DNA of 64,000 nucleotides. It comes from Ornithinimicrobium pekingense DSM 21552. GTDB taxonomy: Bacteria; Actinomycetota; Actinomycetes; Actinomycetales; Dermatophilaceae. Of this stretch, positions 1 to 64,000 are shown in pieces (position 1 is the stretch's first letter; each line of letters opens with the position of its first letter). A model generated the notes under the pieces. That model ran no database searches. It was not told the origin of the DNA and saw only the letters and a program-made list of their open reading frames with translations. Made by a program: the position numbers and the translations under genes. The DNA lies in assembly GCF_000421185.1 (NCBI RefSeq), contig NZ_ATWJ01000007.1:434001-498000 (forward strand). Reading direction: 5' to 3'.

Positions 1-576
1 AACCCCAACCCGGCGCGGTGGGACCAGAAGAAGGCCGAGGCCATCAACGCCGACCACCTCCGGCTGCTCCCGCTGCCGGAGTTCACCTCCCGGCTGCTGC
101 CGGTGCTGCGCGAGGCCGGGGTGCTGGGGCCGCAGAGCGGCATGGGCGAGCTGGCGCGTCTGGAGCAGGTCGCCGAGCTCATCCAGACCCGGATCCAGGT
201 CCTCGCCGAGGCGGTCCCCCTGGTCGCCCCGTTCTACGTCCGGGGGGCCGAGCTGGAGATCGCCGACGAGGCCCGGGCCCAGCTCAAGGACGACGCCGGG
301 GCGGTGCTCGACGCGGCGCTGGACGCCCTCGAGTCCATCTCGGGGGCCTTCCCCCAGCCGCTGGGCGGGGGAGTGGAGTGGACGGCCGCCCGGATCGAGC
401 AGGCGCTGCGCGAGGCGCTGGTCGAGGGTATGGGGCTCAAGCCCCGCTTCGCCTTCGGCCCGCTGCGGACCGCCGTCTCCGGCCAGCGCATCAGCCCGCC
501 CCTGTTCGAGTCCATGGAGATCCTGGGCAAGCACGAGACCCTGGAGCGGCTGCGCCGGCTGCGCGCCGAGGTCTGA
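1..576 (+). CDS. gltX: Glutamyl-tRNA synthetase, C-terminal part (5' end outside window)
   Basis: Cytosolic class I aminoacyl-tRNA synthetase that charges tRNA-Glu. The window opens inside the frame and 191 residues remain before the TGA. The visible part begins NPARWDQKKAEAINADHLR, which matches the segment just after the catalytic KMSKS loop, and continues as the all-helical anticodon-binding region. The C-terminus with GKHETLERLRRL is the usual family ending. The catalytic Rossmann domain with its HIGH motif lies to the left and cannot be checked. A tRNA-Glu gene follows about 1 kb downstream. The HAD gene starts 7 bases after the stop, so the two are probably co-transcribed. Confidence 0.95.
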   Translation, partial: NPNPARWDQKKAEAINADHLRLLPLPEFTSRLLPVLREAGVLGPQSGMGELARLEQVAELIQTRIQVLAEAVPLVAPFYVRGAELEIADEARAQLKDDAGAVLDAALDALESISGAFPQPLGGGVEWTAARIEQALREALVEGMGLKPRFAFGPLRTAVSGQRISPPLFESMEILGKHETLERLRRLRAEV

Positions 577-583
577 GCGGCCC

Positions 584-1342
584 ATGACCCACGTCGTGCC
601 GCCGCCCGCCGGGCTGCGTGGGGTCCTGCTCGACGTCGACGACACGCTGCTGGGCACCCGCGAGGCGATGCACCTGGCGGCCACCCGTGCCGCGCGGCAG
701 CTGTGGCCGGACGCCGACCCGGACCGGCTCGAGCGGGCCGGACACCGGTTCCGCGACGACCCGGGCGGACACTTCCGCGCCTTCACCCGCGGCGAGCACG
801 ACTTCGCGACGATGCGCGCCCTGCGCGTCCGGGACCTGGGCCGGTGGTTGGGCCGGGCAGCCTCCCCGGAGGACCTCGCGCGGTGGGACGAGCTCTACGA
901 GGATGCCTTCACGACGGCGCTTCGGGCCTTCGACGACGTCGTGAACACGCTGCAGGAGTGTCACCGGCGGGGCCTGCGGGTGGCCCTGCTGACGAACTCC
1001 TCCGGCGACTACACCCGTGCCAAGCTGACGCGGGCGGGCCTGGCTGACGTCGTGGAGCGGCTCACGGCCGGCACGGTGACGAAGGACACCCTGGGCATCG
1101 GCAAACCCGCGCCGGAGGTCTTCCACCACGGGTGCGGCCTCCTCGGGCTGGACCCGGGCCAGGTGGTCTACGTGGGTGACGAGCTCGACGTCGACACCTG
1201 TGCGGCGCTCGGTGCGGGCCTGGGCGCGGCGTGGCTGCGCCGTCCGGGCTACGAGCGGGACCCCGACGAGGTGTCGCACGCGGCCACCCACGGCCTCGTC
1301 GCGGCCGAGACGCTGCGCGAGGTGCTGGACGCACTCGGCTGA
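584..1342 (+). CDS. HAD-family hydrolase (probable phosphatase)
   Basis: Soluble haloacid dehalogenase-superfamily protein of 252 residues, probably a small-molecule phosphatase of unknown substrate. Motif I is DVDDTLL with nucleophile Asp17 and acid/base Asp19. Motif II is LLTNSS near residue 136, the motif III lysine is in GKPAPEVF near 173, and motif IV is VYVGDELDVD near 196. The helical insert between motifs I and II is a C1-type cap (subfamily I). Start ATG lies 7 bases after gltX, with no strong ribosome-binding site, suggesting translational coupling. The family is too broad to name a substrate. Confidence 0.85.
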   Translation: MTHVVPPPAGLRGVLLDVDDTLLGTREAMHLAATRAARQLWPDADPDRLERAGHRFRDDPGGHFRAFTRGEHDFATMRALRVRDLGRWLGRAASPEDLARWDELYEDAFTTALRAFDDVVNTLQECHRRGLRVALLTNSSGDYTRAKLTRAGLADVVERLTAGTVTKDTLGIGKPAPEVFHHGCGLLGLDPGQVVYVGDELDVDTCAALGAGLGAAWLRRPGYERDPDEVSHAATHGLVAAETLREVLDALG

Positions 1343-1353
1343 CCGGGGCGGAT

Positions 1354-1382
1354 TTGGGTCCGGACCGGGGGCACGGTAAGGT
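1354..1382 (+). promoter_or_regulatory. Promoter of tRNA-Gln
   Basis: TTGGGT at 1354-1359, 17-base spacer, then TAAGGT at 1377-1382. The element sits inside a 19-base block (1374-1392) that recurs upstream of the next tRNA with one mismatch. It lies 48 bases upstream of the mature tRNA-Gln 5' end, allowing a short leader for RNase P. Confidence 0.7.
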
Positions 1383-1430
1383 TTCTCCTCGGTTCGCCGC
1401 CGAAGGGAAACCTGGAGCGGGGATACCCCT

Positions 1431-1502
1431 TGGGGTATGGTGTAATTGGCAGCACGACTGATTCTGGTTCAGTTAGTCTAGGTTCGAGTCCTGGTACCCC
1501 AG
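1431..1502 (+). tRNA. tRNA-Gln (anticodon CTG)
   Basis: Complete cloverleaf of 72 bases. Acceptor arm TGGGGTA (1431-1437) pairs fully with TACCCCA (1495-1501), with discriminator G at 1502. The anticodon stem ACTGA/TCAGT encloses loop TTCTGGT, giving anticodon CTG, which reads CAG. The T arm contains GGTTCGAGTCC. The U1-A72 first pair is typical of glutamine tRNAs. CCA is not encoded. Confidence 0.95.
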
Positions 1503-1537
1503 CGCGAAGACGCCGCTCGCAGGAGCGACCGGCCGAT

Positions 1538-1567
1538 TTCGTGGAGAGCATGCCGATCCGGTAAGGT
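1538..1567 (+). promoter_or_regulatory. Promoter of tRNA-Glu
   Basis: The -10 element TAAGGT at 1562-1567 lies in a 19-base block (1559-1577) repeated from the tRNA-Gln promoter (18 of 19 identical). The -35 region is weaker (TTTCGT at 1538-1543, 18-base spacer). This suggests the two tRNAs can be transcribed independently although they are only 96 bases apart. Confidence 0.6.
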
Positions 1568-1598
1568 CTCTCCTCGGCGCGACACGCGCCGGACGCAC

Positions 1599-1671
1599 GG
1601 CCCCGTTGTGTAGTGGCCTAGCACGCCGCCCTCTCAAGGCGGTAGCGCGGGTTCGAATCCCGTCGGGGCTA
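1599..1671 (+). tRNA. tRNA-Glu (anticodon CTC)
   Basis: Cloverleaf of 73 bases. Acceptor GGCCCCG (1599-1605) pairs with CGGGGCT (1664-1670) with a G-U first pair, discriminator A at 1671 and the conserved U8 at 1606. The anticodon stem CCGCC/GGCGG encloses loop CTCTCAA, giving anticodon CTC (reads GAG). The T arm carries GGTTCGAATCC. CCA is not encoded. Confidence 0.95.
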
Positions 1672-1680
1672 CGCCGTGAC

Positions 1681-1712
1681 AAGGCCCCCACCACGACCGT
1701 GGTGGGGGCCTT
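1681..1712 (+). terminator. Strong hairpin terminator after tRNA-Glu
   Basis: Perfect 14-base inverted repeat, AAGGCCCCCACCAC (1681-1694) and GTGGTGGGGGCCTT (1699-1712), around a 4-base loop. It begins 9 bases past the tRNA. There is no long U-tract, only TT, which is common for actinobacterial terminators. Confidence 0.85.
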
Positions 1713-1832
1713 GTGCTGTCCCGGGGACGGGCGGGTGCCGGGCCGGTGCGGGTGCGGCGCATCGCCATCGCCGCCTCCTCGGCCGTAGCGTGAGGAGCAC
1801 AGCAGCCGCCGCACCGACCTTCAGGAGCCAAG

Positions 1833-2702
1833 GTGAACAAGAACGACCTGATCGACGCGCTCGCCCCCCGCATGGGTGGCCGGGCCGCGGCCGCCCTCGC
1901 CGTCGAGGCCCTCGTCGACGTCGTGCTCCGACAGGTCGCGGGCGGGGGCAGCGTCTCCATCACCGGTTTCGGCACCTTCGAGCCGGTGGACCGCGCTCCG
2001 CGCACCGGCCGCAACCCGCACACCGGGGAGGCGGTCCCGATCCCCGCGACCACGACTCCTCGGTTCCGCCCAGGCAGCTACTTCCGGACGGTCGTCGCGG
2101 ACCCGACCCTGCTGCCCTCGGAGGGACTGGCCGGGGCCCGGGTGGGCACCGCGGACGAGGAGGCGTCCGGGTCGGGCTCCCGGGCCGACGCGTCGGGTCG
2201 CGGGGCAGCGGACGGTGCGCCCGCGCCCGGTGCCCCCGCCACGATCCGGCGACCGTCGGGCAGGGTGGGCGGCAGGCCGGCCGGGGCGAGGACGTCGGGC
2301 AGGCAGGCGGAGGAGCGGGCACGCGCACGCCGCCGGACGGGCACACCCGCGACCGTCCGCGCCGAGCAGCCGGGCCCGGCTGCCGCGACCCCGGCCGCCG
2401 AGCCCGCCCGGGAGCCTGGGTCGGCGGGGCGCCTGTCCATCGGTGGCGAGCAGATCACCCGAGAGATGATCACCGCCAAGAAGGCACAGCTCGCCCGCGC
2501 CAAGCACGACGAGGACACGCCGCGCCACGGTGCTGGCGCAGAGGGCGCGAGCGCCGGACGCTCCAAGAAGGGCAAGGGCAAGAAGGGCAAGGGCAAGGGC
2601 AAGAACGGCAAGGGCGAGAAGAAGGGCGCGAAGGCGACGGGGGAGAAGGGCACGAAGGCCGGAGGCACGAAGGGGCGGGGCAAGAAGGGCCGCACCTCCT
2701 GA
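1833..2702 (+). CDS. HU-family nucleoid protein with long lysine/glycine tail
   Basis: Histone-like DNA-binding protein of the HupB/HupS type that compacts the nucleoid. Residues 1-92 form a normal HU body, starting MNKNDLIDALA and including GFGTFEPVDRAPRTGRNPHTGE, the DNA-embracing arm. It is followed by about 150 residues rich in Ala, Pro, Arg and Gly, a short conserved-looking block (SIGGEQITREMITAKKAQLA), and a terminal run of KGKGKKGKGK-type repeats. At 289 residues it is longer than mycobacterial HupB (about 214). GTG start preceded by AGGAGCC. Upstream a TAGCGT element near 1785 could be its -10. The basic tail is known in the family to add non-specific DNA binding and to be acetylated. 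Confidence 0.93.
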   Translation: MNKNDLIDALAPRMGGRAAAALAVEALVDVVLRQVAGGGSVSITGFGTFEPVDRAPRTGRNPHTGEAVPIPATTTPRFRPGSYFRTVVADPTLLPSEGLAGARVGTADEEASGSGSRADASGRGAADGAPAPGAPATIRRPSGRVGGRPAGARTSGRQAEERARARRRTGTPATVRAEQPGPAAATPAAEPAREPGSAGRLSIGGEQITREMITAKKAQLARAKHDEDTPRHGAGAEGASAGRSKKGKGKKGKGKGKNGKGEKKGAKATGEKGTKAGGTKGRGKKGRTS

Positions 2703-2710
2703 GCGGCCGG

Positions 2711-2944
2711 TCAGCGGATGCGCTCGCCCGGCCCCACGCCCACGATCCACAGACGCGTCAGGTGCGCGTCGGCAGACTCGGGGTCCTGCGGCTCGACCTC
2801 GACCGAGACCCGCTGGCCCGTCCGCAGGTGCCGCAGCCCGCTGGCCTCGAAGACGGCGGGGTCGAACGGCAGCATCCGTCCGGTGTCGAGCAGCACCGTG
2901 CCGCTGCCGGACTCCAGGTCGAAGGTGTGGACGCTCGCCTGCAT
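2711..2944 (-). CDS. Small cold-shock-domain-like protein
   Basis: 77-residue protein starting MQASVHTFDLESGSGTVLLD. The spacing of FDxxxGxGTVLLDxGxxLPFD followed by LRxGQRVxVEV resembles a single OB-fold cold-shock domain, but the RNP1 aromatic cluster is not evident, so nucleic acid binding is uncertain. The ATG at 2944 is preferred to the GTG at 2953 because TAGAGT (minus strand, 2957-2952) lies 7 bases before it, fitting a leaderless transcript. It converges on the HU gene with only 8 bases between stops. cofC lies immediately upstream on the same strand. Confidence 0.65.
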   Translation of the reverse strand: MQASVHTFDLESGSGTVLLDTGRMLPFDPAVFEASGLRHLRTGQRVSVEVEPQDPESADAHLTRLWIVGVGPGERIR

Positions 2945-2954
2945 GCCGGCCACT

Positions 2955-3656
2955 CTAGGCGCCCCGACGCACGGCGAGCAGGGTGTGTCGCCCGGCGCCC
3001 AACGCCAGCGCGGCCCGCAGGTCCTGGGCGAGGTCCACGTCCCGGCGCAGGCGGGGCAGGTCGAGCTCGAGGCTGACAGCGCCCGCGGCGCGGTGACGTG
3101 CCGCCGAGCCGGGCCCGAACAGCGGCAGCGGAGGGGCGACCGTCGACGTCAGCAGGACGGTGCCCGTGCCCTCGGCGTCCGGCACGAACGCCGCCGGATG
3201 CCGGCCGCAGCGCTCCAGGGCGGCGCGGAGGTCCTCCGGCCGCAACGCCGGCAGGTCACCCAGCAGCGCCGCCCAGCCGACACGCTGACCACCCGGGTCG
3301 GGCAGGTCGGGCCAGCCGGCCGAGACGGCGGCGTTGAGCCCCGCACCCGGGTCCGCCACGACGCGGGCACCGAGCGAGAGGGTCACCTCCCGGATGGCCG
3401 CGTCGGAGGTGACCACGGTCAGCTGCCCGGCGCCCACGGCCGCGCAGGCGGCCTCGACGGTGTCGTGCGCGACCGCCCGAGCCAGGTCGCTGCGGCGCAG
3501 CGGACGGGGCGCCTCGAGCCGGCTCTTGCCCAGCTCCGCGTCCTTCACCGGGACGACGAGGTGCCACCGGACCGGCTCATGGCGTCGGGGTCGTGGGGGC
3601 GGTGCGGTCGTCGCCGGCGGGGCCGTGTCGCTGCTCACCCGGGCATCCTCGCTCAC
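2955..3656 (-). CDS. cofC: 2-phospho-L-lactate / phosphoenolpyruvate guanylyltransferase (F420 biosynthesis)
   Basis: Activates 2-phospholactate (archaea) or phosphoenolpyruvate (actinobacterial FbiD) with GTP in the first committed step of coenzyme F420 synthesis. Family features visible are VPVKDAELGKSRL in the nucleotide-binding loop, DPGAGLNAAV, LLGDLPALRPEDL and AFVPDAEGTGTVLL, in the expected order. 233 residues including about 28 of low-complexity Pro/Ala/Arg at the N-terminus. GTG at 3656 is used here; GTG at 3638 is an alternative and would fit a leaderless start. Divergent from plsC. No other F420 gene is in the window, so the pathway must be completed elsewhere. Confidence 0.88.
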   Translation of the reverse strand: MSEDARVSSDTAPPATTAPPPRPRRHEPVRWHLVVPVKDAELGKSRLEAPRPLRRSDLARAVAHDTVEAACAAVGAGQLTVVTSDAAIREVTLSLGARVVADPGAGLNAAVSAGWPDLPDPGGQRVGWAALLGDLPALRPEDLRAALERCGRHPAAFVPDAEGTGTVLLTSTVAPPLPLFGPGSAARHRAAGAVSLELDLPRLRRDVDLAQDLRAALALGAGRHTLLAVRRGA

Positions 3657-3685
3657 CGCCCCGGGTGGGTGACAAGATGACCCCC

Positions 3686-4447
3686 GTGACTCGTCAGCCG
3701 ATCAACGACCCGATCCCGTGGTCCTACAAGGCGGTGATCGCCACCGTGCGGCCGCTGCTGATCGCCATCTCCCGACGCTCCTGGTCCGGGGCCGAGCACA
3801 TCCCCCGCAGCGGCGGTTTCATCGTCGCCAGCAACCACTACTCCGAGGTGGACCCGTTCATGCTGGCCCACTTCCTGGTGGACCAGGGCCGGCCCCCCTT
3901 CTTCCTCGCCAAGTCCTCGCTGTTCACCGTGCCCGTCCTCGGGGCCGCGCTGCGGCACCTCGAGCAGGTCCCGGTCTACCGCGCCACCTCCCGGGCGCAC
4001 GACGCGCTCGACGCAGCCCGGGAGGCGCTGGCCGGGGGCAAGCCGATCGCGATCATGCCCGAGGGCACGCTGACCCGCGACCCCGACATGTGGCCGATGA
4101 AGGCCCGTCCGGGCGTGGGGCGGCTGGCGCTGACCAGCCGCGCCCCCGTCGTGCCCGTGGGGCAGTGGGGGGCGCAGGAGGTGCTGGGCCGCTACGCACG
4201 CCGCCCCGGCAACGTGCTCCGGCGCCCGGTGCAGCACATCAAGGCCGGTCCGCCGGTGGACCTGTCGGACCTCTACGGCCGCGCCGAGGACCCCCGCGCG
4301 CACGCCGAGGCGACGGCACGGGTGATGCGGGCCGTGACCGAGCTGGTCGCCGACCTGCGCGGCGAGACCCCGCCCGCGGTGCCCTACGAGCTCAGGCCGG
4401 GGGAGATGGACACGCGGGAGACCAGACGGAAGAAGGGGGCCACGTGA
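3686..4447 (+). CDS. plsC: Lysophospholipid acyltransferase (1-acylglycerol-3-phosphate acyltransferase, PlsC type)
   Basis: Membrane-associated acyltransferase making phosphatidic acid from lysophosphatidic acid. The catalytic NHYSEVD (HX4D) motif lies near residue 42 and the acceptor-binding PEGT motif near 120 in IAIMPEGTLTRDPDMWPMK. About 253 residues from GTG 3686; ATG 3677 is a possible alternative. The GTG is preferred because CAAGAT lies 7 bases before it with no convincing ribosome-binding site for either start. Its stop overlaps the gpsA start (GTGA), so the two phospholipid genes are co-translated. Confidence 0.9.
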   Translation: MTRQPINDPIPWSYKAVIATVRPLLIAISRRSWSGAEHIPRSGGFIVASNHYSEVDPFMLAHFLVDQGRPPFFLAKSSLFTVPVLGAALRHLEQVPVYRATSRAHDALDAAREALAGGKPIAIMPEGTLTRDPDMWPMKARPGVGRLALTSRAPVVPVGQWGAQEVLGRYARRPGNVLRRPVQHIKAGPPVDLSDLYGRAEDPRAHAEATARVMRAVTELVADLRGETPPAVPYELRPGEMDTRETRRKKGAT

Positions 4448-5445
4448 CCCGGGCCGCCGTCTTCGGGGCGGGCAGCTGGGGCACGGCGTTCGCGCAGGTC
4501 CTTGCGGACGCGGGCGTGGACCGGGTGACGATCTGGGCGCGCCGCGAGCCCGTCGCCCGCTCGGTCGCCGAGCAGCACCGCAACCCGGACTACCTCGAGG
4601 ACGTCGACCTGCCCGCACAGATCACGGCCACCACCGACCCGGGGGAGGCGGCGCGCGACGCCGACGTCGTCGTGCTGGCCGTGCCCTCGCAGACGCTGCG
4701 GGACAACCTCCAGGACTGGAAGGACCTCATCCCCCCGCAAGCCCTGGTGGTCTCCCTGATGAAGGGGATCGAGCTGGGCACGGGGCTGCGGATGAGCGAG
4801 GTCATCGAGGCCGCCGGGATCGACCGCGACCGGATCGTCGTGGTCTCCGGCCCCAACCTCAGCCGGGAGATCGCCGCCCGCCAGCCGGCGGCCAGCGTGG
4901 TCGCCTGCACCGACATCGCGGCGGCCGAGCGGGTGGCCGCCATGACGGCCACGCCCTACTTCCGCCCCTACACCCAGACCGATGTCGTCGGCGCCGAGAT
5001 CGGCGGCGCGGTCAAGAACGTCATCGCTCTGGCGGTCGGGATGGCGGAGGGCCTGGGCTACGGGGACAACACCAAGTCCTCCCTCATCACCCGAGGCCTC
5101 GCCGAGGTGGTGCGCCTGGGCCAGGCGCTCGGGGCGGACCCCGCCACCCTGACCGGGCTCGCGGGGGTGGGCGACCTCATCGCCACCTGCATGTCACCGC
5201 TGTCGCGCAACCACCGCGTCGGGGTGGCCCTGGGCCAGGGACGCACGATCGCCGAGCTGCTGGCGCTGCCGCACCAGACGGCCGAGGGCGTCAAGTCGTG
5301 CCGCTCGGTCGTCGGGCTGGCGGCGCGCAACGGCGTCGACATGCCGATCTGCCAGGGCGTCACCGCGGTCGTCGACGGCCGGGTGACGCCGGAGCAGCTG
5401 ACCGGGGCCCTGATGTCCCGGGCGCGCAAGCACGAGCTGGCCTGA
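4444..5445 (+). CDS. gpsA: Glycerol-3-phosphate dehydrogenase [NAD(P)+]
   Basis: Reduces dihydroxyacetone phosphate to sn-glycerol-3-phosphate, the phospholipid backbone, in the cytosol. 333 residues, normal length. N-terminal Rossmann motif FGAGSWGTAF at residues 6-15, catalytic lysine in GGAVKNVIALAVGMAEGLG, and the substrate-binding block NTKSSLITRGLAE followed by GVGDLIATC. GTG start overlaps the plsC stop by 4 bases. Grouping with plsC makes a small phosphatidic-acid synthesis operon. Confidence 0.96.
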   Translation: MTRAAVFGAGSWGTAFAQVLADAGVDRVTIWARREPVARSVAEQHRNPDYLEDVDLPAQITATTDPGEAARDADVVVLAVPSQTLRDNLQDWKDLIPPQALVVSLMKGIELGTGLRMSEVIEAAGIDRDRIVVVSGPNLSREIAARQPAASVVACTDIAAAERVAAMTATPYFRPYTQTDVVGAEIGGAVKNVIALAVGMAEGLGYGDNTKSSLITRGLAEVVRLGQALGADPATLTGLAGVGDLIATCMSPLSRNHRVGVALGQGRTIAELLALPHQTAEGVKSCRSVVGLAARNGVDMPICQGVTAVVDGRVTPEQLTGALMSRARKHELA

Positions 5446-5511
5446 CCGCGACCGACCCGACGGGGCGCGCCATACCCGCGCCGCACCCGGGCCCGGTTAG
5501 GCTCGGGCGCG

Positions 5512-6663
5512 ATGAACACCGACCCCGCCCCGCACCTGTCCGACGCCGCTGCGACGGCCCCCCGGACCCGCGTCGCCATCGTCTTCGGCGGTCGCTCGGA
5601 CGAGCACGCGATCTCGTGCTCGACGGCCGCCAGCGTGCTGCAGGCGATCGACCGCGACCGGTATGACGTGCTCCCGGTCGGCATCACCCGTGAGGGTCAC
5701 TGGGTGCTGGTCGAGGACGACGCCGCGGCGCTGCAGATCCGCGACGGGCGCCTGCCGGAGGTGCCCGGCACGGGCCGCCAGGTGATGGTGCCCCTGGGCG
5801 GCGTGGACCACGTGCTGCGCGTGGTCGAGCGGGACGGGTCCACGAGCGAGCTGGGCGTCGTGGACGTCGTCTTCCCGCTGCTCCACGGACCGTTCGGGGA
5901 GGACGGCACGATCCAGGGCCTGCTCGAGCTGGCCGACATCCGCTACGTCGGGTGCGGGGTGCTGGCGTCCGCGGCGATGATGGACAAGCACGTCATGAAG
6001 GTGCTGTTCGCCTCGGCCAGCCTTCCGGTCGGCCCCTACACCGTGATCACCGACCTGGAGTGGCGTCGGGACCGCACCGCCTGCCTGGACGCCGCCAACG
6101 CCCTGAGCTTCCCCGTCTTCGTCAAGCCGGCCCGGGCCGGCTCCTCGGTCGGCGTCTACAAGGTCGAGGCACCCGAGGAGCTCGAGGCGGCGATCGAGAA
6201 GGCCCGCTCCCACGACCCCAAGGTGCTCGTCGAGGAGGCCATCGCCGGCCGCGAGGTCGAGTGCGGGGTGCTGCAGGGCCGGGGCTCCGACGCGCCGCGG
6301 ATCAGCGTCCCCGGTGAGATCGCGGTCGTCGGCGGGCACGAGTTCTACGACTTCGAGGCCAAGTACCTCGACGAGGGCAACGTGCGGATCACGGCCCCGG
6401 CCGCCGTCGGCGACGAGGTCCGCGAGCAGATGAGCCAGATCGCTCGCACAGCCTTCGAGGTGGCCGGCTGCGAGGGCCTGGCCCGGGTCGACTGCTTCGT
6501 CACCGACAGCGGCGAGGTCCTGATCAACGAGATCAACACGATGCCGGGGTTCACCCCGTTCTCGATGTACCCGCAGGTCTGGGCCGCCAGCGGGGTCACC
6601 TACCCCGAGCTCATCGACGAGCTGGTGCAGCTCGCCCTGGATCGGCCGCTCGGCCTGCGCTGA
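5512..6663 (+). CDS. ddl: D-alanine--D-alanine ligase
   Basis: ATP-grasp enzyme joining two D-alanines for the peptidoglycan stem peptide. 383 residues with FGGRSDEHAISCSTA at the N-terminus, FVKPARAGSSVGVYKV in the ATP-binding loop, EAIAGREVECGVL, and the Mg-binding block INEINTMPGFTPFSMYPQ near the C-terminus. TAGGCT at 5498-5503 lies 8 bases before the ATG and there is no ribosome-binding site, so the message is probably leaderless. It stands alone after gpsA and converges on the DUF3515 gene. Confidence 0.96.
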   Translation: MNTDPAPHLSDAAATAPRTRVAIVFGGRSDEHAISCSTAASVLQAIDRDRYDVLPVGITREGHWVLVEDDAAALQIRDGRLPEVPGTGRQVMVPLGGVDHVLRVVERDGSTSELGVVDVVFPLLHGPFGEDGTIQGLLELADIRYVGCGVLASAAMMDKHVMKVLFASASLPVGPYTVITDLEWRRDRTACLDAANALSFPVFVKPARAGSSVGVYKVEAPEELEAAIEKARSHDPKVLVEEAIAGREVECGVLQGRGSDAPRISVPGEIAVVGGHEFYDFEAKYLDEGNVRITAPAAVGDEVREQMSQIARTAFEVAGCEGLARVDCFVTDSGEVLINEINTMPGFTPFSMYPQVWAASGVTYPELIDELVQLALDRPLGLR

Positions 6664-6685
6664 CGGCCCGTCCCGGGCGACGACC

Positions 6686-7168
6686 TCAGCCGGTGACCGA
6701 GGAGCAGGCGCCCAGGGTCTGCTCGACCTGGCGCACGGCCTCGCCGAACGCGGGCAGCCACAGGGGGGCGGTGTCGTACTCCGCCGGGACCAGCACCTCG
6801 ACGGCGGGGGAGCGGCCGTAGGTGGTGAACATCGTGCCGTCGTCCAGCTCGGTCGCGACCCAGTCGACCCCGTCGATGTCGATGCAGGGGTCGGTGGTCG
6901 GGGCCGGGGCCTGCTTGCCGCACCGGGCGACGACGGGTGGGTCACCCCAGGCCGCCACCCCCCTGGACTGCACGGCGGTCACGCGCGGCTGCAGACCCCC
7001 CACCGTGTCCGGCCAGCGGTCGGCCACCGCCTGGCAGGCGGGAGAGTCGGACTCGTCGAAGGGGACGGCGCGGACGGCGTCGTCCCCGCACGCGCCGAGG
7101 AGGAGCACGAGGGGTGTCAGGGTCAGGAGTGCGCGCCGGCGCAGGCTCAGAACTCGACGACCGTGCAC
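6686..7168 (-). CDS. DUF3515 lipoprotein
   Basis: Predicted secreted lipoprotein of 160 residues and unknown function. A basic N-terminus is followed by a hydrophobic stretch (LLTLTPLVLLLGAC) with lipobox LGAC, so Cys27 would be the lipidated residue. Family-typical elements are CQAVADRWPDTV, VAAWGDPPVVARCG and VDWVATELDDGTMFTTYGR. The gene sits beside ddl and thiL as it does in many actinobacteria. The GTG start overlaps the end of the upstream Lrp-type gene by 22 bases, indicating co-transcription. Confidence 0.85.
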   Translation of the reverse strand: MHGRRVLSLRRRALLTLTPLVLLLGACGDDAVRAVPFDESDSPACQAVADRWPDTVGGLQPRVTAVQSRGVAAWGDPPVVARCGKQAPAPTTDPCIDIDGVDWVATELDDGTMFTTYGRSPAVEVLVPAEYDTAPLWLPAFGEAVRQVEQTLGACSSVTG

Positions 7169-7380
7169 GTGGTGGTTCGGGTGATGCGCGGCACGGCCTG
7201 GACGCGCGCGATGACCTCACGCCCGAGGCCCTGCACGGTGGGCGACTCCACCAGCGCGATGACGTCGTAGGGGCCGGCGACGTCCTGGGCGGAGATGACG
7301 CCCGGCAGCTCCCGGACGGCACGGGTGACCTGCGCCGACGCACCGACCTCGGTCTGGACGAGGATGTAGGCCTTGATCAC
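7147..7380 (-). CDS. Stand-alone Lrp/AsnC ligand-binding (RAM) domain protein
   Basis: 77-residue protein consisting only of the alpha/beta ligand-binding domain of Lrp-type regulators (MIKAYILVQTEVG, GPYDVIALVE, RITRTTTCTVVEF), without a DNA-binding helix-turn-helix. Such proteins oligomerise and bind amino acids; the role of the free domain is not established. Good ribosome-binding site AGGAGG 6 bases before the GTG start. Upstream and overlapping with the DUF3515 lipoprotein gene; divergent from thiL. Confidence 0.85.
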   Translation of the reverse strand: MIKAYILVQTEVGASAQVTRAVRELPGVISAQDVAGPYDVIALVESPTVQGLGREVIARVQAVPRITRTTTCTVVEF

Positions 7381-7458
7381 GTCGCACCTCCTGATGGCTG
7401 TGCTGAGAGGCTACCGTGCTCAGGTGCACGTCGGGCGGGCGTGCGGAGGAGGACAGGT

Positions 7459-8472
7459 ATGCAGCAGGACGGCGCGACGCTCGGTGGGCTCGGTGAGGAG
7501 GGGGTGCTGGGCGAGGTCCTCGACGCCTACGCGGACCTTCCGGCGCAGGACCTGCTGGTCGGGCCGGGCGACGACACCGGCCTGCTGGCGGTGCGCACGG
7601 GTGCCGTCCTGGCCACCACCGACACGGTGGTGCGCGACCGGGACTGGCGCGACGACTGGTCGACCGCCCAGGACGTCGGCATCAAGGTGGTGACCCAGAA
7701 CCTCGCCGACCTCGCGGCGATGGGCGGCCGGGGGACCGGTGTGCTGGTGGCCCTCGTCGCCCCCGACAGCCTGCCCCGGGCGTGGGTGCGTGGTCTGACG
7801 GAGGGGATCGCGCACGCGGCCGGCCGCGCGGGGGTGCCGGTCGTGGGAGGTGACCTGTCCTCGACCCCGGGGGACACCGTCATGGTCGCGGTCACGGCCC
7901 TCGGCGAGCTGGACGACGGGGTCGGCGCCCCGGTGCTGCGCTCCGGCGCCCGGCCGGGGGACCTGCTGGCGGTGTCCGGTCCGCTGGGTCGCTCCGGCGC
8001 CGGCCTGGAGCTGCTCTCGAGCGGCCGGTCGACCGCCCGGGACGAGCAGGAACGGGCGCTGCTCGATCATCATCGCCGGCCGCTGACCGACCTCGGACAG
8101 GGCCCGGCGGCCGCCCGGGCCGGGGCCACGTCGATGATCGACGTCTCGGACGGGCTCGTGCGGGACGGGGACCGGGTCGCCAGGGCCAGCGGCGTGCGTC
8201 TCGTGCTGGACGGGGCCGCGCTGGACCGGCTGGCGGCGGCGCTGGTGCCTGCCGTCGACCCGGAGGAGGCCCTGCGCCAGGTGCTCAGCGGGGGCGAGGA
8301 GCACGAGCTGCTCGCGACCTTCCCCGCCGGCGCGGACGTGCCGTCCGGCTGGACGGTGCTGGGGGAGGTGGTGGCCCTGGGCGCCGACGCGCCCGCCGAC
8401 CGCCCGGGCGTCTGGTGCCGCGAGGAGCGGCTGGACCCTGCCCACGGCGGTTGGGACCACTTCGGCGGCTGA
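7459..8472 (+). CDS. thiL: Thiamine-monophosphate kinase
   Basis: ATP-dependent kinase converting thiamine monophosphate to the cofactor thiamine diphosphate; cytosolic. 337 residues, a normal size for the AIR-synthase-like family. Metal/ATP-binding features are GPGDDTGLL near residue 36, TTDTVVRDRDW, QNLADLAAMG, VVGGDLSS and IDVSDGLVRD. ATG is preceded by GGAGGACA. No TPP riboswitch is visible in the 78 bases before it. Ends against rpmB on the other strand with a shared terminator. Confidence 0.93.
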   Translation: MQQDGATLGGLGEEGVLGEVLDAYADLPAQDLLVGPGDDTGLLAVRTGAVLATTDTVVRDRDWRDDWSTAQDVGIKVVTQNLADLAAMGGRGTGVLVALVAPDSLPRAWVRGLTEGIAHAAGRAGVPVVGGDLSSTPGDTVMVAVTALGELDDGVGAPVLRSGARPGDLLAVSGPLGRSGAGLELLSSGRSTARDEQERALLDHHRRPLTDLGQGPAAARAGATSMIDVSDGLVRDGDRVARASGVRLVLDGAALDRLAAALVPAVDPEEALRQVLSGGEEHELLATFPAGADVPSGWTVLGEVVALGADAPADRPGVWCREERLDPAHGGWDHFGG

Positions 8473-8518
8473 GGACCACCGCGCCCGCCGCCGACGTGAC
8501 GCCGCCCCGCACGCACAA

Positions 8519-8554
8519 GAGCCGACACGCACCCTCCGAGGATGCGGCCGGCTC
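8519..8554. terminator. Bidirectional hairpin between thiL and rpmB
   Basis: Nested inverted repeats. Outer arms are GAGCCG (8519-8524) and CGGCTC (8549-8554); inner arms are GCACCCTC (8529-8536) and GAGGATGC (8538-8545) with one mismatch. It lies between convergent genes and could stop transcription from both. Confidence 0.6.
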
Positions 8555-8589
8555 GCGTGCTCGACCGGGCCGACGGCCCGGGCGTCAGG

Positions 8590-8775
8590 TCAGCGGGTGA
8601 CCTTGCCTGCCTTGAGGCAGGAGGTGCAGACGTTGAGACGCTTCGGGGTCGCACCCACCATGGCGCGGACGCGCTGGATGTTGGGGTTCCAGCGGCGCTT
8701 CGTGCGGCGGTGGGAGTGCGAGATGCTGTGACCGAAGCTCGGTCCCTTGCCGCAGACGTCGCAAGTGGCAGCCAC
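8590..8775 (-). CDS. rpmB: 50S ribosomal protein L28 (zinc-binding form)
   Basis: 61-residue structural protein of the large ribosomal subunit. Starts (GTG) [16 protein letters not shown] and contains [14 protein letters not shown], the L28 signature. Two CxxC pairs, CDVC near the start and CTSC near residue 50, mark the zinc-binding C+ paralogue; many actinobacteria also carry a C- copy used in zinc limitation. Divergent from the DAK2 gene, an arrangement conserved in actinobacteria. Confidence 0.96.
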
Positions 8776-8995
8776 GGTGTTCTCCTGGGGTCGGTCTGGT
8801 GCGGTGGTCGTCGTGCCCGGGTCCGGCGGACGCTCGTCGCGAACCGGTCACCAGGCAACCTCGCTAGCGTAGCGGACCCCGCGCCGCGCTCCCAAATCAG
8901 CGCCGGCCGGCCACCACGGACGGACGGAGGGCCTCCGGCGCACCGGTCTGTGGACGTCCTGCCTGACCGGGGGCGGTGGAAGATAGGTTAGCCCC

Positions 8996-10771
8996 GTGTC
9001 CCGCCCAGCCCTCGACCTCGTCACCGCCCGCCGGTGGGCGGTGACGGCCAGGGTCATGCTCGCGGGGGCCCGGGAGCAGATCGACGCCCTCAACGTCTTC
9101 CCGGTGGCCGACGGCGACACCGGTACCAACATGTACCTGACGATGGACGGGGCCCTGGAGTTCGTCCGCGGCCAGTTCGAGCTCGGCGCGGGCACCGAGA
9201 GCCTGGACGAGGGGCTGGCGCTCATCGCGCGGGGCATGCTGCTGTCGGCCCGCGGCAACTCCGGCGTCATCCTCTCCCAGCTGACGCGCGGGCTGTCGGA
9301 CTCGGTCGGCCCGCAGGTCGCCGGCGCCGGGCCCGAGGAGCTCGCTGTCGCCTTCGAGACCGCGGCCCGCACGGCGTGGGACGCCATCGCGGCCCCCGTG
9401 GAGGGCACGATCCTGTCGGTGGCCCGGGCCGCGGCCGAGGGTGCCCGTGCCGCGGTGGAGCGCGGGCGGCCCCTCTACGGCGACGAGGAGGAGCTGGGGG
9501 CGCTGCACGTGGTGCGCGAGGCGCTGGAGGCGGCGCGTCAGGCGCTCGCGCACACCCCCGAGCAGCTGCCCGCGCTGCGCCACGCGGGCGTCGTGGACGC
9601 CGGGGGCGCGGGGCTGGTCCTCGTCATCGAGGCGCTCGAGGCGGTGCTGGAGGACCGGCCGCACCGCGCCGTCACCGAGCTGCCCGCCTGGTGGGAGCTG
9701 CCCGCCCGGCGGAGGGGCGGGGCCGCCCCGAGCACGTGCGCGGCGGGTGAGCCGGACGCCGGCGCCGGCAGCATCGAGGTGATGTACCTGCTCACCGACA
9801 GCGACGACGAGCGCGCCGGTCGGCTCCGGGCCCACCTGACCCGCCTGGGCACCTCGGTCGCCGTCGCGGGCGGCCCTGCGGACTACCGCGTCCACGTGCA
9901 CCTCGACGACCCGCGGCTCGCGGTGGAGGCCGGCACGATGGCCGGCGCCGTGCACGACGTCCGGCTGACCTCCCTCGCCGACGGTCGCGAGCTCGAGCCG
10001 CTCCCCGGCCCGGCCGCACCCGGCGAGCGGTCCACGGGGCAGGCAGCCGCCGCGGGACAGGGATATGCGGTGGCCTCCTGCGGGGGAGACGCGGCGGGCG
10101 GCCGCGACGCCCGGTTCGGCGTCGTGGCCTGCGGGCTGGGCAAGGGCGTCGAGGGGCTGCTGGCCGGTGCCGGGGCCCAGGTCGTGCCCTCCGGGCCGCG
10201 CCGGCGCGCCTCGGCCGGTCAGCTGCTGGCGGCCGTCTGGGCCTGCGACGCCTCCCGGGTCGTGCTCCTGCCCAACGACGGTGACACGGTCATGGTCGCG
10301 ATGGCCGCCGCCGAGGCGGCCGCCCGCGAGGGGGTCCGGGTCGACGTGGTGCCGAGCCGCACGCTCGTCCAGGGCCTGGCCGCGCTGGCCGTGCTCGATC
10401 TCGAGGGTGACCCTGACCGGGCGGTGGCCGCGATGACCGAGGCGGCGGAGGCCGTGCGGCCCGGCGCCGTCACCCGTGCCGAGCGCCCCGCCGAGACCGC
10501 GGCGGGTCCCGTCGCCCCGGGGCAGTGGATCGGCATCGTCGGCCAGGACGTGGTGGCCGTCGACGACGACCTCGACCCGGTCGCCGCGCGCGTGCTGGAC
10601 CTGCTGTGGCACGACGGAGCCGAGGTGCTGACGGTGCTGTCCGGGACCAGGGCCCAGGAGGGCGCCCTCGACGCGGTGCTCCAGGACCTGCTGTCGCGCC
10701 ACCCGGGGACCGAGGTGACGCGGATCGAGGGCGGTCAGCCGACCTACCCCTACCTGCTCGGGGTCGAGTGA
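8996..10771 (+). CDS. DAK2/DegV-type kinase (FakA/YloV-like)
   Basis: 591-residue protein of the YloV/FakA family. The N-terminal Dak2 (DhaL-like) ATP-binding domain carries the metal-binding NVFPVADGDTGTNMYLT (residues 35-51) and SARGNSGVILSQ. The C-terminal half is the FakA-type region (IEVMYLLTDSD, HVHLDDPRLAVEAG, VVLLPNDGDTVMVA). In Firmicutes FakA phosphorylates fatty acids held by a FakB protein; that role here is inference, since no fakB-like gene is in the window. GTG start with TAGGTT 6 bases before it and no ribosome-binding site suggests a leaderless message. The stop overlaps the recG ATG by one base. Confidence 0.85.
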   Translation: MSRPALDLVTARRWAVTARVMLAGAREQIDALNVFPVADGDTGTNMYLTMDGALEFVRGQFELGAGTESLDEGLALIARGMLLSARGNSGVILSQLTRGLSDSVGPQVAGAGPEELAVAFETAARTAWDAIAAPVEGTILSVARAAAEGARAAVERGRPLYGDEEELGALHVVREALEAARQALAHTPEQLPALRHAGVVDAGGAGLVLVIEALEAVLEDRPHRAVTELPAWWELPARRRGGAAPSTCAAGEPDAGAGSIEVMYLLTDSDDERAGRLRAHLTRLGTSVAVAGGPADYRVHVHLDDPRLAVEAGTMAGAVHDVRLTSLADGRELEPLPGPAAPGERSTGQAAAAGQGYAVASCGGDAAGGRDARFGVVACGLGKGVEGLLAGAGAQVVPSGPRRRASAGQLLAAVWACDASRVVLLPNDGDTVMVAMAAAEAAAREGVRVDVVPSRTLVQGLAALAVLDLEGDPDRAVAAMTEAAEAVRPGAVTRAERPAETAAGPVAPGQWIGIVGQDVVAVDDDLDPVAARVLDLLWHDGAEVLTVLSGTRAQEGALDAVLQDLLSRHPGTEVTRIEGGQPTYPYLLGVE

Positions 10772-13044
10772 TGGCCGTCGACCTGGACTCCCGGCTCCGC
10801 TCGATCGTCGGGGCCGGTGCCAAGAGGCTGGAGACCGCCCGTGGCTTCACGACCGTGCGGGACATGCTCGACTTCCTGCCGCGCACCTACCTCGACCCGG
10901 CCCGGCCGGCCGCCTTCCGCGACCTGCCGCACGGTGAGGACGTGGTCGTCGTCGGCACCGTGCGGTCGGCCACGACGCGGGCGATGAGGTCGCGCCGCGG
11001 TCGGATCCTCGTGGTCGACGTCGAGGACGAGGCCGGCGGCGGCACGCTGCAGCTGACCTTCTTCAAGCCCTTCGGCCACCAGGACCGGCTCGTGCCCGGG
11101 GCGCGGGTCGTCTGCTCGGGCCAGATCGGCACCTACGGGCACCAGCTGCAGCTGACCCATCCCGACTACGCGGTGCTCAACGACCCCTCGGGCTCTGCCT
11201 CCGGCGGCTGGCTGCTGGGCGGGCTGGTGCCCGTCTACCCGGCGACGCCCAAGCTCTCGCCCATCGTGCACGGCGACCTGCTCGACCTCGTCCTGCACGC
11301 GCTCGTGGAGCTGCCCGACCCGCTGCCCCAGGAGGTGCGTGAGGCGCACGGGCTGCCCGGCCTGCTCGAGGCCTACCGGATGGTCCACCGCCCGCAGTCG
11401 GAGGCGGAGCACCGGCGGGGTCGGTGGCGGCTGAAGTTCCAGGAGGCCTTCGTCATCCAGGCGGCGCTGGCCCGGGCGCGGCTGGCGAGCGACGCGGTGC
11501 CGGCGGTCCCGCGCGAGCCCGTGGAGGACGGGCTGGTCGACGCCCTCCTCGGACGGCTTCCGTTCGAGCTGACCGCCGGCCAGCAGACGGTCCTCGGAGA
11601 GCTGCGCACCGATCTCGCGCGGCCGGTGCCGATGCACCGGCTGCTGCAGGGCGAGGTCGGGTCCGGCAAGACCGTGCTGGCGCTGCTGGCGATGCTGGCG
11701 GCCGTGGACGGGGGCGCGCAGGCGGCGCTGCTCGCGCCGACGGAGGTGCTCGCCGCCCAGCACTACCGGGCCATCACGGCCATGCTCGGCCCCATCGCCG
11801 AGGGCGGCATGCTCGGTGGCATGGAGGGCGGCACCCGCGTGGCGCTGCTCACCGGCAGCCAGTCGGCGCCCGAGCGCCGGACCAACCTGCTCGCGGCGGC
11901 CTCCGGGGAGGCCGGTGTCGTCGTCGGGACGCACGCCCTCATCCAGGAGCACGTGCAGTTTGCCGAGCTCGGTCTCGTCGTCGTCGACGAGCAGCACCGG
12001 TTCGGGGTCGAGCAGCGTGACGCGCTCCGGGCCAAGGCGGGCATCGCCCCGCACGTCCTGGTGATGACCGCCACCCCGATCCCGCGCACGGTCGCGATGA
12101 CGGTCTACGGCGACATGACGACCTCGACCCTGCGCGAGCTGCCCCGCGGTCGTCAGCCGATCACCACCCATGTCGTGACGGGGGACCGTCCCGCCTGGCT
12201 GCAGCGCACCTGGGAGCGCGTCGCCGAGGAGGTCCGCGGCGGCGGCCAGGTGTATGTCGTGTGCCCCCGGATCGGGGAGGAGGACGACCCCGACCTGCCC
12301 GGCGGGGACACCACCGGCCCCGGCGGGCCCGTGCGCGGTGGCGCGGAGGCCGACCCGGGCCACGGGCCCGACGACGGTGGGCAGGACGATGGCGAGGAGC
12401 TGGCGGGGGCCGGGACGGACGGCGGCCCCCAGCTGCACGGGGTCCACCAGGTGACCCGCGCCCTGCGCTCGCTCCCGGCCACCCGGGACCTGCGGATCGA
12501 GACGCTGCACGGCCGGATGGGCGCGGAGGAGAAGGACTCGGTCATGCGCCGCTTCGCCTCCGGCGACGTCGACGTCCTCGTCGCCACGACCGTCATCGAG
12601 GTCGGGGTGGACGTGCCGGACGCCACGACCATGGTGGTGCTGGACGCCGACCGCTTCGGCATCTCCCAGCTGCACCAGCTGCGGGGACGGGTGGGGCGCG
12701 GCGGCCGGCCGGGCCTGTGCCTGCTCGTGACGCAGGGCGGGTCCGGCGACGAGGGCGCCGGGCAGCGCCTGGAGCAGGTGGCCTCGACCACCGACGGCTT
12801 CGAGCTGGCCCGGCTCGACCTGGAGACCCGCCGTGAGGGCGACGTGCTGGGCGCCAGCCAGAGCGGCGGCCGCAGCGGGCTGCGCCTGCTGCGGCTGGCC
12901 CGCGACGAGGACCTCATCGTCACCGCCCACGAGGCGGCGTGGGGGACCGTCGAGTCCGACCCCGACCTCGCCGCCTCCCCCGCGCTGCGCCGCGAGCTGG
13001 ACCTGCTCGACGCCGAGCGCGCCGCGTTCCTGGAGCGGGGGTGA
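10771..13044 (+). CDS. recG: ATP-dependent DNA helicase RecG
   Basis: Superfamily 2 helicase that remodels stalled forks and Holliday junctions. 757 residues. An N-terminal OB/wedge region (FLPRTYLDP, GTLQLTFFKPFG) is followed by Walker A GEVGSGKTVLALLAM near residue 295, DEQHRFG as motif II, MTATPIPRT as motif III, and a C-terminal helicase domain (TLHGRMGAEEKD, TTVIEVGVDVPDA, QLHQLRGRVGRG). Oddity: after CPRIGEEDD at about residue 500 there is an acidic, glycine-rich insertion of roughly 50 residues before HQVTRALRSLP. ATG overlaps the preceding TGA by one base (TGATG). Confidence 0.96.
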   Translation: MAVDLDSRLRSIVGAGAKRLETARGFTTVRDMLDFLPRTYLDPARPAAFRDLPHGEDVVVVGTVRSATTRAMRSRRGRILVVDVEDEAGGGTLQLTFFKPFGHQDRLVPGARVVCSGQIGTYGHQLQLTHPDYAVLNDPSGSASGGWLLGGLVPVYPATPKLSPIVHGDLLDLVLHALVELPDPLPQEVREAHGLPGLLEAYRMVHRPQSEAEHRRGRWRLKFQEAFVIQAALARARLASDAVPAVPREPVEDGLVDALLGRLPFELTAGQQTVLGELRTDLARPVPMHRLLQGEVGSGKTVLALLAMLAAVDGGAQAALLAPTEVLAAQHYRAITAMLGPIAEGGMLGGMEGGTRVALLTGSQSAPERRTNLLAAASGEAGVVVGTHALIQEHVQFAELGLVVVDEQHRFGVEQRDALRAKAGIAPHVLVMTATPIPRTVAMTVYGDMTTSTLRELPRGRQPITTHVVTGDRPAWLQRTWERVAEEVRGGGQVYVVCPRIGEEDDPDLPGGDTTGPGGPVRGGAEADPGHGPDDGGQDDGEELAGAGTDGGPQLHGVHQVTRALRSLPATRDLRIETLHGRMGAEEKDSVMRRFASGDVDVLVATTVIEVGVDVPDATTMVVLDADRFGISQLHQLRGRVGRGGRPGLCLLVTQGGSGDEGAGQRLEQVASTTDGFELARLDLETRREGDVLGASQSGGRSGLRLLRLARDEDLIVTAHEAAWGTVESDPDLAASPALRRELDLLDAERAAFLERG

Positions 13045-13051
13045 GCCGGGC

Positions 13052-13639
13052 GTGACCCGCATCATCGCCGGCCGCGCCGGGGGCAGGAGCATCGCCACCC
13101 CGCGGGGGTCGGGCACCCGGCCCACGACAGACCGCGTGCGCGAGGCGGTCTTCTCCCGGCTGCAGGCGCTCATCGACCTGGAGGGGGCCCGGGTGCTCGA
13201 CCTCTACGCGGGATCGGGCGCGCTGGGGCTCGAGGCGGTCTCCCGCGGGGCCGCCCACCTGCTGGCCGTCGAGAAGCACCGAGCGACCGCCGCGCTGGTG
13301 GAGCGCAACGCGCGCGACCTCGGCCTCGCCGACCGCGTCCGCGTCCGGGCCGCCTCGGTCACCACCGTCCTGCGCGAGGGGCCGGCCGGCGAGGACGACC
13401 GCTACCACGTGGTGCTGCTCGACCCTCCCTACCCCCTGTCCGAGCCCGACGTGGCCGAGGTGCTGGGCCTGCTGGTCACGCAGGGCTGGCTGGACCCCGA
13501 GGCGGTCCTGGTCGTCGAGCGCAGCTCGCGCTCGCCGGAGCCGACGTGGCCGTCCGGGCTGGCCCACCTGGGATCGCGCACCTACGGGGAGACGGCGGTG
13601 CACGTCGCCGAGGTGAGCCCGCCGCATACCGGGTCCTGA
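13052..13639 (+). CDS. rsmD: 16S rRNA (guanine(966)-N2)-methyltransferase
   Basis: SAM-dependent methyltransferase modifying G966 of 16S rRNA. 195 residues with N-terminal IIAGRAGGRSI and PTTDRVREAVFS, SAM-binding DLYAGSGALGLEAVSRGA near residue 50, and the base-methylating motif DPPYPL near 127. GTG start 7 bases after recG in the same direction, so likely an operon with recG and coaD. Confidence 0.94.
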   Translation: MTRIIAGRAGGRSIATPRGSGTRPTTDRVREAVFSRLQALIDLEGARVLDLYAGSGALGLEAVSRGAAHLLAVEKHRATAALVERNARDLGLADRVRVRAASVTTVLREGPAGEDDRYHVVLLDPPYPLSEPDVAEVLGLLVTQGWLDPEAVLVVERSSRSPEPTWPSGLAHLGSRTYGETAVHVAEVSPPHTGS

Positions 13640-13706
13640 GCCCGCGCCGCGTGCCCGGCGCCCCGTCCGACGTGCGGTGGCGTGACCGCGGTGCCACCAT
13701 CTGCCC

Positions 13707-14261
13707 ATGACCGACTACGTGATCCCCCGTCCCGTCTCCGGCGACGTCGTGGACCTCATCCTCGAGGACCACCGGCTCTTCGAGACCCTCATGCGCGAGA
13801 TGCGCGACAGCACCGCCGACCGGGAGGCGGCGCGCGAGGCGTTCGCGCACGTCCTGGTGGCCCACGGCGAGGCCGAGGAGCAGAACGTCTACCCGCGGCT
13901 GGAGAAGAAGACCGAGGACGTCGACGCCGAGGAGGTCCACCACGGCGAGGAGGAGCACGCGCAGATCAACGAGGCCCTGCTGGCGCTGCTCGAGTGCAGG
14001 GGCACCGACACCCAGAAGTTCGACGACGCGGTGGAGAAGATGAACGAGGTGCTCCAGCACCACCTCACCGAGGAGGAGCTGACCATCCTCAACCCCGCCC
14101 GCGAGGAGGTCGGGGACACGGAGCGGGCCACGCTGGGCGAGGCCTTCCTCGCCGCCCGCAGCGAGCATCTCGACGCCCGCGCCGGCTCGCTGGACAACGT
14201 GCGCCGCCTCGTCAAGGAGGCGCACGACGCCGGCCTGCTGCCGGCCGAGGAGGAGGAGTGA
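13707..14261 (+). CDS. Hemerythrin-like HHE domain protein
   Basis: 184-residue all-helical protein with the HHE cation-binding pattern. Candidate di-iron ligands are in LILEDHRLFE, AHGEAEEQNVYP, HHGEEEHAQINE and LQHHLTEEE. Such domains bind O2, NO or peroxide or sense them; no partner domain is fused here. It sits between rsmD and coaD, interrupting an otherwise conserved order, with a 67-base gap on the left and 34 on the right. Substrate and role are unknown. Confidence 0.87.
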   Translation: MTDYVIPRPVSGDVVDLILEDHRLFETLMREMRDSTADREAAREAFAHVLVAHGEAEEQNVYPRLEKKTEDVDAEEVHHGEEEHAQINEALLALLECRGTDTQKFDDAVEKMNEVLQHHLTEEELTILNPAREEVGDTERATLGEAFLAARSEHLDARAGSLDNVRRLVKEAHDAGLLPAEEEE

Positions 14262-14295
14262 GCCGGCCGGCACCGCGTCCCGAGGCTGCTCCGGT

Positions 14296-14784
14296 ATGAC
14301 GTCACCCACCCGCCGCTGCGTGTGCCCCGGGTCCTTCGACCCGGTCACCAACGGCCATCTCGACGTGATCGCCCGCGCGACGACGCTGTTCGAGGAGGTC
14401 GTCGTCGCGGTGCTGCACAACCCCGCCAAGCGAGGCACCTTCCCGGTGGAGCGCCGGCTCGCCATGGTCAGAGAGGCCCTGCCGGCCGGCGTGGCGGACC
14501 GGGTGCGGGTCGAGGCGTTCGCCGACCGGCTCCTGGTCGACGTCTGCCGCGACCTGGACGCCGGGGCGATCGTCAAGGGCCTGCGCGGCGGCACGGACTT
14601 CGCCTACGAGCTGCCGATGGCCCGCATGAACCGCCACCTCACCGGCGTCGAGACGGTGTTCCTGCCGGGCGACCCGTCCCTGGAGCACGTCTCCAGCTCG
14701 TTGGTCAAGGAGGTGCACCGCTACGGCGGGGACGTGACCGGGCTGGTGCCGCAGGGGGTGCTCGAGGCGCTGCGCGCCCTGTGA
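14296..14784 (+). CDS. coaD: Phosphopantetheine adenylyltransferase
   Basis: Cytosolic enzyme transferring AMP from ATP to 4'-phosphopantetheine in coenzyme A synthesis. 162 residues. Nucleotidyltransferase signature PGSFDPVTNGHLDVI with the TxGH-type motif near residue 20, KGLRGGTDFAYE in the substrate pocket, and the conserved end SSSLVKEVHRYGGDV. The ATG is part of GGTATGAC. About 165 bases separate it from the next gene, which has its own promoter. Confidence 0.96.
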   Translation: MTSPTRRCVCPGSFDPVTNGHLDVIARATTLFEEVVVAVLHNPAKRGTFPVERRLAMVREALPAGVADRVRVEAFADRLLVDVCRDLDAGAIVKGLRGGTDFAYELPMARMNRHLTGVETVFLPGDPSLEHVSSSLVKEVHRYGGDVTGLVPQGVLEALRAL

Positions 14785-14833
14785 GGTGTGCTGACGTGCC
14801 GCGCGTGGCGGCCACCTCCCCCTCACCCTCGGT

Positions 14834-14861
14834 TTGAGTCGGGGGTCACCGCTCGGATACT
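14834..14861 (+). promoter_or_regulatory. Promoter of the DUF177-rpmF-rnc-mutM operon
   Basis: TTGAGT at 14834-14839, 16-base spacer and GATACT at 14856-14861. This would give a leader of roughly 80 bases before the ATG at 14950. Confidence 0.6.
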
Positions 14862-14949
14862 CTGGTGCGTCGGTTTGTGTCCCTGCAGCGTCTCGCCACG
14901 GACACCGGCCGTCCCCACCGACGCGAGTGCAACGAGGATGAGAAGAACC

Positions 14950-15558
14950 ATGGCTGCTCACGAGCAGGAGAGCCCCTGGGTGGTCGACACCCGGGAGCTG
15001 ATCCGGCGACCGGGCTCCATGCGCGAGCTCACCCGCACCGTGACGGTGCCGGAGCGCATCGGCACCGACGTCATCGCCATCCAGCCCGGCCGCCCGGTCG
15101 AGCTGGACGTGCGGCTGGAGTCGGTCGTCGAGGGCGTGCTGGCGACGGGGACGGTGCAGGCTGCGGCGAGCGGGGTGTGCGTGCGGTGCCTGGAGGACGT
15201 CGAGGTCGACCTCGAGGTCGGCTTCCAGGAGCTGTTCGCCTACCCCGAGCGTGCGGCCCACCACTCCAAGGTGGCGGCGCCGGGCTCCCGCAAGGGCGGC
15301 AAGGACGCGGAGACCGACGAGGACGAGCAGCACGTGCTCGACGGCGACCTGATGGACCTCGAGGAGGTCGTGAGGGACGCCGTCGTCACCGCCCTGCCCT
15401 TCCAGCCGGTGTGCCGGGACGACTGTCCGGGTCTGTGCCCCGAGTGCGGGGCACGCCTGGAGGACGACCCGGACCACCACCACGACGTGATCGACCCCAG
15501 GTGGTCGGTGCTGAGCTCCCTGAGCGTGCCGACCGACGACGACGAGAAGAGGAACTGA
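14950..15558 (+). CDS. DUF177 (YceD) protein
   Basis: 202-residue protein of the YceD/DUF177 family, in bacteria almost always encoded just before rpmF and implicated in 23S rRNA or ribosome accumulation. Two likely metal-binding cysteine clusters are visible: CVRCLEDV near residue 77 and [13 protein letters not shown] near 155. The internal stretch of about 30 charged residues ([15 protein letters not shown]) looks like a flexible loop. Start ATG is chosen because a GAGAAGAA purine run lies just upstream. rpmF follows after one base. Confidence 0.88.
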
Positions 15559-15559
15559 C

Positions 15560-15754
15560 GTGGCCGTCCCCAAGCGGAAGATGTCGCGCTCCAACACCCG
15601 CAGCCGCCGGGCCAACTGGAAGGCGGCGCCCATCGCGCTGTCGACCTGCCCGCAGTGCGGCTCGGTGCGCACCCCGCACCAGGCCTGCACCTCCTGCGGC
15701 ACCTACGCCGGCCGGCACTACGCCGCCGCCGAGCGCACCGAGCACCAGGACTGA
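15560..15754 (+). CDS. rpmF: 50S ribosomal protein L32
   Basis: 64-residue ribosomal protein. GTG start, then [20 protein letters not shown], the L32 signature, and a zinc-binding CPQC...CTSC pair. Begins one base after the DUF177 stop, the standard bacterial arrangement. Confidence 0.97.
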
Positions 15755-15770
15755 GCGCGGCACCCGCAGC

Positions 15771-16541
15771 ATGCGTCCTGCCGCCGAGCTCAACGACTAC
15801 CTCGAGGGGGTCGTCGGGGCCCGTTGCGACGAGGCGCTGCTGCAGCGTGCCCTGACGCACCGGTCCTACTCCTACGAGAACGACGGGCTGCCGCACAACG
15901 AGCGGCTCGAGTTCCTGGGGGACGCGGTCCTGGGGATCGTCGTCACCGACACCCTCTACCGCGAGCACCCGGACCTGCCGGAGGGCAAGCTCGCCAAGCT
16001 GCGTGCCGCCGTCGTCAACTCCAGGGCGCTGGCCGAGGTCGCCCGGGTCATCGACCTGGGCGACTTCGTGCTGCTCGGCAAGGGTGAGGAGTCGACCGGC
16101 GGCCGGGACAAGGCCTCCATCCTCGCGGACACGACCGAGGCCGTCATCGGGTGCGTCTACCTCTCCTCCGGGATGGGGTCGGCCGACACCTTCGTGCACC
16201 ACCTGCTCGACCCGCTGCTGCGACGCAGCGCCGCCCTCGGGGCGGCCCTGGACTGGAAGACCAGCCTGCAGGAGGTCGCGGCCACCGGTGAGCTCGGCTC
16301 GCCGCACTACGACGTCGTCTCCGAGGGGCCGGACCACGACAAGACGTTCACGGCCAACGTCCTCATCGACGGCCGCACGATGGGCACGGGCGTGGGCCGC
16401 TCCAAGAAGGGCGCCGAGCAGCGCGCCGCCGAGGACGCCTGGCGCGCCCTGACCGAGCGCGCCGCCAGGGTCGCCGAGGTGGAGCCGACCGCGGAGGCGC
16501 GGGCGGGGGCCTCCGCCGACACCACGGCCGCAGGTGCCTGA
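15771..16541 (+). CDS. rnc: Ribonuclease III
   Basis: Double-stranded RNA endonuclease that processes rRNA precursors. 256 residues. RNase III signature [12 protein letters not shown] near residue 43 with the catalytic acidic residues, second acidic site [12 protein letters not shown] near 122, then a dsRNA-binding domain ([12 protein letters not shown] to [16 protein letters not shown]). The last about 25 residues are a loose Ala/Glu tail. ATG 16 bases after rpmF. The 3' end overlaps mutM by 8 bases. Confidence 0.97.
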
Positions 16542-17427
16542 GCTCCCCGAGGTCGAGGTCGTCCGCCGGGGCCTGCAGGACCACGTCGTCGGCCGCACCG
16601 TGGAGCGCGCCGTCCTCACCGGAGCCCGCGTCGCCCGGCGCCACGGTGCCGGCCCCGCCGACCTGGCCGCGCGGGTCGCCGGCAGCCGCGTGCGCGCGGT
16701 CGACCGGCGCGGCAAGTACCTCTGGCTCGTCCTCGACCCGCCGCACGACGACCCCCAGGCGCTCGTCGTCCACCTGGGGATGAGCGGGCAGCTGCTGGTC
16801 GAGCCGCCCGACGCGCCGCGGGAGAAGCACCTGCACGCGGCCTTCGACTTCGCCGACGACGGGCCCCAGCTGCGGTTCGTCGACCAGCGCACCTTCGGCG
16901 GGCTGGCGCTGGCCGGGCTCGCGCCGGACCGGCACGGGCCGCGTGCGTACGGCATACCCGAACCGGTGCTGCACATCGCCCCCGACCCGCTCGAGCCCGC
17001 CTTCGACCGGGCCGCGACCGTGCGTCGGGTCAGGGCGAAGGACACCGAGCTCAAGCGGGTGCTCCTCGACCAGACGGTGGTCAGCGGAGTCGGCAACATC
17101 TACGCCGACGAGGCCCTGTGGCGGGCGGGGGTGCACGGCCGGCGGCGCGGGGCCGCCCTGACCGGACCGACCATCGGTCGCGTGCTGGACCACGCCGCGG
17201 ACGTCATGCGCGAGGCGCTGGGCCAGGGCGGCACGAGCTTCGACGCGCTCTACGTCAACGTCAACGGGGCCAGCGGCTACTTCGACCGGTCCTTGGCCGC
17301 CTACGGCCAGGCCGGCCGGCCGTGCCCCCGGTGCGGGACCGCGATCGTGCGCGAGGAGTTCATGAACCGCTCCTCCCACTTCTGCCCCCGCTGCCAGCCC
17401 CGTCCCCGGGTCCGCAGGCCCGGCTGA
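16534..17427 (+). CDS. mutM: Formamidopyrimidine-DNA glycosylase
   Basis: Bifunctional glycosylase/AP lyase that removes 8-oxoguanine. 297 residues. The GTG start is fixed by the catalytic N-terminus [13 protein letters not shown] (Pro2 nucleophile, Glu3). Other features are HLGMSGQLL, the helix-two-turn-helix block ([20 protein letters not shown]) and a C-terminal zinc finger with two CPRC pairs. The start lies inside the rnc coding end, showing translational coupling in the rpmF-rnc-mutM operon. Confidence 0.97.
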
Positions 17428-17456
17428 GGCCCCCCCGGCCCCGATACCCTCGGGCC

Positions 17457-17831
17457 ATGAGGATCAAGATGTGCAGCATCCACGTCCACGATCCGGCCGA
17501 GGCCTACCGCGTCTACACCGCCACGCTCGGCTTCACCGGGGTGCTGGCCGTCCCGGAGGCGGACCTGTTCATCGTCGCGGCGCCCCAGTCACCCGAGGTG
17601 GGGCTGCTGCTCGAGCCCAGCGACGACCCCGCGGCGGAGCGCTACCGGCGCACCCTCTACGCCGAGGGGCTCCCGGCCATCGTCCTGGGGGTCGGCGACG
17701 TCGCCGCCGAGCACGCGCGGCTCACCGGCCTCGGCGTCAGCTTCCGCGGGGAGCCGATGACCGACGCGTCGGGCACCAGCGCCGTCTTCGACGACGGCTG
17801 CGGCAACTACGTCCAGCTGCACCAGGACTGA
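17457..17831 (+). CDS. VOC-superfamily (glyoxalase/bleomycin resistance-like) protein
   Basis: 124-residue single-domain protein of the vicinal oxygen chelate fold: MRIKMCSIHVHDPAEAYRVY, then LGFTGVLAVPEADLF, GVGDVAAEHARLTGLGV, and the ending FDDGCGNYVQLHQD. Substrate unknown. TACCCT at 17445-17450 lies 6 bases before the ATG with no ribosome-binding site, consistent with its own leaderless promoter after mutM. Confidence 0.82.
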   Translation: MRIKMCSIHVHDPAEAYRVYTATLGFTGVLAVPEADLFIVAAPQSPEVGLLLEPSDDPAAERYRRTLYAEGLPAIVLGVGDVAAEHARLTGLGVSFRGEPMTDASGTSAVFDDGCGNYVQLHQD

Positions 17832-17843
17832 CGGCGCGGGCGG

Positions 17844-18863
17844 TCAGGTGCGCAGCGGCTCCTGCTCCTGCGGGTAGCGCACGCCCAGCTCGCGACGGAT
17901 GCTCTCCAGCACGGTCATGATCGCCACCGTGTCCTCGTGGGGGACCAGCGCAGACTCCACGAGCCCCTCGCGCAGGCACCGGTGCACCTCCTCGACCTCG
18001 TGCTCGAAGCCGCGGCGCTCGCCCGTCACGTGCTCCTCGTCCTCGCCGGTGCGGTGGACGGTGAACGACTCCGGGTCGTTGACCGGGCCGTGCACCTCGA
18101 TCCACCCCCGCGTGCCGCGCAGGACGGTCCGCGAACCGCCGTGGCTCTGGGAGTCGCAGACGACCTGCACGAGGACGCCGGAGTCGCTGTGCCACTGCAC
18201 GGCGACCTGGTCGTCCGCGCCGGTAGGCACGGTCGTGCCCAGCACCTGCACGTCGGTCGGGTGCCCGGCCAGCAGGTGCGCCAGGGTCACCGGGTAGATC
18301 CCGATGTCCATCAGCGCCCCGCCCCCGTTCTCGAGGTCGAAGAGCCGGTGCTTCTCGTCATACCCGAACGGCACCGTGAAGGCCGCGGAGAACGAGCGCA
18401 GCCTCCCGATGTCGCCGCCCGCGACCCGGGCGGTCAGCTCCCGCACGACGGGCAGGCAGCGGGTCCACATCGCCTCCATCGCGAAGAGCCCGCGCGCCCG
18501 CGCCCGGTCGAGCACCCGCTCGGTGTCGCGCACGGTCAGCGCCAGCGGCTTCTCCACCAGGACGTGCTTGCCGGCGTCGAGGCAGTCGAGGGCCTGGGCC
18601 GCGTGGTGGGGGTGCGTGGAGGAGATGTAGACGACGTCGACCTCGGGGTCGGCGCACAGCTCGGCATAGCTGCCGAAGGCGCGGGGTATGCCGTGCTCCG
18701 CGGCGAAGGCGCGGGCCCGGTCGGCGTCCCGCGCGGCGACGGCGACCACCTCACCCCCGCCCACCCGGGCCACCGTGCGGGCCATGGCGTGGGCGATGTC
18801 GCCGGCGGCCAGCAGGCCCCAGCGGATCGGGCGGTCAGGGACGGGCGCGTATGCCGTGCTCAC
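17844..18863 (-). CDS. Gfo/Idh/MocA-family oxidoreductase
   Basis: NAD(P)-dependent dehydrogenase of 339 residues. N-terminal Rossmann fold (GLLAAGDIAHAMARTV, VVAVAARDADRARAFA), the family EKPLALT motif in HVLVEKPLALTVRD with the conserved Lys, and the alpha/beta substrate domain with GGGALMDIGIYPV. Substrate probably a sugar, inositol or trans-dihydrodiol-type compound, but this cannot be decided from sequence. GTG start with TACGGT on the minus strand (18875-18870) 6 bases before it. Convergent with the VOC gene and divergent from acylphosphatase. Confidence 0.85.
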   Translation of the reverse strand: MSTAYAPVPDRPIRWGLLAAGDIAHAMARTVARVGGGEVVAVAARDADRARAFAAEHGIPRAFGSYAELCADPEVDVVYISSTHPHHAAQALDCLDAGKHVLVEKPLALTVRDTERVLDRARARGLFAMEAMWTRCLPVVRELTARVAGGDIGRLRSFSAAFTVPFGYDEKHRLFDLENGGGALMDIGIYPVTLAHLLAGHPTDVQVLGTTVPTGADDQVAVQWHSDSGVLVQVVCDSQSHGGSRTVLRGTRGWIEVHGPVNDPESFTVHRTGEDEEHVTGERRGFEHEVEEVHRCLREGLVESALVPHEDTVAIMTVLESIRRELGVRYPQEQEPLRT

Positions 18864-18869
18864 GGCTCC

Positions 18870-18879
18870 ACCGTAGTGT
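18870..18879. promoter_or_regulatory. Overlapping divergent -10 elements
   Basis: Only 23 bases separate two divergent start codons (GTG at 18863 minus, ATG at 18887 plus). Minus-strand TACGGT (18875-18870) is 6 bases from its GTG, and plus-strand TAGTGT (18874-18879) is 7 bases from its ATG. The two hexamers share the TA at 18874-18875. Confidence 0.55.
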
Positions 18880-18886
18880 CACCGCC

Positions 18887-19168
18887 ATGGAGCGCGCACT
18901 GATCTTCGTCCGCGGCCGCGTGCAGGGGGTGGGCTTCCGGTGGTGGACCCGTGCCCGGGCCCTGGAGCTGGGCCTGGTCGGGCACGCCCGCAACCTGCCC
19001 GACGGCAGGGTGGAGGTGTGCGCCCAGGGTGCGCCGGAGGCGGTCGAGGCGCTCGTGCGCCTGCTGCAGGAGGAGCCCTCCGTGCGCTCGCGACCGGGAC
19101 ATGTCGCCGGCGTCACCGTGCAGCGGCACGCGCCGCGGGAGGGGCTCAGCGGTTTCGTGGAGCGCTGA
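18887..19168 (+). CDS. acyP: Acylphosphatase
   Basis: 93-residue enzyme that hydrolyses acyl phosphates. Contains the active-site signature GRVQGVGFRWWTRARA with the catalytic Arg, and GHARNLPDGRVEV with the catalytic Asn. Start ATG gives MERALIFVRG, the normal N-terminus, and appears leaderless. A gap of 277 bases to smc follows. Confidence 0.94.
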   Translation: MERALIFVRGRVQGVGFRWWTRARALELGLVGHARNLPDGRVEVCAQGAPEAVEALVRLLQEEPSVRSRPGHVAGVTVQRHAPREGLSGFVER

Positions 19169-19445
19169 GCGGGGCGCGCGCCCGCACGACAGTGTCGGGA
19201 AGGGTCGCCAGGGTCGTGGCCGCGAGGATCCGGGCGGCCGCGGCAGCGACGGGACGAGCGCTCGCTCACCACCCGCTTCCTCCCTCCGCCGGCGTACCCG
19301 CACCCGTCACCCCCGGCAGACCTTCGTGGCGGCCGCCGAGGCCCTGGGCAGGACTCCGGACCCGCCGCGGCCTGCGCCGGATCGAAGGACAGCACGGGTA
19401 GGGTGACCCGCATCACCCGATGCCGACCGTGAGAAGCCCGCCCGC

Positions 19446-22400
19446 GTGTACGTCAAGAGTCTGACCCTCAAGGGGTTCAAGTCGTTCGCCTCCGCGACGA
19501 CCATGCGCCTGGAGCCGGGGATCACGTGCATCGTCGGGCCCAACGGCTCGGGCAAGTCCAACGTCGTCGACGCGCTCGCCTGGGTGATGGGGGAGCAGGG
19601 GGCCAAGAGCCTGCGCGGCGGCAAGATGGAGGACGTCATCTTCGCCGGCACCTCCGGGCGTCAGCCCCTGGGCCGCGCCGAGGTGTCGATGACGATCGAC
19701 AACAGCGACGGCGCGCTGCCGATCGACTACACCGAGGTGACGATCACCCGCACCATGTTCCGCTCGGGCGGGTCGGAGTACGCCATCAACGGCACGTCCT
19801 GCCGGCTGCTCGACGTCCAGGAGCTGCTGTCCGACTCCGGCATCGGGCGGGAGATGCACGTCATCGTCGGGCAGGGCCAGCTCGACAGCGTCCTGCGGGC
19901 CACCCCGGAGGAACGGCGCGGCTTCATCGAGGAGGCGGCCGGCGTCCTCAAGCACCGCAAGCGCAAGGAGCGGGCCCTGCGCAAGCTGGAGACGATGGAG
20001 GGCAACCTCACCCGTCTGGCCGACCTGACCACCGAGATCCGCCGTCAGCTGGGGCCGCTGGGCCGGCAGGCGGAGACCGCCCGGCGGGCGGCCTCGATCC
20101 AGGCGGAGGTGCGCGACGCCCGGCTGCGGATCCTCGCCGACGACCTCGTCCAGCTGACCAGCGCGCTGGAGCAGGAGATCGCCGACGAGCAGGCGCTGGT
20201 CGCCCGGCGCACGGCGGTCCAGGAGGCGGTGGAGGCGGCCGACCGGTCCGTGGCAGAGCTCGAGCGGGAGCGTGCGGAGGCCGCGCCCGCGCTCACCGAG
20301 GTGCAGGACCGGTGGTACTCCCTGTCCTCGGCCCTGGAGCGGATGCGCGCCCTGCGCGACCTCGCCGGCGAAAGGGTCCGGCTGCTGGGGGCCGAGGAGG
20401 AGGAGCTGCGCGCCGAGGAGCGTGGGGGAGGGCGTCCGGGAGGTGCGCGCGACCCCGAGCAGCTGCGCGCGCAGGCCGAGCAGGTCCGTGCCGAGGAGTC
20501 GGCGCTGCTGGCCCGGGTCGGGGACCTGACGCGGGCGCTGGAGGACGCGGAGGAGGAGCGGGTCGCGGCCGAGCAGGCGCACGCCGAGGAGCAGAACCGC
20601 CTGCAGCGGCTCGCGCGTGCCGCGGCCGACCGGCGCGAGGGCCTGGCCCGGCTGGCCGGGCAGGTGGCTGCGCGGCGCTCGCGGATCGAGGCCGGCGAGG
20701 GGGAGATCCAGCGCCTGCAGGCCGGTGCCGCAGCCGTGCTCGAGCGCGCCGCGCGGGCGGAGCAGGAGTTCGCCGCCCTGGAGGGCACGGTCCTGGACGT
20801 CGAGGAGGGCGAGGAGGGCCTGGACGCCGAGCACGAGGCGGCCGAGGAGGCGCGGGTGACCGCCGAGGCCGAGGTGGTCCGGCTGGTCGAGGAGCTGCGC
20901 GCCGCGCAGGCCGACCAGGCCACCCTGCAGGCGCGCATCGAGGCGCTGTCGCTGAGCCTGCGACGCACCGACGGGGCCAGCGCGCTGCTCGCCGCCGAGG
21001 AGGTCACCGGCCTGCGCGGGACCCTCACCAGCCACGTCCACGTCGAGCCGGGGCGGGAGGCGGCCGTCGCCGCCGCCCTGGGCTGGGCCGGGGAGGCCCT
21101 CGTCACCGACGGCGTCGAGCCCGCCCGCCAGGCCCTGGGCTGGTTGCGGGAGCAGGACCAGGGCCGGGCCGGGCTGCTGGTCCCTGAGTCTGCCGTCGAC
21201 GTCGACCGCTCGGCCTGGCCGCAGCTGCCCGGGTATGCCGTGTGGGCCGCCGACACGGTCGGCGCCGAGGACCCCGGGCTGGTCCGCGCGGTCACCGGTC
21301 TGCTCGCCCGCGTCGCCCTCGTCGGGGACGCCGACGAGGCGGCCCGGCTCGTCGGTGAGGTGCCCGGGGTGACGGTGGTGACCGCCGACGGCGACGTCTA
21401 CGGGCCCGGATGGGCCCGCGGTGGCTCGAGCGCGGCCCCGTCCCTCATCGAGCTGCAGTCGGCCCTCGACGAGGCCCGGGCCGGCGCCGAGGCCGCGACG
21501 GCGCTCGCCGAGCGCCTCACCTTCGAGCTGAAGGGGGCCCGGACCGCGCTGGAGGAGGCCGAGGGCCGGGCGGACGCCGCGCTCGACGCCCTGCACGACT
21601 CCGACGCCCGGATGACCGCGGTGGCCGAGCAGCTCGCCCAGCTCGGGCAGACGATGCGGGCGGCCCGCTCCGAGCACGAGCGCACCACCGCTGCCGTCAC
21701 CACCGCCCAGCAGGGGCTGGAGGCCACCCGGGCCGAGCTGGCCGAGCTCGAGCAGCGGCTCGCCGACGCGGAGTCCACGGCCGCCGAGGCGGGGGAGACC
21801 GCCGAGCCCGACACCGGCGAGCGGGAGCGCCTGGCCGAGGCGGCTGCCCGTGCCCGCAGCGCCGAGACCGAGGCCCGGCTGGCCCTGCGAACCCAGGAGG
21901 AGCGGGCTCGCGCGCTGTCCGGGCGGGCCGAGGGCCTGGAGGCGGCAGCCCGCAACGAGCTGGCCGCCCGCGAGCGCGCCGCCCGGCGCAGGGCGCGCCG
22001 GGCCGAGGAGCGCCGCGTCGCGGACGCGGTGGCCACCGGTGCGGCATACCTCGCCCGGCGCGTCGAGCGGCTCGTGGCCGTCGCGGCGCAGGAGCGGGAG
22101 GCCGCGCGTGCGGAGCAGACCCGGCGCGACGAGCAGCTCGCCGGCGCCCGGGCCCGGGCCGCCGAGCTCGCCGCCGAGCTGCGCGACCTCACGGACTCCG
22201 TGCACGCCGACGAGATCGCCCGCGCCGAGCAGCGGCTGCGCATCGAGGCGCTGCAGACGCGCGCGATGGAGGAGCTCGGCGTCGACCCGGGCACCCTCGT
22301 GGAGGAGTACGGCCCGCACCTTCCCGTGCCCCACATCGCCGGGCCCGACGACGACCCCGACGACCTGCCGGAGCCCCACCCCTTCGTGCGCGACGTCCAG

Positions 22401-23174
22401 GACAAGCGGCTGCGCTCGGCGGAGCGCAAGCTGGCCCAGCTGGGGCGCGTCAACCCCCTCGCGCTGGAGGAGTTCGCGGCGCTGGAGGAACGCCATACCT
22501 TCCTCACCGAGCAGCTCGAGGACCTGCGCCGGTCCAAGGCCGACCTGCTCGAGATCGTCAAGGAGGTCGACGAGCGCGTCGAGCGGGTCTTCGCCGAGGC
22601 CTTCCACGACACCGCCGAGCAGTTCGAGCGGGTGTTCTCCCGGCTGTTCCCGGGCGGAGAGGGCCGCATCACCCTGACCGACCCCGGCAACATGCTCACC
22701 ACCGGCATCGAGGTCGAGGCCCGGCCCCCCGGCAAGAAGATCAAGCGCCTGTCGCTGCTGTCCGGCGGCGAACGGTCGCTGACCGCGGTCGCCCTGCTGG
22801 TCGCGATCTTCAAGGCCCGTCCCAGCCCCTTCTACATCATGGACGAGGTCGAGGCGGCGCTCGACGACACCAACCTCGGCCGGCTCATCACGCTCTTCGA
22901 GGAGCTGCGCGACTCTTCCCAGCTCATCGTCATCACTCACCAGAAGCGCACGATGGAGGTGGCCGACGCCCTCTACGGCGTGTCCATGCGCGGCGACGGG
23001 GTCACCACGGTCGTCAGCCAGCGGGTGCGCGACGTCGCGCCGGCCGGAGCCAGGGGACCGGGGGCCGGGCCCCTGGCCCCCGACGGTGACGGGTCGGGCG
23101 AGGGGACCGCGCCCGGGCCCGACCGGGCCGGCGAGGACGACCAGGTCCGCTCGCCGCAGGATGTCCACGCATGA
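19446..23174 (+). CDS. smc: Chromosome segregation protein SMC
   Basis: Condensin ATPase that organises and segregates the chromosome with ScpA and ScpB. 1242 residues. Walker A GPNGSGKSN near residue 33, a first coiled coil (about 170-500), a globular hinge (about 510-650, including LRGTLTSHVHVEPG and AVAAALGWAGEALV), a second Glu/Ala/Arg-rich coiled coil to about 1000, then signature LLSGGERSLTAVALL near 1104 and Walker B FYIMDEVEAALDD. GTG start; TAGGGT at 19399-19404 may be the -10. About 45 low-complexity residues follow the ATPase domain. The last bases overlap the next gene (ATGA). Confidence 0.97.
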   Translation: MYVKSLTLKGFKSFASATTMRLEPGITCIVGPNGSGKSNVVDALAWVMGEQGAKSLRGGKMEDVIFAGTSGRQPLGRAEVSMTIDNSDGALPIDYTEVTITRTMFRSGGSEYAINGTSCRLLDVQELLSDSGIGREMHVIVGQGQLDSVLRATPEERRGFIEEAAGVLKHRKRKERALRKLETMEGNLTRLADLTTEIRRQLGPLGRQAETARRAASIQAEVRDARLRILADDLVQLTSALEQEIADEQALVARRTAVQEAVEAADRSVAELERERAEAAPALTEVQDRWYSLSSALERMRALRDLAGERVRLLGAEEEELRAEERGGGRPGGARDPEQLRAQAEQVRAEESALLARVGDLTRALEDAEEERVAAEQAHAEEQNRLQRLARAAADRREGLARLAGQVAARRSRIEAGEGEIQRLQAGAAAVLERAARAEQEFAALEGTVLDVEEGEEGLDAEHEAAEEARVTAEAEVVRLVEELRAAQADQATLQARIEALSLSLRRTDGASALLAAEEVTGLRGTLTSHVHVEPGREAAVAAALGWAGEALVTDGVEPARQALGWLREQDQGRAGLLVPESAVDVDRSAWPQLPGYAVWAADTVGAEDPGLVRAVTGLLARVALVGDADEAARLVGEVPGVTVVTADGDVYGPGWARGGSSAAPSLIELQSALDEARAGAEAATALAERLTFELKGARTALEEAEGRADAALDALHDSDARMTAVAEQLAQLGQTMRAARSEHERTTAAVTTAQQGLEATRAELAELEQRLADAESTAAEAGETAEPDTGERERLAEAAARARSAETEARLALRTQEERARALSGRAEGLEAAARNELAARERAARRRARRAEERRVADAVATGAAYLARRVERLVAVAAQEREAARAEQTRRDEQLAGARARAAELAAELRDLTDSVHADEIARAEQRLRIEALQTRAMEELGVDPGTLVEEYGPHLPVPHIAGPDDDPDDLPEPHPFVRDVQDKRLRSAERKLAQLGRVNPLALEEFAALEERHTFLTEQLEDLRRSKADLLEIVKEVDERVERVFAEAFHDTAEQFERVFSRLFPGGEGRITLTDPGNMLTTGIEVEARPPGKKIKRLSLLSGGERSLTAVALLVAIFKARPSPFYIMDEVEAALDDTNLGRLITLFEELRDSSQLIVITHQKRTMEVADALYGVSMRGDGVTTVVSQRVRDVAPAGARGPGAGPLAPDGDGSGEGTAPGPDRAGEDDQVRSPQDVHA

Positions 23175-23713
23175 TCCAGGTCTACGGCGGCGGGGAGTAC
23201 CCGGCCTACGTCATCGACGACGACACCCTGCGGGAGGAGCTGCTCGACCCGCTCGAGGCGCGCGAGTGGTGCGAGGGCACGCCGGACCACCCGGACGCGG
23301 TCTCGTTCTGGCGGATGCTGGGCGAGCTCGACCGCGCGCTGGGGTCCGGGCAGCGGGCCCTGCACGTCCTCGAGCCGGGCACGCCACGGTGGGCTGCCGC
23401 GGCGGTCCGGCTGGCGCACGTGCACCACTGGCGCGGTGAGTACGAGGAGGCCCACGACCTCCTGGACGCGGCGGAGGACGTGTTCGCGGGGGCCGGCGAG
23501 GGCGGTGGCCCGCACGGGCCGATGCTCGCCTTCGTCCACCAGCACCGGGCCAAGGCGCTCTTCGACGAGGGCCGCCACGCCGAGGCGGCCCAGCAGGCCA
23601 GACGCGCGCTGCAGCTGCGCGAGGGACATGCCGCGACCGCGCTCGTGGCGTCGACCAGGCAGACGCTGGCCCGGATCCTGCAGTCCCTCGGCGACGAGGA
23701 GCGGGTGCGATGA
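23171..23713 (+). CDS. TPR-like protein of unknown function downstream of smc
   Basis: 180-residue protein. Residues 50-180 are helical and show tetratricopeptide-like pairs (WAAAAVRLAHVHHWRGEYEEAHDLLDAAE; AFVHQHRAKALFDEGRHAEAAQQARRAL, each cited only as examples of A-G-F-type spacing). The N-terminus VYGGGEYPAYVIDD is not repeat-like. TPRs usually bind proteins. It starts inside the smc stop (ATGA) and its own stop overlaps the next ATG in the same way, so the three are co-translated. Whether it acts with SMC is unknown. Confidence 0.7.
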   Translation: MIQVYGGGEYPAYVIDDDTLREELLDPLEAREWCEGTPDHPDAVSFWRMLGELDRALGSGQRALHVLEPGTPRWAAAAVRLAHVHHWRGEYEEAHDLLDAAEDVFAGAGEGGGPHGPMLAFVHQHRAKALFDEGRHAEAAQQARRALQLREGHAATALVASTRQTLARILQSLGDEERVR

Positions 23714-24357
23714 CCGCGCCACGGGAGGTCCGCCGTCTGGCCGAGAGGTCTCGTCCCGGGCGTGCCGACCTGGACGCGGTCCTCGACGCCGGGCTCGTCG
23801 GCACGCTGTCGACGGTCGTGGAAGGGGCGCCGTGGGTCGTGCCGATGCTCTACGCCCGCGACGGCGACCGGCTCCTGCTCCACGGGTCCACCGGTGCCGG
23901 CGCCCTGCGGCACGTGGCGGCCGGAGCCCCCGCGGCCCTGAGCGTCGTCCACCTCGACGGCATCGTCGTGGCCCATACCACCTTCGACAGCTCGGCGAAC
24001 TACCGCTCGGCGGTGGTCTACGGCACGCTGCGGCCGATCACCGACCCCGAGGAGAAGCGCGCCGCGCTGACCCGCGTCTCGGACGCGGTGCTGCCGGGCA
24101 GGGACGCCGAGGTCCGGCCGATGACGGGCCGGGAGGTCGCGGCCACGCAGGTCATGGCGATGGAGGTCCGGGACGGTGACTGGGTGGTCAAGGTCCGCAC
24201 CGGCGGTCCGGGAGAGCCCGACGAGCCGACCGACGCCTGGACGGGGGTCGTCCCGCTGCGCACCGTCGCCGACGAGCCGCTGCCGGATCCTGGCGGCGGC
24301 CGCCCGGTGCCGCCGTCGGTGCGCGAGCGGGTCCGGCGCGGTGCCTCTGCGGTGTGA
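23710..24357 (+). CDS. Pyridoxamine 5'-phosphate oxidase-family flavoprotein
   Basis: 215-residue split-barrel protein of the FMN-binding PNPOx-like group (also containing NimA-type proteins). Visible features are LDAGLVGTLSTVVEGAPWVVPMLY, cited in part, then DGDRLLLHGSTGAGALRH and SVVHLDGIVVAHT, with a NYRSAVVYGTL strand. Likely binds FMN or F420; the true substrate is not evident. Third gene of the smc transcription unit with a 4-base ATGA overlap. Confidence 0.8.
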   Translation: MTAPREVRRLAERSRPGRADLDAVLDAGLVGTLSTVVEGAPWVVPMLYARDGDRLLLHGSTGAGALRHVAAGAPAALSVVHLDGIVVAHTTFDSSANYRSAVVYGTLRPITDPEEKRAALTRVSDAVLPGRDAEVRPMTGREVAATQVMAMEVRDGDWVVKVRTGGPGEPDEPTDAWTGVVPLRTVADEPLPDPGGGRPVPPSVRERVRRGASAV

Positions 24358-24441
24358 GTCCCGTCACGTCGTCGCGTGTCCCCCCGGACACGCCGTCGTC
24401 CCGATTCGCCGCCGGGGTCCGCGTGGCGCCACACTGGTCAC

Positions 24442-24810
24442 ATGCTCGCACTCATCCTGGCCATGCTCTTCTGCGTCGCGATCGGCGCGGGTGTCGTCGG
24501 GTACGTGATGCTCGAGGCGCGACGGGAGGGGCGCGGTGGCTTCTGGACCCCAGAGGGTGAGGAGCTCATCGCGGGCGCGCGACGCACCGGTGAGAAGGTG
24601 CGCACCCGCGGCGAGCAGCTGAGCCGCACCGCCGCCGAGCGCACCAGGGGCCTGACGTCCCGGCGGCCCGAGGGCGACGCCCGTGAGCCCGGCGTCGACG
24701 CGTCACCGCAGACGGCCGCGGACTCGACCCACGCAGCCGCGGGGCCGCGGTCCGAGCCGACCGACCTCAGGGACCGGCCCGGCACGGGCGGCTACCGCGC
24801 CGCCAGCTGA
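24442..24810 (+). CDS. Small single-span membrane protein, unknown function
   Basis: 122 residues. Residues 2-24 (LALILAMLFCVAIGAGVVGY) form one membrane span. The rest is hydrophilic, with an Arg-rich segment (GARRTGEKVRTRGEQLSRTA) and a disordered tail ending GYRAAS. The N-out or N-in orientation is unclear, though the many arginines right after the span favour a cytoplasmic tail. CACACT lies 6 bases before the ATG and there is no ribosome-binding site, suggesting leaderless expression. It precedes ftsY. Confidence 0.65.
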   Translation: MLALILAMLFCVAIGAGVVGYVMLEARREGRGGFWTPEGEELIAGARRTGEKVRTRGEQLSRTAAERTRGLTSRRPEGDAREPGVDASPQTAADSTHAAAGPRSEPTDLRDRPGTGGYRAAS

Positions 24811-24897
24811 GGCTGCGCAGACCGGACGCCGACGGCCGGGTCCCCGAGAGGGGCCCGGCCGTCCGTCTGCCCGTCGTCCGTCTGGGAGACTGTGCGC

Positions 24898-26088
24898 GTG
24901 GGACCGATCGATGAGCTCTGGGAGATCCTGACCGTCGTCACCGTCGTCGCGCTGGGGGGCCTGGCCCTGCTCGTGGCGCTCGTGCGGGGTGGCGGGGGCA
25001 GGACGAGGACCGCACCGCGCCCGCCGCGCGCCGACACCGGGCGCGAGGCCGCCGGTGACGTCCTCGCGCCCGAGCGGCCGGACGGTGAGGTCGACAACCG
25101 CGGTGGCGGTGTCCTGGTCGAGGAGGACCTGGGAGAGCCGAGCGCCCCCACCCTCGAGCGCCCCGAGTCCGCGCGCGGACGCCTGCAGCGTCTCCGGGCC
25201 CGGCTCGCGCGCTCCAACTCGGCCATCGGCAACGCCCTGCTCGCGCTCCTGGCGCGCGGGGGGCTGTCCGAGAGCGACTGGGAGGACGTCGAGGACACGC
25301 TGCTCGCCTCCGACCTGGGGGTCGAGGCGTCCGAGGAGCTCGTCTCCGCGCTGCGCACGCAGGTGAAGGTCGACGGCACCACCGACCCCGAGCAGGTCCG
25401 CCAGTGGCTGCACGACGACCTGCTGCGCCTCGTCGACCCGACGATGGACCGCCGCATCGCCGCCAGCCGCGAGGGCGGCCACCCCGCCGTCATCCTGGTG
25501 GTCGGGGTCAACGGCACCGGCAAGACGACCACCGTCGGCAAGCTCGGCCGGGTGCTCGTGGCCGAGGACAAGGACGTGGTCCTGGGCGCTGCCGACACCT
25601 TCCGGGCGGCGGCCGCCGACCAGCTGCAGACCTGGGGCCAGCGGATCGGCGTGCCGACCGTGCGCTCGGACCGCGAGGGCGCCGACCCCGCCTCCGTCGC
25701 CTTCGAGGCGGTCTCGGCCGGGGTCGAGATGGAGTCCGACGTGGTGATCATTGACACCGCGGGACGGCTGCACACCAAGCGCGGGCTCATGGACGAGCTC
25801 GGCAAGATCAAGCGTGTCGTCGAGAAGGTGGCGCCGGTGGGCGAGGTGCTCCTGGTCCTCGACGCCACCACGGGCCAGAACGGCATGCGCCAGGCCGAGG
25901 AGTTCGCCCGCGAGGTCGACATCACCGGCATCGTGCTGACCAAGATGGACGGCACGGCCAAGGGCGGCATCGTCGTCAACGTCCAGCGCAAGCTGGGGGT
26001 GCCGGTCAAGCTGATCGGGCTCGGCGAGGGACCGGACGACCTGGCGCCCTTCGACCCGGAGGCGTTCGTCAGCGCGATCGTCGGCTGA
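24898..26088 (+). CDS. ftsY: Signal recognition particle receptor FtsY
   Basis: Membrane-associated GTPase that receives SRP-ribosome complexes. 396 residues. An N-terminal membrane span (residues 7-27, LWEILTVVTVVALGGLALLV) is followed by an acidic A region, then the NG domain: GTP-binding GVNGTGKTTTVGK near residue 203, DTFRAAAADQL, DTAGRLHTK, TKMDGTAKGG and GLGEGPDDLAPFD. GTG at 24898 is chosen over GTG 24892 because GAGACT lies 6 bases before it (leaderless spacing) and GGGAG would also be 9 bases away. An anchored FtsY is typical of actinobacteria. Confidence 0.96.
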   Translation: MGPIDELWEILTVVTVVALGGLALLVALVRGGGGRTRTAPRPPRADTGREAAGDVLAPERPDGEVDNRGGGVLVEEDLGEPSAPTLERPESARGRLQRLRARLARSNSAIGNALLALLARGGLSESDWEDVEDTLLASDLGVEASEELVSALRTQVKVDGTTDPEQVRQWLHDDLLRLVDPTMDRRIAASREGGHPAVILVVGVNGTGKTTTVGKLGRVLVAEDKDVVLGAADTFRAAAADQLQTWGQRIGVPTVRSDREGADPASVAFEAVSAGVEMESDVVIIDTAGRLHTKRGLMDELGKIKRVVEKVAPVGEVLLVLDATTGQNGMRQAEEFAREVDITGIVLTKMDGTAKGGIVVNVQRKLGVPVKLIGLGEGPDDLAPFDPEAFVSAIVG

Positions 26089-26099
26089 CAGGCCCGCGA

Positions 26100-26128
26100 G
26101 GACACGAGCGTGCGAGGCCCGCGTGTCC
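26100..26128. terminator. Weak hairpin between ftsY and the MpaB-family gene
   Basis: Inverted repeat GGACACG (26100-26106) and CGTGTCC (26122-26128) around a 15-base loop, located between convergent genes. No U-tract. Long loop, so low confidence. Confidence 0.35.
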
Positions 26129-26159
26129 CGGCGGCGCCCTCACCCGCCCCCCGGGCGGC

Positions 26160-27083
26160 TCACCCGGTGACGAAGGAGCTGTCCGGGGCGTTGCGCAGCT
26201 CGGTCGGGTCACCCAGCGCCCACTCGACCGCACGGGTCCCCGCCACGCCCAGCGGGCCGGCGACCGACCGCAGCGCCACCGCCTCGACGCCGCGCAGCGG
26301 TCGCGGCGGCCGAAGGCCGAGCATCTCCCGCGCGTAGCCGGGCAGCAGCTCCACGGCGCCGGCGGCCAGCATCCAGAAGCCCGGGCGTGCTGCCCACGGC
26401 AGCGGCGGCTCCGCGAGCAGGAAGCGGACGACGTCCAGGGCGCCCCGGCTGGTCTCCAGCTCGGGCCGGTAGGAGGCCAGTGCACGCTCGAGCTCGGCGA
26501 CCGTGCGCGGCGGCTCCGGGACACCCAGGCGGGTGGCGACGTAGGCGGCCTGGTCGACGTAGGTGTCCGCCTCGGCCGGGGTGAGCGGGGTGCGGGAGTA
26601 GCGCTGGTGGGCGACCAGGAAGCTGTCGATCTCGGCGATGTGCACCCACTCCAGCAGGTGCGGGTCCGTCGCAGCGTAGGGACGCCCGTCACGCGTCGTC
26701 CCGGACACGGTCTCGTGCAGGCGGTTGATCCGGTCGATCATCCGCTCGGCGGCCTCGACGGGGCCGAAGGTGGTCATGGCCAGGAACTCGCTGGTGCGCT
26801 GCAGCCGGCCCCACGGGTCGTCGCGGTAGCCGGAGTGCTCGCCCACACCCGCCATCGCCAAGGGGTGCAGGGCCTGGAGCAGGAGGGCCCGCATGCCGCC
26901 GGCATACATCGCCGCGTGTCCCTGCACCCGGCAGACGGGGTCGGTGGGCGCGAACCGGCGCTCGCCGGGGGCCAGCCAGATCGCGTGGGCACGACGCTCC
27001 GCGTCGGGGCCGGCGACGCGGTCGCGCAGGGCCGTGGCCAGCCGGCTGCGCAGGGAGGCGGTCAGGGCGCTGGGGGAGGGCAC
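26160..27083 (-). CDS. Oxygenase MpaB family protein (DUF2236)
   Basis: 307-residue helical protein of the MpaB/latex-oxygenase group, whose characterised members use haem b. Typical elements are HAIWLAPGERRFAPTDPVCRV, of which the WL..G.RRF part is diagnostic, then GHAAMYAGGMRALLLQALHP, and EWVHIAEIDSFLVAHQRY, with the conserved histidines expected to bind haem or act in catalysis. Start GTG at 27083 is supported by CATACT (minus strand) 6 bases before it. It is inserted between ftsY and ffh, divergent from ffh. The reaction is unknown. Confidence 0.82.
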   Translation of the reverse strand: MPSPSALTASLRSRLATALRDRVAGPDAERRAHAIWLAPGERRFAPTDPVCRVQGHAAMYAGGMRALLLQALHPLAMAGVGEHSGYRDDPWGRLQRTSEFLAMTTFGPVEAAERMIDRINRLHETVSGTTRDGRPYAATDPHLLEWVHIAEIDSFLVAHQRYSRTPLTPAEADTYVDQAAYVATRLGVPEPPRTVAELERALASYRPELETSRGALDVVRFLLAEPPLPWAARPGFWMLAAGAVELLPGYAREMLGLRPPRPLRGVEAVALRSVAGPLGVAGTRAVEWALGDPTELRNAPDSSFVTG

Positions 27084-27165
27084 AGGACCAGTATGCGGCC
27101 GCCCGCCGGGCAGGGCCTCGCGGAGGCGGCTGGGGTGCAGGCTGCGCGGCACGTATCCTTGCCGG

Positions 27166-28806
27166 GTGTTCACCAGCCTTTCCGACCGTCTGACGCTGAC
27201 CTTCAAGAACCTCAAGCGCAAGGGCACCGTCACCGAGTCCGACCTCAACGCGACGATCCGCGACATCCGGGTCGCGCTGCTCGACGCCGACGTCGCGCTC
27301 CCGGTCGTCAAGCAGTTCACCGGTCGCATCCGGGACCGGGCGCTCGGTGCGGAGGTGCACCAGGCGCTCAACCCGGCCCAGCAGGTCGTCAAGATCGTCA
27401 ACGAGGAGCTCGTCGAGATCCTCGGCGGGGCCACCCGGCGGCTGCAGCTGGCCAAGACGCCGCCCACCGTCATCATGCTGGCCGGCCTGCAGGGGTCGGG
27501 CAAGACCACCTTCGCCGGCAAGCTCGGCCACCTGCTCAGGAGCCAGGGGCACACCCCCCTGCTCGTGGCGGCCGACCTGCAGCGTCCCAACGCCGTGACC
27601 CAGCTCGAGGTCGTCGGTGAGCGCGCCGGCGTGCCGGTCTTCGCCCCCGAGCGTGGCAACGTCTTCGGCCACGACGCGGCGCTGGAGACCGGTGAGGGCA
27701 CGCGCTCCTTCGGAGACCCCGTGGACGTCGCGGTGGACGGTGTCGAGGAGGCCCGTCGCAAGGGCAACGACATCGTCATCATCGACACCGCCGGCCGTCT
27801 CGCCGTGGACGTCGACCTGATGCGTCAGGCCAGCGACATCCGCATCGAGACGGACGCCGACGAGGTGCTCTTCGTCATCGACGCGATGATCGGCCAGGCC
27901 GCGGTCGAGACCGCCCGGGCCTTCGCCGACGGCGTCGGGATCACCGGCTCGGTGCTGACCAAGCTCGACGGTGACGCCCGCGGCGGTGCGGCGCTCTCGG
28001 TGGCGACGGTCACCGGCCAGCCGATCCTCTACGCCTCCACCGGTGAGGGCGTCAAGGACGTCGAGCTGTTCCACCCCGACCGGATGGCCTCGCGCATCCT
28101 GGACATGGGTGACGTGCTGACGCTGATCGAGCAGGCCGAGAAGGCCTTCGACCGGGTCCAGGCGCAGGAGATGACCCGCAAGTTCCTCGCCGACGAGGAC
28201 TTCACCTTCGACGACTTCCTCGAGCAGATGGCCGCCATCAAGCGGATGGGCAGCCTCAAGCAGATGCTGGGGATGATGCCGGGCATGCAGGGGATGCGTG
28301 CCCAGCTCGACGCTCTCGACGAGCGCGAGTTCGACCGGGTCGAGGCGATGGTCCGCTCGATGACCCCCTTCGAGCGCAACCACCCCAAGCTGATCAACGG
28401 CTCCCGCCGCGCCCGCATCGCGCGCGGCTCCGGCGTGCAGGTCTCGGACGTCAACCAGCTGCTGGAGCGGTTCGCGGACGCCCAGAAGATGATGCGCCAG
28501 CTCAAGAAGGGCGGGGGCATGCCCGGGATGCCCGGCATGCCCGGGATGGGTGGCCCCGGGGGCGGCAAGCGCGGCAAGCAGGCGCCCAAGAAGAAGGGGA
28601 AGTCGGGCAACCCCGCCAAGCGCGCCCAGCAGGAGCGCGACGCGGCCCAGAAGGCGCAGGCCGCCCGGGAGGCGTCGCTGGAGAGCGCCTTCGGCGGTGG
28701 TGCCCTGGGTCAGGACGTGCCGCAGGGCGACGGCGGCGCCGACGCGCTCTCCGGGCTCAAGCTGCCGCCCGGCTTCGAGAAGTTCCTCGACCAGGGCAAG
28801 AACTAG
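27166..28806 (+). CDS. ffh: Signal recognition particle protein Ffh (SRP54)
   Basis: GTPase that binds 4.5S RNA and signal sequences. 546 residues. N domain, then G domain (GLQGSGKTTFAGKLG near residue 107, DLQRPNAVTQL, DTAGRLAVD, TKLDGDARGG), then the methionine-rich M domain with MGSLKQMLGMMPGMQG and the RNA-binding SRRARIARGSG. The C-terminus is extended by a Gly/Met repeat (MPGMPGMPGM, about 28516-28560) and a Lys/Ala-rich stretch. GTG start; TATCCT at 27154-27159 is 6 bases upstream, indicating a leaderless message. Confidence 0.97.
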   Translation: MFTSLSDRLTLTFKNLKRKGTVTESDLNATIRDIRVALLDADVALPVVKQFTGRIRDRALGAEVHQALNPAQQVVKIVNEELVEILGGATRRLQLAKTPPTVIMLAGLQGSGKTTFAGKLGHLLRSQGHTPLLVAADLQRPNAVTQLEVVGERAGVPVFAPERGNVFGHDAALETGEGTRSFGDPVDVAVDGVEEARRKGNDIVIIDTAGRLAVDVDLMRQASDIRIETDADEVLFVIDAMIGQAAVETARAFADGVGITGSVLTKLDGDARGGAALSVATVTGQPILYASTGEGVKDVELFHPDRMASRILDMGDVLTLIEQAEKAFDRVQAQEMTRKFLADEDFTFDDFLEQMAAIKRMGSLKQMLGMMPGMQGMRAQLDALDEREFDRVEAMVRSMTPFERNHPKLINGSRRARIARGSGVQVSDVNQLLERFADAQKMMRQLKKGGGMPGMPGMPGMGGPGGGKRGKQAPKKKGKSGNPAKRAQQERDAAQKAQAAREASLESAFGGGALGQDVPQGDGGADALSGLKLPPGFEKFLDQGKN

Positions 28807-28860
28807 CCGCAGCGCACCGTGCGGGCCCTCATACCCGGAGGGAATGCGCCATACCCCGGA

Positions 28861-28886
28861 GGTTGTTGACGCATCAACGAACAACC
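28861..28886. promoter_or_regulatory. Inverted-repeat operator before the luciferase-like monooxygenase
   Basis: GGTTGTT (28861-28867) and AACAACC (28880-28886) are perfect inverted arms with a 12-base centre, and the interior TTGACGCATCAA (28866-28877) is itself a near-palindrome. Nested TTGA...TCAA symmetry is typical of MarR-type operators. It ends 19 bases before the GTG start. Confidence 0.55.
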
Positions 28887-28905
28887 GCGTGCGAGAGGGA
28901 CGACC

Positions 28906-29937
28906 GTGACCGTAGAGCTGGGCCTGGACACCTTCGGCGACATGACGCTCCGCGACGACGGGACCCCCGAGACCGGCGCCCAGGTCCTGCGCAACCTCGT
29001 GGAGCAGGGGGTCCTGGCCGACCAGGTGGGGGTGGACTTCATCGGGGTGGGGGAGCACCACCGCTCCGACTTCGCGGTGAGCGCCCCCGACGTCGTGCTG
29101 GCGGGCATGGCGACCCGCACCGAGAGGATCCGCCTGGGTTCGGCCGTCACGGTGCTCAGCTCGGACGACCCGATCCGGGTCTTCGAGCGGTTCTCCACGA
29201 TCGACGCGCTCTCCGGCGGGCGCGCCGAGGTGGTCCTGGGCCGCGGGTCCTTCACCGAGTCCTTCCCGCTGTTCGGCTTCGACCTGCGCGACTACGAGGT
29301 GCTCTTCGCCGAGAAGCTCGACCTGTTCAGCCGCCTCCTCGACGAGACGCCGGTGACCTGGGAGGGTACGACCCGGCCGCCGCTGGTCGACCAGGAGGTG
29401 TGGCCCCGGACCGAGTCCGGCCGGCTGGCGGCCTGGATCGCCGTGGGTGGCTCGCCGCAGAGCGTGGTCCGCGCGGCGTCCTACCGGATCCCCCTGATGC
29501 TGGCCGTCATCGGCGGCCCGGCGCAGCGCTTCGTGCCGTTCGCCGACCTCTACCGCCGCGTCCTCCAGGAGAGCGGGGCGCCGCAGCTGCCGGTCGCGGT
29601 CCACTCCCCGGGTCACGTCGCACAGACCGACGAGCTGGCCCGCGAGCAGCTCTACCCGCACTTCAAGGCCAACCGCGACCGCATCGGTGCCGAGCGCGGC
29701 TGGGGGCCGGTCGGCCTGGAGGAGTTCCACGGCGAGATCACGCACGGTTCCCTCTACGTCGGCTCGCCGGAGACCGTGGCGCAGAAGATCGCCACGACCG
29801 TGCGCGCGCTGGGCCTGTCGCGGTTCGACCTCAAGTACGCCAACGGGCCGATGCCCCACAGCCAGCTGATGAGCTCGATCGAGCTCTACGGCACCCAGGT
29901 CGTGCCCCGCGTCCGGGAGCTGCTCGCCCAGGGCTGA
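28906..29937 (+). CDS. LLM-class flavin-dependent oxidoreductase (luciferase-like)
   Basis: 343-residue TIM-barrel monooxygenase of the bacterial luciferase family using FMNH2 or F420. Characteristic parts are LGLDTFGDMTLRDDG, GEHHRSDFAVSAPDVVLAG, RIRLGSAVTVLSSDDPIRV, and ERFSTIDALSGGRAEVVLGRG. The substrate is unknown. GTG start preceded by GAGAGGGACG. The upstream symmetrical element suggests repressor control, possibly inducible by electrophiles or xenobiotics. Stands alone between ffh and the M4 protease. Confidence 0.9.
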   Translation: MTVELGLDTFGDMTLRDDGTPETGAQVLRNLVEQGVLADQVGVDFIGVGEHHRSDFAVSAPDVVLAGMATRTERIRLGSAVTVLSSDDPIRVFERFSTIDALSGGRAEVVLGRGSFTESFPLFGFDLRDYEVLFAEKLDLFSRLLDETPVTWEGTTRPPLVDQEVWPRTESGRLAAWIAVGGSPQSVVRAASYRIPLMLAVIGGPAQRFVPFADLYRRVLQESGAPQLPVAVHSPGHVAQTDELAREQLYPHFKANRDRIGAERGWGPVGLEEFHGEITHGSLYVGSPETVAQKIATTVRALGLSRFDLKYANGPMPHSQLMSSIELYGTQVVPRVRELLAQG

Positions 29938-30007
29938 CGCCGGACCACTCCTGGGGACGCGCGCGCCGGGCGACCAGGGTGTCGGTGCCCCGTGCGACAG
30001 TGCGGGT

Positions 30008-31237
30008 ATGACGCACCGGCACTGCTCCATCGTCCCGCCCTACGTGCTGCGCCAGCTGGTGCAGGCGGAGCCGGACCTGGCGCCGGCCGTCGAGTTCGCC
30101 CTCTCCGACGGGGCCCAGGTGCGGCACCGCCGCGAGGTCACCGCCACACGGTGGCCCCCGGGCGAGCCGGCACCCGGGCAGGGCATCATCGCCTGGCCCA
30201 TGAGGGAGCGGGCCGAGGGGCGCACGCCGCGGACGGGGGAGGACCGACCCGGGCCGGCGGCGGAGTCGGCACCGCGGCGCTCGGTCCACGACGCCCAGCA
30301 CCTGACCGAGCTGCCCGGCCCGCTCGTGCGCGGAGAGGGGGACGGCCCCTCGGGTGACGCCTCGGTGGACGAGGCGTTCGCCGGCCTGGGCGCCACGTGG
30401 GAGGTGCTCGCCCGGGTCTACGGCCGCGACTCCCTCGACGGCCGGGGTCTGGGGCTCGTGGCGTCGGTGCACTACTCCCGCGACTACGACAACGCCTTCT
30501 GGGACGGGCGGCAGATGGTCTTCGGCGACGGCGACGGCGTCTACTTCGCCGGCTTCACCCGCAGCATCGACGTCGTCGCCCACGAGCTCGCGCACGGGCT
30601 GACCCAGTACACCGCCGGCCTGACCTACGTCGGTCAGCCCGGCGCCCTCAACGAGTCGGCCTCCGACGTATGGGGCGCGATCGTGCGCCAGTGGACGCGC
30701 GACGAGACCGTGGAGCAGGCGGACTGGCTCATCGGCGCCGAGCTGTTCACCGACCGCGTCGAGGGCCGCGCCCTGCGGTCGATGGCCGAGCCCGGCACCG
30801 CCTACGACGACCCGGTGCTGGGGCGCGACCCCCAGCCCGGCCACATGGACGGCTACGTCGTCCTGCCGCACGACGCGGACAACGACAACGGCGGTGTCCA
30901 CATCAACTCCGGCATCCCCAACAAGGCCTTCCACCTGTTCGCCACCGCCCTCGGCGGGCGCGTGTGGGACCGGGCCGGACTGGTCTGGTACGACACCATG
31001 ACCACCCGGGGTCTCATCCCGCGCGACGTCACCTTCGCGGGCTTCGCCGCGGCGACCGTGGACCGGGCGGTGGCCAGGTTCGGGGCCGGCTCGGAGGTGG
31101 AGCGGGCGCTGCGGTCGGCCTGGGCCGGGGTCGGGCTGGAGGTCCCGGACGAGGTGGCGGTCGGCGGAGCACCCGACGTGGCCGAGGCGGGCCGGGCGGC
31201 GGCCCGGCCCGGGGGACGGGCCGCCGGGGATGGCTGA
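30008..31237 (+). CDS. M4-family metallopeptidase, protealysin-like
   Basis: 409-residue thermolysin-family zinc protease. The zinc site is VVAHELAHGLTQYTAGL (HExxH near residue 192) with the downstream ligand in GALNESASDVWGAIV (Glu near 216). The substrate-binding block NGGVHINSGIPNKAFH is intact. No signal peptide is present. The N-terminus HCSIVPPYVLRQL resembles the short PPSP-type propeptide of protealysins, which are made without a classical signal. Residues 75-110 are loose and charged. GACAGT lies 6 bases before the ATG, suggesting a leaderless transcript. The stop overlaps the mug start. Confidence 0.9.
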   Translation: MTHRHCSIVPPYVLRQLVQAEPDLAPAVEFALSDGAQVRHRREVTATRWPPGEPAPGQGIIAWPMRERAEGRTPRTGEDRPGPAAESAPRRSVHDAQHLTELPGPLVRGEGDGPSGDASVDEAFAGLGATWEVLARVYGRDSLDGRGLGLVASVHYSRDYDNAFWDGRQMVFGDGDGVYFAGFTRSIDVVAHELAHGLTQYTAGLTYVGQPGALNESASDVWGAIVRQWTRDETVEQADWLIGAELFTDRVEGRALRSMAEPGTAYDDPVLGRDPQPGHMDGYVVLPHDADNDNGGVHINSGIPNKAFHLFATALGGRVWDRAGLVWYDTMTTRGLIPRDVTFAGFAAATVDRAVARFGAGSEVERALRSAWAGVGLEVPDEVAVGGAPDVAEAGRAAARPGGRAAGDG

Positions 31238-31838
31238 GCCTGCGCGGAGGCGCCGCTTCACGCGGGAGGAGCTCGAGTCCTTCCGGGACGCGGAGGTGCC
31301 CGACCTCCTGCCGCCCGACGACGCGGCGGGCGCGACGCCCGTGCGGCTGCTCTTCGTGGGGATCAACCCGGGGCTGTGGACCGCCGCGACCCAGACCCAC
31401 TTCGCGCATCCGGTCAACCGGTTCTACCCCGCCCTGCTGGAGGCCGGCATCATCCGGCGCAGGATCGACCCCTCGGCGGGGATGACCGAGGCCGACCGCG
31501 AGCACCTGCGGTCCAGGGGCGTCGGCATCACCAACCTGGTTCCGCGGGCGACGGCGCGTGCCGACGAGCTCACCGCGGCCGAGCTGCGGGAGGGCGGTGC
31601 GCGGCTGCGGGCCACCGTGCGCCGGGTCTGCCCGGCCGTGGTCGCGGTGGCGGGGGTCACCGCCTACCGCACCGCCTTCGGCGTGCGCGGCGCACGGGCC
31701 GGCGAGCAGCCCGAGCCGCTGGAGGGCGCCCGGTTGTGGGTGGTGCCCAACCCCAGCGGGCTCAACGCCCACGAGACGGTCGCCTCCCTGGCCGTGGCCT
31801 ACGCCGAACCGGCCCGGGCGGCCGCCGTGGTCCGCTGA
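31230..31838 (+). CDS. mug: G/U mismatch-specific DNA glycosylase (Mug/TDG family)
   Basis: 202-residue uracil-DNA glycosylase superfamily member that removes U or T mispaired with G. The catalytic motif is FVGINPGLW (GINPG at about residues 44-48, with the Asn activating water), and the intercalating motif is NPSGLNAH near residue 174. ATG lies inside the end of the M4 gene (8-base overlap). The 3' end overlaps the convergent GNAT gene by 40 bases. Confidence 0.93.
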   Translation: MAEPARRRRFTREELESFRDAEVPDLLPPDDAAGATPVRLLFVGINPGLWTAATQTHFAHPVNRFYPALLEAGIIRRRIDPSAGMTEADREHLRSRGVGITNLVPRATARADELTAAELREGGARLRATVRRVCPAVVAVAGVTAYRTAFGVRGARAGEQPEPLEGARLWVVPNPSGLNAHETVASLAVAYAEPARAAAVVR

Positions 31839-32491
31839 CCCCGGCGGGGCTGCCACTGCTGCACCGAGCCGACCGGCACGAAGCCGCGGCGCAGGAAGAA
31901 CCGCAGCGAGCGCGCGTTGCCGGGGGTGACCGAGGCCACGACGACCTCCCCGTCCTCCAGCAGCGCCAGCACGCCGTCGAGCAGGAGGTCCGCGGAGGCG
32001 TCCTGCGCGTGGATCCCCACCTCCGGCAGGCCGGCGATGCCCCGCGAGAGCGTCGCCAGGGCCGCGGTCGAGCGGTCCGGCAGGCCGTAGACCCGCACCT
32101 CGTCACGCCACTGCGCGGCGTGCCGGGCCCGCTCCGTGGATTCGAGGTCGGACCTGGCCACGAGACCACTCCCGGCACCGGTGCCGCGACCGAGCAGGAG
32201 CACGTCGAGCACCCCGACCTGGCCCCGGCCGGCCAGCGCCAGCGTGACGCGCGGGTCGTGCGCCCCGCCGAGCCCATGGACCCCCAGGGCGTGCAGCTGC
32301 TCGTCCGTCACGTCCTCGCCCACCGCCATGACCGCGTGGCCGGTGAGCGCGACGGCGGCCTCCACCCCGGGCCGCCAGGGCAGCGCACGGGAGAAGCCGC
32401 CGTCGACCGCCGGGAACCGTCCGTCCGCGGCCTCGCGCAGGATCCGGCCCAGGTCGGCACGCGGCACCCGGCCGGCGGGGGGAGGGCTCAC
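31799..32491 (-). CDS. GNAT-type N-acetyltransferase domain protein
   Basis: 230 residues. The last third shows the GNAT acetyl-CoA fold ending: DGEVVVASVTPGNARSLRFF followed by LRRGFVPVGSVQQW. The N-terminal half is not recognised with confidence. TAGACT (minus strand, 32503-32498) lies 6 bases before the GTG start, fitting a leaderless message. Its 3' end overlaps the mug coding region by 40 bases in the convergent direction, so one of the two may need a later stop check, but both read as real proteins. Confidence 0.7.
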   Translation of the reverse strand: MSPPPAGRVPRADLGRILREAADGRFPAVDGGFSRALPWRPGVEAAVALTGHAVMAVGEDVTDEQLHALGVHGLGGAHDPRVTLALAGRGQVGVLDVLLLGRGTGAGSGLVARSDLESTERARHAAQWRDEVRVYGLPDRSTAALATLSRGIAGLPEVGIHAQDASADLLLDGVLALLEDGEVVVASVTPGNARSLRFFLRRGFVPVGSVQQWQPRRGQRTTAAARAGSA

Positions 32492-32580
32492 GCGGGGAGT
32501 CTACGGAGGTCCCGGCGGGCGCACGGGGCACCCGGTAGCCTGACCGCACCCCATACCCCCGACGATGCGAGGAACCGAAG

Positions 32581-33684
32581 ATGAGCGCGCCGGTGCTGCA
32601 CGTGCGAGGCACGGTCCTGGTCGGGCCGCAGGAGGTGCTCGACGAGATCTGGGTGGTCGACGGGGTCGTCAGCCTGACGCCGCCGGCCGGGGGAGAGGTC
32701 GAGACGATCGAGGGGTATGCCGTGCCCGGCCTCGTGGACGCGCACTGCCACGTCGGGCTCGAGGCGCACGGGGCCGTCGAGGACGCCCGCGCCGAGGAGC
32801 ACGCGCTCGCCGACCGGGACGCCGGCGCGCTCCTGCTGCGCGACGCCGGCAGCCCGCTGGACACCCGCTGGGTCCAGGAGCGGGAGGACCTGCCGCGGCT
32901 CATCCGTGCGGGACGCCACATCGCCCGGACCCGCCGCTACCTGCGCAACTTCGCCTGGGAGATCGAGCCCGAGGACCTCGTGGAGTACGTCCGCCAGGAG
33001 GCGCGCAGCGGCGACGGCTGGGTCAAGCTGGTCGGGGACTGGATCGACCGGGAGACCGGTGACCTGGGGGTGTGCTGGCCGGTGGACGTGCTGACCGAGG
33101 CCATCGCGGCCGCCCACGAGGAGGGCGCGCGGGTGACCGCCCACTGCTTCGGCGAGCAGTCGCTGGTCGACTTCGCCGCGGCCGGCACCGACTGCATCGA
33201 GCACGCGACGGGTCTGACCGACGACACGATCGAGATCTTCGCCCGCCAGCAGATCGCCATCGTGCCGACCCTGGTCAACATCGACAACTTCCCGGCGTTC
33301 GCCGAGGCGGGGCGGGGCAAGTTTCCCACCTACGCCGACCACATGATGGACCTGTACGAGCGGCGTTACGAGACGGTCGCCAAGGCCCGGGAGGCGGGAG
33401 TGCCGGTCTACGTGGGCACCGACGCCGGCGGGCAGCTGCCGCACGGCCTGGTGGCCCGGGAGGTCGAGGCGCTCACCCGGACCGGCATGTCCCCGCTCGA
33501 GGCGATCGGCGCGGCGACGTGGGGGGCTCGCGCGTGGCTGGGACGCCCCGGCATCGCCGAGGGGGAGTCGGCGGACCTCGTGGTCTACCGCGACGACCCG
33601 CGCGAGGACGTCCGGACGATGGCCGACCCCCACCGGGTCATCCTGCGGGGGGTCGCCCGCGAGCGCTCGGGAGCGCGGGGCTGA
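32581..33684 (+). CDS. Amidohydrolase-superfamily protein
   Basis: 367-residue metal-dependent hydrolase, imidazolonepropionase/prolidase-like branch. PGLVDAHCHVGLEA near residue 52 gives the HxH metal pair. Further ligands are in WVKLVGDW, TAHCFGEQS and CIEHATGL, and the final Asp is in YVGTDAGGQLPHG. Substrate unknown. Ribosome-binding site GAGGAA 7 bases before the ATG; TAGCCT at about 32537 may be its -10. Transcribed towards aceB, with a shared terminator. Confidence 0.87.
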   Translation: MSAPVLHVRGTVLVGPQEVLDEIWVVDGVVSLTPPAGGEVETIEGYAVPGLVDAHCHVGLEAHGAVEDARAEEHALADRDAGALLLRDAGSPLDTRWVQEREDLPRLIRAGRHIARTRRYLRNFAWEIEPEDLVEYVRQEARSGDGWVKLVGDWIDRETGDLGVCWPVDVLTEAIAAAHEEGARVTAHCFGEQSLVDFAAAGTDCIEHATGLTDDTIEIFARQQIAIVPTLVNIDNFPAFAEAGRGKFPTYADHMMDLYERRYETVAKAREAGVPVYVGTDAGGQLPHGLVAREVEALTRTGMSPLEAIGAATWGARAWLGRPGIAEGESADLVVYRDDPREDVRTMADPHRVILRGVARERSGARG

Positions 33685-33696
33685 CCGACCGCCTGC

Positions 33697-33724
33697 CGCC
33701 AGCCGCCCCCTGCAGCGGCTGGCG
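33697..33724. terminator. Bidirectional terminator between amidohydrolase and aceB
   Basis: Perfect 9-base arms CGCCAGCCG (33697-33705) and CGGCTGGCG (33716-33724) with a 10-base loop, between convergent genes. No U-tract on either side. Confidence 0.65.
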
Positions 33725-33746
33725 ACGAGCCGGCGCGCCGCCTCGG

Positions 33747-35351
33747 TCAGGCCGCGGGTGCCCCCTCGGTGGCGTCGTCCAGCGAGACCAGCACCTCGTA
33801 GGCCAGGACGGACAGGAACGGCGGCGCCTCCTCGGCGACGACCGAGTCGCGCAGCAGGCGGACCGCGTGCGCCAGCAGCTCCTCCCGGGCGCCGCGTCGA
33901 CGCAGCAGCGCGATCTCGTCCTCGAGCATGCGGTCCAGCAGGCGGGTGGACATGGTCGGGCCCTCCGCGAAGCGCTCGCTGTGGGCCATCCACTGCCACA
34001 GCTGCATGCGGCTCAGCTCGACCGTGCCGAAGTCCTCGATGTGGCCGGCGATGGTCACGGTGCCCTCGCCGGCGAGCCACCCGGTCAGGTAGGTGAGGGA
34101 GGAGCGCAGCGCGGTGCGCATACCGGTCAGCGTCGCCGTGCCCGGCAGCGAGCTGACGTCACGCAGGGCGAGCGGGTCGACGACGACCTCGGGGCGTGGC
34201 GCGTCCCGGTCCTGGAGCCGGTCCTCGGCGCCGGTGCCGACCCGCTCGTCGCGCGCCTCGAAGGGGGCCCGCACCACCGGCACCAGCGCGGGGTGCAGGG
34301 TCCACGCCCCGTCGAACCCCTGGGAGGCCTCGCGGGCCTTGTCGCGGTGGACCCGGGCGTGGGTCATGGCGACCGACTCGTCGAAGGGGCCGCTGGCGGA
34401 CAGCGAGATCGGGCCGCCGATGGCCTGCACCCCCCGCCGGTGGCAGGTGCGCACGATGAGCTCGGTGTAGGTGCGCAGGAAGCGGGTGTTCATCGTGAAC
34501 GCGTCGACGTCCGGCAGCGCGTGCTCGGGGCGGTGGCCGTAGGTGCGCAGGTGGGAGAAGACGTAGTCCCACCGACCCGCCGTCAGCCCCGTGACCCGGT
34601 CCCGCACGGCGTGCAGGATCTCCTCGAGCTGGTAGGCCGCCTGGACGGTCTCGACGAGGATGCTGACACGGGTGCACCCGGCGGGCAGCCCCAGCAGCTC
34701 CTCGGCGCGGGTCAGCAGGTGGTCCCACCACCGTGCCTCCTGCCACGACTCCAGCTTGGGCAGGTAGAGGTAGGGGCCGGAGTCGTTGTCGACCAGCCGG
34801 CGGCCGCTGCGGGCCAGGAAGCAGACGACGTCCACCACGGACGCGCTCGCCGGGATCCCGTCCACGAGGACGTGGGCCTCGGGCAGGTGCAGCCCGCGGG
34901 GGCGCACCATGAGCGTCGGCACGCCCGGTGCGGCGTCACCGGTGCGCGTGGCGGCGGTCTCCTCGATCACCTGGTGGGCGGCGAGCAGCCTGGCCGGCGT
35001 GGGCACCAGCATGTCCTCCAGATCGGCCACCCACACGTCGGCACCGACGGAGAGGGCCGACTTCGCCGCCTCGGCGGTCGCCGGGGTCGCCAGCTCCACC
35101 AGGCGGTAGGTGAGGTCGGCCGGAGGCGGGGCCACCCGCCAGGAGACGTCCTCGCGCACCTCCCGGGTGTCCGGGAGCAGGTCGAGGTCCTCCCCGGCGC
35201 GGACCCGGCGGGCCAGGTCCTTGCGCGCCTGCAGGAGCGTGGTGCGTTCCTCCCGGGTGGCCCGCTCCAGCTCCTCGAGCGCGGCCAGGTGGTCGTCGTC
35301 GAGCAGGCGGGTGACGAAGCTGGGGCTGCTGGGGGTCTTCACGAGGTCCAT
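33747..35351 (-). CDS. aceB: Malate synthase A
   Basis: Condenses glyoxylate with acetyl-CoA to malate, the second step of the glyoxylate shunt. 534 residues, the size of isoform A rather than the larger GlcB. Features are VWVADLEDMLVPT, LMVRPRGLHLPE, PYLYLPKLESWQEARWWDHL and LHAVRDRVTGLTAGRWDYVF, with MNTRFLRTYTELIVRTCH in the catalytic core. ATG preceded directly by AGGAGG, unusually close. aceA lies 53 bases upstream on the same strand, so the two form an operon. Confidence 0.95.
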   Translation of the reverse strand: MDLVKTPSSPSFVTRLLDDDHLAALEELERATREERTTLLQARKDLARRVRAGEDLDLLPDTREVREDVSWRVAPPPADLTYRLVELATPATAEAAKSALSVGADVWVADLEDMLVPTPARLLAAHQVIEETAATRTGDAAPGVPTLMVRPRGLHLPEAHVLVDGIPASASVVDVVCFLARSGRRLVDNDSGPYLYLPKLESWQEARWWDHLLTRAEELLGLPAGCTRVSILVETVQAAYQLEEILHAVRDRVTGLTAGRWDYVFSHLRTYGHRPEHALPDVDAFTMNTRFLRTYTELIVRTCHRRGVQAIGGPISLSASGPFDESVAMTHARVHRDKAREASQGFDGAWTLHPALVPVVRAPFEARDERVGTGAEDRLQDRDAPRPEVVVDPLALRDVSSLPGTATLTGMRTALRSSLTYLTGWLAGEGTVTIAGHIEDFGTVELSRMQLWQWMAHSERFAEGPTMSTRLLDRMLEDEIALLRRRGAREELLAHAVRLLRDSVVAEEAPPFLSVLAYEVLVSLDDATEGAPAA

Positions 35352-35404
35352 CCTCCTGGTTCGGCAGGCGGTCGGCGAGCCGTCCGTGGTCGCGCCGGTC
35401 GTCC

Positions 35405-36721
35405 TCAGTGGTGGAACTGCTCGGTCTCCGTGGAGCCGGTCAGCGCCGTCGTGGACGAGTCGGGGTTGACGGCCGTGCTGACGGCGTCGAAGTAGCCGGT
35501 GCCGACCTCCGCCTGGTGGCGGACCGCGGTGTACCCGCGCTCGGCGTCGGCGAACTCGGCCTCCTGCAGCTCGACGTAGGCCGTCATGCCGGTGCGGGAG
35601 TAGCCGTGCGCCAGGTGGAACATCCCGTGGTTCAACGAGTGGAAGCCGGCCAGCGTGATGAACTGGAAGGCGTAGCCCAGCTCGCCCAGCTTGTCCTGGA
35701 ACTGCGCGATCTCGGTGTCCGACAGGGCGGCCTTCCAGTTGAAGGACGGCGAGCAGTTGTAGGCCAGCTTCTGGCCCGGGAACTCCCGGTGCAGCTCCTG
35801 GGCGAACTCGCGCGCCAGGCCCAGGTCCGGCGTGCCGGTCTCGACCCAGATGAGGTCGGCGTAGGGGGCGTAGGCCTTGGCCCGGGCCAGCACCGGCTCG
35901 ATGCCGTTGCGCACCCGGTAGAAACCCTCGGAGGTGCGCTCGCCCGTGGTGAACTCCTGGTCGATCTCGTCGACGTCGCTGGTGAGCAGGTCGGCCGCCA
36001 GGGCGTCGGTGCGGGCGATGACGACCGAGGGGACCCCGAGCACGTCGGCCGCCAGGCGGGCCGAGCTCAGCGTGCGGACGTGCTGGGAGGTCGGGACGAG
36101 CACCTTGCCGCCGAGGTGACCGCACTTCTTCTCCGAGGCCAGCTGGTCCTCCCAGTGCACGCCGGCGGCGCCGGCGGCGATCATCGACTTCATCAGCTCG
36201 AAGACGTTGAGGGGGCCGCCGAAGCCCGCCTCGGCGTCGGCGACGATCGGCACGAAGTAGTCGGTGTCGGTCTCGCCGTTCATCCAGGCGATCTGGTCGG
36301 CCCGCTTGAGCGCGTTGTTGATGCGGCGGACGACGGCGGGCACCGAGTTGGCCGGGTAGAGGCTCTGGTCGGGGTAGGTCTCGCCGGCCAGGTTGGCGTC
36401 GGCGGCGACCTGCCAGCCGGAGAGGTAGATGGCCTCGAGGCCGCCCTTGACCATCTGCACGGCCTGGTTGCCGGTCAGGGCACCCAGGGCGCGCGTGAAC
36501 GGCTTGGTCTCCAGGGCCTCCCACAGGCGCTCGGCGCCCCGTCGGGCCAGGGTGTGCTCCTCGACGACCGAGCCGCGCAGGCGGATGACGTCCTCGGCCG
36601 AGTACCGGCGCTGCACGCCGGCCCAGCGCGGGTCGGAGGCCCACTGCTGCTCGAGCTCGACGGCGAGCTCGGCCGGCGAGAGCGGGGTCTGGCGGGTCTG
36701 CGGTGCGGTGGTGGCAGTCAT
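35405..36721 (-). CDS. aceA: Isocitrate lyase
   Basis: Splits isocitrate into glyoxylate and succinate, the entry to the glyoxylate shunt needed for growth on acetate or fatty acids. 438 residues. The active-site signature KKCGHLGGK is present, with [35 protein letters not shown] and [10 protein letters not shown]. Start ATG at 36721 is chosen because AAGGGA lies 9 bases before it and [18 protein letters not shown] is a normal N-terminus; an upstream in-frame ATG at 36838 would overlap the regulator's promoter. Divergent from the RamB-type regulator. Confidence 0.97.
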
Positions 36722-36757
36722 CGAGGGGTCCCTTCCCTGGGTGGTGCGACGGGCTGT

Positions 36758-36811
36758 GTTGACAACTGTGGCGGAGGATCTGCCCGGAGAAGGCCGTTGG
36801 GCCTTGTCAAG
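36758..36811. promoter_or_regulatory. Paired TTG-W-CAA palindromes between aceA and ramB
   Basis: Two perfect 9-base palindromes, GTTGACAAC (36758-36766) and CTTGTCAAG (36803-36811), share the core TTG(A/T)CAA and are centred 45 bases apart in the 119-base divergent region. The right one overlaps the proposed ramB -35. They are candidates for regulator binding. Confidence 0.5.
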
Positions 36812-36834
36812 AAACGCGGAATTTTCGCTATTGT
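36804..36834 (+). promoter_or_regulatory. Promoter of the ramB-like gene, probably leaderless
   Basis: TTGTCA (36804-36809), 19-base spacer, TATTGT (36829-36834), then 6 bases to the ATG at 36841. No ribosome-binding site. The AT-rich GGAATTTTCGCTATTG stretch stands out against the GC-rich surroundings. Confidence 0.55.
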
Positions 36835-36840
36835 GCACCT

Positions 36841-38334
36841 ATGACGATCGTCCACGACCGGGTGCTGCCGTTCTCGCCCACGCCGCACCTCGAGGGCACG
36901 GCGACAGCGGGCGGCGGCACCGACGCCGTCGCCCTCGGCCGGCGCCTGCGCCACCACCGCCGCGCCGCCGGCCTGACGCTGGCCCAGCTGGCCGCCCGCG
37001 TCGGTCTGTCCGCCTCCGCCCTCTCGCTCATCGAGAACGGTCGCCGCGAGCCCCGGGTGTCCACGCTGTCCGGGCTGGCGGCGGCCCTCGGCGTCGACGT
37101 CCAGCAGCTGCTCGACGGGGGCCCGCCGAGCAGGCGCGCGGCGCTGGAGGTGCGGTGGGAGCGCGCGCAGCGCTCGCCCGGCTTCGAGAGCCTGGGGATC
37201 CCTGAGGTGCGGGTGGGTCCGGGCCTGCCGGACGACGCCCTCGAGGCCCTGGTCGGCCTCTACGAGACCGTGGTCGGCGTCCAGCAGCAGCGGGCTGCCA
37301 CCCCCGAGTTCGCGCGGGCGGCCAACGCCGAGCTGCGCCGGCTCATGCGTGAGGCGGACAACTACTTCCCCGAGATCGAGGCGCGCGCCGCCGAGCTGGT
37401 GCGGGCGGTGGACCACGGGCAGGGGCCCGTGACGCGGGAGGCGGTCAACCGCATCGCGCGGCACGCCGGCTTCGAGATCGAGCCGGTGGCGGACCTGCCC
37501 GCCTCGACCCGCACCGTGACCGACCTGGAGAACCGCCGTATCTACGTCCCGGTGCGCGGCGGGCACGACCTGCGGGCCACCGCGCTGCAGGCGCTCGGCC
37601 ACGTGGTGCTCGAGCACCAGGCGCCCCGTGACTACGCCGAGTTCCTCGCCCAGCGGGTCGAGATCAACTACTTCGCCGCCGCGGTGCTGCTGCCGGAGGC
37701 CAGCGTGGTGCCTTTCCTGCAGCGCGCCAAGGCGGCACGCGACATCGCCCTGGAGGACCTGCGCGACGCGTATGCCGTCTCCTACGAGACGGCCGCGCAC
37801 CGCTTCTGCAACCTCGCGACCCGCCACCTCGAGCTGCCCGTGCACTTCATGCGCACGAGCGCCGACGGGGTGATCTACAAGGCCTACGAGAACGACGGCG
37901 TGCGCTTCCCGATGGACGCGACGGGGGCGATCGAGGGGGCACGGGTGTGCCGCTCCTGGACGGCGCGCGTGGTCTTCGACCAGCCGACGGGAGAGGTCTA
38001 CCACCAGTACACCGACACCGGGCGGGGGACGTTCTGGTGCACGGCGGTCGCGGAGCAGACGCCCAACGGGCGCTTCTCCGTCAGCATGGGCGTGCCGTTC
38101 GACCAGGTGCGCTGGATGCGCGGACGTGACACCACGCAGCGCCGGGTGTCGCGGTGCCCTGACCCGCGCTGCTGCACCGAGCCGCCCCCGGCGCTGGCGC
38201 GCCGGTGGAAGGGCAAGGTGTGGCCCAGCGCCCGGGCGCACTCGCACCTGCTCGCCGTGATGCCCCCCGGCGTCTTCCCGGGGGTGGACGACACCGAGGT
38301 CCTGGGCTTCGTGGCCGAGCACGCCCCGGACTGA
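36841..38334 (+). CDS. ramB: RamB-type regulator of acetate/glyoxylate metabolism (XRE + IrrE-like)
   Basis: 497-residue transcription factor of the short-chain fatty acyl regulator family; RamB controls aceA/aceB in corynebacteria and mycobacteria. A helix-turn-helix (residues 32-90, [19 protein letters not shown] and IENGRREPR) is followed by an IrrE/DUF955-like region near 200-330. There the usual HExxH is replaced by [10 protein letters not shown] (about 250-260), so the protease zinc site looks incomplete. The C-terminal third has a cysteine cluster [11 protein letters not shown]. Divergent position next to aceA supports direct control of the shunt; the sequence does not show whether it represses or activates. 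Confidence 0.85.
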
Positions 38335-38367
38335 CGCCCCGGGGACCGACGGGCGGCCGCCCGGAGG

Positions 38368-38397
38368 TTGGGGATGGCGCCGCAGGTCTGGCACAAT
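38368..38397 (+). promoter_or_regulatory. Promoter of rpsP
   Basis: TTGGGG (38368-38373), 18-base spacer and CACAAT (38392-38397) preceded by TGG. The leader to the GTG at 38522 would be about 118 bases. Confidence 0.65.
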
Positions 38398-38411
38398 GGA
38401 CGGCTGTACCC

Positions 38412-38437
38412 GTCCGGTCGCCCCGGCTGGACCGGAC
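38412..38437 (+). promoter_or_regulatory. Hairpin in the rpsP leader
   Basis: GTCCGGTC (38412-38419) and GACCGGAC (38430-38437) can pair around a 10-base loop soon after the predicted transcription start. It may stabilise the message or take part in ribosomal protein feedback. Function not established. Confidence 0.4.
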
Positions 38438-38521
38438 GCCTACGCACCGGGCCACGACTCCCCGCAGCGATCCGCCTGCGGTCTCGCCGTGCCCTCAACA
38501 CCAGAAGGAGACACCGCACAC

Positions 38522-39019
38522 GTGGCTGTCAAGATTCGCCTGAAGCGCATGGGCAAGATCCGTGCACCGTACTACCGCGTCGTCGTCATGGACTCGCGCA
38601 CCAAGCGCGACGGCCGGGCGATCGAGGAGATCGGCAAGTACCACCCCACCGAGGAGCCCTCGGTCATCGACATCGACTCCGAGCGCGCGCAGTACTGGCT
38701 CGGCGTCGGCGCGCAGCCGACCGAGCAGGTCGCCGCGCTGCTGAAGGTCACCGGTGACTGGCAGAAGTTCAAGGGCGAGCCCGGCGCCGAGGGCACCCTG
38801 AAGGTCAAGGAGCCCAAGCCGGACAAGCGGGCTCTCTACGAGGCGGCCCTCGCGGCCGCGGACGGCGACGGTGCGGACGACGCCCCGAGCGCCCGCCGCA
38901 AGCCCGCCAAGAAGGCCAAGGCCGAGGAGGCCCCCGCCTCCGAGGAGACCCCGGCCGAGGCCGGCGCCGACACGGCCAGCAAGGACGCCACCCCGGCCGA
39001 GCAGACCGACGAGGCCTGA
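38522..39019 (+). CDS. rpsP: 30S ribosomal protein S16 with long charged C-terminal tail
   Basis: Small-subunit protein of 165 residues. Residues 1-85 are the normal S16 body ([39 protein letters not shown]). The remaining part, from about residue 100, is an Ala/Glu/Lys-rich tail of about 65 residues ([18 protein letters not shown] and onward), far longer than the about 85-residue E. coli protein. GTG start with AAGGAG 11 bases away. First gene of rpsP-khpA-rimM-trmD. Confidence 0.97.
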
Positions 39020-39021
39020 CC

Positions 39022-39264
39022 GTGCTCGAGGAGGCCCTGGAGCACCTGGTCAAGGGCATCGTCGACCACGACGGTGACGTCGTGGTGCGCAGCAAGGGCG
39101 CGCGCCACGGGGACGTCCTCGAGGTCCGCGTGCACCCGGACGACCTCGGCCGGGTGATCGGCCGTCGCGGGCGCACCGCGAGCGCGCTCCGCACGGTCAT
39201 GGGCGCCCTCGCCGGAGGCCAGAAGGTCCGGGTCGACATCGTCGACACCGACCGGCTGCGCTGA
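39022..39264 (+). CDS. khpA: KH-domain RNA-binding protein KhpA
   Basis: 80-residue protein made of one type II KH domain. The GxxG loop is in GRVIGRRGRTASALRTVM, and LEEALEHLVKGIVDHDGDV is the usual N-terminus. KhpA works with KhpB in RNA binding and cell-size control in Firmicutes. It begins 2 bases after rpsP, the conserved position, and is followed by a strong hairpin. Confidence 0.93.
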   Translation: MLEEALEHLVKGIVDHDGDVVVRSKGARHGDVLEVRVHPDDLGRVIGRRGRTASALRTVMGALAGGQKVRVDIVDTDRLR

Positions 39265-39284
39265 GCACCAGCAGATTCCGTCAC

Positions 39285-39321
39285 CACGGCCCGCCCGGCG
39301 CACCGCGCCCGGCGGGCCGTG
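39285..39321 (+). terminator. Hairpin after khpA
   Basis: Perfect 11-base arms CACGGCCCGCC (39285-39295) and GGCGGGCCGTG (39311-39321) around a GC-rich loop. No U-tract. A TACCCT element at about 39351-39358 downstream may restart transcription for rimM. Confidence 0.65.
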
Positions 39322-39385
39322 CTGCGTCCGCGCCCCGCCCGGGCGCACCGCATACCCTGCAACAGACACGACCCCGGAGGTGAGC

Positions 39386-39922
39386 ATGGCGAGCGGTCAG
39401 GATCCCGCCGAGGGCTTCGTCGCCGCCCGCGTGGGCAAGCCCCACGGGCTGCGCGGCGAGGTGACCGTCCAGGTCCACACCGACGACCCCGAGCGGCGGT
39501 TCGTCCCCGGGGCGGTGTTCCCCACCGAGCCCTCGGAGCGCGGACCGCTGACGCTGCGCAGCGTGCGCGTGCACCAGGGGACCTACCTGCTCGCCTTCGA
39601 CGGGCGCCCGGACCGCACCGCCGCCGAGGCCCTGCGCGGCACCCGGCTGCTCGTCACCGACGACGACCCCGACGTGGACGACGACGGGTGGCGCGAGGAG
39701 GACCTGCTCGGGTTCGAGGTGGTGCTGCCCGACGGGAGCCCGCTCGGCACCGTCTCGGCGCTGCACCTGCGTCCGGTCCAGGACCTGCTCGAGGTCCGCA
39801 CCGTCCGGGGTGAGGTGCTCGTCCCGTTCGTCGAGGAGCTGGTGCCGGAGGTGGACGAGGAGCAGCGACGCGTGGTCGTCGACCCGCCTCCAGGCCTGCT
39901 GGAGCTGGGGGAGGGGACGTGA
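39386..39922 (+). CDS. rimM: 16S rRNA processing/maturation factor RimM
   Basis: Assembly factor for the 30S head. 178 residues with an N-terminal barrel ([19 protein letters not shown]) and a PRC-barrel-like C-terminal half ([40 protein letters not shown]). The ATG at 39386 is chosen over GTG 39380 because GGAGG lies 5 bases before it. The 3' end overlaps trmD by 4 bases. Confidence 0.95.
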
Positions 39923-40665
39923 CGCTGCGGGTCGACGTCCTGACGATCTTCCCCGACTATCTGGCGCCCCTGGACCTGTCGCTGATCGGCCGGGCACGTC
40001 GCCTCGGGCTGCTGGAGGTCCACGTCCACGATCTGCGGGACTGGACCCACGACCGGCACCGCACCGTCGACGACACCCCCTACGGTGGTGGTGCGGGCAT
40101 GGTCATGCGCCCCGAGCCGTGGGGCGAGGCGCTGGACGAGGTCTGCGAGGCGCTGCCCGGGCGCACGCCCCACCTCGTCGTCCCCGGCCCCGGCGGGGAC
40201 AGGTTCACCCAGCGGGTCGCCGAGGACCTGGCGTCGCGGGAGGACTGGCTGGTCTTCCTGTGCGGCCGCTACGAGGGCATCGACGAGCGGGTCTACGAGG
40301 AGTTCGCCGGGCGGTACCCGCTGTCCGTGCTCAGCCTCGGCGACTACGTGCTCAACGGGGGCGAGGTCGCGGTGCTGGCGATGACCGAGGCTGTCGCGCG
40401 GCTGGTGCCGGGCGTCATCGGCAACACCGAGTCGCTGACCGAGGAGTCCCACACCGGCGGGCTGCTGGAGTATCCCGTCTACACCAAGCCCCCCGTGTGG
40501 CGGGACCGCGAGGTGCCCGGCGTGCTGCTCTCCGGCGACCACGGCAGGATCGCGGCCTGGCGGCACGAGCAGCGGCTCGAGCGCACCGCGCGGCGGCGGC
40601 CCGACCTGCTGCGCGACTACCAGGCGCAGCAGGGACCGGGCGCGGCGCAGGGCTGGGACGCCTGA
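39919..40665 (+). CDS. trmD: tRNA (guanine(37)-N1)-methyltransferase
   Basis: Knotted SPOUT methyltransferase modifying G37 next to the anticodon, preventing frameshifts. 248 residues. Features are [48 protein letters not shown], and the trefoil knot [20 protein letters not shown] with the [10 protein letters not shown] loop. GTG start overlaps rimM. Convergent with serB, 20 bases apart. Confidence 0.97.
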
Positions 40666-40685
40666 GCCCCGCGCCCCTCGGGCGC

Positions 40686-41564
40686 TCAGGGACGCACGAC
40701 GTCGTGCGCCGCATACCCCTGCAGGTAGAGCAGCGCCGTGAGGTCGCCGTGGTTGACGCGCACGTCGCACCGCTCGGCGACCACCGGCTTGGCGTGCAGC
40801 GCCACACCCGTGCCGGCCAGGTGCAGCATGTCCAGGTCGTTGGCCCCGTCACCCACGGCGATCACCTCTCGCGGCGTGAGCCCCAGCCGGGCGGTGATCT
40901 CGCGCAGCGCGGCCACCTTCGCCTCCCGGCCGACGACGGGCTCCACGACGCGACCGGTGAACCGGCCGCCCGCGACCGCCAGCGTGTTCGCACGGTGCTC
41001 GTCGAACCCGAGCGCCGCGGCGACCGCCTCGGTGAAGGGGGTGAAGCCACCGGAGACGAGGGCGGTGTAGGCGCCCTTCGCCCGCATCGTGGCGACGAGC
41101 TCGGCTCCGCCGGGGGTGTAGGTGATGCGCTCGGCCAGCACCGTCCCGACCACCGAGGTCGGCAGGTCCTGGAGCAGGGCGACGCGCTCGTGCAGGGCCT
41201 CGGCGAAGTCGAGCTCGCCGTTCATGGCCCGGGCCGTGATGCCGGAGACGAGGTCACCGACCCCTGCGTGCGCGGCCAGCTCGTCGATGCACTCCTGCTG
41301 GACCATGGTCGAGTCCATGTCCGCCAGCAGCACCTGCTTGCGGCGGCCCCCGGCAGGCTGGACCACCAGGTCGTGCCCGCGGTCCTGCCAGGCCCGCCAC
41401 TGCTCCCACAGGTCGGGTGGCGTCGAGGCCAGGTCGGCCTCGACCGCCACCCCCGGCGACAACCAGCGGGCCTCGCCCAGCGGCCAGACGGCGCCGAGGT
41501 CGGACAGCGCCGAGTCCGTCAGGTCGGCGCGGTCCGGGGCGGCCAGCAGCGTGAGCGTCAGCAC
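40686..41564 (-). CDS. serB: Phosphoserine phosphatase
   Basis: HAD-family enzyme giving L-serine from phosphoserine. 292 residues. Nucleophile block LLADMDSTMVQQECIDELA (Asp82, Asp84), TALVSGGFTPFTEAVA, the motif III lysine in GREAKVAAL, and IAVGDGANDLDMLHLAGTGVAL. Residues 1-75 hold a short N-terminal region in place of a full ACT domain. GTG start with TACGAT (minus strand, 41576-41571) 6 bases before it suggests a leaderless message. Confidence 0.94.
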   Translation of the reverse strand: MLTLTLLAAPDRADLTDSALSDLGAVWPLGEARWLSPGVAVEADLASTPPDLWEQWRAWQDRGHDLVVQPAGGRRKQVLLADMDSTMVQQECIDELAAHAGVGDLVSGITARAMNGELDFAEALHERVALLQDLPTSVVGTVLAERITYTPGGAELVATMRAKGAYTALVSGGFTPFTEAVAAALGFDEHRANTLAVAGGRFTGRVVEPVVGREAKVAALREITARLGLTPREVIAVGDGANDLDMLHLAGTGVALHAKPVVAERCDVRVNHGDLTALLYLQGYAAHDVVRP

Positions 41565-41615
41565 GCCGCGATCGTATGCCGCACAGCGCCGCGGACCGCA
41601 CGGGCGGGCGTCGAC

Positions 41616-41645
41616 TTGGCCGTCGACGTCGGCGTCTGGCAGACT
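41616..41645 (+). promoter_or_regulatory. Promoter of rplS
   Basis: TTGGCC (41616-41621), 18-base spacer and CAGACT (41640-41645) preceded by TGG. The leader would be about 170 bases before the ATG at 41823. It resembles the rpsP promoter in its TGG-CANANT form. Confidence 0.55.
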
Positions 41646-41822
41646 TGATCCTTGCGTCCCGACGCCGGACCATCCCCTCACGCCCCTGCCACAGGGGGAG
41701 CTGCGTGAGCGACCGGCGCCGCGGCACGACAGCCGAGACAGTGCCCGGTCACCCGCGCGTGCGCGGACGGGCACCAGACCGCCGTGGGTGACCTGTGGCA
41801 GCCACCGGTGAGGAGAACGACA

Positions 41823-42188
41823 ATGCACAAGCTTGACGACATCGACGCGGCCAGCCTCCGCACCGACATCCCGGACTTCCGCGCCGGCGACACCGTCAAC
41901 GTCCACGTGAAGGTCATCGAGGGCACCCGCTCCCGCGTCCAGATCTTCAAGGGCGTCGTCATCCGCCGCCACGGAGGCGGCATCGGTGAGACCTACACCG
42001 TCCGCAAGGTCTCCTTCGGCGTCGGCGTCGAGCGCACCTTCCCGGTGCACTCGCCCAACGTGGAGAAGGTCGAGATCGTCACCCGTGGTGACGTCCGTCG
42101 CGCCAAGCTCTACTACCTGCGCGAGCTGCGCGGCAAGGCGGCCAAGATCCGCGAGCGTCGCGAGACCACGCCGGCCAAGCAGGGCTGA
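41823..42188 (+). CDS. rplS: 50S ribosomal protein L19
   Basis: 121-residue large-subunit protein at the subunit interface. Contains [40 protein letters not shown], and [14 protein letters not shown] with the conserved basic C-terminus. Ribosome-binding site GGTGAGGAG 7 bases before the ATG. Followed by a terminator and lepB. Confidence 0.97.
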
Positions 42189-42209
42189 GCCCGCACACCC
42201 CATACCTCT

Positions 42210-42242
42210 CGATCCCCCGTCGGCACGTCCGGCGGGGGATCG
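42210..42242 (+). terminator. Hairpin between rplS and lepB
   Basis: CGATCCCCCGTCGG (42210-42223) pairs with CCGGCGGGGGATCG (42229-42242) through 14 pairs, one of them G-U, around a 5-base loop. No U-tract. Confidence 0.75.
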
Positions 42243-42306
42243 GTGGTCTCCCAGCGTCGCGGGATAGTGTCTCAGTCGGCGACGACGAGAGAACAGGACG
42301 GCACAG

Positions 42307-43074
42307 GTGAGCGATCCCACCAGGGGCGAGGTCTCCCATCAGGACCGGGGGCCGCGGCACCGCGGGGAGGGCTCGGGGGAGGACGGACCCCGTCGCGGCG
42401 GCGGGCTGTGGCACGCGGTGCGCGAGATCGCGATGATCGCGGTGACGGCGCTGGTCATCTCCTTCGTGGTCAAGACGTTCGTCGCCCAGGCCTTCTGGAT
42501 CCCGTCGGGGTCGATGGAGAACACCCTGGTCTACGGCGACCGGGTGATGGTCAGCAAGATCCAGGCCGGGGCGCTGGACGTCGACCGGGGTGACATCGTC
42601 GTCTTCGAGGACCCGGGCGGCTGGCTGACGCCGGCGCCGCAGGTCAGCCGCGGCCCGGTGATGGACGGGGTGCTCTCCGTGCTGGAGTTCATCGGCGTGG
42701 CGCCGGTGACCGAGGGCAACCACCTCATCAAGCGCGTCGTCGGCCTCGGGGGCGACACGGTCGCCTGCTGCGACGACGACGGCCTGCTGACCGTCAACGG
42801 AGAGCCGATCGAGGAGGACTACCTCTATCCGGGCGACTCCGCGAGCACCGTCGACTTCGAGGTGACGGTGCCCGAGGACCACATCTGGGTCATGGGCGAC
42901 CACCGCTCCAACTCGCGCGACTCCCGCGCCAACGACGACGGGACCGGCGCGACCGGCTCGGTGCCGCGTGAGAACGTGGTCGGCCAGGCGTTCGTCCTGC
43001 TCTTCCCGCTCGATCGGATCACCTGGTTCTCGGTGCCCGAGGCCTTCGCCGACGTGCCTGAGGAGGCGCCGTGA
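42307..43074 (+). CDS. lepB: Signal peptidase I
   Basis: Membrane serine/lysine protease removing signal peptides outside the membrane. 255 residues. After a disordered charged N-terminus, one span (about 41-60, [19 protein letters not shown]) precedes the catalytic domain. The nucleophile is Ser69 in [10 protein letters not shown], the general base Lys142 in [12 protein letters not shown], and the box E motif [15 protein letters not shown] start; its 3' end overlaps the rnhB GTG by 4 bases. Confidence 0.96.
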
Positions 43075-43799
43075 CCACGACCACGGAAGCACGGCGCAGG
43101 ATCGCCGCGCGACGCCCCGGTCCGGGGGCGCCCAGCCTGCGGGTCGAGCGGGCCCTGCAGCGCGAGGGGTATGCGGTGCTCGTCGGCATGGACGAGGTGG
43201 GCCGCGGAGCGCTGGCCGGACCGGTGACCGTGGGCGTGTGCGCCGTCGACCCGACCTGCCGCAGCGCCCCGCAGGGCGTGCGCGACAGCAAGCTGCTGAC
43301 CCCGGCGGCCCGGGAGCGGCTGGTGCCGCTCATCCGGCGGTGGAGCCTGGCCCACGCGGTGGGGCACGCCTCGCCGTCGGAGATCGACGAGGTCGGCATC
43401 ATGGCGGCGCTGCGGCTGGCGGGCGAGCGCGCGCTGGCCCAGCTGGGGCTGACGCCCGACCTGGTCCTGCTCGACGGCAACCACGACTGGCTGACCGACC
43501 CGGGCCGGGAGGGCCTGCTGGGCCTCCTCGCCGACGGCCCGCCGTGCCCGCCGGTGCGCACCATGGTCAAGGCGGACCTGCGCTGCTCCTCGGTGGCCGC
43601 CGCGTCGGTGCTGGCCAAGGTCACCCGCGACGCGCTGCTGGTGCAGATGGCCGACGAGCACCCGGCCTACGGTTGGCAGCACAACAAGGGCTACGCCGCG
43701 CAGGAGCACCAGGACGCCCTGCGCGCGCACGGGCCGAGCCCCTACCACCGCCGCAGCTGGCGGCTGGCGGGGACGGCGGAGGAAGGAGCAGCGCAGTGA
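43071..43799 (+). CDS. rnhB: Ribonuclease HII
   Basis: Removes ribonucleotides from DNA. 242 residues. Catalytic acids Asp41 and Glu42 in [15 protein letters not shown], others in [10 protein letters not shown] and the [21 protein letters not shown] block. The C-terminus has the usual [14 protein letters not shown]. The 4-base GTGA overlap with lepB and the next 4-base overlap with DUF2469 indicate one translation-coupled operon. Confidence 0.96.
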
Positions 43800-44116
43800 G
43801 CGCCGAGGACCTGGAGAAGTACGAGACCGACATGGAGCTCGCCCTCTACCGCGAGTACCGCGACGTCGTCGGGCTCTTCTCGCACGTGGTGGAGACCGAG
43901 CGGCGGTTCTACCTGGCCAACGAGGTCGACGTGCAGGTGCGCAGCGGTGGGGGAGAGACGTGGTTCGAGGTCACCATGTCCGACGCCTGGGTCTGGGACG
44001 TCTACCGGCCGGCCCGCTTCGTCAAGAAGGCCCGGGTGATCACCTTCAAGGACGTCAACGTGGAGGAGCTGGCCAAGAGCGACCTGGAGATCCCCAAGGG
44101 CCCCTTCGGCGGCTGA
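43796..44116 (+). CDS. DUF2469 protein
   Basis: 106-residue actinobacteria-specific protein of unknown function, nearly always next to rnhB. Contains the family stretch [20 protein letters not shown] and [11 protein letters not shown], ending [20 protein letters not shown]. Strongly acidic N-terminal helix; no membrane segment. GTG start overlaps rnhB. Confidence 0.9.
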
Positions 44117-44141
44117 CCCCGGCCGTCCACATCCTCGACCC

Positions 44142-44172
44142 GACCCCCGCCCGCGTCCACAGGGCGGGGGTC
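44142..44172 (+). terminator. Hairpin after the lepB-rnhB-DUF2469 operon
   Basis: Perfect 11-base arms GACCCCCGCCC (44142-44152) and GGGCGGGGGTC (44162-44172) with a 9-base loop, in the 136-base gap before yraN. Confidence 0.75.
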
Positions 44173-44252
44173 GAGCCTTGCCCGGGCCGGTCGGCCGCGG
44201 TTGCCTCGGGGGTGCACCGCCGCACGGGCGGCGGGCGAGCGAGGAGGGACTC

Positions 44253-44630
44253 ATGGGGAGGGGTATGCCGTGGCGCGAGGCCCGCGCGGTGGGTGACCGG
44301 GGCGAGGACCTGGCGTGTGCGCACCTGGAGCGGATGGGCTGGCAGCTGGTGGAGCGCAACTGGCGCTGCCGCCAGGGGGAGATCGACGTGGTGGCCAGGG
44401 ACCCCGACGGGGAGCTCGTCTTCTGCGAGGTCAAGACCCGCCGCTCGGCCCGCATGGGGCTGCCGGTGGAGGCGGTGGGGCACGCCAAGGCCAGGCGGCT
44501 GCGCGTCCTTGCCTGGGCGTGGCTGGCCGCGCACGAGGAGCGGCCGGGCCGTTTCCGCATCGACCTGATCGGCGTGCTCACGGTCCCCGGCCGGGCCCCC
44601 CGGCTCGAGCACCTCGAGGCCGTGGCCTGA
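44253..44630 (+). CDS. yraN: UPF0102 / YraN endonuclease-like protein
   Basis: 125-residue protein with a restriction endonuclease-like core: GDRGEDLACAHLERMGWQLV, then the acidic RQGEIDVVARD and LVFCEVKTRRS, matching the D-(E/Q)xK type nuclease motif. Function not firmly established; often beside comM. ATG at 44253 is preferred because GAGGAGGGA lies 3 to 11 bases before it; ATG 44265 is an alternative. The stop and the comM start overlap by one base (TGATG). Confidence 0.88.
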   Translation: MGRGMPWREARAVGDRGEDLACAHLERMGWQLVERNWRCRQGEIDVVARDPDGELVFCEVKTRRSARMGLPVEAVGHAKARRLRVLAWAWLAAHEERPGRFRIDLIGVLTVPGRAPRLEHLEAVA

Positions 44631-46159
44631 TGGGCTTCGCCCAGACCCGCGGGGTCACCCTCTCCGGGGTGGAGGGCCACGTCGTGACGGTCGAGGCCCA
44701 GTGCAGCTCGGGCCTGCCGGTGTTCGTCATGAGCGGGCTCGCCGACACCGCCTGCCGCCAGGCGCCCGACCGGGTGCGCCCCGCGATCCGCAACCTGGGT
44801 GTGACCCTGCCGCAGGGGCGGTGGACGGTCAACCTCTCGCCCGCGGGGCTGCCGAAGGTCGGCAGCGGCCTCGACCTGGCCGTCGCCGCGGCGCTGCTTG
44901 CCTCGGAGGGTCACCTCGACCGGGACCAGGTCGCGCGGACCGTGCACATCGGGGAGGTGGGGCTCGACGGCACAATAAGGCCCGTCGCCGGCGTCCTGCC
45001 GATGGTCGCCGCCGCGGCGGCAGCGGGCGTCCAGGACGTCATGGTGCACGCCGCGGGGGCTCGGGAGGCCGCCCTCGTCTCCGGCGTGCGGGTGCACCCC
45101 GTCCGCACGCTGGAGGAGGTCAGGCACTTCTACGAGGCGCGGTCGGCCGGGGTGGACGCCGTGCTGCCGATGCCCGACCCGGCGCCGTGCGACCCGCCCC
45201 GGGTCGCCGACCTGGCCGAGGTCGTCGGGCAGGCGGTCGCGCGGTCGGCCGTCGAGCTCGCGGCCGCAGGCGGCCACAACCTCATGCTCGTCGGGCCACC
45301 CGGTGCGGGCAAGACGATGCTCGCCGAACGGCTGCCGGGCATCCTGCCACCGCTGACGCAGGACGACGCGCTCGCGGTGACGGCGGTGCACTCGGTCCTG
45401 GGGCTGCTGCCCGCCGGCGACGCGCTCCTGACGACACCGCAGTTCGTCGCGCCGCACCACAGCGCCTCGATGGCGGCGGTCATCGGGGGCGGTTCCGGCT
45501 CGGTCCGTCCCGGGGCCGTGTCGCGCGCCCACCGCGGCGTGCTCTTCCTGGACGAGGCCCCGGAGTTCCGCCGTGACGTCCTCGACGGCCTGCGCCAGCC
45601 GCTGGAGTCGGGGGAGGTCGTCATCGCACGGGCCGACCGGCACGTGCGGCTGCCCGCACGGTTCCAGCTCGTGCTGGCGGCCAACCCGTGCCCGTGCGGC
45701 GGGGGCAACGGCCGGTGCGTGTGCGCACCAGCGCGGCGGGCGCGCTATCTCGCCCGCCTGTCCGGGCCGCTGCTGGACCGGGTCGACATCAAGGTCGCGG
45801 TCCACCCGGTCGCCCGGGCCGACCTGGCCCTGGCACGGGGTGAGGCCTCCGCCACGGTCGCGCAGCGCGTCGACCGGGCGCGGCAGCGGCAGCGCGTGCG
45901 GTGGCGCGACCGGCCCTGGTCCCTCAACGCGGAGGCGCCGGGCTCGGCGCTGCGGCAGGGACCGTGGCAGCTGGCGCCTCGTGACCGCAGGCCGCTGGAC
46001 GACGCCCTCGACCGTGGCACGCTGACCCTGCGGGGCCTGGACCGCTGCCTGCGGGTGGCGTGGACGCTCGCCGACCTGGAGGGTGCCGACCGACCGACCC
46101 ACCCGCACGTGCACCAAGCCCTGACGATGCGCGACGCGCAGGGGGTGAAGGCCGCATGA
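44630..46159 (+). CDS. comM: YifB/ComM-family AAA+ ATPase (Mg-chelatase-like)
   Basis: 509-residue AAA+ helicase. In transformation ComM extends branch migration of incoming DNA. An N-terminal Lon-like S5 fold (LSPAGLPKVGSGLDLAVAAA) precedes Walker A VGPPGAGKTMLAERLPG near residue 220, Walker B GVLFLDEAPEF, and ANPCPCGGGNGRC with a likely zinc site (CPCG...CVC) and an arginine finger in SGPLLDRVDI. The overlap with dprA (ATGA) and the position next to yraN place it in the natural-transformation gene group. Some database entries label this family magnesium chelatase, which is misleading. Confidence 0.93.
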   Translation: MGFAQTRGVTLSGVEGHVVTVEAQCSSGLPVFVMSGLADTACRQAPDRVRPAIRNLGVTLPQGRWTVNLSPAGLPKVGSGLDLAVAAALLASEGHLDRDQVARTVHIGEVGLDGTIRPVAGVLPMVAAAAAAGVQDVMVHAAGAREAALVSGVRVHPVRTLEEVRHFYEARSAGVDAVLPMPDPAPCDPPRVADLAEVVGQAVARSAVELAAAGGHNLMLVGPPGAGKTMLAERLPGILPPLTQDDALAVTAVHSVLGLLPAGDALLTTPQFVAPHHSASMAAVIGGGSGSVRPGAVSRAHRGVLFLDEAPEFRRDVLDGLRQPLESGEVVIARADRHVRLPARFQLVLAANPCPCGGGNGRCVCAPARRARYLARLSGPLLDRVDIKVAVHPVARADLALARGEASATVAQRVDRARQRQRVRWRDRPWSLNAEAPGSALRQGPWQLAPRDRRPLDDALDRGTLTLRGLDRCLRVAWTLADLEGADRPTHPHVHQALTMRDAQGVKAA

Positions 46160-47274
46160 GACCGCCCGCAGCCCTGCTCGGTGAACGGGACGCCCGGCTG
46201 CTGCTGGCACGCATCGCCGAGCCCTACGACGACAAGGTCCAGGAGCTCGTCGCGGCGCACGGGGTGGTCGATCTCGTCGGGTACGCCGTCCGGGACGGCC
46301 GCACCCCGGACGGAGCGAGCCTCGAGCGGCTCCGCGCCCGGCTGCCCCGTGCCCAGGGCGTGGACGACGCCCAGATCTGCCGGGCCCTGGGGCTGACGGT
46401 CCTGGTCCCCGGGGACGAGGGGTGGCCGTCCTCCCTGGACCACCTGCCCGACCCGCCCTGGTGCCTGTGGGTCCGTGGCCCCGTGCCGCCCCAGGAGTGG
46501 TGCGGCCGCGCCGTGGCGATGGTCGGCGCCCGGGCCAGCACCGCCTACGGCGACGAGGTCGCGGCGCGCATGTCCTACGAGCTCGCCGAGCGCGGGTTCG
46601 CCGTGGTCTCCGGTGCCGCCTACGGCATCGACGCGGCGGCCCACCGTGGGGCGCTGCGGGCGGGCGGCACGACGGTGGCCGTGCTCGCCGGCGGGGTGGA
46701 CGTGCCCTACCCCCGTGCCAACACTGACCTGCTGGCGAGCATCGCCGGCAGGGGTGCGGTCGTCAGCGAGACGCCCCCGGGCGGGGCACCGGCCCGGATG
46801 CGGTTCCTGGCCCGCAACCGCATCATCGCCGCCCTCGGCGACGGGACGGTCGTGGTGGAGGCCAACGTGCGCTCCGGGGCCCGTACCACGGCCAAGGTCG
46901 CCAGGGAGCTCGGTCGCCACCTGATGGCGGTGCCCGGGCCGGTGAGCAGCGTCATGTCCTCCGGCTGCCACGAGGAGATCCGCCTCGGCGCGACCCTGGT
47001 GACCGACGCCGCCGAGGTCGCCGAGCTGGTCGGACGCATCGGGGAGGACCTGGCCCCGGTCCGTCGCGGCGAGGTCCGCGACGAGGACGCCCTGCCCGCC
47101 GAGACCAGGAGGGTGTGGCAGTGGTTGCGGCCGCGCAGGTCGGCCAGCGTGGACGAGCTGATGGTGCGGTCGGGTCTGGCTCTGGGCGAGGTCCTCGTGG
47201 CCCTGTCCGAGCTGGAGGAACGCGGGATGGCCGAGCAGCTGCTCGACGGCTGGAAGCGCAGGTCGGTGCGGTGA
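46156..47274 (+). CDS. dprA: DNA-processing protein DprA
   Basis: Loads RecA on single-stranded DNA taken up during transformation. 372 residues. An N-terminal helical part precedes the Rossmann core: VAMVGARASTAYGDEVAAR near residue 120, GAAYGIDAAAHRGAL, LAGGVDVPYPRAN and VVEANVRSGARTTA. The C-terminal 65 residues (RVWQWLRPRRSASVDELMVR) are a winged-helix DML1-type domain. ATG overlaps comM; the stop is overlapped by the GTG of the next gene. Confidence 0.95.
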   Translation: MRPPAALLGERDARLLLARIAEPYDDKVQELVAAHGVVDLVGYAVRDGRTPDGASLERLRARLPRAQGVDDAQICRALGLTVLVPGDEGWPSSLDHLPDPPWCLWVRGPVPPQEWCGRAVAMVGARASTAYGDEVAARMSYELAERGFAVVSGAAYGIDAAAHRGALRAGGTTVAVLAGGVDVPYPRANTDLLASIAGRGAVVSETPPGGAPARMRFLARNRIIAALGDGTVVVEANVRSGARTTAKVARELGRHLMAVPGPVSSVMSSGCHEEIRLGATLVTDAAEVAELVGRIGEDLAPVRRGEVRDEDALPAETRRVWQWLRPRRSASVDELMVRSGLALGEVLVALSELEERGMAEQLLDGWKRRSVR

Positions 47275-47900
47275 CCGGTGACCCGCTCGCCGGTCTCGCC
47301 GCACGTCGGTCGGCCCTTCCCGTGGTGGCCGCGCTCCTGCTGCTGCTCCCCTCCGGTGCTGCGTCCGCGACCGAGATCCGTCCTGCGGCGCCGGAGGACG
47401 GCAGCGTTGTCTCGATGGTCCTCGGCACCAGGACGCCCGCCGAGCGTGCCGTCGGCGACCGTGAGCGCACCGCGGTCTGGGGCTGGCCCCTCGCCGGGCG
47501 GCCCGACGTCGCGCGGGGGTTCGACCCGCCCGAGCGGCGGTGGCTGGCCGGGCACCGCGGCATCGACCTGGTCGGGGTCGCGGGGGAGGCCGTGCTGGCG
47601 GTCGACACCGGGGTGGTGGCCTGGAGCGGCACCATCGCCGGGGTGGGCATCGTGTCGGTGGACCACGCAGGCGGCCTGCGGAGCACCTACCAGCCGGTGA
47701 CCGACCGTGTCGGGCGGGGCGAGCGGGTCGCACGTGGGCAGCGGCTCGGGCGGCTCGACGCCGGAGGCCACTGCGTCGTGGCGGACTGTCTGCACCTGGG
47801 TGCACGCCGAGGCGCCGACCGCTACGTCGACCCGACCCCGCTGCTCCAGCCCGCAGAGCTCTCGCTGCTGCCGGTCACCTCCGGGCGCGGGCATCCGTGA
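47271..47900 (+). CDS. M23-family (LytM) peptidase with secretion signal
   Basis: 209 residues. Residues 12-32 (RRSALPVVAALLLLLPSGAA) look like a signal peptide. The LytM domain has HRGIDL with zinc ligands His95 and Asp99. In the distal motif, where HxH is expected, the sequence is Cys173-Leu174-His175 (DCLHLG), a replacement also seen in other actinobacterial M23 proteins, so peptidase activity is unsure. Starts 4 bases inside dprA. It probably acts at or regulates peptidoglycan outside the membrane. Confidence 0.83.
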   Translation: MTGDPLAGLAARRSALPVVAALLLLLPSGAASATEIRPAAPEDGSVVSMVLGTRTPAERAVGDRERTAVWGWPLAGRPDVARGFDPPERRWLAGHRGIDLVGVAGEAVLAVDTGVVAWSGTIAGVGIVSVDHAGGLRSTYQPVTDRVGRGERVARGQRLGRLDAGGHCVVADCLHLGARRGADRYVDPTPLLQPAELSLLPVTSGRGHP

Positions 47901-47917
47901 CGTGGTTGCATGTGCGG

Positions 47918-48973
47918 ATGGACAGCCCCGAGCACGACCAGCGGATCGTCAGCGCCTCCCGGGAGATCGCCGCGCCTGCCGAGGTGATCTTCGAGCTCAT
48001 CGCCGACCCCTCCCAGCAGCCCCGGTGGGACGGCAACGACAACCTCGCCGCCGCCGAACCCGGCCAACGGGTGAGCGCCGTGGGCGACGTCTTCACCACC
48101 GTGCTGACGCACACGGGGTTCGTCCGGGAGAACCACGTCGTGGAGTTCGACGAGGGCCGGCTCGTCGCGTGGCGGCCGGCCGAGCCGGGCGGGCGGCCCC
48201 CGGGGCACCTGTGGCGCTGGGAGCTGGAGCCGGTGGACACGGGGCGCACCCGGGTCACCCACACCTACGACTGGTCGTCGCTGGACGACCCCGGCCGCCT
48301 CGAGCGCGCCCGCTCCACGACCTCCGAGCGGCTCCTCGCCTCGGTGGAGCGGCTGGCCGCGCTCGTCGAGGGACCGGGACGGCACGGGGACGGGACGGAG
48401 CCCCTCGACCTGCTGCGCCACCTGCACGAGCAGCTGGACTGGCACTGGCAGGTGCAGGCCCGGCCGCGGCTGGAGGGGCTCACCGACGAGGAGTACCTCT
48501 GGGAGCCGGCGCCGGGGACCTGGAACGTGCGTCGTGGTCAGGATCCCGTCCCGGGCACGGTGACCCGGCGTGCCGGGGCGGGGGAGTGGCTCCTCGACCT
48601 GGGAGACCCGCAGCCGCAGCCGGCGCCCGTGACCTCGATCGCCTGGCGTCTGGCGCACGTGACCGTCGACGTGCTCGGCGCACGCGCCCACGCTCACTTC
48701 GGGGGTCCGGCAGCGGACCAAGAGTCCTGGAGCTACGCGGGAACCGCCCAGGAAGCCCTGACCCAGCTCGACGCGGCCTACGAGGCGTGGTCGGCCGGTG
48801 TCCGGGGCCTGGACCTCGACGACCTCGCCACCCCGGTCGGGTCGGCGGAGGGGTCGTGGGCGGAGCACCCCATGCTCGGGCTGGTGCTGCACATCAACCG
48901 CGAGACGATCCACCACCTGGCCGAGGTCGCCCTGCTGCGCGACCTGTGGGCCAACCGGGGCACCATGGCCTGA
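47918..48973 (+). CDS. SRPBCC-DinB fusion protein, unknown function
   Basis: 351 residues with two recognisable folds. Residues 5-150 (SREIAAPAEVIFELIADPSQ, TTVLTHTGFVRENHVVEF) resemble the SRPBCC ligand-binding cavity. Residues 160-350 resemble a DinB four-helix metal-binding domain, with three candidate His-rich helices: LRHLHEQLDWHWQ, AWRLAHVTVDV and LHINRETIHHLAEV. The start ATG 47918 is chosen as the best in-frame codon; GTG 47912 is an alternative. It lies 17 bases after the M23 gene and converges on xerC. No function is known to me for this combination. Confidence 0.72.
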   Translation: MDSPEHDQRIVSASREIAAPAEVIFELIADPSQQPRWDGNDNLAAAEPGQRVSAVGDVFTTVLTHTGFVRENHVVEFDEGRLVAWRPAEPGGRPPGHLWRWELEPVDTGRTRVTHTYDWSSLDDPGRLERARSTTSERLLASVERLAALVEGPGRHGDGTEPLDLLRHLHEQLDWHWQVQARPRLEGLTDEEYLWEPAPGTWNVRRGQDPVPGTVTRRAGAGEWLLDLGDPQPQPAPVTSIAWRLAHVTVDVLGARAHAHFGGPAADQESWSYAGTAQEALTQLDAAYEAWSAGVRGLDLDDLATPVGSAEGSWAEHPMLGLVLHINRETIHHLAEVALLRDLWANRGTMA

Positions 48974-49007
48974 CCCGGCCGCAGCGAGGGTTCCGGGCCG
49001 CACCCTT

Positions 49008-49047
49008 GGCAGGGGGCGCCGGTCCACGTCCGGCGGCGGACCCTGCC
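49008..49047. terminator. Possible hairpin between the fusion gene and xerC
   Basis: Outer arms GGCAGGG (49008-49014) and CCCTGCC (49041-49047), with further pairing of GGTCC (49021-49025) near GGACC. Located between convergent genes. The stem has an asymmetric bulge, so confidence is low. Confidence 0.35.
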
Positions 49048-49057
49048 ACCGGCGGTG

Positions 49058-49966
49058 TCAGGCGCGGGGGTGGGCCTGCTGGTAGGCCGCACGAAGACGG
49101 TCCACGGAGACGTGGGTGTAGATCTGCGTCGTCGCCAGGCTGCTGTGGCCCAGCAGCTCCTGCACCGTGCGCAGGTCGGCGCCGCCCTCCAGCAGGTGCG
49201 TGGCGGCGCTGTGGCGCAGCCCGTGCGGCCCCAGGGCCGGGGTGTCGGGCAGGTGCTCGAGCAGCCGACCCAGGGAGGACCGCACCTGGCGCTGGTCCAG
49301 GCGGCGTCCCCGGCGCCCGAGGAAGAGAGCCGGACCGGACTGCGGCGTGACCAGCGCCGGGCGGGCCGAGCCGAGCCACGCCCGCAACGCGGCTTCGGCC
49401 GGCCGGCCGAAGGGCACGATCCGCTCCTTGTCGCCCTTGCCGAGCACCCGCGCGGTCCCCGCCGACAGGTCGACGTCGTCGACGTCCAGCCCGGTCAGCT
49501 CGCCGACCCGCATCCCGGAGGCGTAGAGCAGCTCGAGCACGGCCCGGTCGCGGACGGCGACGGGGTCGGCGTCGTCGGAGGCGACCGCAGCCAGGGTCAT
49601 GAGCTCTTCGGCCTGGCCCTGGCGCAGGACCCCGGGAAGGTGCTTGTCCTTGCCGGGGGCGGCCAGTCGGACCGAGGGGTCGGCGGTCAGCCGCCCGGTG
49701 CGCACCGCCCAGCGGAAGAAGGTCCGCACCGCCGCCGCCCGGCGCGAGACCGTCGACCGGGAGGCCCCGGCGCTGCCCTGCGCAGCCAGCCAGGAGCGCA
49801 GGTCGGCCAGCCGCACCTCCGACAGGTCGCCCACGCCCTGCCCGTGCAGGTGCGCGAGGAGCCCCCGCAGGTCGCCCAGGTAGGCCCGCACGGTGTGGGC
49901 CGAACGGCCCTTCTCCACCGCGAGGTGCTGCTCGAAGGCGCTGAGCGCCTCCTCCGCACCGTTCAC
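49058..49966 (-). CDS. xerC: Tyrosine recombinase XerC
   Basis: Chromosome-dimer resolvase acting with XerD at dif. 302 residues. An N-terminal SAM-like core-binding domain ([20 protein letters not shown]) precedes the catalytic set Arg153, Lys177, His248, Arg251, His274 and nucleophile Tyr283. The GTG start (49966) overlaps the RDD gene stop by 4 bases. Context (dprA, rpsB) is the standard chromosomal one, so this is not a phage integrase. Confidence 0.94.
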
Positions 49967-50529
49967 CGGTCGACCGGCCCGGACCGGGACGCCCGCTGCA
50001 CGCGGGTCCCCGCGACCCGGTCGTGCAGTCCACGGCCACCGACAAGCGACGGGACCATGCAGGCTGCGGCGAGCACCAGCGACAGGACGACGAGGGTCAT
50101 CCCGATCGGCAGCTGCACCTCGAGGACGGCACGACTCACCCCGAGATGGGCCACCTGCCACGGCAGGGCCTTGACGACGTTGCGCGCGAAGACCTGGCCG
50201 GTCCGGGCCGGTCCGCCCGTGGCGCCCGCGACCACCAGACCCGCCCACCGCTTGCCCAGGCTCGCGGAACGCGGTGAGGACTCCGTCACAAAGAGGTAGA
50301 GGACGTAGGGCACGACCGTCACCAGGCTGATGGCGAGGTCCGCGGCGAGCACCCTACGCGGACCGGGAGCACCAGCCGGTCCGGGGACGTCCAGCAGCGG
50401 GCGGACGAGCACACCCAGGAGGGTCAGCAGGGCCAGCCAGCCTGCCACCACCAGCCAGTCACCCAGCCACGAGCGCACCCGGGCGGCCGGCGAGGGGCGC
50501 CACGTGGTGAGGGCGGGCGCGGACGGCAT
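49963..50529 (-). CDS. RDD-family membrane protein
   Basis: 188 residues with about three to four hydrophobic segments (near 22-45, 62-82 and 137-160). The RDD pattern includes the Arg and Asp in [13 protein letters not shown] near the N-terminus, and the C-terminal [14 protein letters not shown] ending. Transport function is suggested for the family only. ATG 50529 is used because an upstream GTG would run into the aminotransferase gene. It overlaps xerC by 4 bases at the other end. Confidence 0.83.
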
Positions 50530-50542
50530 ACCCCCGAGGCTG

Positions 50543-51709
50543 TCACGCACGCCCGAGGGCGTGCAGGCGGCGCGCCGCCTCGCGGAGCACCTCCTCCTTC
50601 TTGCAGAACGCGAAGCGCACGAGGGAGGCGACCGGCGCCGGGTCCTCGACGAAGACCGAGACCGGGACGCCGACCACGCCCAGCTCCTCGGGCAGACGGC
50701 GGCAGAAGTCGACGGCGTCGCTCACCCCGTGCGGGGCGAAGTCGGCGATGACGAAGTAGGTGCCCTGGCACGGTGACACCGGAACCCCCACGTCGCTCAG
50801 CGCCTCGACGAGGACGTCCCGCTTGCCCTGCAGCTCCTGGGCGAACCCGGTGAAGAACGACTCGGGCAGACGCAGGCCGTGGGCGACCGCCGGCTGGACG
50901 TGGGTCACGCCGACGAAGGTGAGGAACTGCTTGACCGCCGCCACCGCGTCGACCAGCTCGGCGGGGCCGGTCACCCACCCGGTCTTCCACCCGGTGAGGG
51001 AGAAGGTCTTGCCGACCGAGGAGATCGTCAGCGTCCGCTCGGCCATCCCGGGCAGCGTCGAGAAGGGGACGTGGGAGAGCCCGTCGAAGACGAGGTGCTC
51101 GTAGACCTCGTCGGAGACCACCCACAGCCCCTCGCGCTCGCGGACGATCTCGGCCAGCCCCTCCAGCTCCGCACGGCTGAAGACCTTGCCGGTGGGGTTG
51201 TGCGGGGTGTTGATCATCAGCACCCGGGTGCGGTCGGTGACGGCGTCCCGCACCGCGTCGAGGTCCAGGTGCAGGTCGGGGAAGCGGAGCGAGACGGCCC
51301 GGCGCGTCGCGCCGGCCAGCGCGATGGAGGCGTCGTAGGAGTCGTAGCTCGGCTCGATGACGACCACCTCGTCGCCCGGCCCGGCGAGGGCGAGGAGCGC
51401 CGCGGCGATGCCCTCCGTGGCACCCACGGTCACCAGGACCTGGGCGTCGGGGTCGAGAGGTATGCCGTAGAAGCGCCGCTGGTGCTCGGCCACGGCCTCG
51501 CGCAGCACGGGCAGCCCGCGCGCCGGGGCGTACTGGTTGAGGCCCTCCTGCAGGCCGTGCGCGGCCACCTGCAGCATCTCCGCGGGGCCGTCGGTGTCCG
51601 GGAAGCCCTGCCCGAGGTTCACCGCGTCGAAGCGCAGCGCCCGCTGCGTCATCTCGGCGAAGACGGTCGTGCCGAAGGGCTGCATGCGGGGGACGAGCGG
51701 GGAGGTCAT
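50543..51709 (-). CDS. Class I PLP-dependent aminotransferase
   Basis: 388-residue fold-type I transaminase. Contains VNLGQGFPDTDGPAEMLQVA, MINTPHNPTGKVFS, and the PLP-lysine block SVGKTFSLTGWKTGW. The closest characterised types are N-succinyldiaminopimelate aminotransferase (DapC) and kynurenine/methionine aminotransferases; sequence alone does not decide. TACGGT on the minus strand (51722-51717) lies 7 bases before the ATG, suggesting leaderless expression. Precedes the RDD and xerC genes on the same strand; divergent from rpsB. Confidence 0.88.
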   Translation of the reverse strand: MTSPLVPRMQPFGTTVFAEMTQRALRFDAVNLGQGFPDTDGPAEMLQVAAHGLQEGLNQYAPARGLPVLREAVAEHQRRFYGIPLDPDAQVLVTVGATEGIAAALLALAGPGDEVVVIEPSYDSYDASIALAGATRRAVSLRFPDLHLDLDAVRDAVTDRTRVLMINTPHNPTGKVFSRAELEGLAEIVREREGLWVVSDEVYEHLVFDGLSHVPFSTLPGMAERTLTISSVGKTFSLTGWKTGWVTGPAELVDAVAAVKQFLTFVGVTHVQPAVAHGLRLPESFFTGFAQELQGKRDVLVEALSDVGVPVSPCQGTYFVIADFAPHGVSDAVDFCRRLPEELGVVGVPVSVFVEDPAPVASLVRFAFCKKEEVLREAARRLHALGRA

Positions 51710-51736
51710 GTGCGCCACCGTAGCGAGGGAGGGCGA

Positions 51737-51767
51737 TTGGGTCGCAGCGGCTCGGCTGACGTAAGAT
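51737..51767 (+). promoter_or_regulatory. Promoter of rpsB-tsf
   Basis: TTGGGT (51737-51742), 19-base spacer, TAAGAT (51762-51767). This would give a leader of about 180 bases before the rpsB ATG at 51955, enough for the autoregulatory S2-binding structure known in other bacteria, which was not identified here. Confidence 0.65.
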
Positions 51768-51954
51768 GTGCCGCACGTGTGGTGTGCCTGCCCTCCGGCC
51801 CGCCGGGGAGAAGGTCGCCGCACGAATTCGCGCCCGGGCCAGGTCGGCTCGCTCGACGGCGTCCTCCGCAGTCCCGCCACCGTGAGGGTGACGGGTGGAG
51901 GGTGTCCCCGGGCCAGGACCCAACTGCACCTTCCACAGAAAGCGAGACCACGGC

Positions 51955-52932
51955 ATGGCCGTCGTCACCATGCGCCAGCTCCTGGAGAGCGGCGTCCACT
52001 TCGGGCACCAGACCCGTCGCTGGAACCCCAAGATGAAGCGCTTCATCATGACCGAGCGCAACGGCATCTACATCATCGACCTGCAGCAGTCGCTGACCTT
52101 CCTCAACGAGGCCTACGACTTCGTCAAGCAGACGGTCGCCCACGGCGGCACCATCCTGTTCGTCGGCACCAAGAAGCAGGCGCAGGAGTCGATCGCCGAG
52201 CAGGCGACCCGCGTGGGGATGCCCTACGTCAACCACCGCTGGCTGGGCGGCATGCTCACCAACTTCCAGACCGTCTCCAAGCGCCTCACCCGCATGAAGG
52301 AGCTTGAGGAGATCGACTTCGACGACGTGGCCGGCAGCGGCCGCACGAAGAAGGAGCTCCTCATGATGAGCCGCGAGTACGAGAAGCTGAGCAAGACGCT
52401 CGGCGGCATCCGCGACATGCAGAAGGTGCCCTCGGCCGTGTGGGTCGTCGACACCAAGAAGGAGCACCTGGCGGTCACCGAGGCGCGCAAGCTCGGCCTG
52501 CCCGTCATCGCCATCCTCGACACCAACTGCGACCCGGACGAGGTCGACTACAAGATCCCGGGCAACGACGACGCGATCCGCTCCGTCACGCTGCTGACCC
52601 GCGTCGTCGCCGACGCGGTCGCCGACGGCCTGATGGCCCGTTCCGGCGGCGGGTCCAGCGAGGGCGCCGCCGAGGCGGAGCCGATGGCCGAGTGGGAGCG
52701 CGAGCTCCTCGCCGGCGCCGAGGTCGAGCAGGCCGCCGGCACCGACGACGCGTCCGCGCAGACCGAGCCCAAGGCTCCCGCGGAGGAGACCGAGACCGCC
52801 CCCGAGGCCGTCGAGTCCCCGGCCGAGGCCGTCGGCACGACCTCCGAGGAGACCCCCGAGGTCGAGGCCAAGGGCGAGGAGACCGTGTCCGAGCAGTCGC
52901 CGGCCGCGGACGACGAGTCCGTCCAGTCCTGA
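51955..52932 (+). CDS. rpsB: 30S ribosomal protein S2 with acidic tail
   Basis: Small-subunit protein of 325 residues. The normal body runs to about 235 ([72 protein letters not shown]). The last about 85 residues are Glu/Ala-rich ([19 protein letters not shown] and similar), absent from the roughly 240-residue E. coli protein. ATG at the family start. tsf follows after 36 bases. Confidence 0.97.
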
Positions 52933-52968
52933 CCGCCACCGCATCCCCGAAGGAGCGACACAGCACTT

Positions 52969-53796
52969 ATGGCGAACTACACCGCCGCTGACATCAAGGC
53001 CCTGCGCGAGTCCACCGGCGCCGGCATGATGGACGTCAAGAAGGCCCTCGACGAGGCCGAGGGCGACCTCGGCAAGGCCACCGAGATCCTGCGCGTCAAG
53101 GGTCTGAAGGGCGTGACCAAGCGTGAGGGCCGCTCGGCCTCCAACGGTCTGGTCCGTGCCCAGGTCGACGGTGGCGTGGGCACCCTCGTCGAGGTCAACT
53201 GCGAGACGGACTTCGTGGCCAAGAACCCGAAGTTCGGCGAGCTGGCCGACCGCATCCTGTCCCAGGCCGTCGCGGTCGAGGCCGCCGACGCCGAGTCCCT
53301 GCTGGCTTCCGAGCTCGACGGCAAGACCGTCAAGGAGGTCCTGGACGAGGCCAACGCCGGGCTCGGCGAGAAGATCGAGGTCCGCCGCGTCGCCCGGGTG
53401 ACCGGTGACCAGGTCGTGAGCTACCTGCACAAGACCAACCCCGACCTGCCCGCGCAGATCGGCGTCCTGGTCGCCACCTCCGGCGGGGACCAGCAGGTGG
53501 CCCGTGACATCGCGATGCACGTCGCGGCGTTCTCCCCGACCGTGCTCTCGCGCGAGGAGATCGACGCCGAGACGGTCGAGAACGAGCGGCGCATCGCCGA
53601 GCAGACCGCCCGCGAGGAGGGCAAGCCCGAGCAGGCCCTGCCCAAGATCGTCGAGGGCCGGGTCAACGGCTTCTTCAAGGAGAACGTCCTGCTCGACCAG
53701 TCCTTCGCCAAGGACGCGAAGAAGTCGGTCGGCCAGGTCGCCAAGGAGGCCGGTGCCACCGTCACCGGGTTCGCCCGCTTCAAGGTCGGCGTCTGA
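52969..53796 (+). CDS. tsf: Elongation factor Ts
   Basis: Nucleotide exchange factor for EF-Tu. 275 residues. N-terminal UBA-like helix with LRESTGAGMMDVKKALDEA, then the TDFV EF-Tu-contacting motif in EVNCETDFVAKN, the core with GVLVATSGGDQQVARDIAMH, and a C-terminal helix region. ATG with AAGGAG 11 bases upstream. Followed by a strong terminator. Confidence 0.97.
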   Translation: MANYTAADIKALRESTGAGMMDVKKALDEAEGDLGKATEILRVKGLKGVTKREGRSASNGLVRAQVDGGVGTLVEVNCETDFVAKNPKFGELADRILSQAVAVEAADAESLLASELDGKTVKEVLDEANAGLGEKIEVRRVARVTGDQVVSYLHKTNPDLPAQIGVLVATSGGDQQVARDIAMHVAAFSPTVLSREEIDAETVENERRIAEQTAREEGKPEQALPKIVEGRVNGFFKENVLLDQSFAKDAKKSVGQVAKEAGATVTGFARFKVGV

Positions 53797-53817
53797 GCGC
53801 CTGACGCCCAGCACGTC

Positions 53818-53858
53818 GGGAGGGCCCGTCGCAGCCATCGGCTGCGGCGGGCCCTCCC
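53818..53858 (+). terminator. Strong terminator after tsf
   Basis: 19-base arms 53818-53836 and 53840-53858 (GGGAGGGCCCG... with ...CGGGCCCTCCC), one G-U pair, 3-base loop ATC. Followed by GCTTG. Confidence 0.85.
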
Positions 53859-53914
53859 GCTTGTCCTGCCGGCCGCCGGGCAGGGGGCGCTCAGCCCCGT
53901 CGTGCACGCCGGGA

Positions 53915-54020
53915 GGTGCAGGACCGGCGCGCTGTGCGTGGCCGGCACGCGGTGCAGGACCGGGTCAGCCGTCGACGTGGTCCAGCCCCAGGTCGAGGAC
54001 CCGGGGCGCTGTGCGTGGCC
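53915..54020 (+). repeat. Short degenerate direct repeats in the tsf/nrtR-like spacer
   Basis: GGTGCAGGACCGG occurs at 53915-53927 and 53951-53963, and GCGCTGTGCGTGGCC at 53929-53943 and 54006-54020. A degraded third AGGACC copy precedes the last. The copies make an uneven tandem array of about 106 bases between the tsf terminator and the end of the minus-strand gene. No gene is visible in it. Confidence 0.55.
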
Positions 54021-54023
54021 GCG

Positions 54024-54962
54024 TCAGCGGGTGCGCGGCAGCTTGGTGCCCGCGACGCCGCGCTCGTCGAGCACCCCGCGCCGGAAACGGTAGAGCCGGG
54101 CAGGGCGGCCGCCGGTGTCGCTGTCGGTCTCGCCGGTGGGCTCCACGAGGTCCTGCTGGGTCACCAGGCGACGGAAGTTCTGCTTGTGCACCGCCTGGCC
54201 GGCGATCGCCTCCACCGCCACCTGCAGCTGGCCCAGGGTGAAGGTGTCGGGCATCAGCTCGAAGACGACGGGGTGGTACTGGATCTTGGCCCGGAGGCGG
54301 GCCAGGCCGGTGGACAGGATGCGCCGGTGGTCACCGGCCATCCGCTCGCCGGGCACGCCGGGACGGTCCTCGCCGTCACTCCCGGGCGCCGGGTCGTCGG
54401 TGGTGGCGCCACCGCTCTCCGGGAGCAGGCCGGCCTCGTAGAGCAGCTCGTAGCGCTGCAGCACCAGCTCGGGGGCCCACGGGCGGCCGTCGAGGGCGAA
54501 GCACACGTCCGTGCGCAGCTGGCGCCGCTCGCGCTCACCGTCCGACCGCGCGCCGCGGGCCCAGGCGTCCAGCAGGGGGGTGACCGTCTCCTGCAGGACG
54601 GTCGGGCCGGGAGAGCCCGGCCGCCGGTCCTCCCAGGGGAAGAAGGCGTACCAGTCCCGCCATCCGTGCCCGGCGTCGCCGGCGGCCCGGGTCAGGCCGA
54701 GGTAGGAGACCGAGACCACCCGCCCGCCGGCGACCGAGCGGTCGGGGTCGGCGAAGGTGTAGAGCTGCTCCACGTAGCCCAGGTGGTGGCCGGTCTGCTG
54801 CTCGACCCAGGCCTGCAGCCCGGCCTGCATCGAGCGGTGCTCGGTGCGCAGGGGGCCGGAGGGCAGGCTGCGGCCCTGGTCTGCGGTCAGGACCAGCGGG
54901 CGGCCGTCGTCGACGGCGGTCAGCACCGCCACGAGCTCAGCCCTCACGCGCTCACCGGTCAC
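54024..54962 (-). CDS. NrtR-like Nudix-related transcriptional regulator
   Basis: 312 residues. The N-terminal about 150 residues resemble a Nudix-like fold ([36 protein letters not shown]), without a clear Nudix catalytic box. The C-terminal part has the winged-helix region typical of NrtR ([34 protein letters not shown]). NrtR proteins sense ADP-ribose and control NAD synthesis; the target here is unknown. CAGAAT (minus strand, 54974-54969) lies 6 bases before the GTG start. Divergent from pyrH. Confidence 0.8.
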
Positions 54963-55059
54963 CGGGCCATTCTGCCCCGGGCGACCGCCCGTGCCCGCCA
55001 GGGGCCGGGTGTGGCAGGATCGACCGACCGCCCCACGCGACCCCTCGGAGGTTCTCCGC

Positions 55060-55839
55060 ATGCCGACGTCCGCGCCCAGCCCTGCCACCCTTCCCACCCC
55101 GATGTCCCCCGCAGCCCCCGACGAGCCGCACACCGGCCGCCGGGTGCTGCTCAAGCTCTCCGGGGAGGCGTTCGGCGGCGGCAAGGTCGGCCTGGACCCC
55201 GACGTCGTCAGGGGCATCGCGCGGCAGATCGCCGCCGGCCAGCGGGCCGGTGTGCAGGTGGCCGTGGTGATGGGCGGAGGCAACTTCTTCCGCGGCGCGC
55301 AGCTGCAGCAGCGGGGGATGGAGCGCGCCCGGGCGGACTACATGGGCATGCTCGGCACCGTCATGAACTGCCTGGCGCTGCAGGACTTCCTGGAGAAGGA
55401 GGGCGTGGACACCCGCGTGCAGACGGCGATCACGATGGGGCAGGTCGCCGAGCCCTACATCCCGCGCAAGGCGATCCGGCACCTGGAGAAGGGCCGGGTC
55501 GTGATCTTCGGCGCCGGTGCGGGTATGCCCTACTTCTCCACAGACACCGTCTCGGCGCAGCGTGCCCTGGAGATCAAGTGCGACGCGGTGCTGATGAGCA
55601 AGCACGGGGTCGACGGCGTCTACACCGCCGACCCCCGCACCGACGACACGGCCGTCAAGCTCGAGGAGCTGACCTTCACCGACGCGCTCACCGGCAACCT
55701 GCGCGTGGTCGACGCCGCGGCCTTCAGCCTGTGCATGGACAACGACCTGCCGATGCTCGTCTTCGGCATCGACGGCGAGGACGCCATCACCCGCGCCATC
55801 CGGGGTGAGAAGATCGGGACACTGGTCACCGCCGGCTGA
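55060..55839 (+). CDS. pyrH: Uridylate kinase (UMP kinase)
   Basis: Phosphorylates UMP to UDP; hexameric amino-acid-kinase fold. 259 residues including about 25 extra Pro/Ser/Ala residues at the N-terminus. Features are [50 protein letters not shown], and [10 protein letters not shown] near the C-terminus. Ribosome-binding site CGGAGG 8 bases before the ATG. Cluster rpsB-tsf-pyrH-frr-cdsA is conserved, but the NrtR-like gene is inserted on the opposite strand here. Confidence 0.96.
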
Positions 55840-55887
55840 GCCGGCGCGACCACCACGCACGACGCGACGAAGGAGCGATTAGCAGCG

Positions 55888-56454
55888 ATGTCCGAGCTCA
55901 TCGAGATGGCCCTCATGGAGGCCGAGGAAAAGATGGACAAGGCCCTGGAGGTGGCGCGCGAGGACATGGCCTCGATCCGCACCGGCCGGGCCCACCCGGG
56001 CATGTTCGCCAAGATCGAGGTGGACTACTACGGCGCGCCGACGCCGATGCAGCAGCTGGCCTCCTTCACCGTGCAGGACGCCCGCACCCTGCTCATCACC
56101 CCCTACGACAAGAGCGCCATGAGCGCGATCGAGAAGGCGCTGCGCGACTCCGACCTGGGGGCCAACCCCAGCAACGACGGCAACGCCATCCGGATCGTCA
56201 TGCCGCAGCTGACCGAGGAGCGCCGCCGCGAGTACATCAAGCTGGCGCAAACCAAGGGTGAGGACGCCAAGGTGTCGGTGCGCCACGTGCGCCGCCATGC
56301 CAAGGACGCCATCGACCGGGCCGTCAAGGACGGGGAGGTCGGCGAGGACGAGGGCACCCGCGCCGAGAAGGAGCTGGAGGCGCTGACCAAGCGCCACGTC
56401 GAGGCGGTCGACGAGGTGCTCAAGCACAAGGAGACCGAGCTGCTCGACGTCTGA
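55888..56454 (+). CDS. frr: Ribosome recycling factor
   Basis: Releases ribosomes after termination together with EF-G. 188 residues of two domains. Visible motifs are [48 protein letters not shown], and [23 protein letters not shown] with AAGGAGCG upstream. Starts 48 bases after pyrH. Confidence 0.97.
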
Positions 56455-56468
56455 GCGGCTCGAGATCG

Positions 56469-57368
56469 GTGTCGGGCGTCGGGGCCATGGCCGAGACGAC
56501 GGGGGAGAGCACCGGGTCCCGGCGTGCCTACCGTGCGCGTCGGGGGAGCTCGCCTGCCCCGGGTGGCCCGGGTCGTGCGGGACGCAACCTGCCGGCAGCG
56601 GTCGTGGTGGGGCTCGTGCTCATCGGCCTGGTCGTCGCCAGCCTGCTGATCTACCGCCCGCTCTTCGTCCTGCTCGTGCTCGCCGTGGCCGTCGTCGGCG
56701 TCTGGGAGCTCGACCACGCCCTGCGCGTCGCGCGGTACTCCATACCCCTGCCCCCGCTGCTGGCTGCCACGGGACTGGTGCCCCTGGCCTACTACGGCGG
56801 GCCGTCCGCGCTCGCGGTCGGCTTCGGGGCCGCGGTGGCTCTGGTGTTGCTGTGGCGCTCGGTCGGACCTCCCGAGAACTCCCTGCGCGACGTGGCAGGG
56901 GGGACGTTCATCGTCGCCTACGTGCCGCTGCTCGCCGCCGTCCCCGCTCTCATGGTCGCCGAGCCGGACGGTGCGCTGCGCGTGCTCACCTACGTGCTGG
57001 TCACCGTGGCCAGCGACACCGGCGGGTATGTCGTGGGCGTGCTGCGGGGGCGCACGCCGATGGCGCCGTCCCTGTCGCCGAAGAAGTCGTGGGAGGGCTT
57101 CGCCGGCTCGGTCGGGCTGAGCTCGGTCGTGGGGCTGCTCGCGTTCGTCCTGCTGCTGGACGGCCCCTGGTGGGGCGGGCTGCTGCTGGGGGCCGTGGCG
57201 GCCTGCTTCGCCACGGTCGGTGACCTGGCCGAGTCCTCCATCAAGCGCGACATCGGCATCAAGGACATGGGCACCCTGCTGCCCGGCCACGGCGGGATCA
57301 TGGACCGCCTCGACTCGCTCCTGGTCACCGCGCCGGTCTGCTGGGCGCTGATGCGCCTGCTGGTCTGA
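56469..57368 (+). CDS. cdsA: Phosphatidate cytidylyltransferase
   Basis: Membrane enzyme making CDP-diacylglycerol. 299 residues with about six to eight hydrophobic segments from residue 43 on. The diagnostic signature [21 protein letters not shown] followed by IMDRLDS is near residue 258. About 40 disordered residues precede the first segment. GTG 56469 is used; ATG 56487 is an alternative 6 codons in. Follows frr by 14 bases. Confidence 0.94.
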
Positions 57369-57414
57369 GACCACGGGGACGCCGACCCGGCCGGAGGATG
57401 GGACACTGGCAGGG

Positions 57415-58608
57415 ATGAGCACCGAGCTGCCGACCCCGACCACCCGCCCCGAGCCCGGCAGGCTGACCTTCAGCGCGCCCCGGCGCGGCAAGCCGCCGAC
57501 CCACCTGGCCGACCTCGACCCGGCGGGCCGCAAGGCGTGGGCCGCGGAGCTCGGGGTGCCCGGCTTCCGCGCCGACCAGGTCTCCCGTCACTACTTCGAG
57601 CGGTTGACCACCGACCCCGAGCAGATGACCGACCTGCTGCGCACCGGCCGTGACGAGCTCGTGTCCACGCTGCTGCCGCCGCTGCTGACCCCCGTGCGCA
57701 CCCTGTCCACCGACGGAGGAGCCACCCTCAAGCAGGTCCACCGCCTCCACGACGGCGCCCTCGTGGAGTCGGTGCTCATGCGCTACCCCGGACGCGTGAC
57801 CATGTGCATCTCCAGCCAGGCCGGCTGCGGGATGAACTGCCCGTTCTGCGCCACCGGGCAGCAGGGCCTGACCCGCAACCTGTCCACGGCAGAGATCGTC
57901 GAGCAGGTCATCGCCGCGGCCCGGGCCCTGCGCCACGGTGACCTGCAGGCGGGCACGGCCGTGGAGCACGGCCACGACCCCGCGGCCGAGACCACCGTCG
58001 AGCAGGCGCTGCGGGTGAGCAACGTGGTCTTCATGGGGATGGGTGAGGCCCTGGCCAACTACAAGGCCGCCGTGGGGGCGATCCGCCGCCTGGTGGAGCG
58101 ACCGCCCGCCGGGCTGGGCATGTCCGCGCGCGGCGTGACGATGTCGACCGTGGGGCTGGTGCCGGCCATCGACAAGCTGGCGGGCGAGGGCATCCCGGTG
58201 ACCCTGGCCCTGAGCCTGCACGCCCCCGACGACGAGCTCCGCGACGAGTTGGTGCCGATCAACACCCGGTGGAAGGTCGACGAGGCGCTCGACGCCGCCC
58301 GGCGCTACTTCGACACGACCGGTCGCCGGGTCAGCATCGAGTACGCCCTCATCCGCGACATCAACGACCACGCCTGGCGGGCCGACCTGCTGGGGGAGAA
58401 GCTCAACGCGCGCGGCCGCGGGTGGGTCCACGTCAACCCCATCCCGCTCAACCCGACGCCGGGCAGCAAGTGGACCGCCTCCCGCCCCGGCGTCGAGCAG
58501 CAGTTCGTCGAGCGGCTGCGGGCGCACGGCATACCCACGACCGTGCGTGACACCCGCGGCTCGGAGATCGACGGCGCCTGCGGGCAGCTGGCCGCCGTCA
58601 CCGCCTAG
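57415..58608 (+). CDS. rlmN: 23S rRNA (adenine(2503)-C2) / tRNA methyltransferase, radical SAM
   Basis: Methylates A2503 of 23S rRNA and A37 of some tRNAs. 397 residues. The radical-SAM iron-sulfur motif is in [16 protein letters not shown] (CxxxCxxC), with [10 protein letters not shown] for SAM binding and [16 protein letters not shown]. The C-terminal catalytic cysteine lies in DGACGQL. The loop between [10 protein letters not shown] and [11 protein letters not shown] is longer than in E. coli. Its stop overlaps the convergent DinB gene by 4 bases. Confidence 0.96.
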
Positions 58609-59186
58609 ACCGGCGTTGCCGCCGGGACCGGCGGCAGCATCGGCCAGTCCGGCGGCGGGTCCTCGCCGACACGACCGTCGACGGCCTCGCGCAGCAGGTC
58701 CATGTGTCCGGTGTGCCGGCCGTACTCCTCGATGATGTCGTGCAGGTGCCGGCGCAGCGACGGACGCGCGTCCTCGAAGACCAGGTGGCCGGGCCGGTCC
58801 AGCCCATCCTCGGCCAGCAGCGCACCCAGGCGGGTGCGGGAGCGTGCGACGGCGGCCTCCCACAGCCCGTAGACGTCCTCGGCGGTCTCGTCCGGGTCGA
58901 CGGTGAACTGCCAGCGCGCCACGTCCTCCTCCGGCACCGAGAGCCAGGTGACCGGAGGCGCCCCGGCCATCCGCCAGCAGAAGACGTCGTCCTCGCAGAC
59001 CGCCAGGTGCTTGAGCAGGCCACCGACGGTCAGCGCGGACGTGGGGACGGCTCGCCTGCGCAGCTGCTCCACGGTCAGGCCGTCGGCCTTCCAGCGGAAG
59101 GTGGCGCGCAGACGCTCGAGCGTCCCGACCAGGTGCTCGACGTCGGTGCCGGCCAGGGGTGGCTCCCAGGGTGGGTCGGTGGTCAT
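58605..59186 (-). CDS. DinB-family protein (DUF664, possible mycothiol transferase)
   Basis: 193-residue four-helix-bundle protein. The His triad expected for the metal is in [11 protein letters not shown] and [13 protein letters not shown], with [20 protein letters not shown] as the family-typical helix. Some members are mycothiol-dependent transferases; the substrate is unknown. SD-like GAGGAG 5 bases before the ATG. Second DinB-fold gene of the window after the SRPBCC-DinB fusion. Confidence 0.83.
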
Positions 59187-59408
59187 GGCGCTCCTCGGTC
59201 CGTGTGGGTGGTGCTGCTGACGCTAGGCGCCCGACCTCGCGTCTGTCAGGGTCCCGGGCGCGACCTGCGGACAGGATCGGACCGCGTCAGCGGGTCGCTC
59301 ACGAGGCGCTGGAGCGCCAGCCGGGTGACCTTCTGCGCTGGGAGCCCGACCACGAGGGCTCAGGACCCTGCGTCGTGAGCGAGCGGTCCCCGGCCGACGG
59401 GTGCCCGG

Positions 59409-60626
59409 TCAGCCGGGAGTGACGACGTCCGCCGCCTCGTCGACCGTGTCGACGAGGTGGAGGGAGCGCGCCATCGGGCGGTCCCTGCCCAGCGCCTGCA
59501 GGAGCTGCCACACGGGAAGGTGGGAGGTCCAGTGCTCGCGTCCCACCAGCACCAGCGGGGTCGGCGGCGTGCCGGGGCCCCCGGCCTCCACCTCGTAGTA
59601 GAGCCTGGTCGCCATCTGGAACACCTCCTGGACCGTCCCGGCCGCGCCCGGGAGGACCACGAGGCCGTGGCGGGCGTGCGCGAGGAGCAGGTCCTCGCGC
59701 AGGGCGTTGGAGAAGAACTTGGCGACGAGCTGGGCGAACGCGTTCGGGGGCTCGTGGCCGTAGTACCAGGTGGGGATCCCGACGCTGCGCAGGCGGCGTG
59801 GCCCGTGCGTCGAGGCACGCGTGCGCAGCGCCGGACGGACCCAGCCGGCGATGTCCGGGGCGAAGTCGGGGACGGTGGCCACCTCCTCCAGCGCCGCGGC
59901 CAGCACCTCCTCGTCCGGGGCCCAGGCGCCCAGGTTGGCGGCCTCCATGGCGCCGGGACCGCCGCCGGTGACGACCAGGGCACCGGACCCGGCGATCCGG
60001 TGGCCCAGGAGCGCGGCGGCGGCGAAGTCCTCCGTGCCGCGCCGCAGCGCGTGCCCGCCCATGACGCCGACCACGCGGCGTCCCTCCAGCAGGCCCGCGA
60101 GCGCGTCCGACATCGCGTCGTCGTGGACGGCCCGCAGCGCGGTGACGTAGGCGTCGTGGCGCACGGTCGCGTCCTCGAACCACCGGTAGGCCCTGGCGTC
60201 GACCGTCGCGGCGTAGCCGTCCTCCTCGATCCCGGCGTACAGCTCCTGGGGGGTGTAGAGCCGGGCCCGGTAGGGATCCACCGGGGCCCGCGGGTCGGTC
60301 GGGAAGATGATCGCGCCGTGGCGGCGCAGGTGGTCCTCGACCTCCTGGTCCAGGTCGCCCCCGAGGACGACGATGTCGCCCAGGTCGTCCCGGCCCAGGA
60401 GCAGCTCGCGGTCCCGGGTCAGGTCCAGACCCTGCAGGCGCAGCGCGTGCAGCGGCTCGGGCGAGGCCAGCAGCCGCGCCCACGTCGTGCGGTCCTCCAC
60501 CTCCCGGACGGGCACGGTCCCGACGCTCTCGGCCCGGGGGTAGCGCACCTCGGGGCCCTCCTGCCTGCCGGACCCCACCCGGGCGGAGGAGACACGGGCG
60601 CTGACGGGGTGCTGGGCGTGCGGCAT
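59409..60626 (-). CDS. LOG-family Rossmann-fold protein (PpnN-like size)
   Basis: 405 residues, far longer than the usual 180-250 of LOG/TIGR00730 proteins. The nucleotide-binding GGGPGAMEAAN lies near residue 225 and LPGAAGTVQEVF near 325, the PGGxGTxxE motif with Gly to Ala. The N-terminal about 180 residues (MSDALAGLLEGRRVVGVMGG is at their end) form an added domain. Size and layout recall PpnN, a nucleotide 5'-monophosphate nucleosidase. TAGGGT on the minus strand (60638-60633) lies 6 bases before the ATG, suggesting leaderless expression. 222 bases without a recognised gene separate it from the DinB gene. Confidence 0.82.
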   Translation of the reverse strand: MPHAQHPVSARVSSARVGSGRQEGPEVRYPRAESVGTVPVREVEDRTTWARLLASPEPLHALRLQGLDLTRDRELLLGRDDLGDIVVLGGDLDQEVEDHLRRHGAIIFPTDPRAPVDPYRARLYTPQELYAGIEEDGYAATVDARAYRWFEDATVRHDAYVTALRAVHDDAMSDALAGLLEGRRVVGVMGGHALRRGTEDFAAAALLGHRIAGSGALVVTGGGPGAMEAANLGAWAPDEEVLAAALEEVATVPDFAPDIAGWVRPALRTRASTHGPRRLRSVGIPTWYYGHEPPNAFAQLVAKFFSNALREDLLLAHARHGLVVLPGAAGTVQEVFQMATRLYYEVEAGGPGTPPTPLVLVGREHWTSHLPVWQLLQALGRDRPMARSLHLVDTVDEAADVVTPG

Positions 60627-60757
60627 ACCCAGACCCTATGCAGCGGGCCGCCCACCGGTCGGCGGGCGGTCGCCGCCCGTCGCACGATCCGCGCCGCCGG
60701 TCGGGCGGTCCTGCTCCCTGCCGCCCGCGGCCGGGCCCGCGGGTGTTGACTAGGGCC

Positions 60758-62674
60758 ATGAGCAACGACGCCCAGCAGAGCTACCGCGACACCGTGGCCG
60801 CGAGCATCGCCGACCCGGCCGGCTTCTGGGGGGAGGCCGCCGGGCTGGTCGACTGGATCACGCCGCCCCGGCAGGTCCTCGACGACAGCGACCCGCCGTT
60901 CTACCGGTGGTTTCCCGACGGCCGTCTCAACGTGTGCTTCAACGCCCTCGACCGGCACGTGGTGCACGGGCGCGCCGACCAGACCGCGCTCGTCTACGAC
61001 AGCCCCGTCACCGGGACGCAGCGGAGCTACACCTACGCCCAGCTGCTCGACCTCGTGGCCCGCTTCGGCGGGGTGCTGCGCGACCTCGGCGTCGGCAAGG
61101 GCGACCGGGTGGTCATTTACATGCCGATGATCCCCGAGGCGGTGGTCGCGATGCTGGCGTGCGCGCGCATCGGGGCGGTCCACTCCGTCGTCTTCGGCGG
61201 GTTCGCCCCCGCCGAGCTGGCCGCCCGGATCGAGGACGCCGAGCCCACCGTCGTCGTCTCGGCGTCGTGCGGGATCGAGCCGACGCGCACGATCGCCTAC
61301 AAGCCGATGCTCGACGAGGCGATCCGGCGCTCGGCGCACAAGCCCGAGCACTGCGTGATCGTCCAGCGCGAGCAGCAGACCTGCGAGCTGGGCGAGCGCG
61401 ACCTGGACTGGGCCCGGGTCATGCACCCCGACGCCGCCGCCCCGGCGGCGTGCGTGCCGGTCGCCGCGACCGACCCCCTCTACGTGCTCTACACGTCCGG
61501 GACCACCGGCAAGCCCAAGGGCATCGTGCGCGACAGCGGGGGGTATGCCGTCGCCCTGCGGTGGTCGATGACCAACCTCTACGGCGTCCGGCCGGGGGAG
61601 GCGTGGCTGTGCGGCTCCGACGTGGGCTGGGTCGTCGGGCACTCCTACATCGTCTACGCGCCCCTGCTCACCGGGGCGACCACCATCCTGTTCGAGGGCA
61701 AGCCCGTCGGCACGCCGGACGCCGGCACCTACTGGCGCCTGGTCGACCAGTACGACGCCGTGGCCGCGTTCACCGCGCCGACGGCGATCCGCGCGATCAA
61801 GAAGCAGGACCCGCGCGCGGAGCTGGTCAAGGAGCACGACCTGTCCTCGCTGCGCACGCTCTTCCTCGCCGGCGAGCGCCTCGACCCCGACACCTGGCAG
61901 TGGGCCACCGACCACCTCGGCGTGCCGGTCATCGACAACTGGTGGCAGACCGAGACGGGCTGGCCGATCGCGACCAACCCCGTCGGGCTGGCCCTGTTCG
62001 ACATCAAGCCCGGCTCCCCGACCCTGCCGACGGTGGGCTACGACGTGCGGGTCCTCGACGAGAGGGGCGAGGAGGTGGCCCCGGGCACGGAGGGGGCCAT
62101 CTGCATCAGGCTGCCGCTGCCTCCGGGGACGCTGCCGACGCTGTGGCGCGACGACGACCGCTTCGTCGCCTCCTACCTGTCGGCGCACCAGGGTTACTAC
62201 CTGACCGGGGACGGTGGCTACGTCGACGAGGACGGCTACCTCTACGTGATGGGGCGCACCGACGACGTCCTCAACGTGGCCGGTCACCGGCTCTCGACGG
62301 GCTCGCTGGAGGAGGCCCTCGCAGGACACCCCTCCGTGGCCGAGTGCGCCGTCATCGGCGTGCGCGACGCGCTCAAGGGGCAGGTGCCCCGGGCCCTGGT
62401 GGTGCTCAAGGCGGGCATCGACCTGGACCAGGCGCAGACCGACGCCCTCGAGGCCGAGCTGGTCCAGCGGGTCCGCGACGAGGTGGGGCCGGTGGCGGCC
62501 CTGCGCCAGGTCGACGTGGTCGACGCCCTGCCCAAGACCCGCTCGGGCAAGATCCTGCGCAAGACGATGCGCCAGATCGCCGACGGGCAGGAGGCCCAGG
62601 TCCCGTCGACGATCGAGGACGTCGGGGTGCTCGACGCGCTCGCCCCCGTCCTGCGTGCGGGGTCGCCCTCCTGA
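60758..62674 (+). CDS. prpE: Propionyl-CoA synthetase / acyl-CoA synthetase
   Basis: AMP-forming acyl-CoA ligase activating propionate (or acetate). 638 residues. AMP-binding motif YTSGTTGKPKGIVRD near residue 250, the PrpE-typical LAGERLDPDTWQWA, acceptor block DNWWQTETGWPIA, GRTDDVLNVAGHRLSTG, and the C-terminal catalytic Lys in TRSGKILRKTMR. The N-terminus DPAGFWGEAAGLVDW matches PrpE more than Acs. Stands alone; a PrpCBD cluster is not in the window. Would feed propionyl-CoA into central metabolism. Confidence 0.9.
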   Translation: MSNDAQQSYRDTVAASIADPAGFWGEAAGLVDWITPPRQVLDDSDPPFYRWFPDGRLNVCFNALDRHVVHGRADQTALVYDSPVTGTQRSYTYAQLLDLVARFGGVLRDLGVGKGDRVVIYMPMIPEAVVAMLACARIGAVHSVVFGGFAPAELAARIEDAEPTVVVSASCGIEPTRTIAYKPMLDEAIRRSAHKPEHCVIVQREQQTCELGERDLDWARVMHPDAAAPAACVPVAATDPLYVLYTSGTTGKPKGIVRDSGGYAVALRWSMTNLYGVRPGEAWLCGSDVGWVVGHSYIVYAPLLTGATTILFEGKPVGTPDAGTYWRLVDQYDAVAAFTAPTAIRAIKKQDPRAELVKEHDLSSLRTLFLAGERLDPDTWQWATDHLGVPVIDNWWQTETGWPIATNPVGLALFDIKPGSPTLPTVGYDVRVLDERGEEVAPGTEGAICIRLPLPPGTLPTLWRDDDRFVASYLSAHQGYYLTGDGGYVDEDGYLYVMGRTDDVLNVAGHRLSTGSLEEALAGHPSVAECAVIGVRDALKGQVPRALVVLKAGIDLDQAQTDALEAELVQRVRDEVGPVAALRQVDVVDALPKTRSGKILRKTMRQIADGQEAQVPSTIEDVGVLDALAPVLRAGSPS

Positions 62675-62785
62675 GCCTCCCGCGCCTGCCTGTGGATAAC
62701 CGGCGCGCCGGCTGAGGCGCCTTTCCTACCCTTCTCCGAAACAACGCTCCGGCCGCCGGCCGGGAGCATCGGGGAGGGAGGACCC

Positions 62786-63091
62786 ATGGGGTATGCCGTG
62801 CGGGCGGACCCGGACGCCCTCGTCGGGGGCGCGAGCCGGCTCGTGGTGGCGGCGCAGACCCTCGACGCCGTGGCGGGCCGGGTGGTCGCGCTGTGCGCCG
62901 CGGCAGGGTCGGCCGTGGCCGGCACCGAGCTGGCCCTCGCGCTGGAGGAGACGGGGCGGGAGACCGCGCGTGCCGTCGCCGGAGCGGCCGGCGGGCTGAC
63001 CGACCTGGGCACCGGCACACAGCTGGCGGCCGAGGGCTACCTGCGGGTGGAGCGGGCGCCGGAGGGCGACCCGGACGTGGGCGCGCGATGA
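62786..63091 (+). CDS. Small helical protein, probable WXG100/ESX-like partner
   Basis: 101 residues predicted as helical with heptad-like Ala/Leu spacing (ASRLVVAAQTLDAVAGRVVA). It lacks an obvious WXG motif, but size, helical content and its 4-base overlap (ATGA) with the WXG-containing gene resemble paired small secreted proteins of type VII systems. GGAGGGAGGA lies 4 bases before the ATG, a strong ribosome-binding site. The start region contains GGTATGCC (62790-62797). Family assignment is tentative. Confidence 0.5.
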   Translation: MGYAVRADPDALVGGASRLVVAAQTLDAVAGRVVALCAAAGSAVAGTELALALEETGRETARAVAGAAGGLTDLGTGTQLAAEGYLRVERAPEGDPDVGAR

Positions 63092-64000
63092 GGTCGGTGC
63101 TGACGGTCGACCCCGACGAGCTGGACGCGGCCGCAGCCGGTCTGCGACGCGCCGCCGCCGAGCTGCAGGTCGTGGCACGCGACGTCGCCGGCTGGGACGA
63201 CGCGAGGTGGGACGGGCCGGCCGCCCGGCAGCAGGCGGCCCGGCGCACGGAGGTGTCCACCGCGCTGGGTCACCTCGTTCCGCCGCTGGAACGGGTGGCC
63301 GACGGTGTCGGCGAGGTGGCGTACGCCGCCCGGGAGCACGCTGACACGGTCCGCAGGCACACCCGGCTCCAGGAGGACCTGGCGCTCGAGCGCTCCAGGC
63401 TGCTGGCGCTCGGGGCCCCGCCCGAGCCGGCGGCCGCTGCGCTCTGGGCCGAGCGGCTCGCCGTCCTGGAGCAGGAGAGCGGCTGGCACCGGCGGATGGC
63501 CGAGGAGGCGGAGCATGCCTTCGAGCGCGTCCGCCACCGGGCCGAGGCCCTGCTCGCGCAGGTCCGGGCGTCCGTCCCCCAGATCGTCTGGGACCTCGGG
63601 CTGACGTTCATGACGGCCGAGAAGGCGGCGAAGGGCTGGCGACAGGTCTCCGCCGTCGCCGCCATGGCCGACACCCTGTGGCGGGTGCACCGGATGCCGG
63701 TCCCCGGCGGCGAGCGCACCCTCCACCGGATGAGGAGACGCGTCGACGACCACCTCCGGACGCTGAAGCTGCACCCGCCCCGGTGGATCTCCAGGATCCC
63801 CGGCGGGGCGACGGTCGCCGGCCGTGCGGTCCCGGTGGTCGCCATGCTGGACGCGGGCGGCTCTGTGCTGACGGCAGGTGGCTACGACGGCTGGCGGGCA
63901 GGAGTGACCCGGGGGGTGGCGGGGGTGGCGGTGGTCGGCCTGGTCGCCGTCGTCGCCGCGCCGGGCAGCGTGGTGGTCGGTGCGGCCGGCCTGGGGGCCG
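63088..64000 (+). CDS. WXG-like protein with coiled coil and glycine-rich segments (3' end outside window)
   Basis: 304 codons are visible with no stop. Residues 1-105 are helical and include the WDG tripeptide at about 45-47 (DARWDGPAARQQ), the WXG position, with an LxxD-type N-terminus. Residues 110-180 are Arg/Glu/Ala-rich and likely coiled. From about 235 on, Ala/Val/Gly-rich hydrophobic stretches (VPVVAMLDAGG, VAVVGLVAVVAAPGSVVVGA) resemble membrane-interacting regions of polymorphic toxins. The effector end, if any, is beyond the window. Overlaps the small helical gene by 4 bases. Confidence 0.6.
   Translation, partial: MRSVLTVDPDELDAAAAGLRRAAAELQVVARDVAGWDDARWDGPAARQQAARRTEVSTALGHLVPPLERVADGVGEVAYAAREHADTVRRHTRLQEDLALERSRLLALGAPPEPAAAALWAERLAVLEQESGWHRRMAEEAEHAFERVRHRAEALLAQVRASVPQIVWDLGLTFMTAEKAAKGWRQVSAVAAMADTLWRVHRMPVPGGERTLHRMRRRVDDHLRTLKLHPPRWISRIPGGATVAGRAVPVVAMLDAGGSVLTAGGYDGWRAGVTRGVAGVAVVGLVAVVAAPGSVVVGAAGLGA

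Follow-up and report, generated by a model that had tools for sequence, protein, structure and literature searches.

A strict, codon-overriding DNA word with genus-specific flanks in the Dermatophilaceae, a candidate uptake sequence

The USS of Pasteurellaceae is a word of about 9 bases occurring at about 1 per kb, and the DUS of Neisseriaceae uses both strands. KOPS, Chi, and architecture-imparting sequences are short dispersed chromosomal words with a strand bias about the origin. Neisseriaceae and Pasteurellaceae were named in 2025 as the sole families known to have uptake sequences, the USS of the latter possessing an extended form, eUSS (PMC12616744), and the copy numbers of DUS in Neisseriaceae range from 943 to 5,918 (PMC3630211). 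In cyanobacteria, HIP1 is a highly frequent word that is low in some genomes and has linked orphan methyltransferases (PMC4390886).

The word in the window and in the genome of Ornithinimicrobium pekingense

The window analyzed here, a stretch of 64 kb of O. pekingense DNA, contained 12 exact copies of GTATGCCGT, nine on the plus strand and three on the minus strand, all located where a preliminary description of this DNA had placed them (Table 1). Under Markov models of orders 1 through 5, the numbers expected on both strands were 0.10, 0.12, 0.20, 0.63, and 1.52, respectively, so that the hand estimate of about 0.3 in that description was fair; the 12 copies are real and above chance. They are a sample of a genome-wide signature, since the O. 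pekingense genome possessed 588 copies of GTATGCCGT versus 4 of the same word read backwards. The 9:3 strand bias, earlier taken as a hint of orientation, was not significant (binomial p = 0.15), and genome-wide the copies were 295 forward and 293 reverse. The core of the word is GTATGCCG, of which 1,021 copies were observed in the O. pekingense genome; it is asymmetric, being neither self-complementary nor a palindrome, and its flanks are genus-specific, the O. pekingense form being GGTATGCCGT[G].

The statement that almost every TAT or ATA of the window sits in GTATG or CATAC was too strong, as this held for 41 of 61, with about 14 expected. As described, the copies occurred on both strands of genes and in several phases of the codon, but unevenly, with tolerable phases preferred. 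At the site 61543..61551, the motif-free congener G022 and one other congener had CTACGCCG instead.

Table 1. Copies of GTATGCCGT and core-only copies of GTATGCCG in the 64-kb window
Word	Position	Strand	Context	Exact core in aligned congeners
GTATGCCGT	16949..16957	-	within mutM/fpg-like gene (16534-17427 +), antisense
GTATGCCGT	18686..18694	+	within GFO/IDH/MocA oxidoreductase gene (17844-18863 -), antisense
GTATGCCGT	18849..18857	+	start of GFO/IDH/MocA oxidoreductase gene (17844-18863 -), antisense
GTATGCCGT	21233..21241	+	within smc (19446-23174 +), sense
GTATGCCG, then C	22042..22049	-	within smc, antisense
GTATGCCG, then G	26900..26907	-
GTATGCCGT	32715..32723	+	within amidohydrolase gene (32581-33684 +), sense
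GTATGCCGT	37770..37778	+	within HTH/M78 regulator gene (36841-38334 +), sense
GTATGCCG, then C	41574..41581	+
GTATGCCGT	44263..44271	+	outside script-called ORFs; next called ORF from 44315
GTATGCCGT	50523..50531	-	immediately downstream of aminotransferase gene (50543-51880 -)	9/10
GTATGCCGT	51460..51468	+	within aminotransferase gene (50543-51880 -), antisense	10/17
GTATGCCGT	58526..58534	-	within rlmN (57415-58608 +), antisense	3/20
GTATGCCG, then C	60621..60628	-		2/11
GTATGCCGT	61543..61551	+	within acetyl-CoA synthetase-like gene (60638-62674 +), sense	12/15
GTATGCCGT	62791..62799	+	near start of short called ORF (62786-63091 +)	2/3

Distribution, dialects, and strictness in the host family

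In a survey of 149 genomes from 53 genera of the host family, Dermatophilaceae, many genera had thousands of copies of GTATGCCG and others were at background level, a difference sometimes seen inside one genus, with contrasts provided by G022, G128, and G181; the motif state has changed repeatedly within the family. The 70 complete genomes classed as motif-rich contained 625 to 4,724 copies each, and the exact copies of this short word, hundreds to thousands, were far above Markov expectation. The highest density was that of G153, with 4,205 copies in 3.1 Mb. No comparable enrichment was observed in 362 genomes from other families of the same order, judged by reading a table of counts, the highest densities there being about 80 per Mb (177 copies versus 135 of a control word in G380, and 118 versus 47 in G485).

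A 61-genome sample consisted of one genome per genus and eight further ones from genus g1. Six motif-bearing genera were sampled, and in all of them a genus dialect surrounded the shared core, the dialects of two being alike; the consensus of G045 was longer, about 20 bases. Shared core, lineage dialects, and family-wise distribution coincide in these surveys. Recognition was strict in G037, in which 110 exact copies were found and the 24 one-mismatch neighbours totalled 65 versus 66.8 expected. The motif was absent from G022, a congener at about 70-73% G+C.

A DNA-level signal that overrides codon choice

The word acts at the DNA level. It was kept in 846 of 1613 aligned cells versus 31% for matched 8-mers, strongly supporting the conservation among relatives and the DNA-level signal anticipated earlier. 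The view that codon use is not the explanation of the word was likewise strongly supported: the tyrosine codon was TAT in 68/73 cases within the motif context versus 116/1638 without a following Ala. In the full context, five genomes, each from a different genus, gave 68/73, 33/36, 32/33, 25/25, and 19/21, the loci of 17 congeners gave 53/56, and the O. pekingense genome gave 7/13, whereas a motif-free congener had 0/11 in the motif context and three motif-free sets combined had 0/26. The word therefore overrides codon choice.

For strand bias, 20 stretches of 20 kb were sampled along G010, a complete congener, and GTATGCCGT was found in 19 of them. The core word displayed no leading-strand bias in this genome (leading 91, lagging 96, p = 0.77), and the suspected strand skew about origin and terminus was not borne out there; both orientations are used without replication-strand bias. 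Neither the window nor any of five genomes had a spacing distinguishable from random placement. Just a few tight inverted pairs were seen, the G010 set including two stretches that overlapped others, and a function of such pairs as terminators was rejected because they were too few. Sense orientation within genes was in excess in three of seven sets (96:64, 23:7, and 74:44), which may reflect codon tolerance. Word density was higher in shared (core) DNA than in rarely shared DNA (0.44 versus 0.19 per kb, p = 0.0012), a comparison comprising about 377 kb, 19 species, and one region only, around rlmN. Use of both strands, absence of leading-strand bias, conservation, and codon override are evidence against signals of the KOPS and Chi types.

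Candidate readings and known systems

The best reading of GTATGCCG with its genus-specific flanks is an uptake-sequence-like word, for which the chances appear evenly balanced. An uptake sequence was absent from the candidates of the preliminary description, whose interpretation as a whole was partly supported, and is the best fit to the pattern. We infer that the word is read by a DNA-uptake receptor: a putative DNA receptor at the cell surface or in the membrane, part of the machinery for natural transformation (pilus, ComEA, ComEC), would prefer word-bearing double-stranded DNA, recognizing the word on either strand, and kin DNA would therefore be preferentially taken up and recombined. This uptake bias would drive and maintain copies at all sites where the coding sequence can accommodate them, and the word would decay once specificity is lost. 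Tentatively, and at slightly less than an even chance, the host family may be the third with sequence-specific DNA uptake and the first Gram-positive one, independent of Neisseriaceae and Pasteurellaceae, in which kin DNA, marked by the core in its various genus dialects, is directed to transformation by a Tad/Com machinery that lacks a classical type IVa pilus, the specificity having been lost repeatedly.

Genes for comEA-comEC and Tad/Flp were present in the O. pekingense genome, and transformation machinery genes are general in the hosts, with ComEC in 145 and T2SSF in 146 of the 149 family genomes. Transformation via Flp pili and ComEA/EC is described for the actinobacterium Micrococcus luteus (PMC4322843). 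ComEC presence was not discriminating as a determinant of the motif, being shared by motif-bearing and motif-free genomes; open-frame homologues of comEA and comEC were observed in 10/10 motif-free genomes examined, and an alignment of ComEA from 10 motif-bearing and 10 motif-free genomes revealed no separating feature by eye. The ftsZ-linked Flp-Tad cluster was rejected, as its TadZ-like protein did not track the motif in 75 chosen genomes: G022, which lacks the motif, had a strong match, and G010 and G034, which bear it, had none. The type IVa pilus marker PilM_2, found in 5 of 149 family genomes, was also rejected.

Two or fewer T2SSF matches were seen in 0/70 motif-rich versus 7/46 motif-free complete genomes, a contrast drawn from 131 of the 149 genomes after 18 under 90% complete were dropped (G088, G089, G090, G091, G093, G114, G130, G143, and G144; G145, G147, G148, G149, G153, G165, G166, G175, and G181), among which G090, G091, G093, and G145 were motif-rich with just two matches. 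By genus, low T2SSF counts were 0/26 versus 4/18 (p = 0.023, uncorrected for kinship), and the link is weak; with incomplete genomes included, counts from hand-read tables of all 149 gave a weaker contrast (4/81 motif-rich versus 9/50 motif-free, p = 0.031).

A binding site of an unoriented chromosome-organizing or nucleoid-associated protein, selected for chromosome coverage, would agree with the absence of strand and replichore bias, the occurrence of GTATGCCGT in nearly all G010 stretches (19/20), and the conservation between species, and patchy loss could reflect loss of a non-essential protein. Random-like spacing in the window and five genomes speaks against it, strict sites numbering in the thousands and differing by genus dialect are to our knowledge unusual for nucleoid proteins, and this reading appears rather unlikely. 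It is unlikely that the word is HIP1-like and linked to a DNA methyltransferase or to some other system of modification or defence; we know of no modification targets for which 20-40 fold enrichment is normal. HIP1 is likewise very frequent, low in some genomes, and accompanied by orphan methyltransferases (PMC4390886), but it is palindromic and GTATGCCG is not. Of the earlier proposals, an unoriented architecture motif and a modification target belong among the unlikely readings.

As a Chi-like recombination signal for a nuclease of the RecBCD, AddAB, or AdnAB type, the word would share with Chi words that it is strict, short, dispersed, and restricted to one family. Known Chi words, however, follow the direction of replication and show much lower enrichment, whereas leading-strand bias was absent here in one complete congener (91 versus 96) and orientation was balanced in the own genome (295:293). 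The absence of strand bias contradicts the oriented signals proposed earlier (Chi-like, KOPS, or architecture-imparting), and a Chi role is very improbable. A mutation or repair bias acting in the absence of selection, or a by-product of codon use and high G+C, would gain from the overall rarity of TAT, which makes any TAT-containing word conspicuous, and from raised TAT in one-broken contexts of some genomes (35/84 in G010). It is already contradicted by the finding in G037 of an exact 8-base unit whose neighbours are at background level, by conservation between species, by a codon override focused on the full context, and by the absence of the word from G022 at about 70-73% G+C, and is scarcely credible.

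If the uptake role is true, it would be the first for Actinomycetota and new for Gram-positive bacteria, and for such systems a similar signature across dozens of actinobacterial genera would mean a third origin, in monoderm bacteria. Presence, absence, and dialect change would provide natural replicates in a search for the receptor. Should the word have another role, a strict codon-overriding word repeatedly missing among relatives, including within genera, is still an unexplained genome-scale force. In literature searches, with subscription papers and preprints outside their scope, the matches listed, in partial texts, contained no report of GTATGCCG as a bacterial repeat of this kind or of the word among uptake sequences of Actinobacteria, Actinomycetota, or Gram-positives; nothing was found on over-represented motifs in Intrasporangiaceae, nor any experiment on competence in the genera concerned.

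Unlike KOPS, Chi, and architecture-imparting sequences, the word has no strand bias (295:293; 91:96). Like HIP1, it is highly iterated and low in some relatives; unlike that palindrome with its linked methyltransferases, it is asymmetric. The consensus of about 20 bases in one genus (G045) is similar to eUSS, although the hosts are Gram-positive and the word is unrelated to the USS of Pasteurellaceae. From the DUS of Neisseriaceae it differs in sequence, in phylum, in the near absence of PilM_2 (just 5/149 genomes), and in the small number of inverted pairs, which are common in Neisseria. It resembles DUS in being a short word in thousands of copies with a conserved core and dialects, in its copy number (625-4,724 in 70 motif-rich complete genomes versus 943-5,918), in intragenic copies lying commonly at permissive positions, and in the existence of family relatives without the word (PMC3630211).

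Abundance, dialects and distribution of the word

The 12 copies of the 9-base word placed in the window by the preliminary description were all present where claimed, against 0.10, 0.12, 0.20, 0.63 and 1.52 copies expected under Markov models of orders 1 to 5, respectively, the high-order models already including sub-words of the motif itself. The whole Ornithinimicrobium pekingense genome (3.85 Mb, 15 contigs) contained 588 copies, 295 forward and 293 reverse, versus 4 of the same word read backwards. With this balance, the 9:3 strand bias described in the window did not hold up, chance being sufficient for it (p = 0.15). TAT was indeed concentrated within GTATG in the window (41 of 61 versus about 14 expected), but the wording "almost every" was an overstatement. 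The word TGCGCGA was mildly over-represented (62 versus 17 in the window; 278 versus 111 in the complete congener G010).

The 9-base word was enriched in 29 of 30 congeners (103–884 copies, two near 105), the exception being G022 with 9. The top word differed by genus: this genus had GGTATGCCGT(G), genome G047 had GTATGCCGTG, G037 and G041 had CGTATGCCGC, G034 had GGTATGCCG and GTATGCCGA, and G045 had CGTATGCCGCTG. No word of this kind was seen in G022, G031 and G036. The exact core GTATGCCG occurred 110 times in 81 kb of G037 (43 times the order-2 expectation), and its 24 one-mismatch neighbours summed to 65 versus 66.8 expected. Variation was allowed at core base 6, and partly at 7 and 8, in G010, G034 and G041, and in G045 the consensus stretched to about 20 bases (CCGTATGCCGCTG[AG]GCT...). 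Several copies in G034 lay exactly 63 bases apart, which suggests a tandem repeat carrying the word; ATCTGCGGAC was also over-represented there (15 versus 0.3 expected).

The core was counted across 149 genomes (53 genera) of family f1. Among the 131 that were at least 90% complete, 70 had more than 150 copies per Mb (maximum 1,125), 46 had fewer than 30, and 15 fell between. Two genomes within motif-rich genera were nearly devoid of it, namely G128 (19 copies; sisters 1,062 and 3,681) and the 89% complete G181 (37; sisters 1,251–1,660). None of 362 genomes from other families of the order (396 genomes in all) stood out for the core, and at the highest density outside the family, about 80 per Mb, the control word was common too. 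The closest named relative by the window's SMC protein was Serinicoccus kebangsaanensis (79%). In about 23.6 kb around smc, 5 of 80 named loci had at least 11 core copies, those of S. kebangsaanensis (11), Flexivirga caeni (17), Terrabacter tumescens (14) and two metagenome-derived genomes (14 and 15), whereas the remaining 75 had at most 2, with zero in two Janibacter species and one Phycicoccus. In the NCBI taxonomy, Serinicoccus belongs to Ornithinimicrobiaceae and Terrabacter to Intrasporangiaceae, two families of Micrococcales, and we infer that f1 covers both.

A ComEC tree was built from 10 motif-bearing and 10 motif-free genomes, all chosen; along it motif state changed seven times, at least five changes being forced by well supported branches, and fitted the tree no better than shuffled labels. 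Read most simply, this reflects an ancestral system that was lost many times, with horizontal gain as a possible alternative.

Conservation and probable selection or drive at the DNA level

The sites were conserved among relatives: in orthologous 17–20 kb around rlmN from 21 species, the core was intact in 846 of 1,613 aligned cells, which are not independent, among motif-bearing species, versus 31% for composition-matched 8-mers. Toward motif-free G022 it was intact in 0 of 83 (control 25–26%), and toward low-copy G020 in 1 of 49 (control 17–18%). In this one region, with sites treated as independent, core density was 0.44 per kb in DNA aligned to at least three other species versus 0.19 per kb at two or fewer (p = 0.0012). 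The rlmN matches in G002, G003, G008 and G021 came in two or more pieces, perhaps through sequencing frameshifts.

The claim that codon use fails to explain the word was examined at tyrosine-alanine positions (frame nnG-TAY-GCC-G) and was upheld. TAT was chosen preferentially in the full motif context, its use being intermediate where GCC was kept and one flank broken, and in three motif-free sets the full context had TAT in 0/11, 0/10 and 0/5.

Use of TAT as tyrosine codon by context
Set	Full context	One flank broken	No alanine after
G010	68/73	35/84	116/1638
Loci of 17 other congeners	53/56	23/75	146/1325
G037	33/36	4/11	26/375
G034	32/33	4/18	158/513
G041	25/25	11/18	182/411
G047	19/21	0/6	10/240
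O. pekingense	7/13	1/17	16/355

Positions of individual features
Feature	Location	Remarks
Motif site	window 61543	Example of the codon choice: 12 of the 15 congeners aligned here have GTATGCCG, whereas G022 and one more have CTACGCCG, in which the tyrosine codon is the synonymous TAC
GGGGTAT on both strands	window 1415-1450	TAT at 1423 (-) and 1436 (+); short inverted repeat, not an exact motif pair
Flp-type Tad pilus cluster	O. pekingense contig C9, L258:9671-16768	TadZ-like, TadA, two T2SSF proteins, Flp pilin; adjoins ftsZ

Placement and orientation

Sites in G045 were intergenic in 13 of 29 cases versus 4.6 expected, a higher share than any other sampled genus showed. Elsewhere the number of sites outside called genes was at or somewhat above chance level, both gene strands were used and some codon phases were favoured. 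Sense orientation exceeded antisense in G010 (96:64), G047 (23:7) and the congener loci (74:44), an excess missing in the other four of seven sets. Core spacing matched random placement. The complete 3.48-Mb chromosome of G010 has dnaA at 654, and its cumulative skew turns at about 1.4–1.6 Mb. An oriented signal, Chi-like or architectural, had been suggested; in 20 segments of 20 kb each, with the chromosome divided at its middle, no strand bias of the core was found (91 leading versus 96 lagging), a result that speaks against a KOPS, Chi or architecture-imparting word.

Competence genes and comparison with uptake sequences

O. pekingense carries comEA-comEC, with ComEA and ComEC/Rec2 model matches, the latter falling under the NCBIfam equivalog cut-off for ComEC/Rec2 and above the Pfam cut-off for Competence, and Tad-type genes, one cluster of which includes an Flp pilin beside ftsZ. 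According to passages of PMC4322843, Micrococcus luteus is transformed via Flp pili and ComEA/EC, a gene combination frequent among actinobacteria. ComEC did not track the motif, being found in 145 of 149 family genomes; comEA and comEC frames were both present in all 10 of the motif-free genomes examined, and TadZ of the ftsZ-linked cluster was independent of the motif across 75 genomes. PilM_2 occurred in 5 of 149. The only association found concerned genomes with at most two T2SSF hits, 0/70 motif-rich versus 7/46 motif-free among complete genomes, 0/26 versus 4/18 by genus (p = 0.023), and 4/81 versus 9/50 among all 149 (p = 0.031); it is weak and may be due to ancestry.

The main rivals to an uptake function are that the copies are unoriented sites of a nucleoid protein or that the word is linked to DNA modification. 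Among the open-access papers listed by our searches, none reported the word or any uptake sequence in actinobacteria, and according to PMC12616744 such DNA discrimination is known from no families other than Neisseriaceae and Pasteurellaceae. A transformation uptake sequence is rated the most probable reading, at about an even chance, because of its genomic likeness to the DUS of Neisseriaceae. The word is short and strict, has thousands of copies in tolerant coding positions, and shows a core with dialects across a family some of whose members are without it, each of these features being reported for Neisseriaceae in parts of PMC3630211, which give DUS copy numbers of 943 to 5,918. In the genomic respects tested the word behaves like DUS, of which it is a candidate member only.
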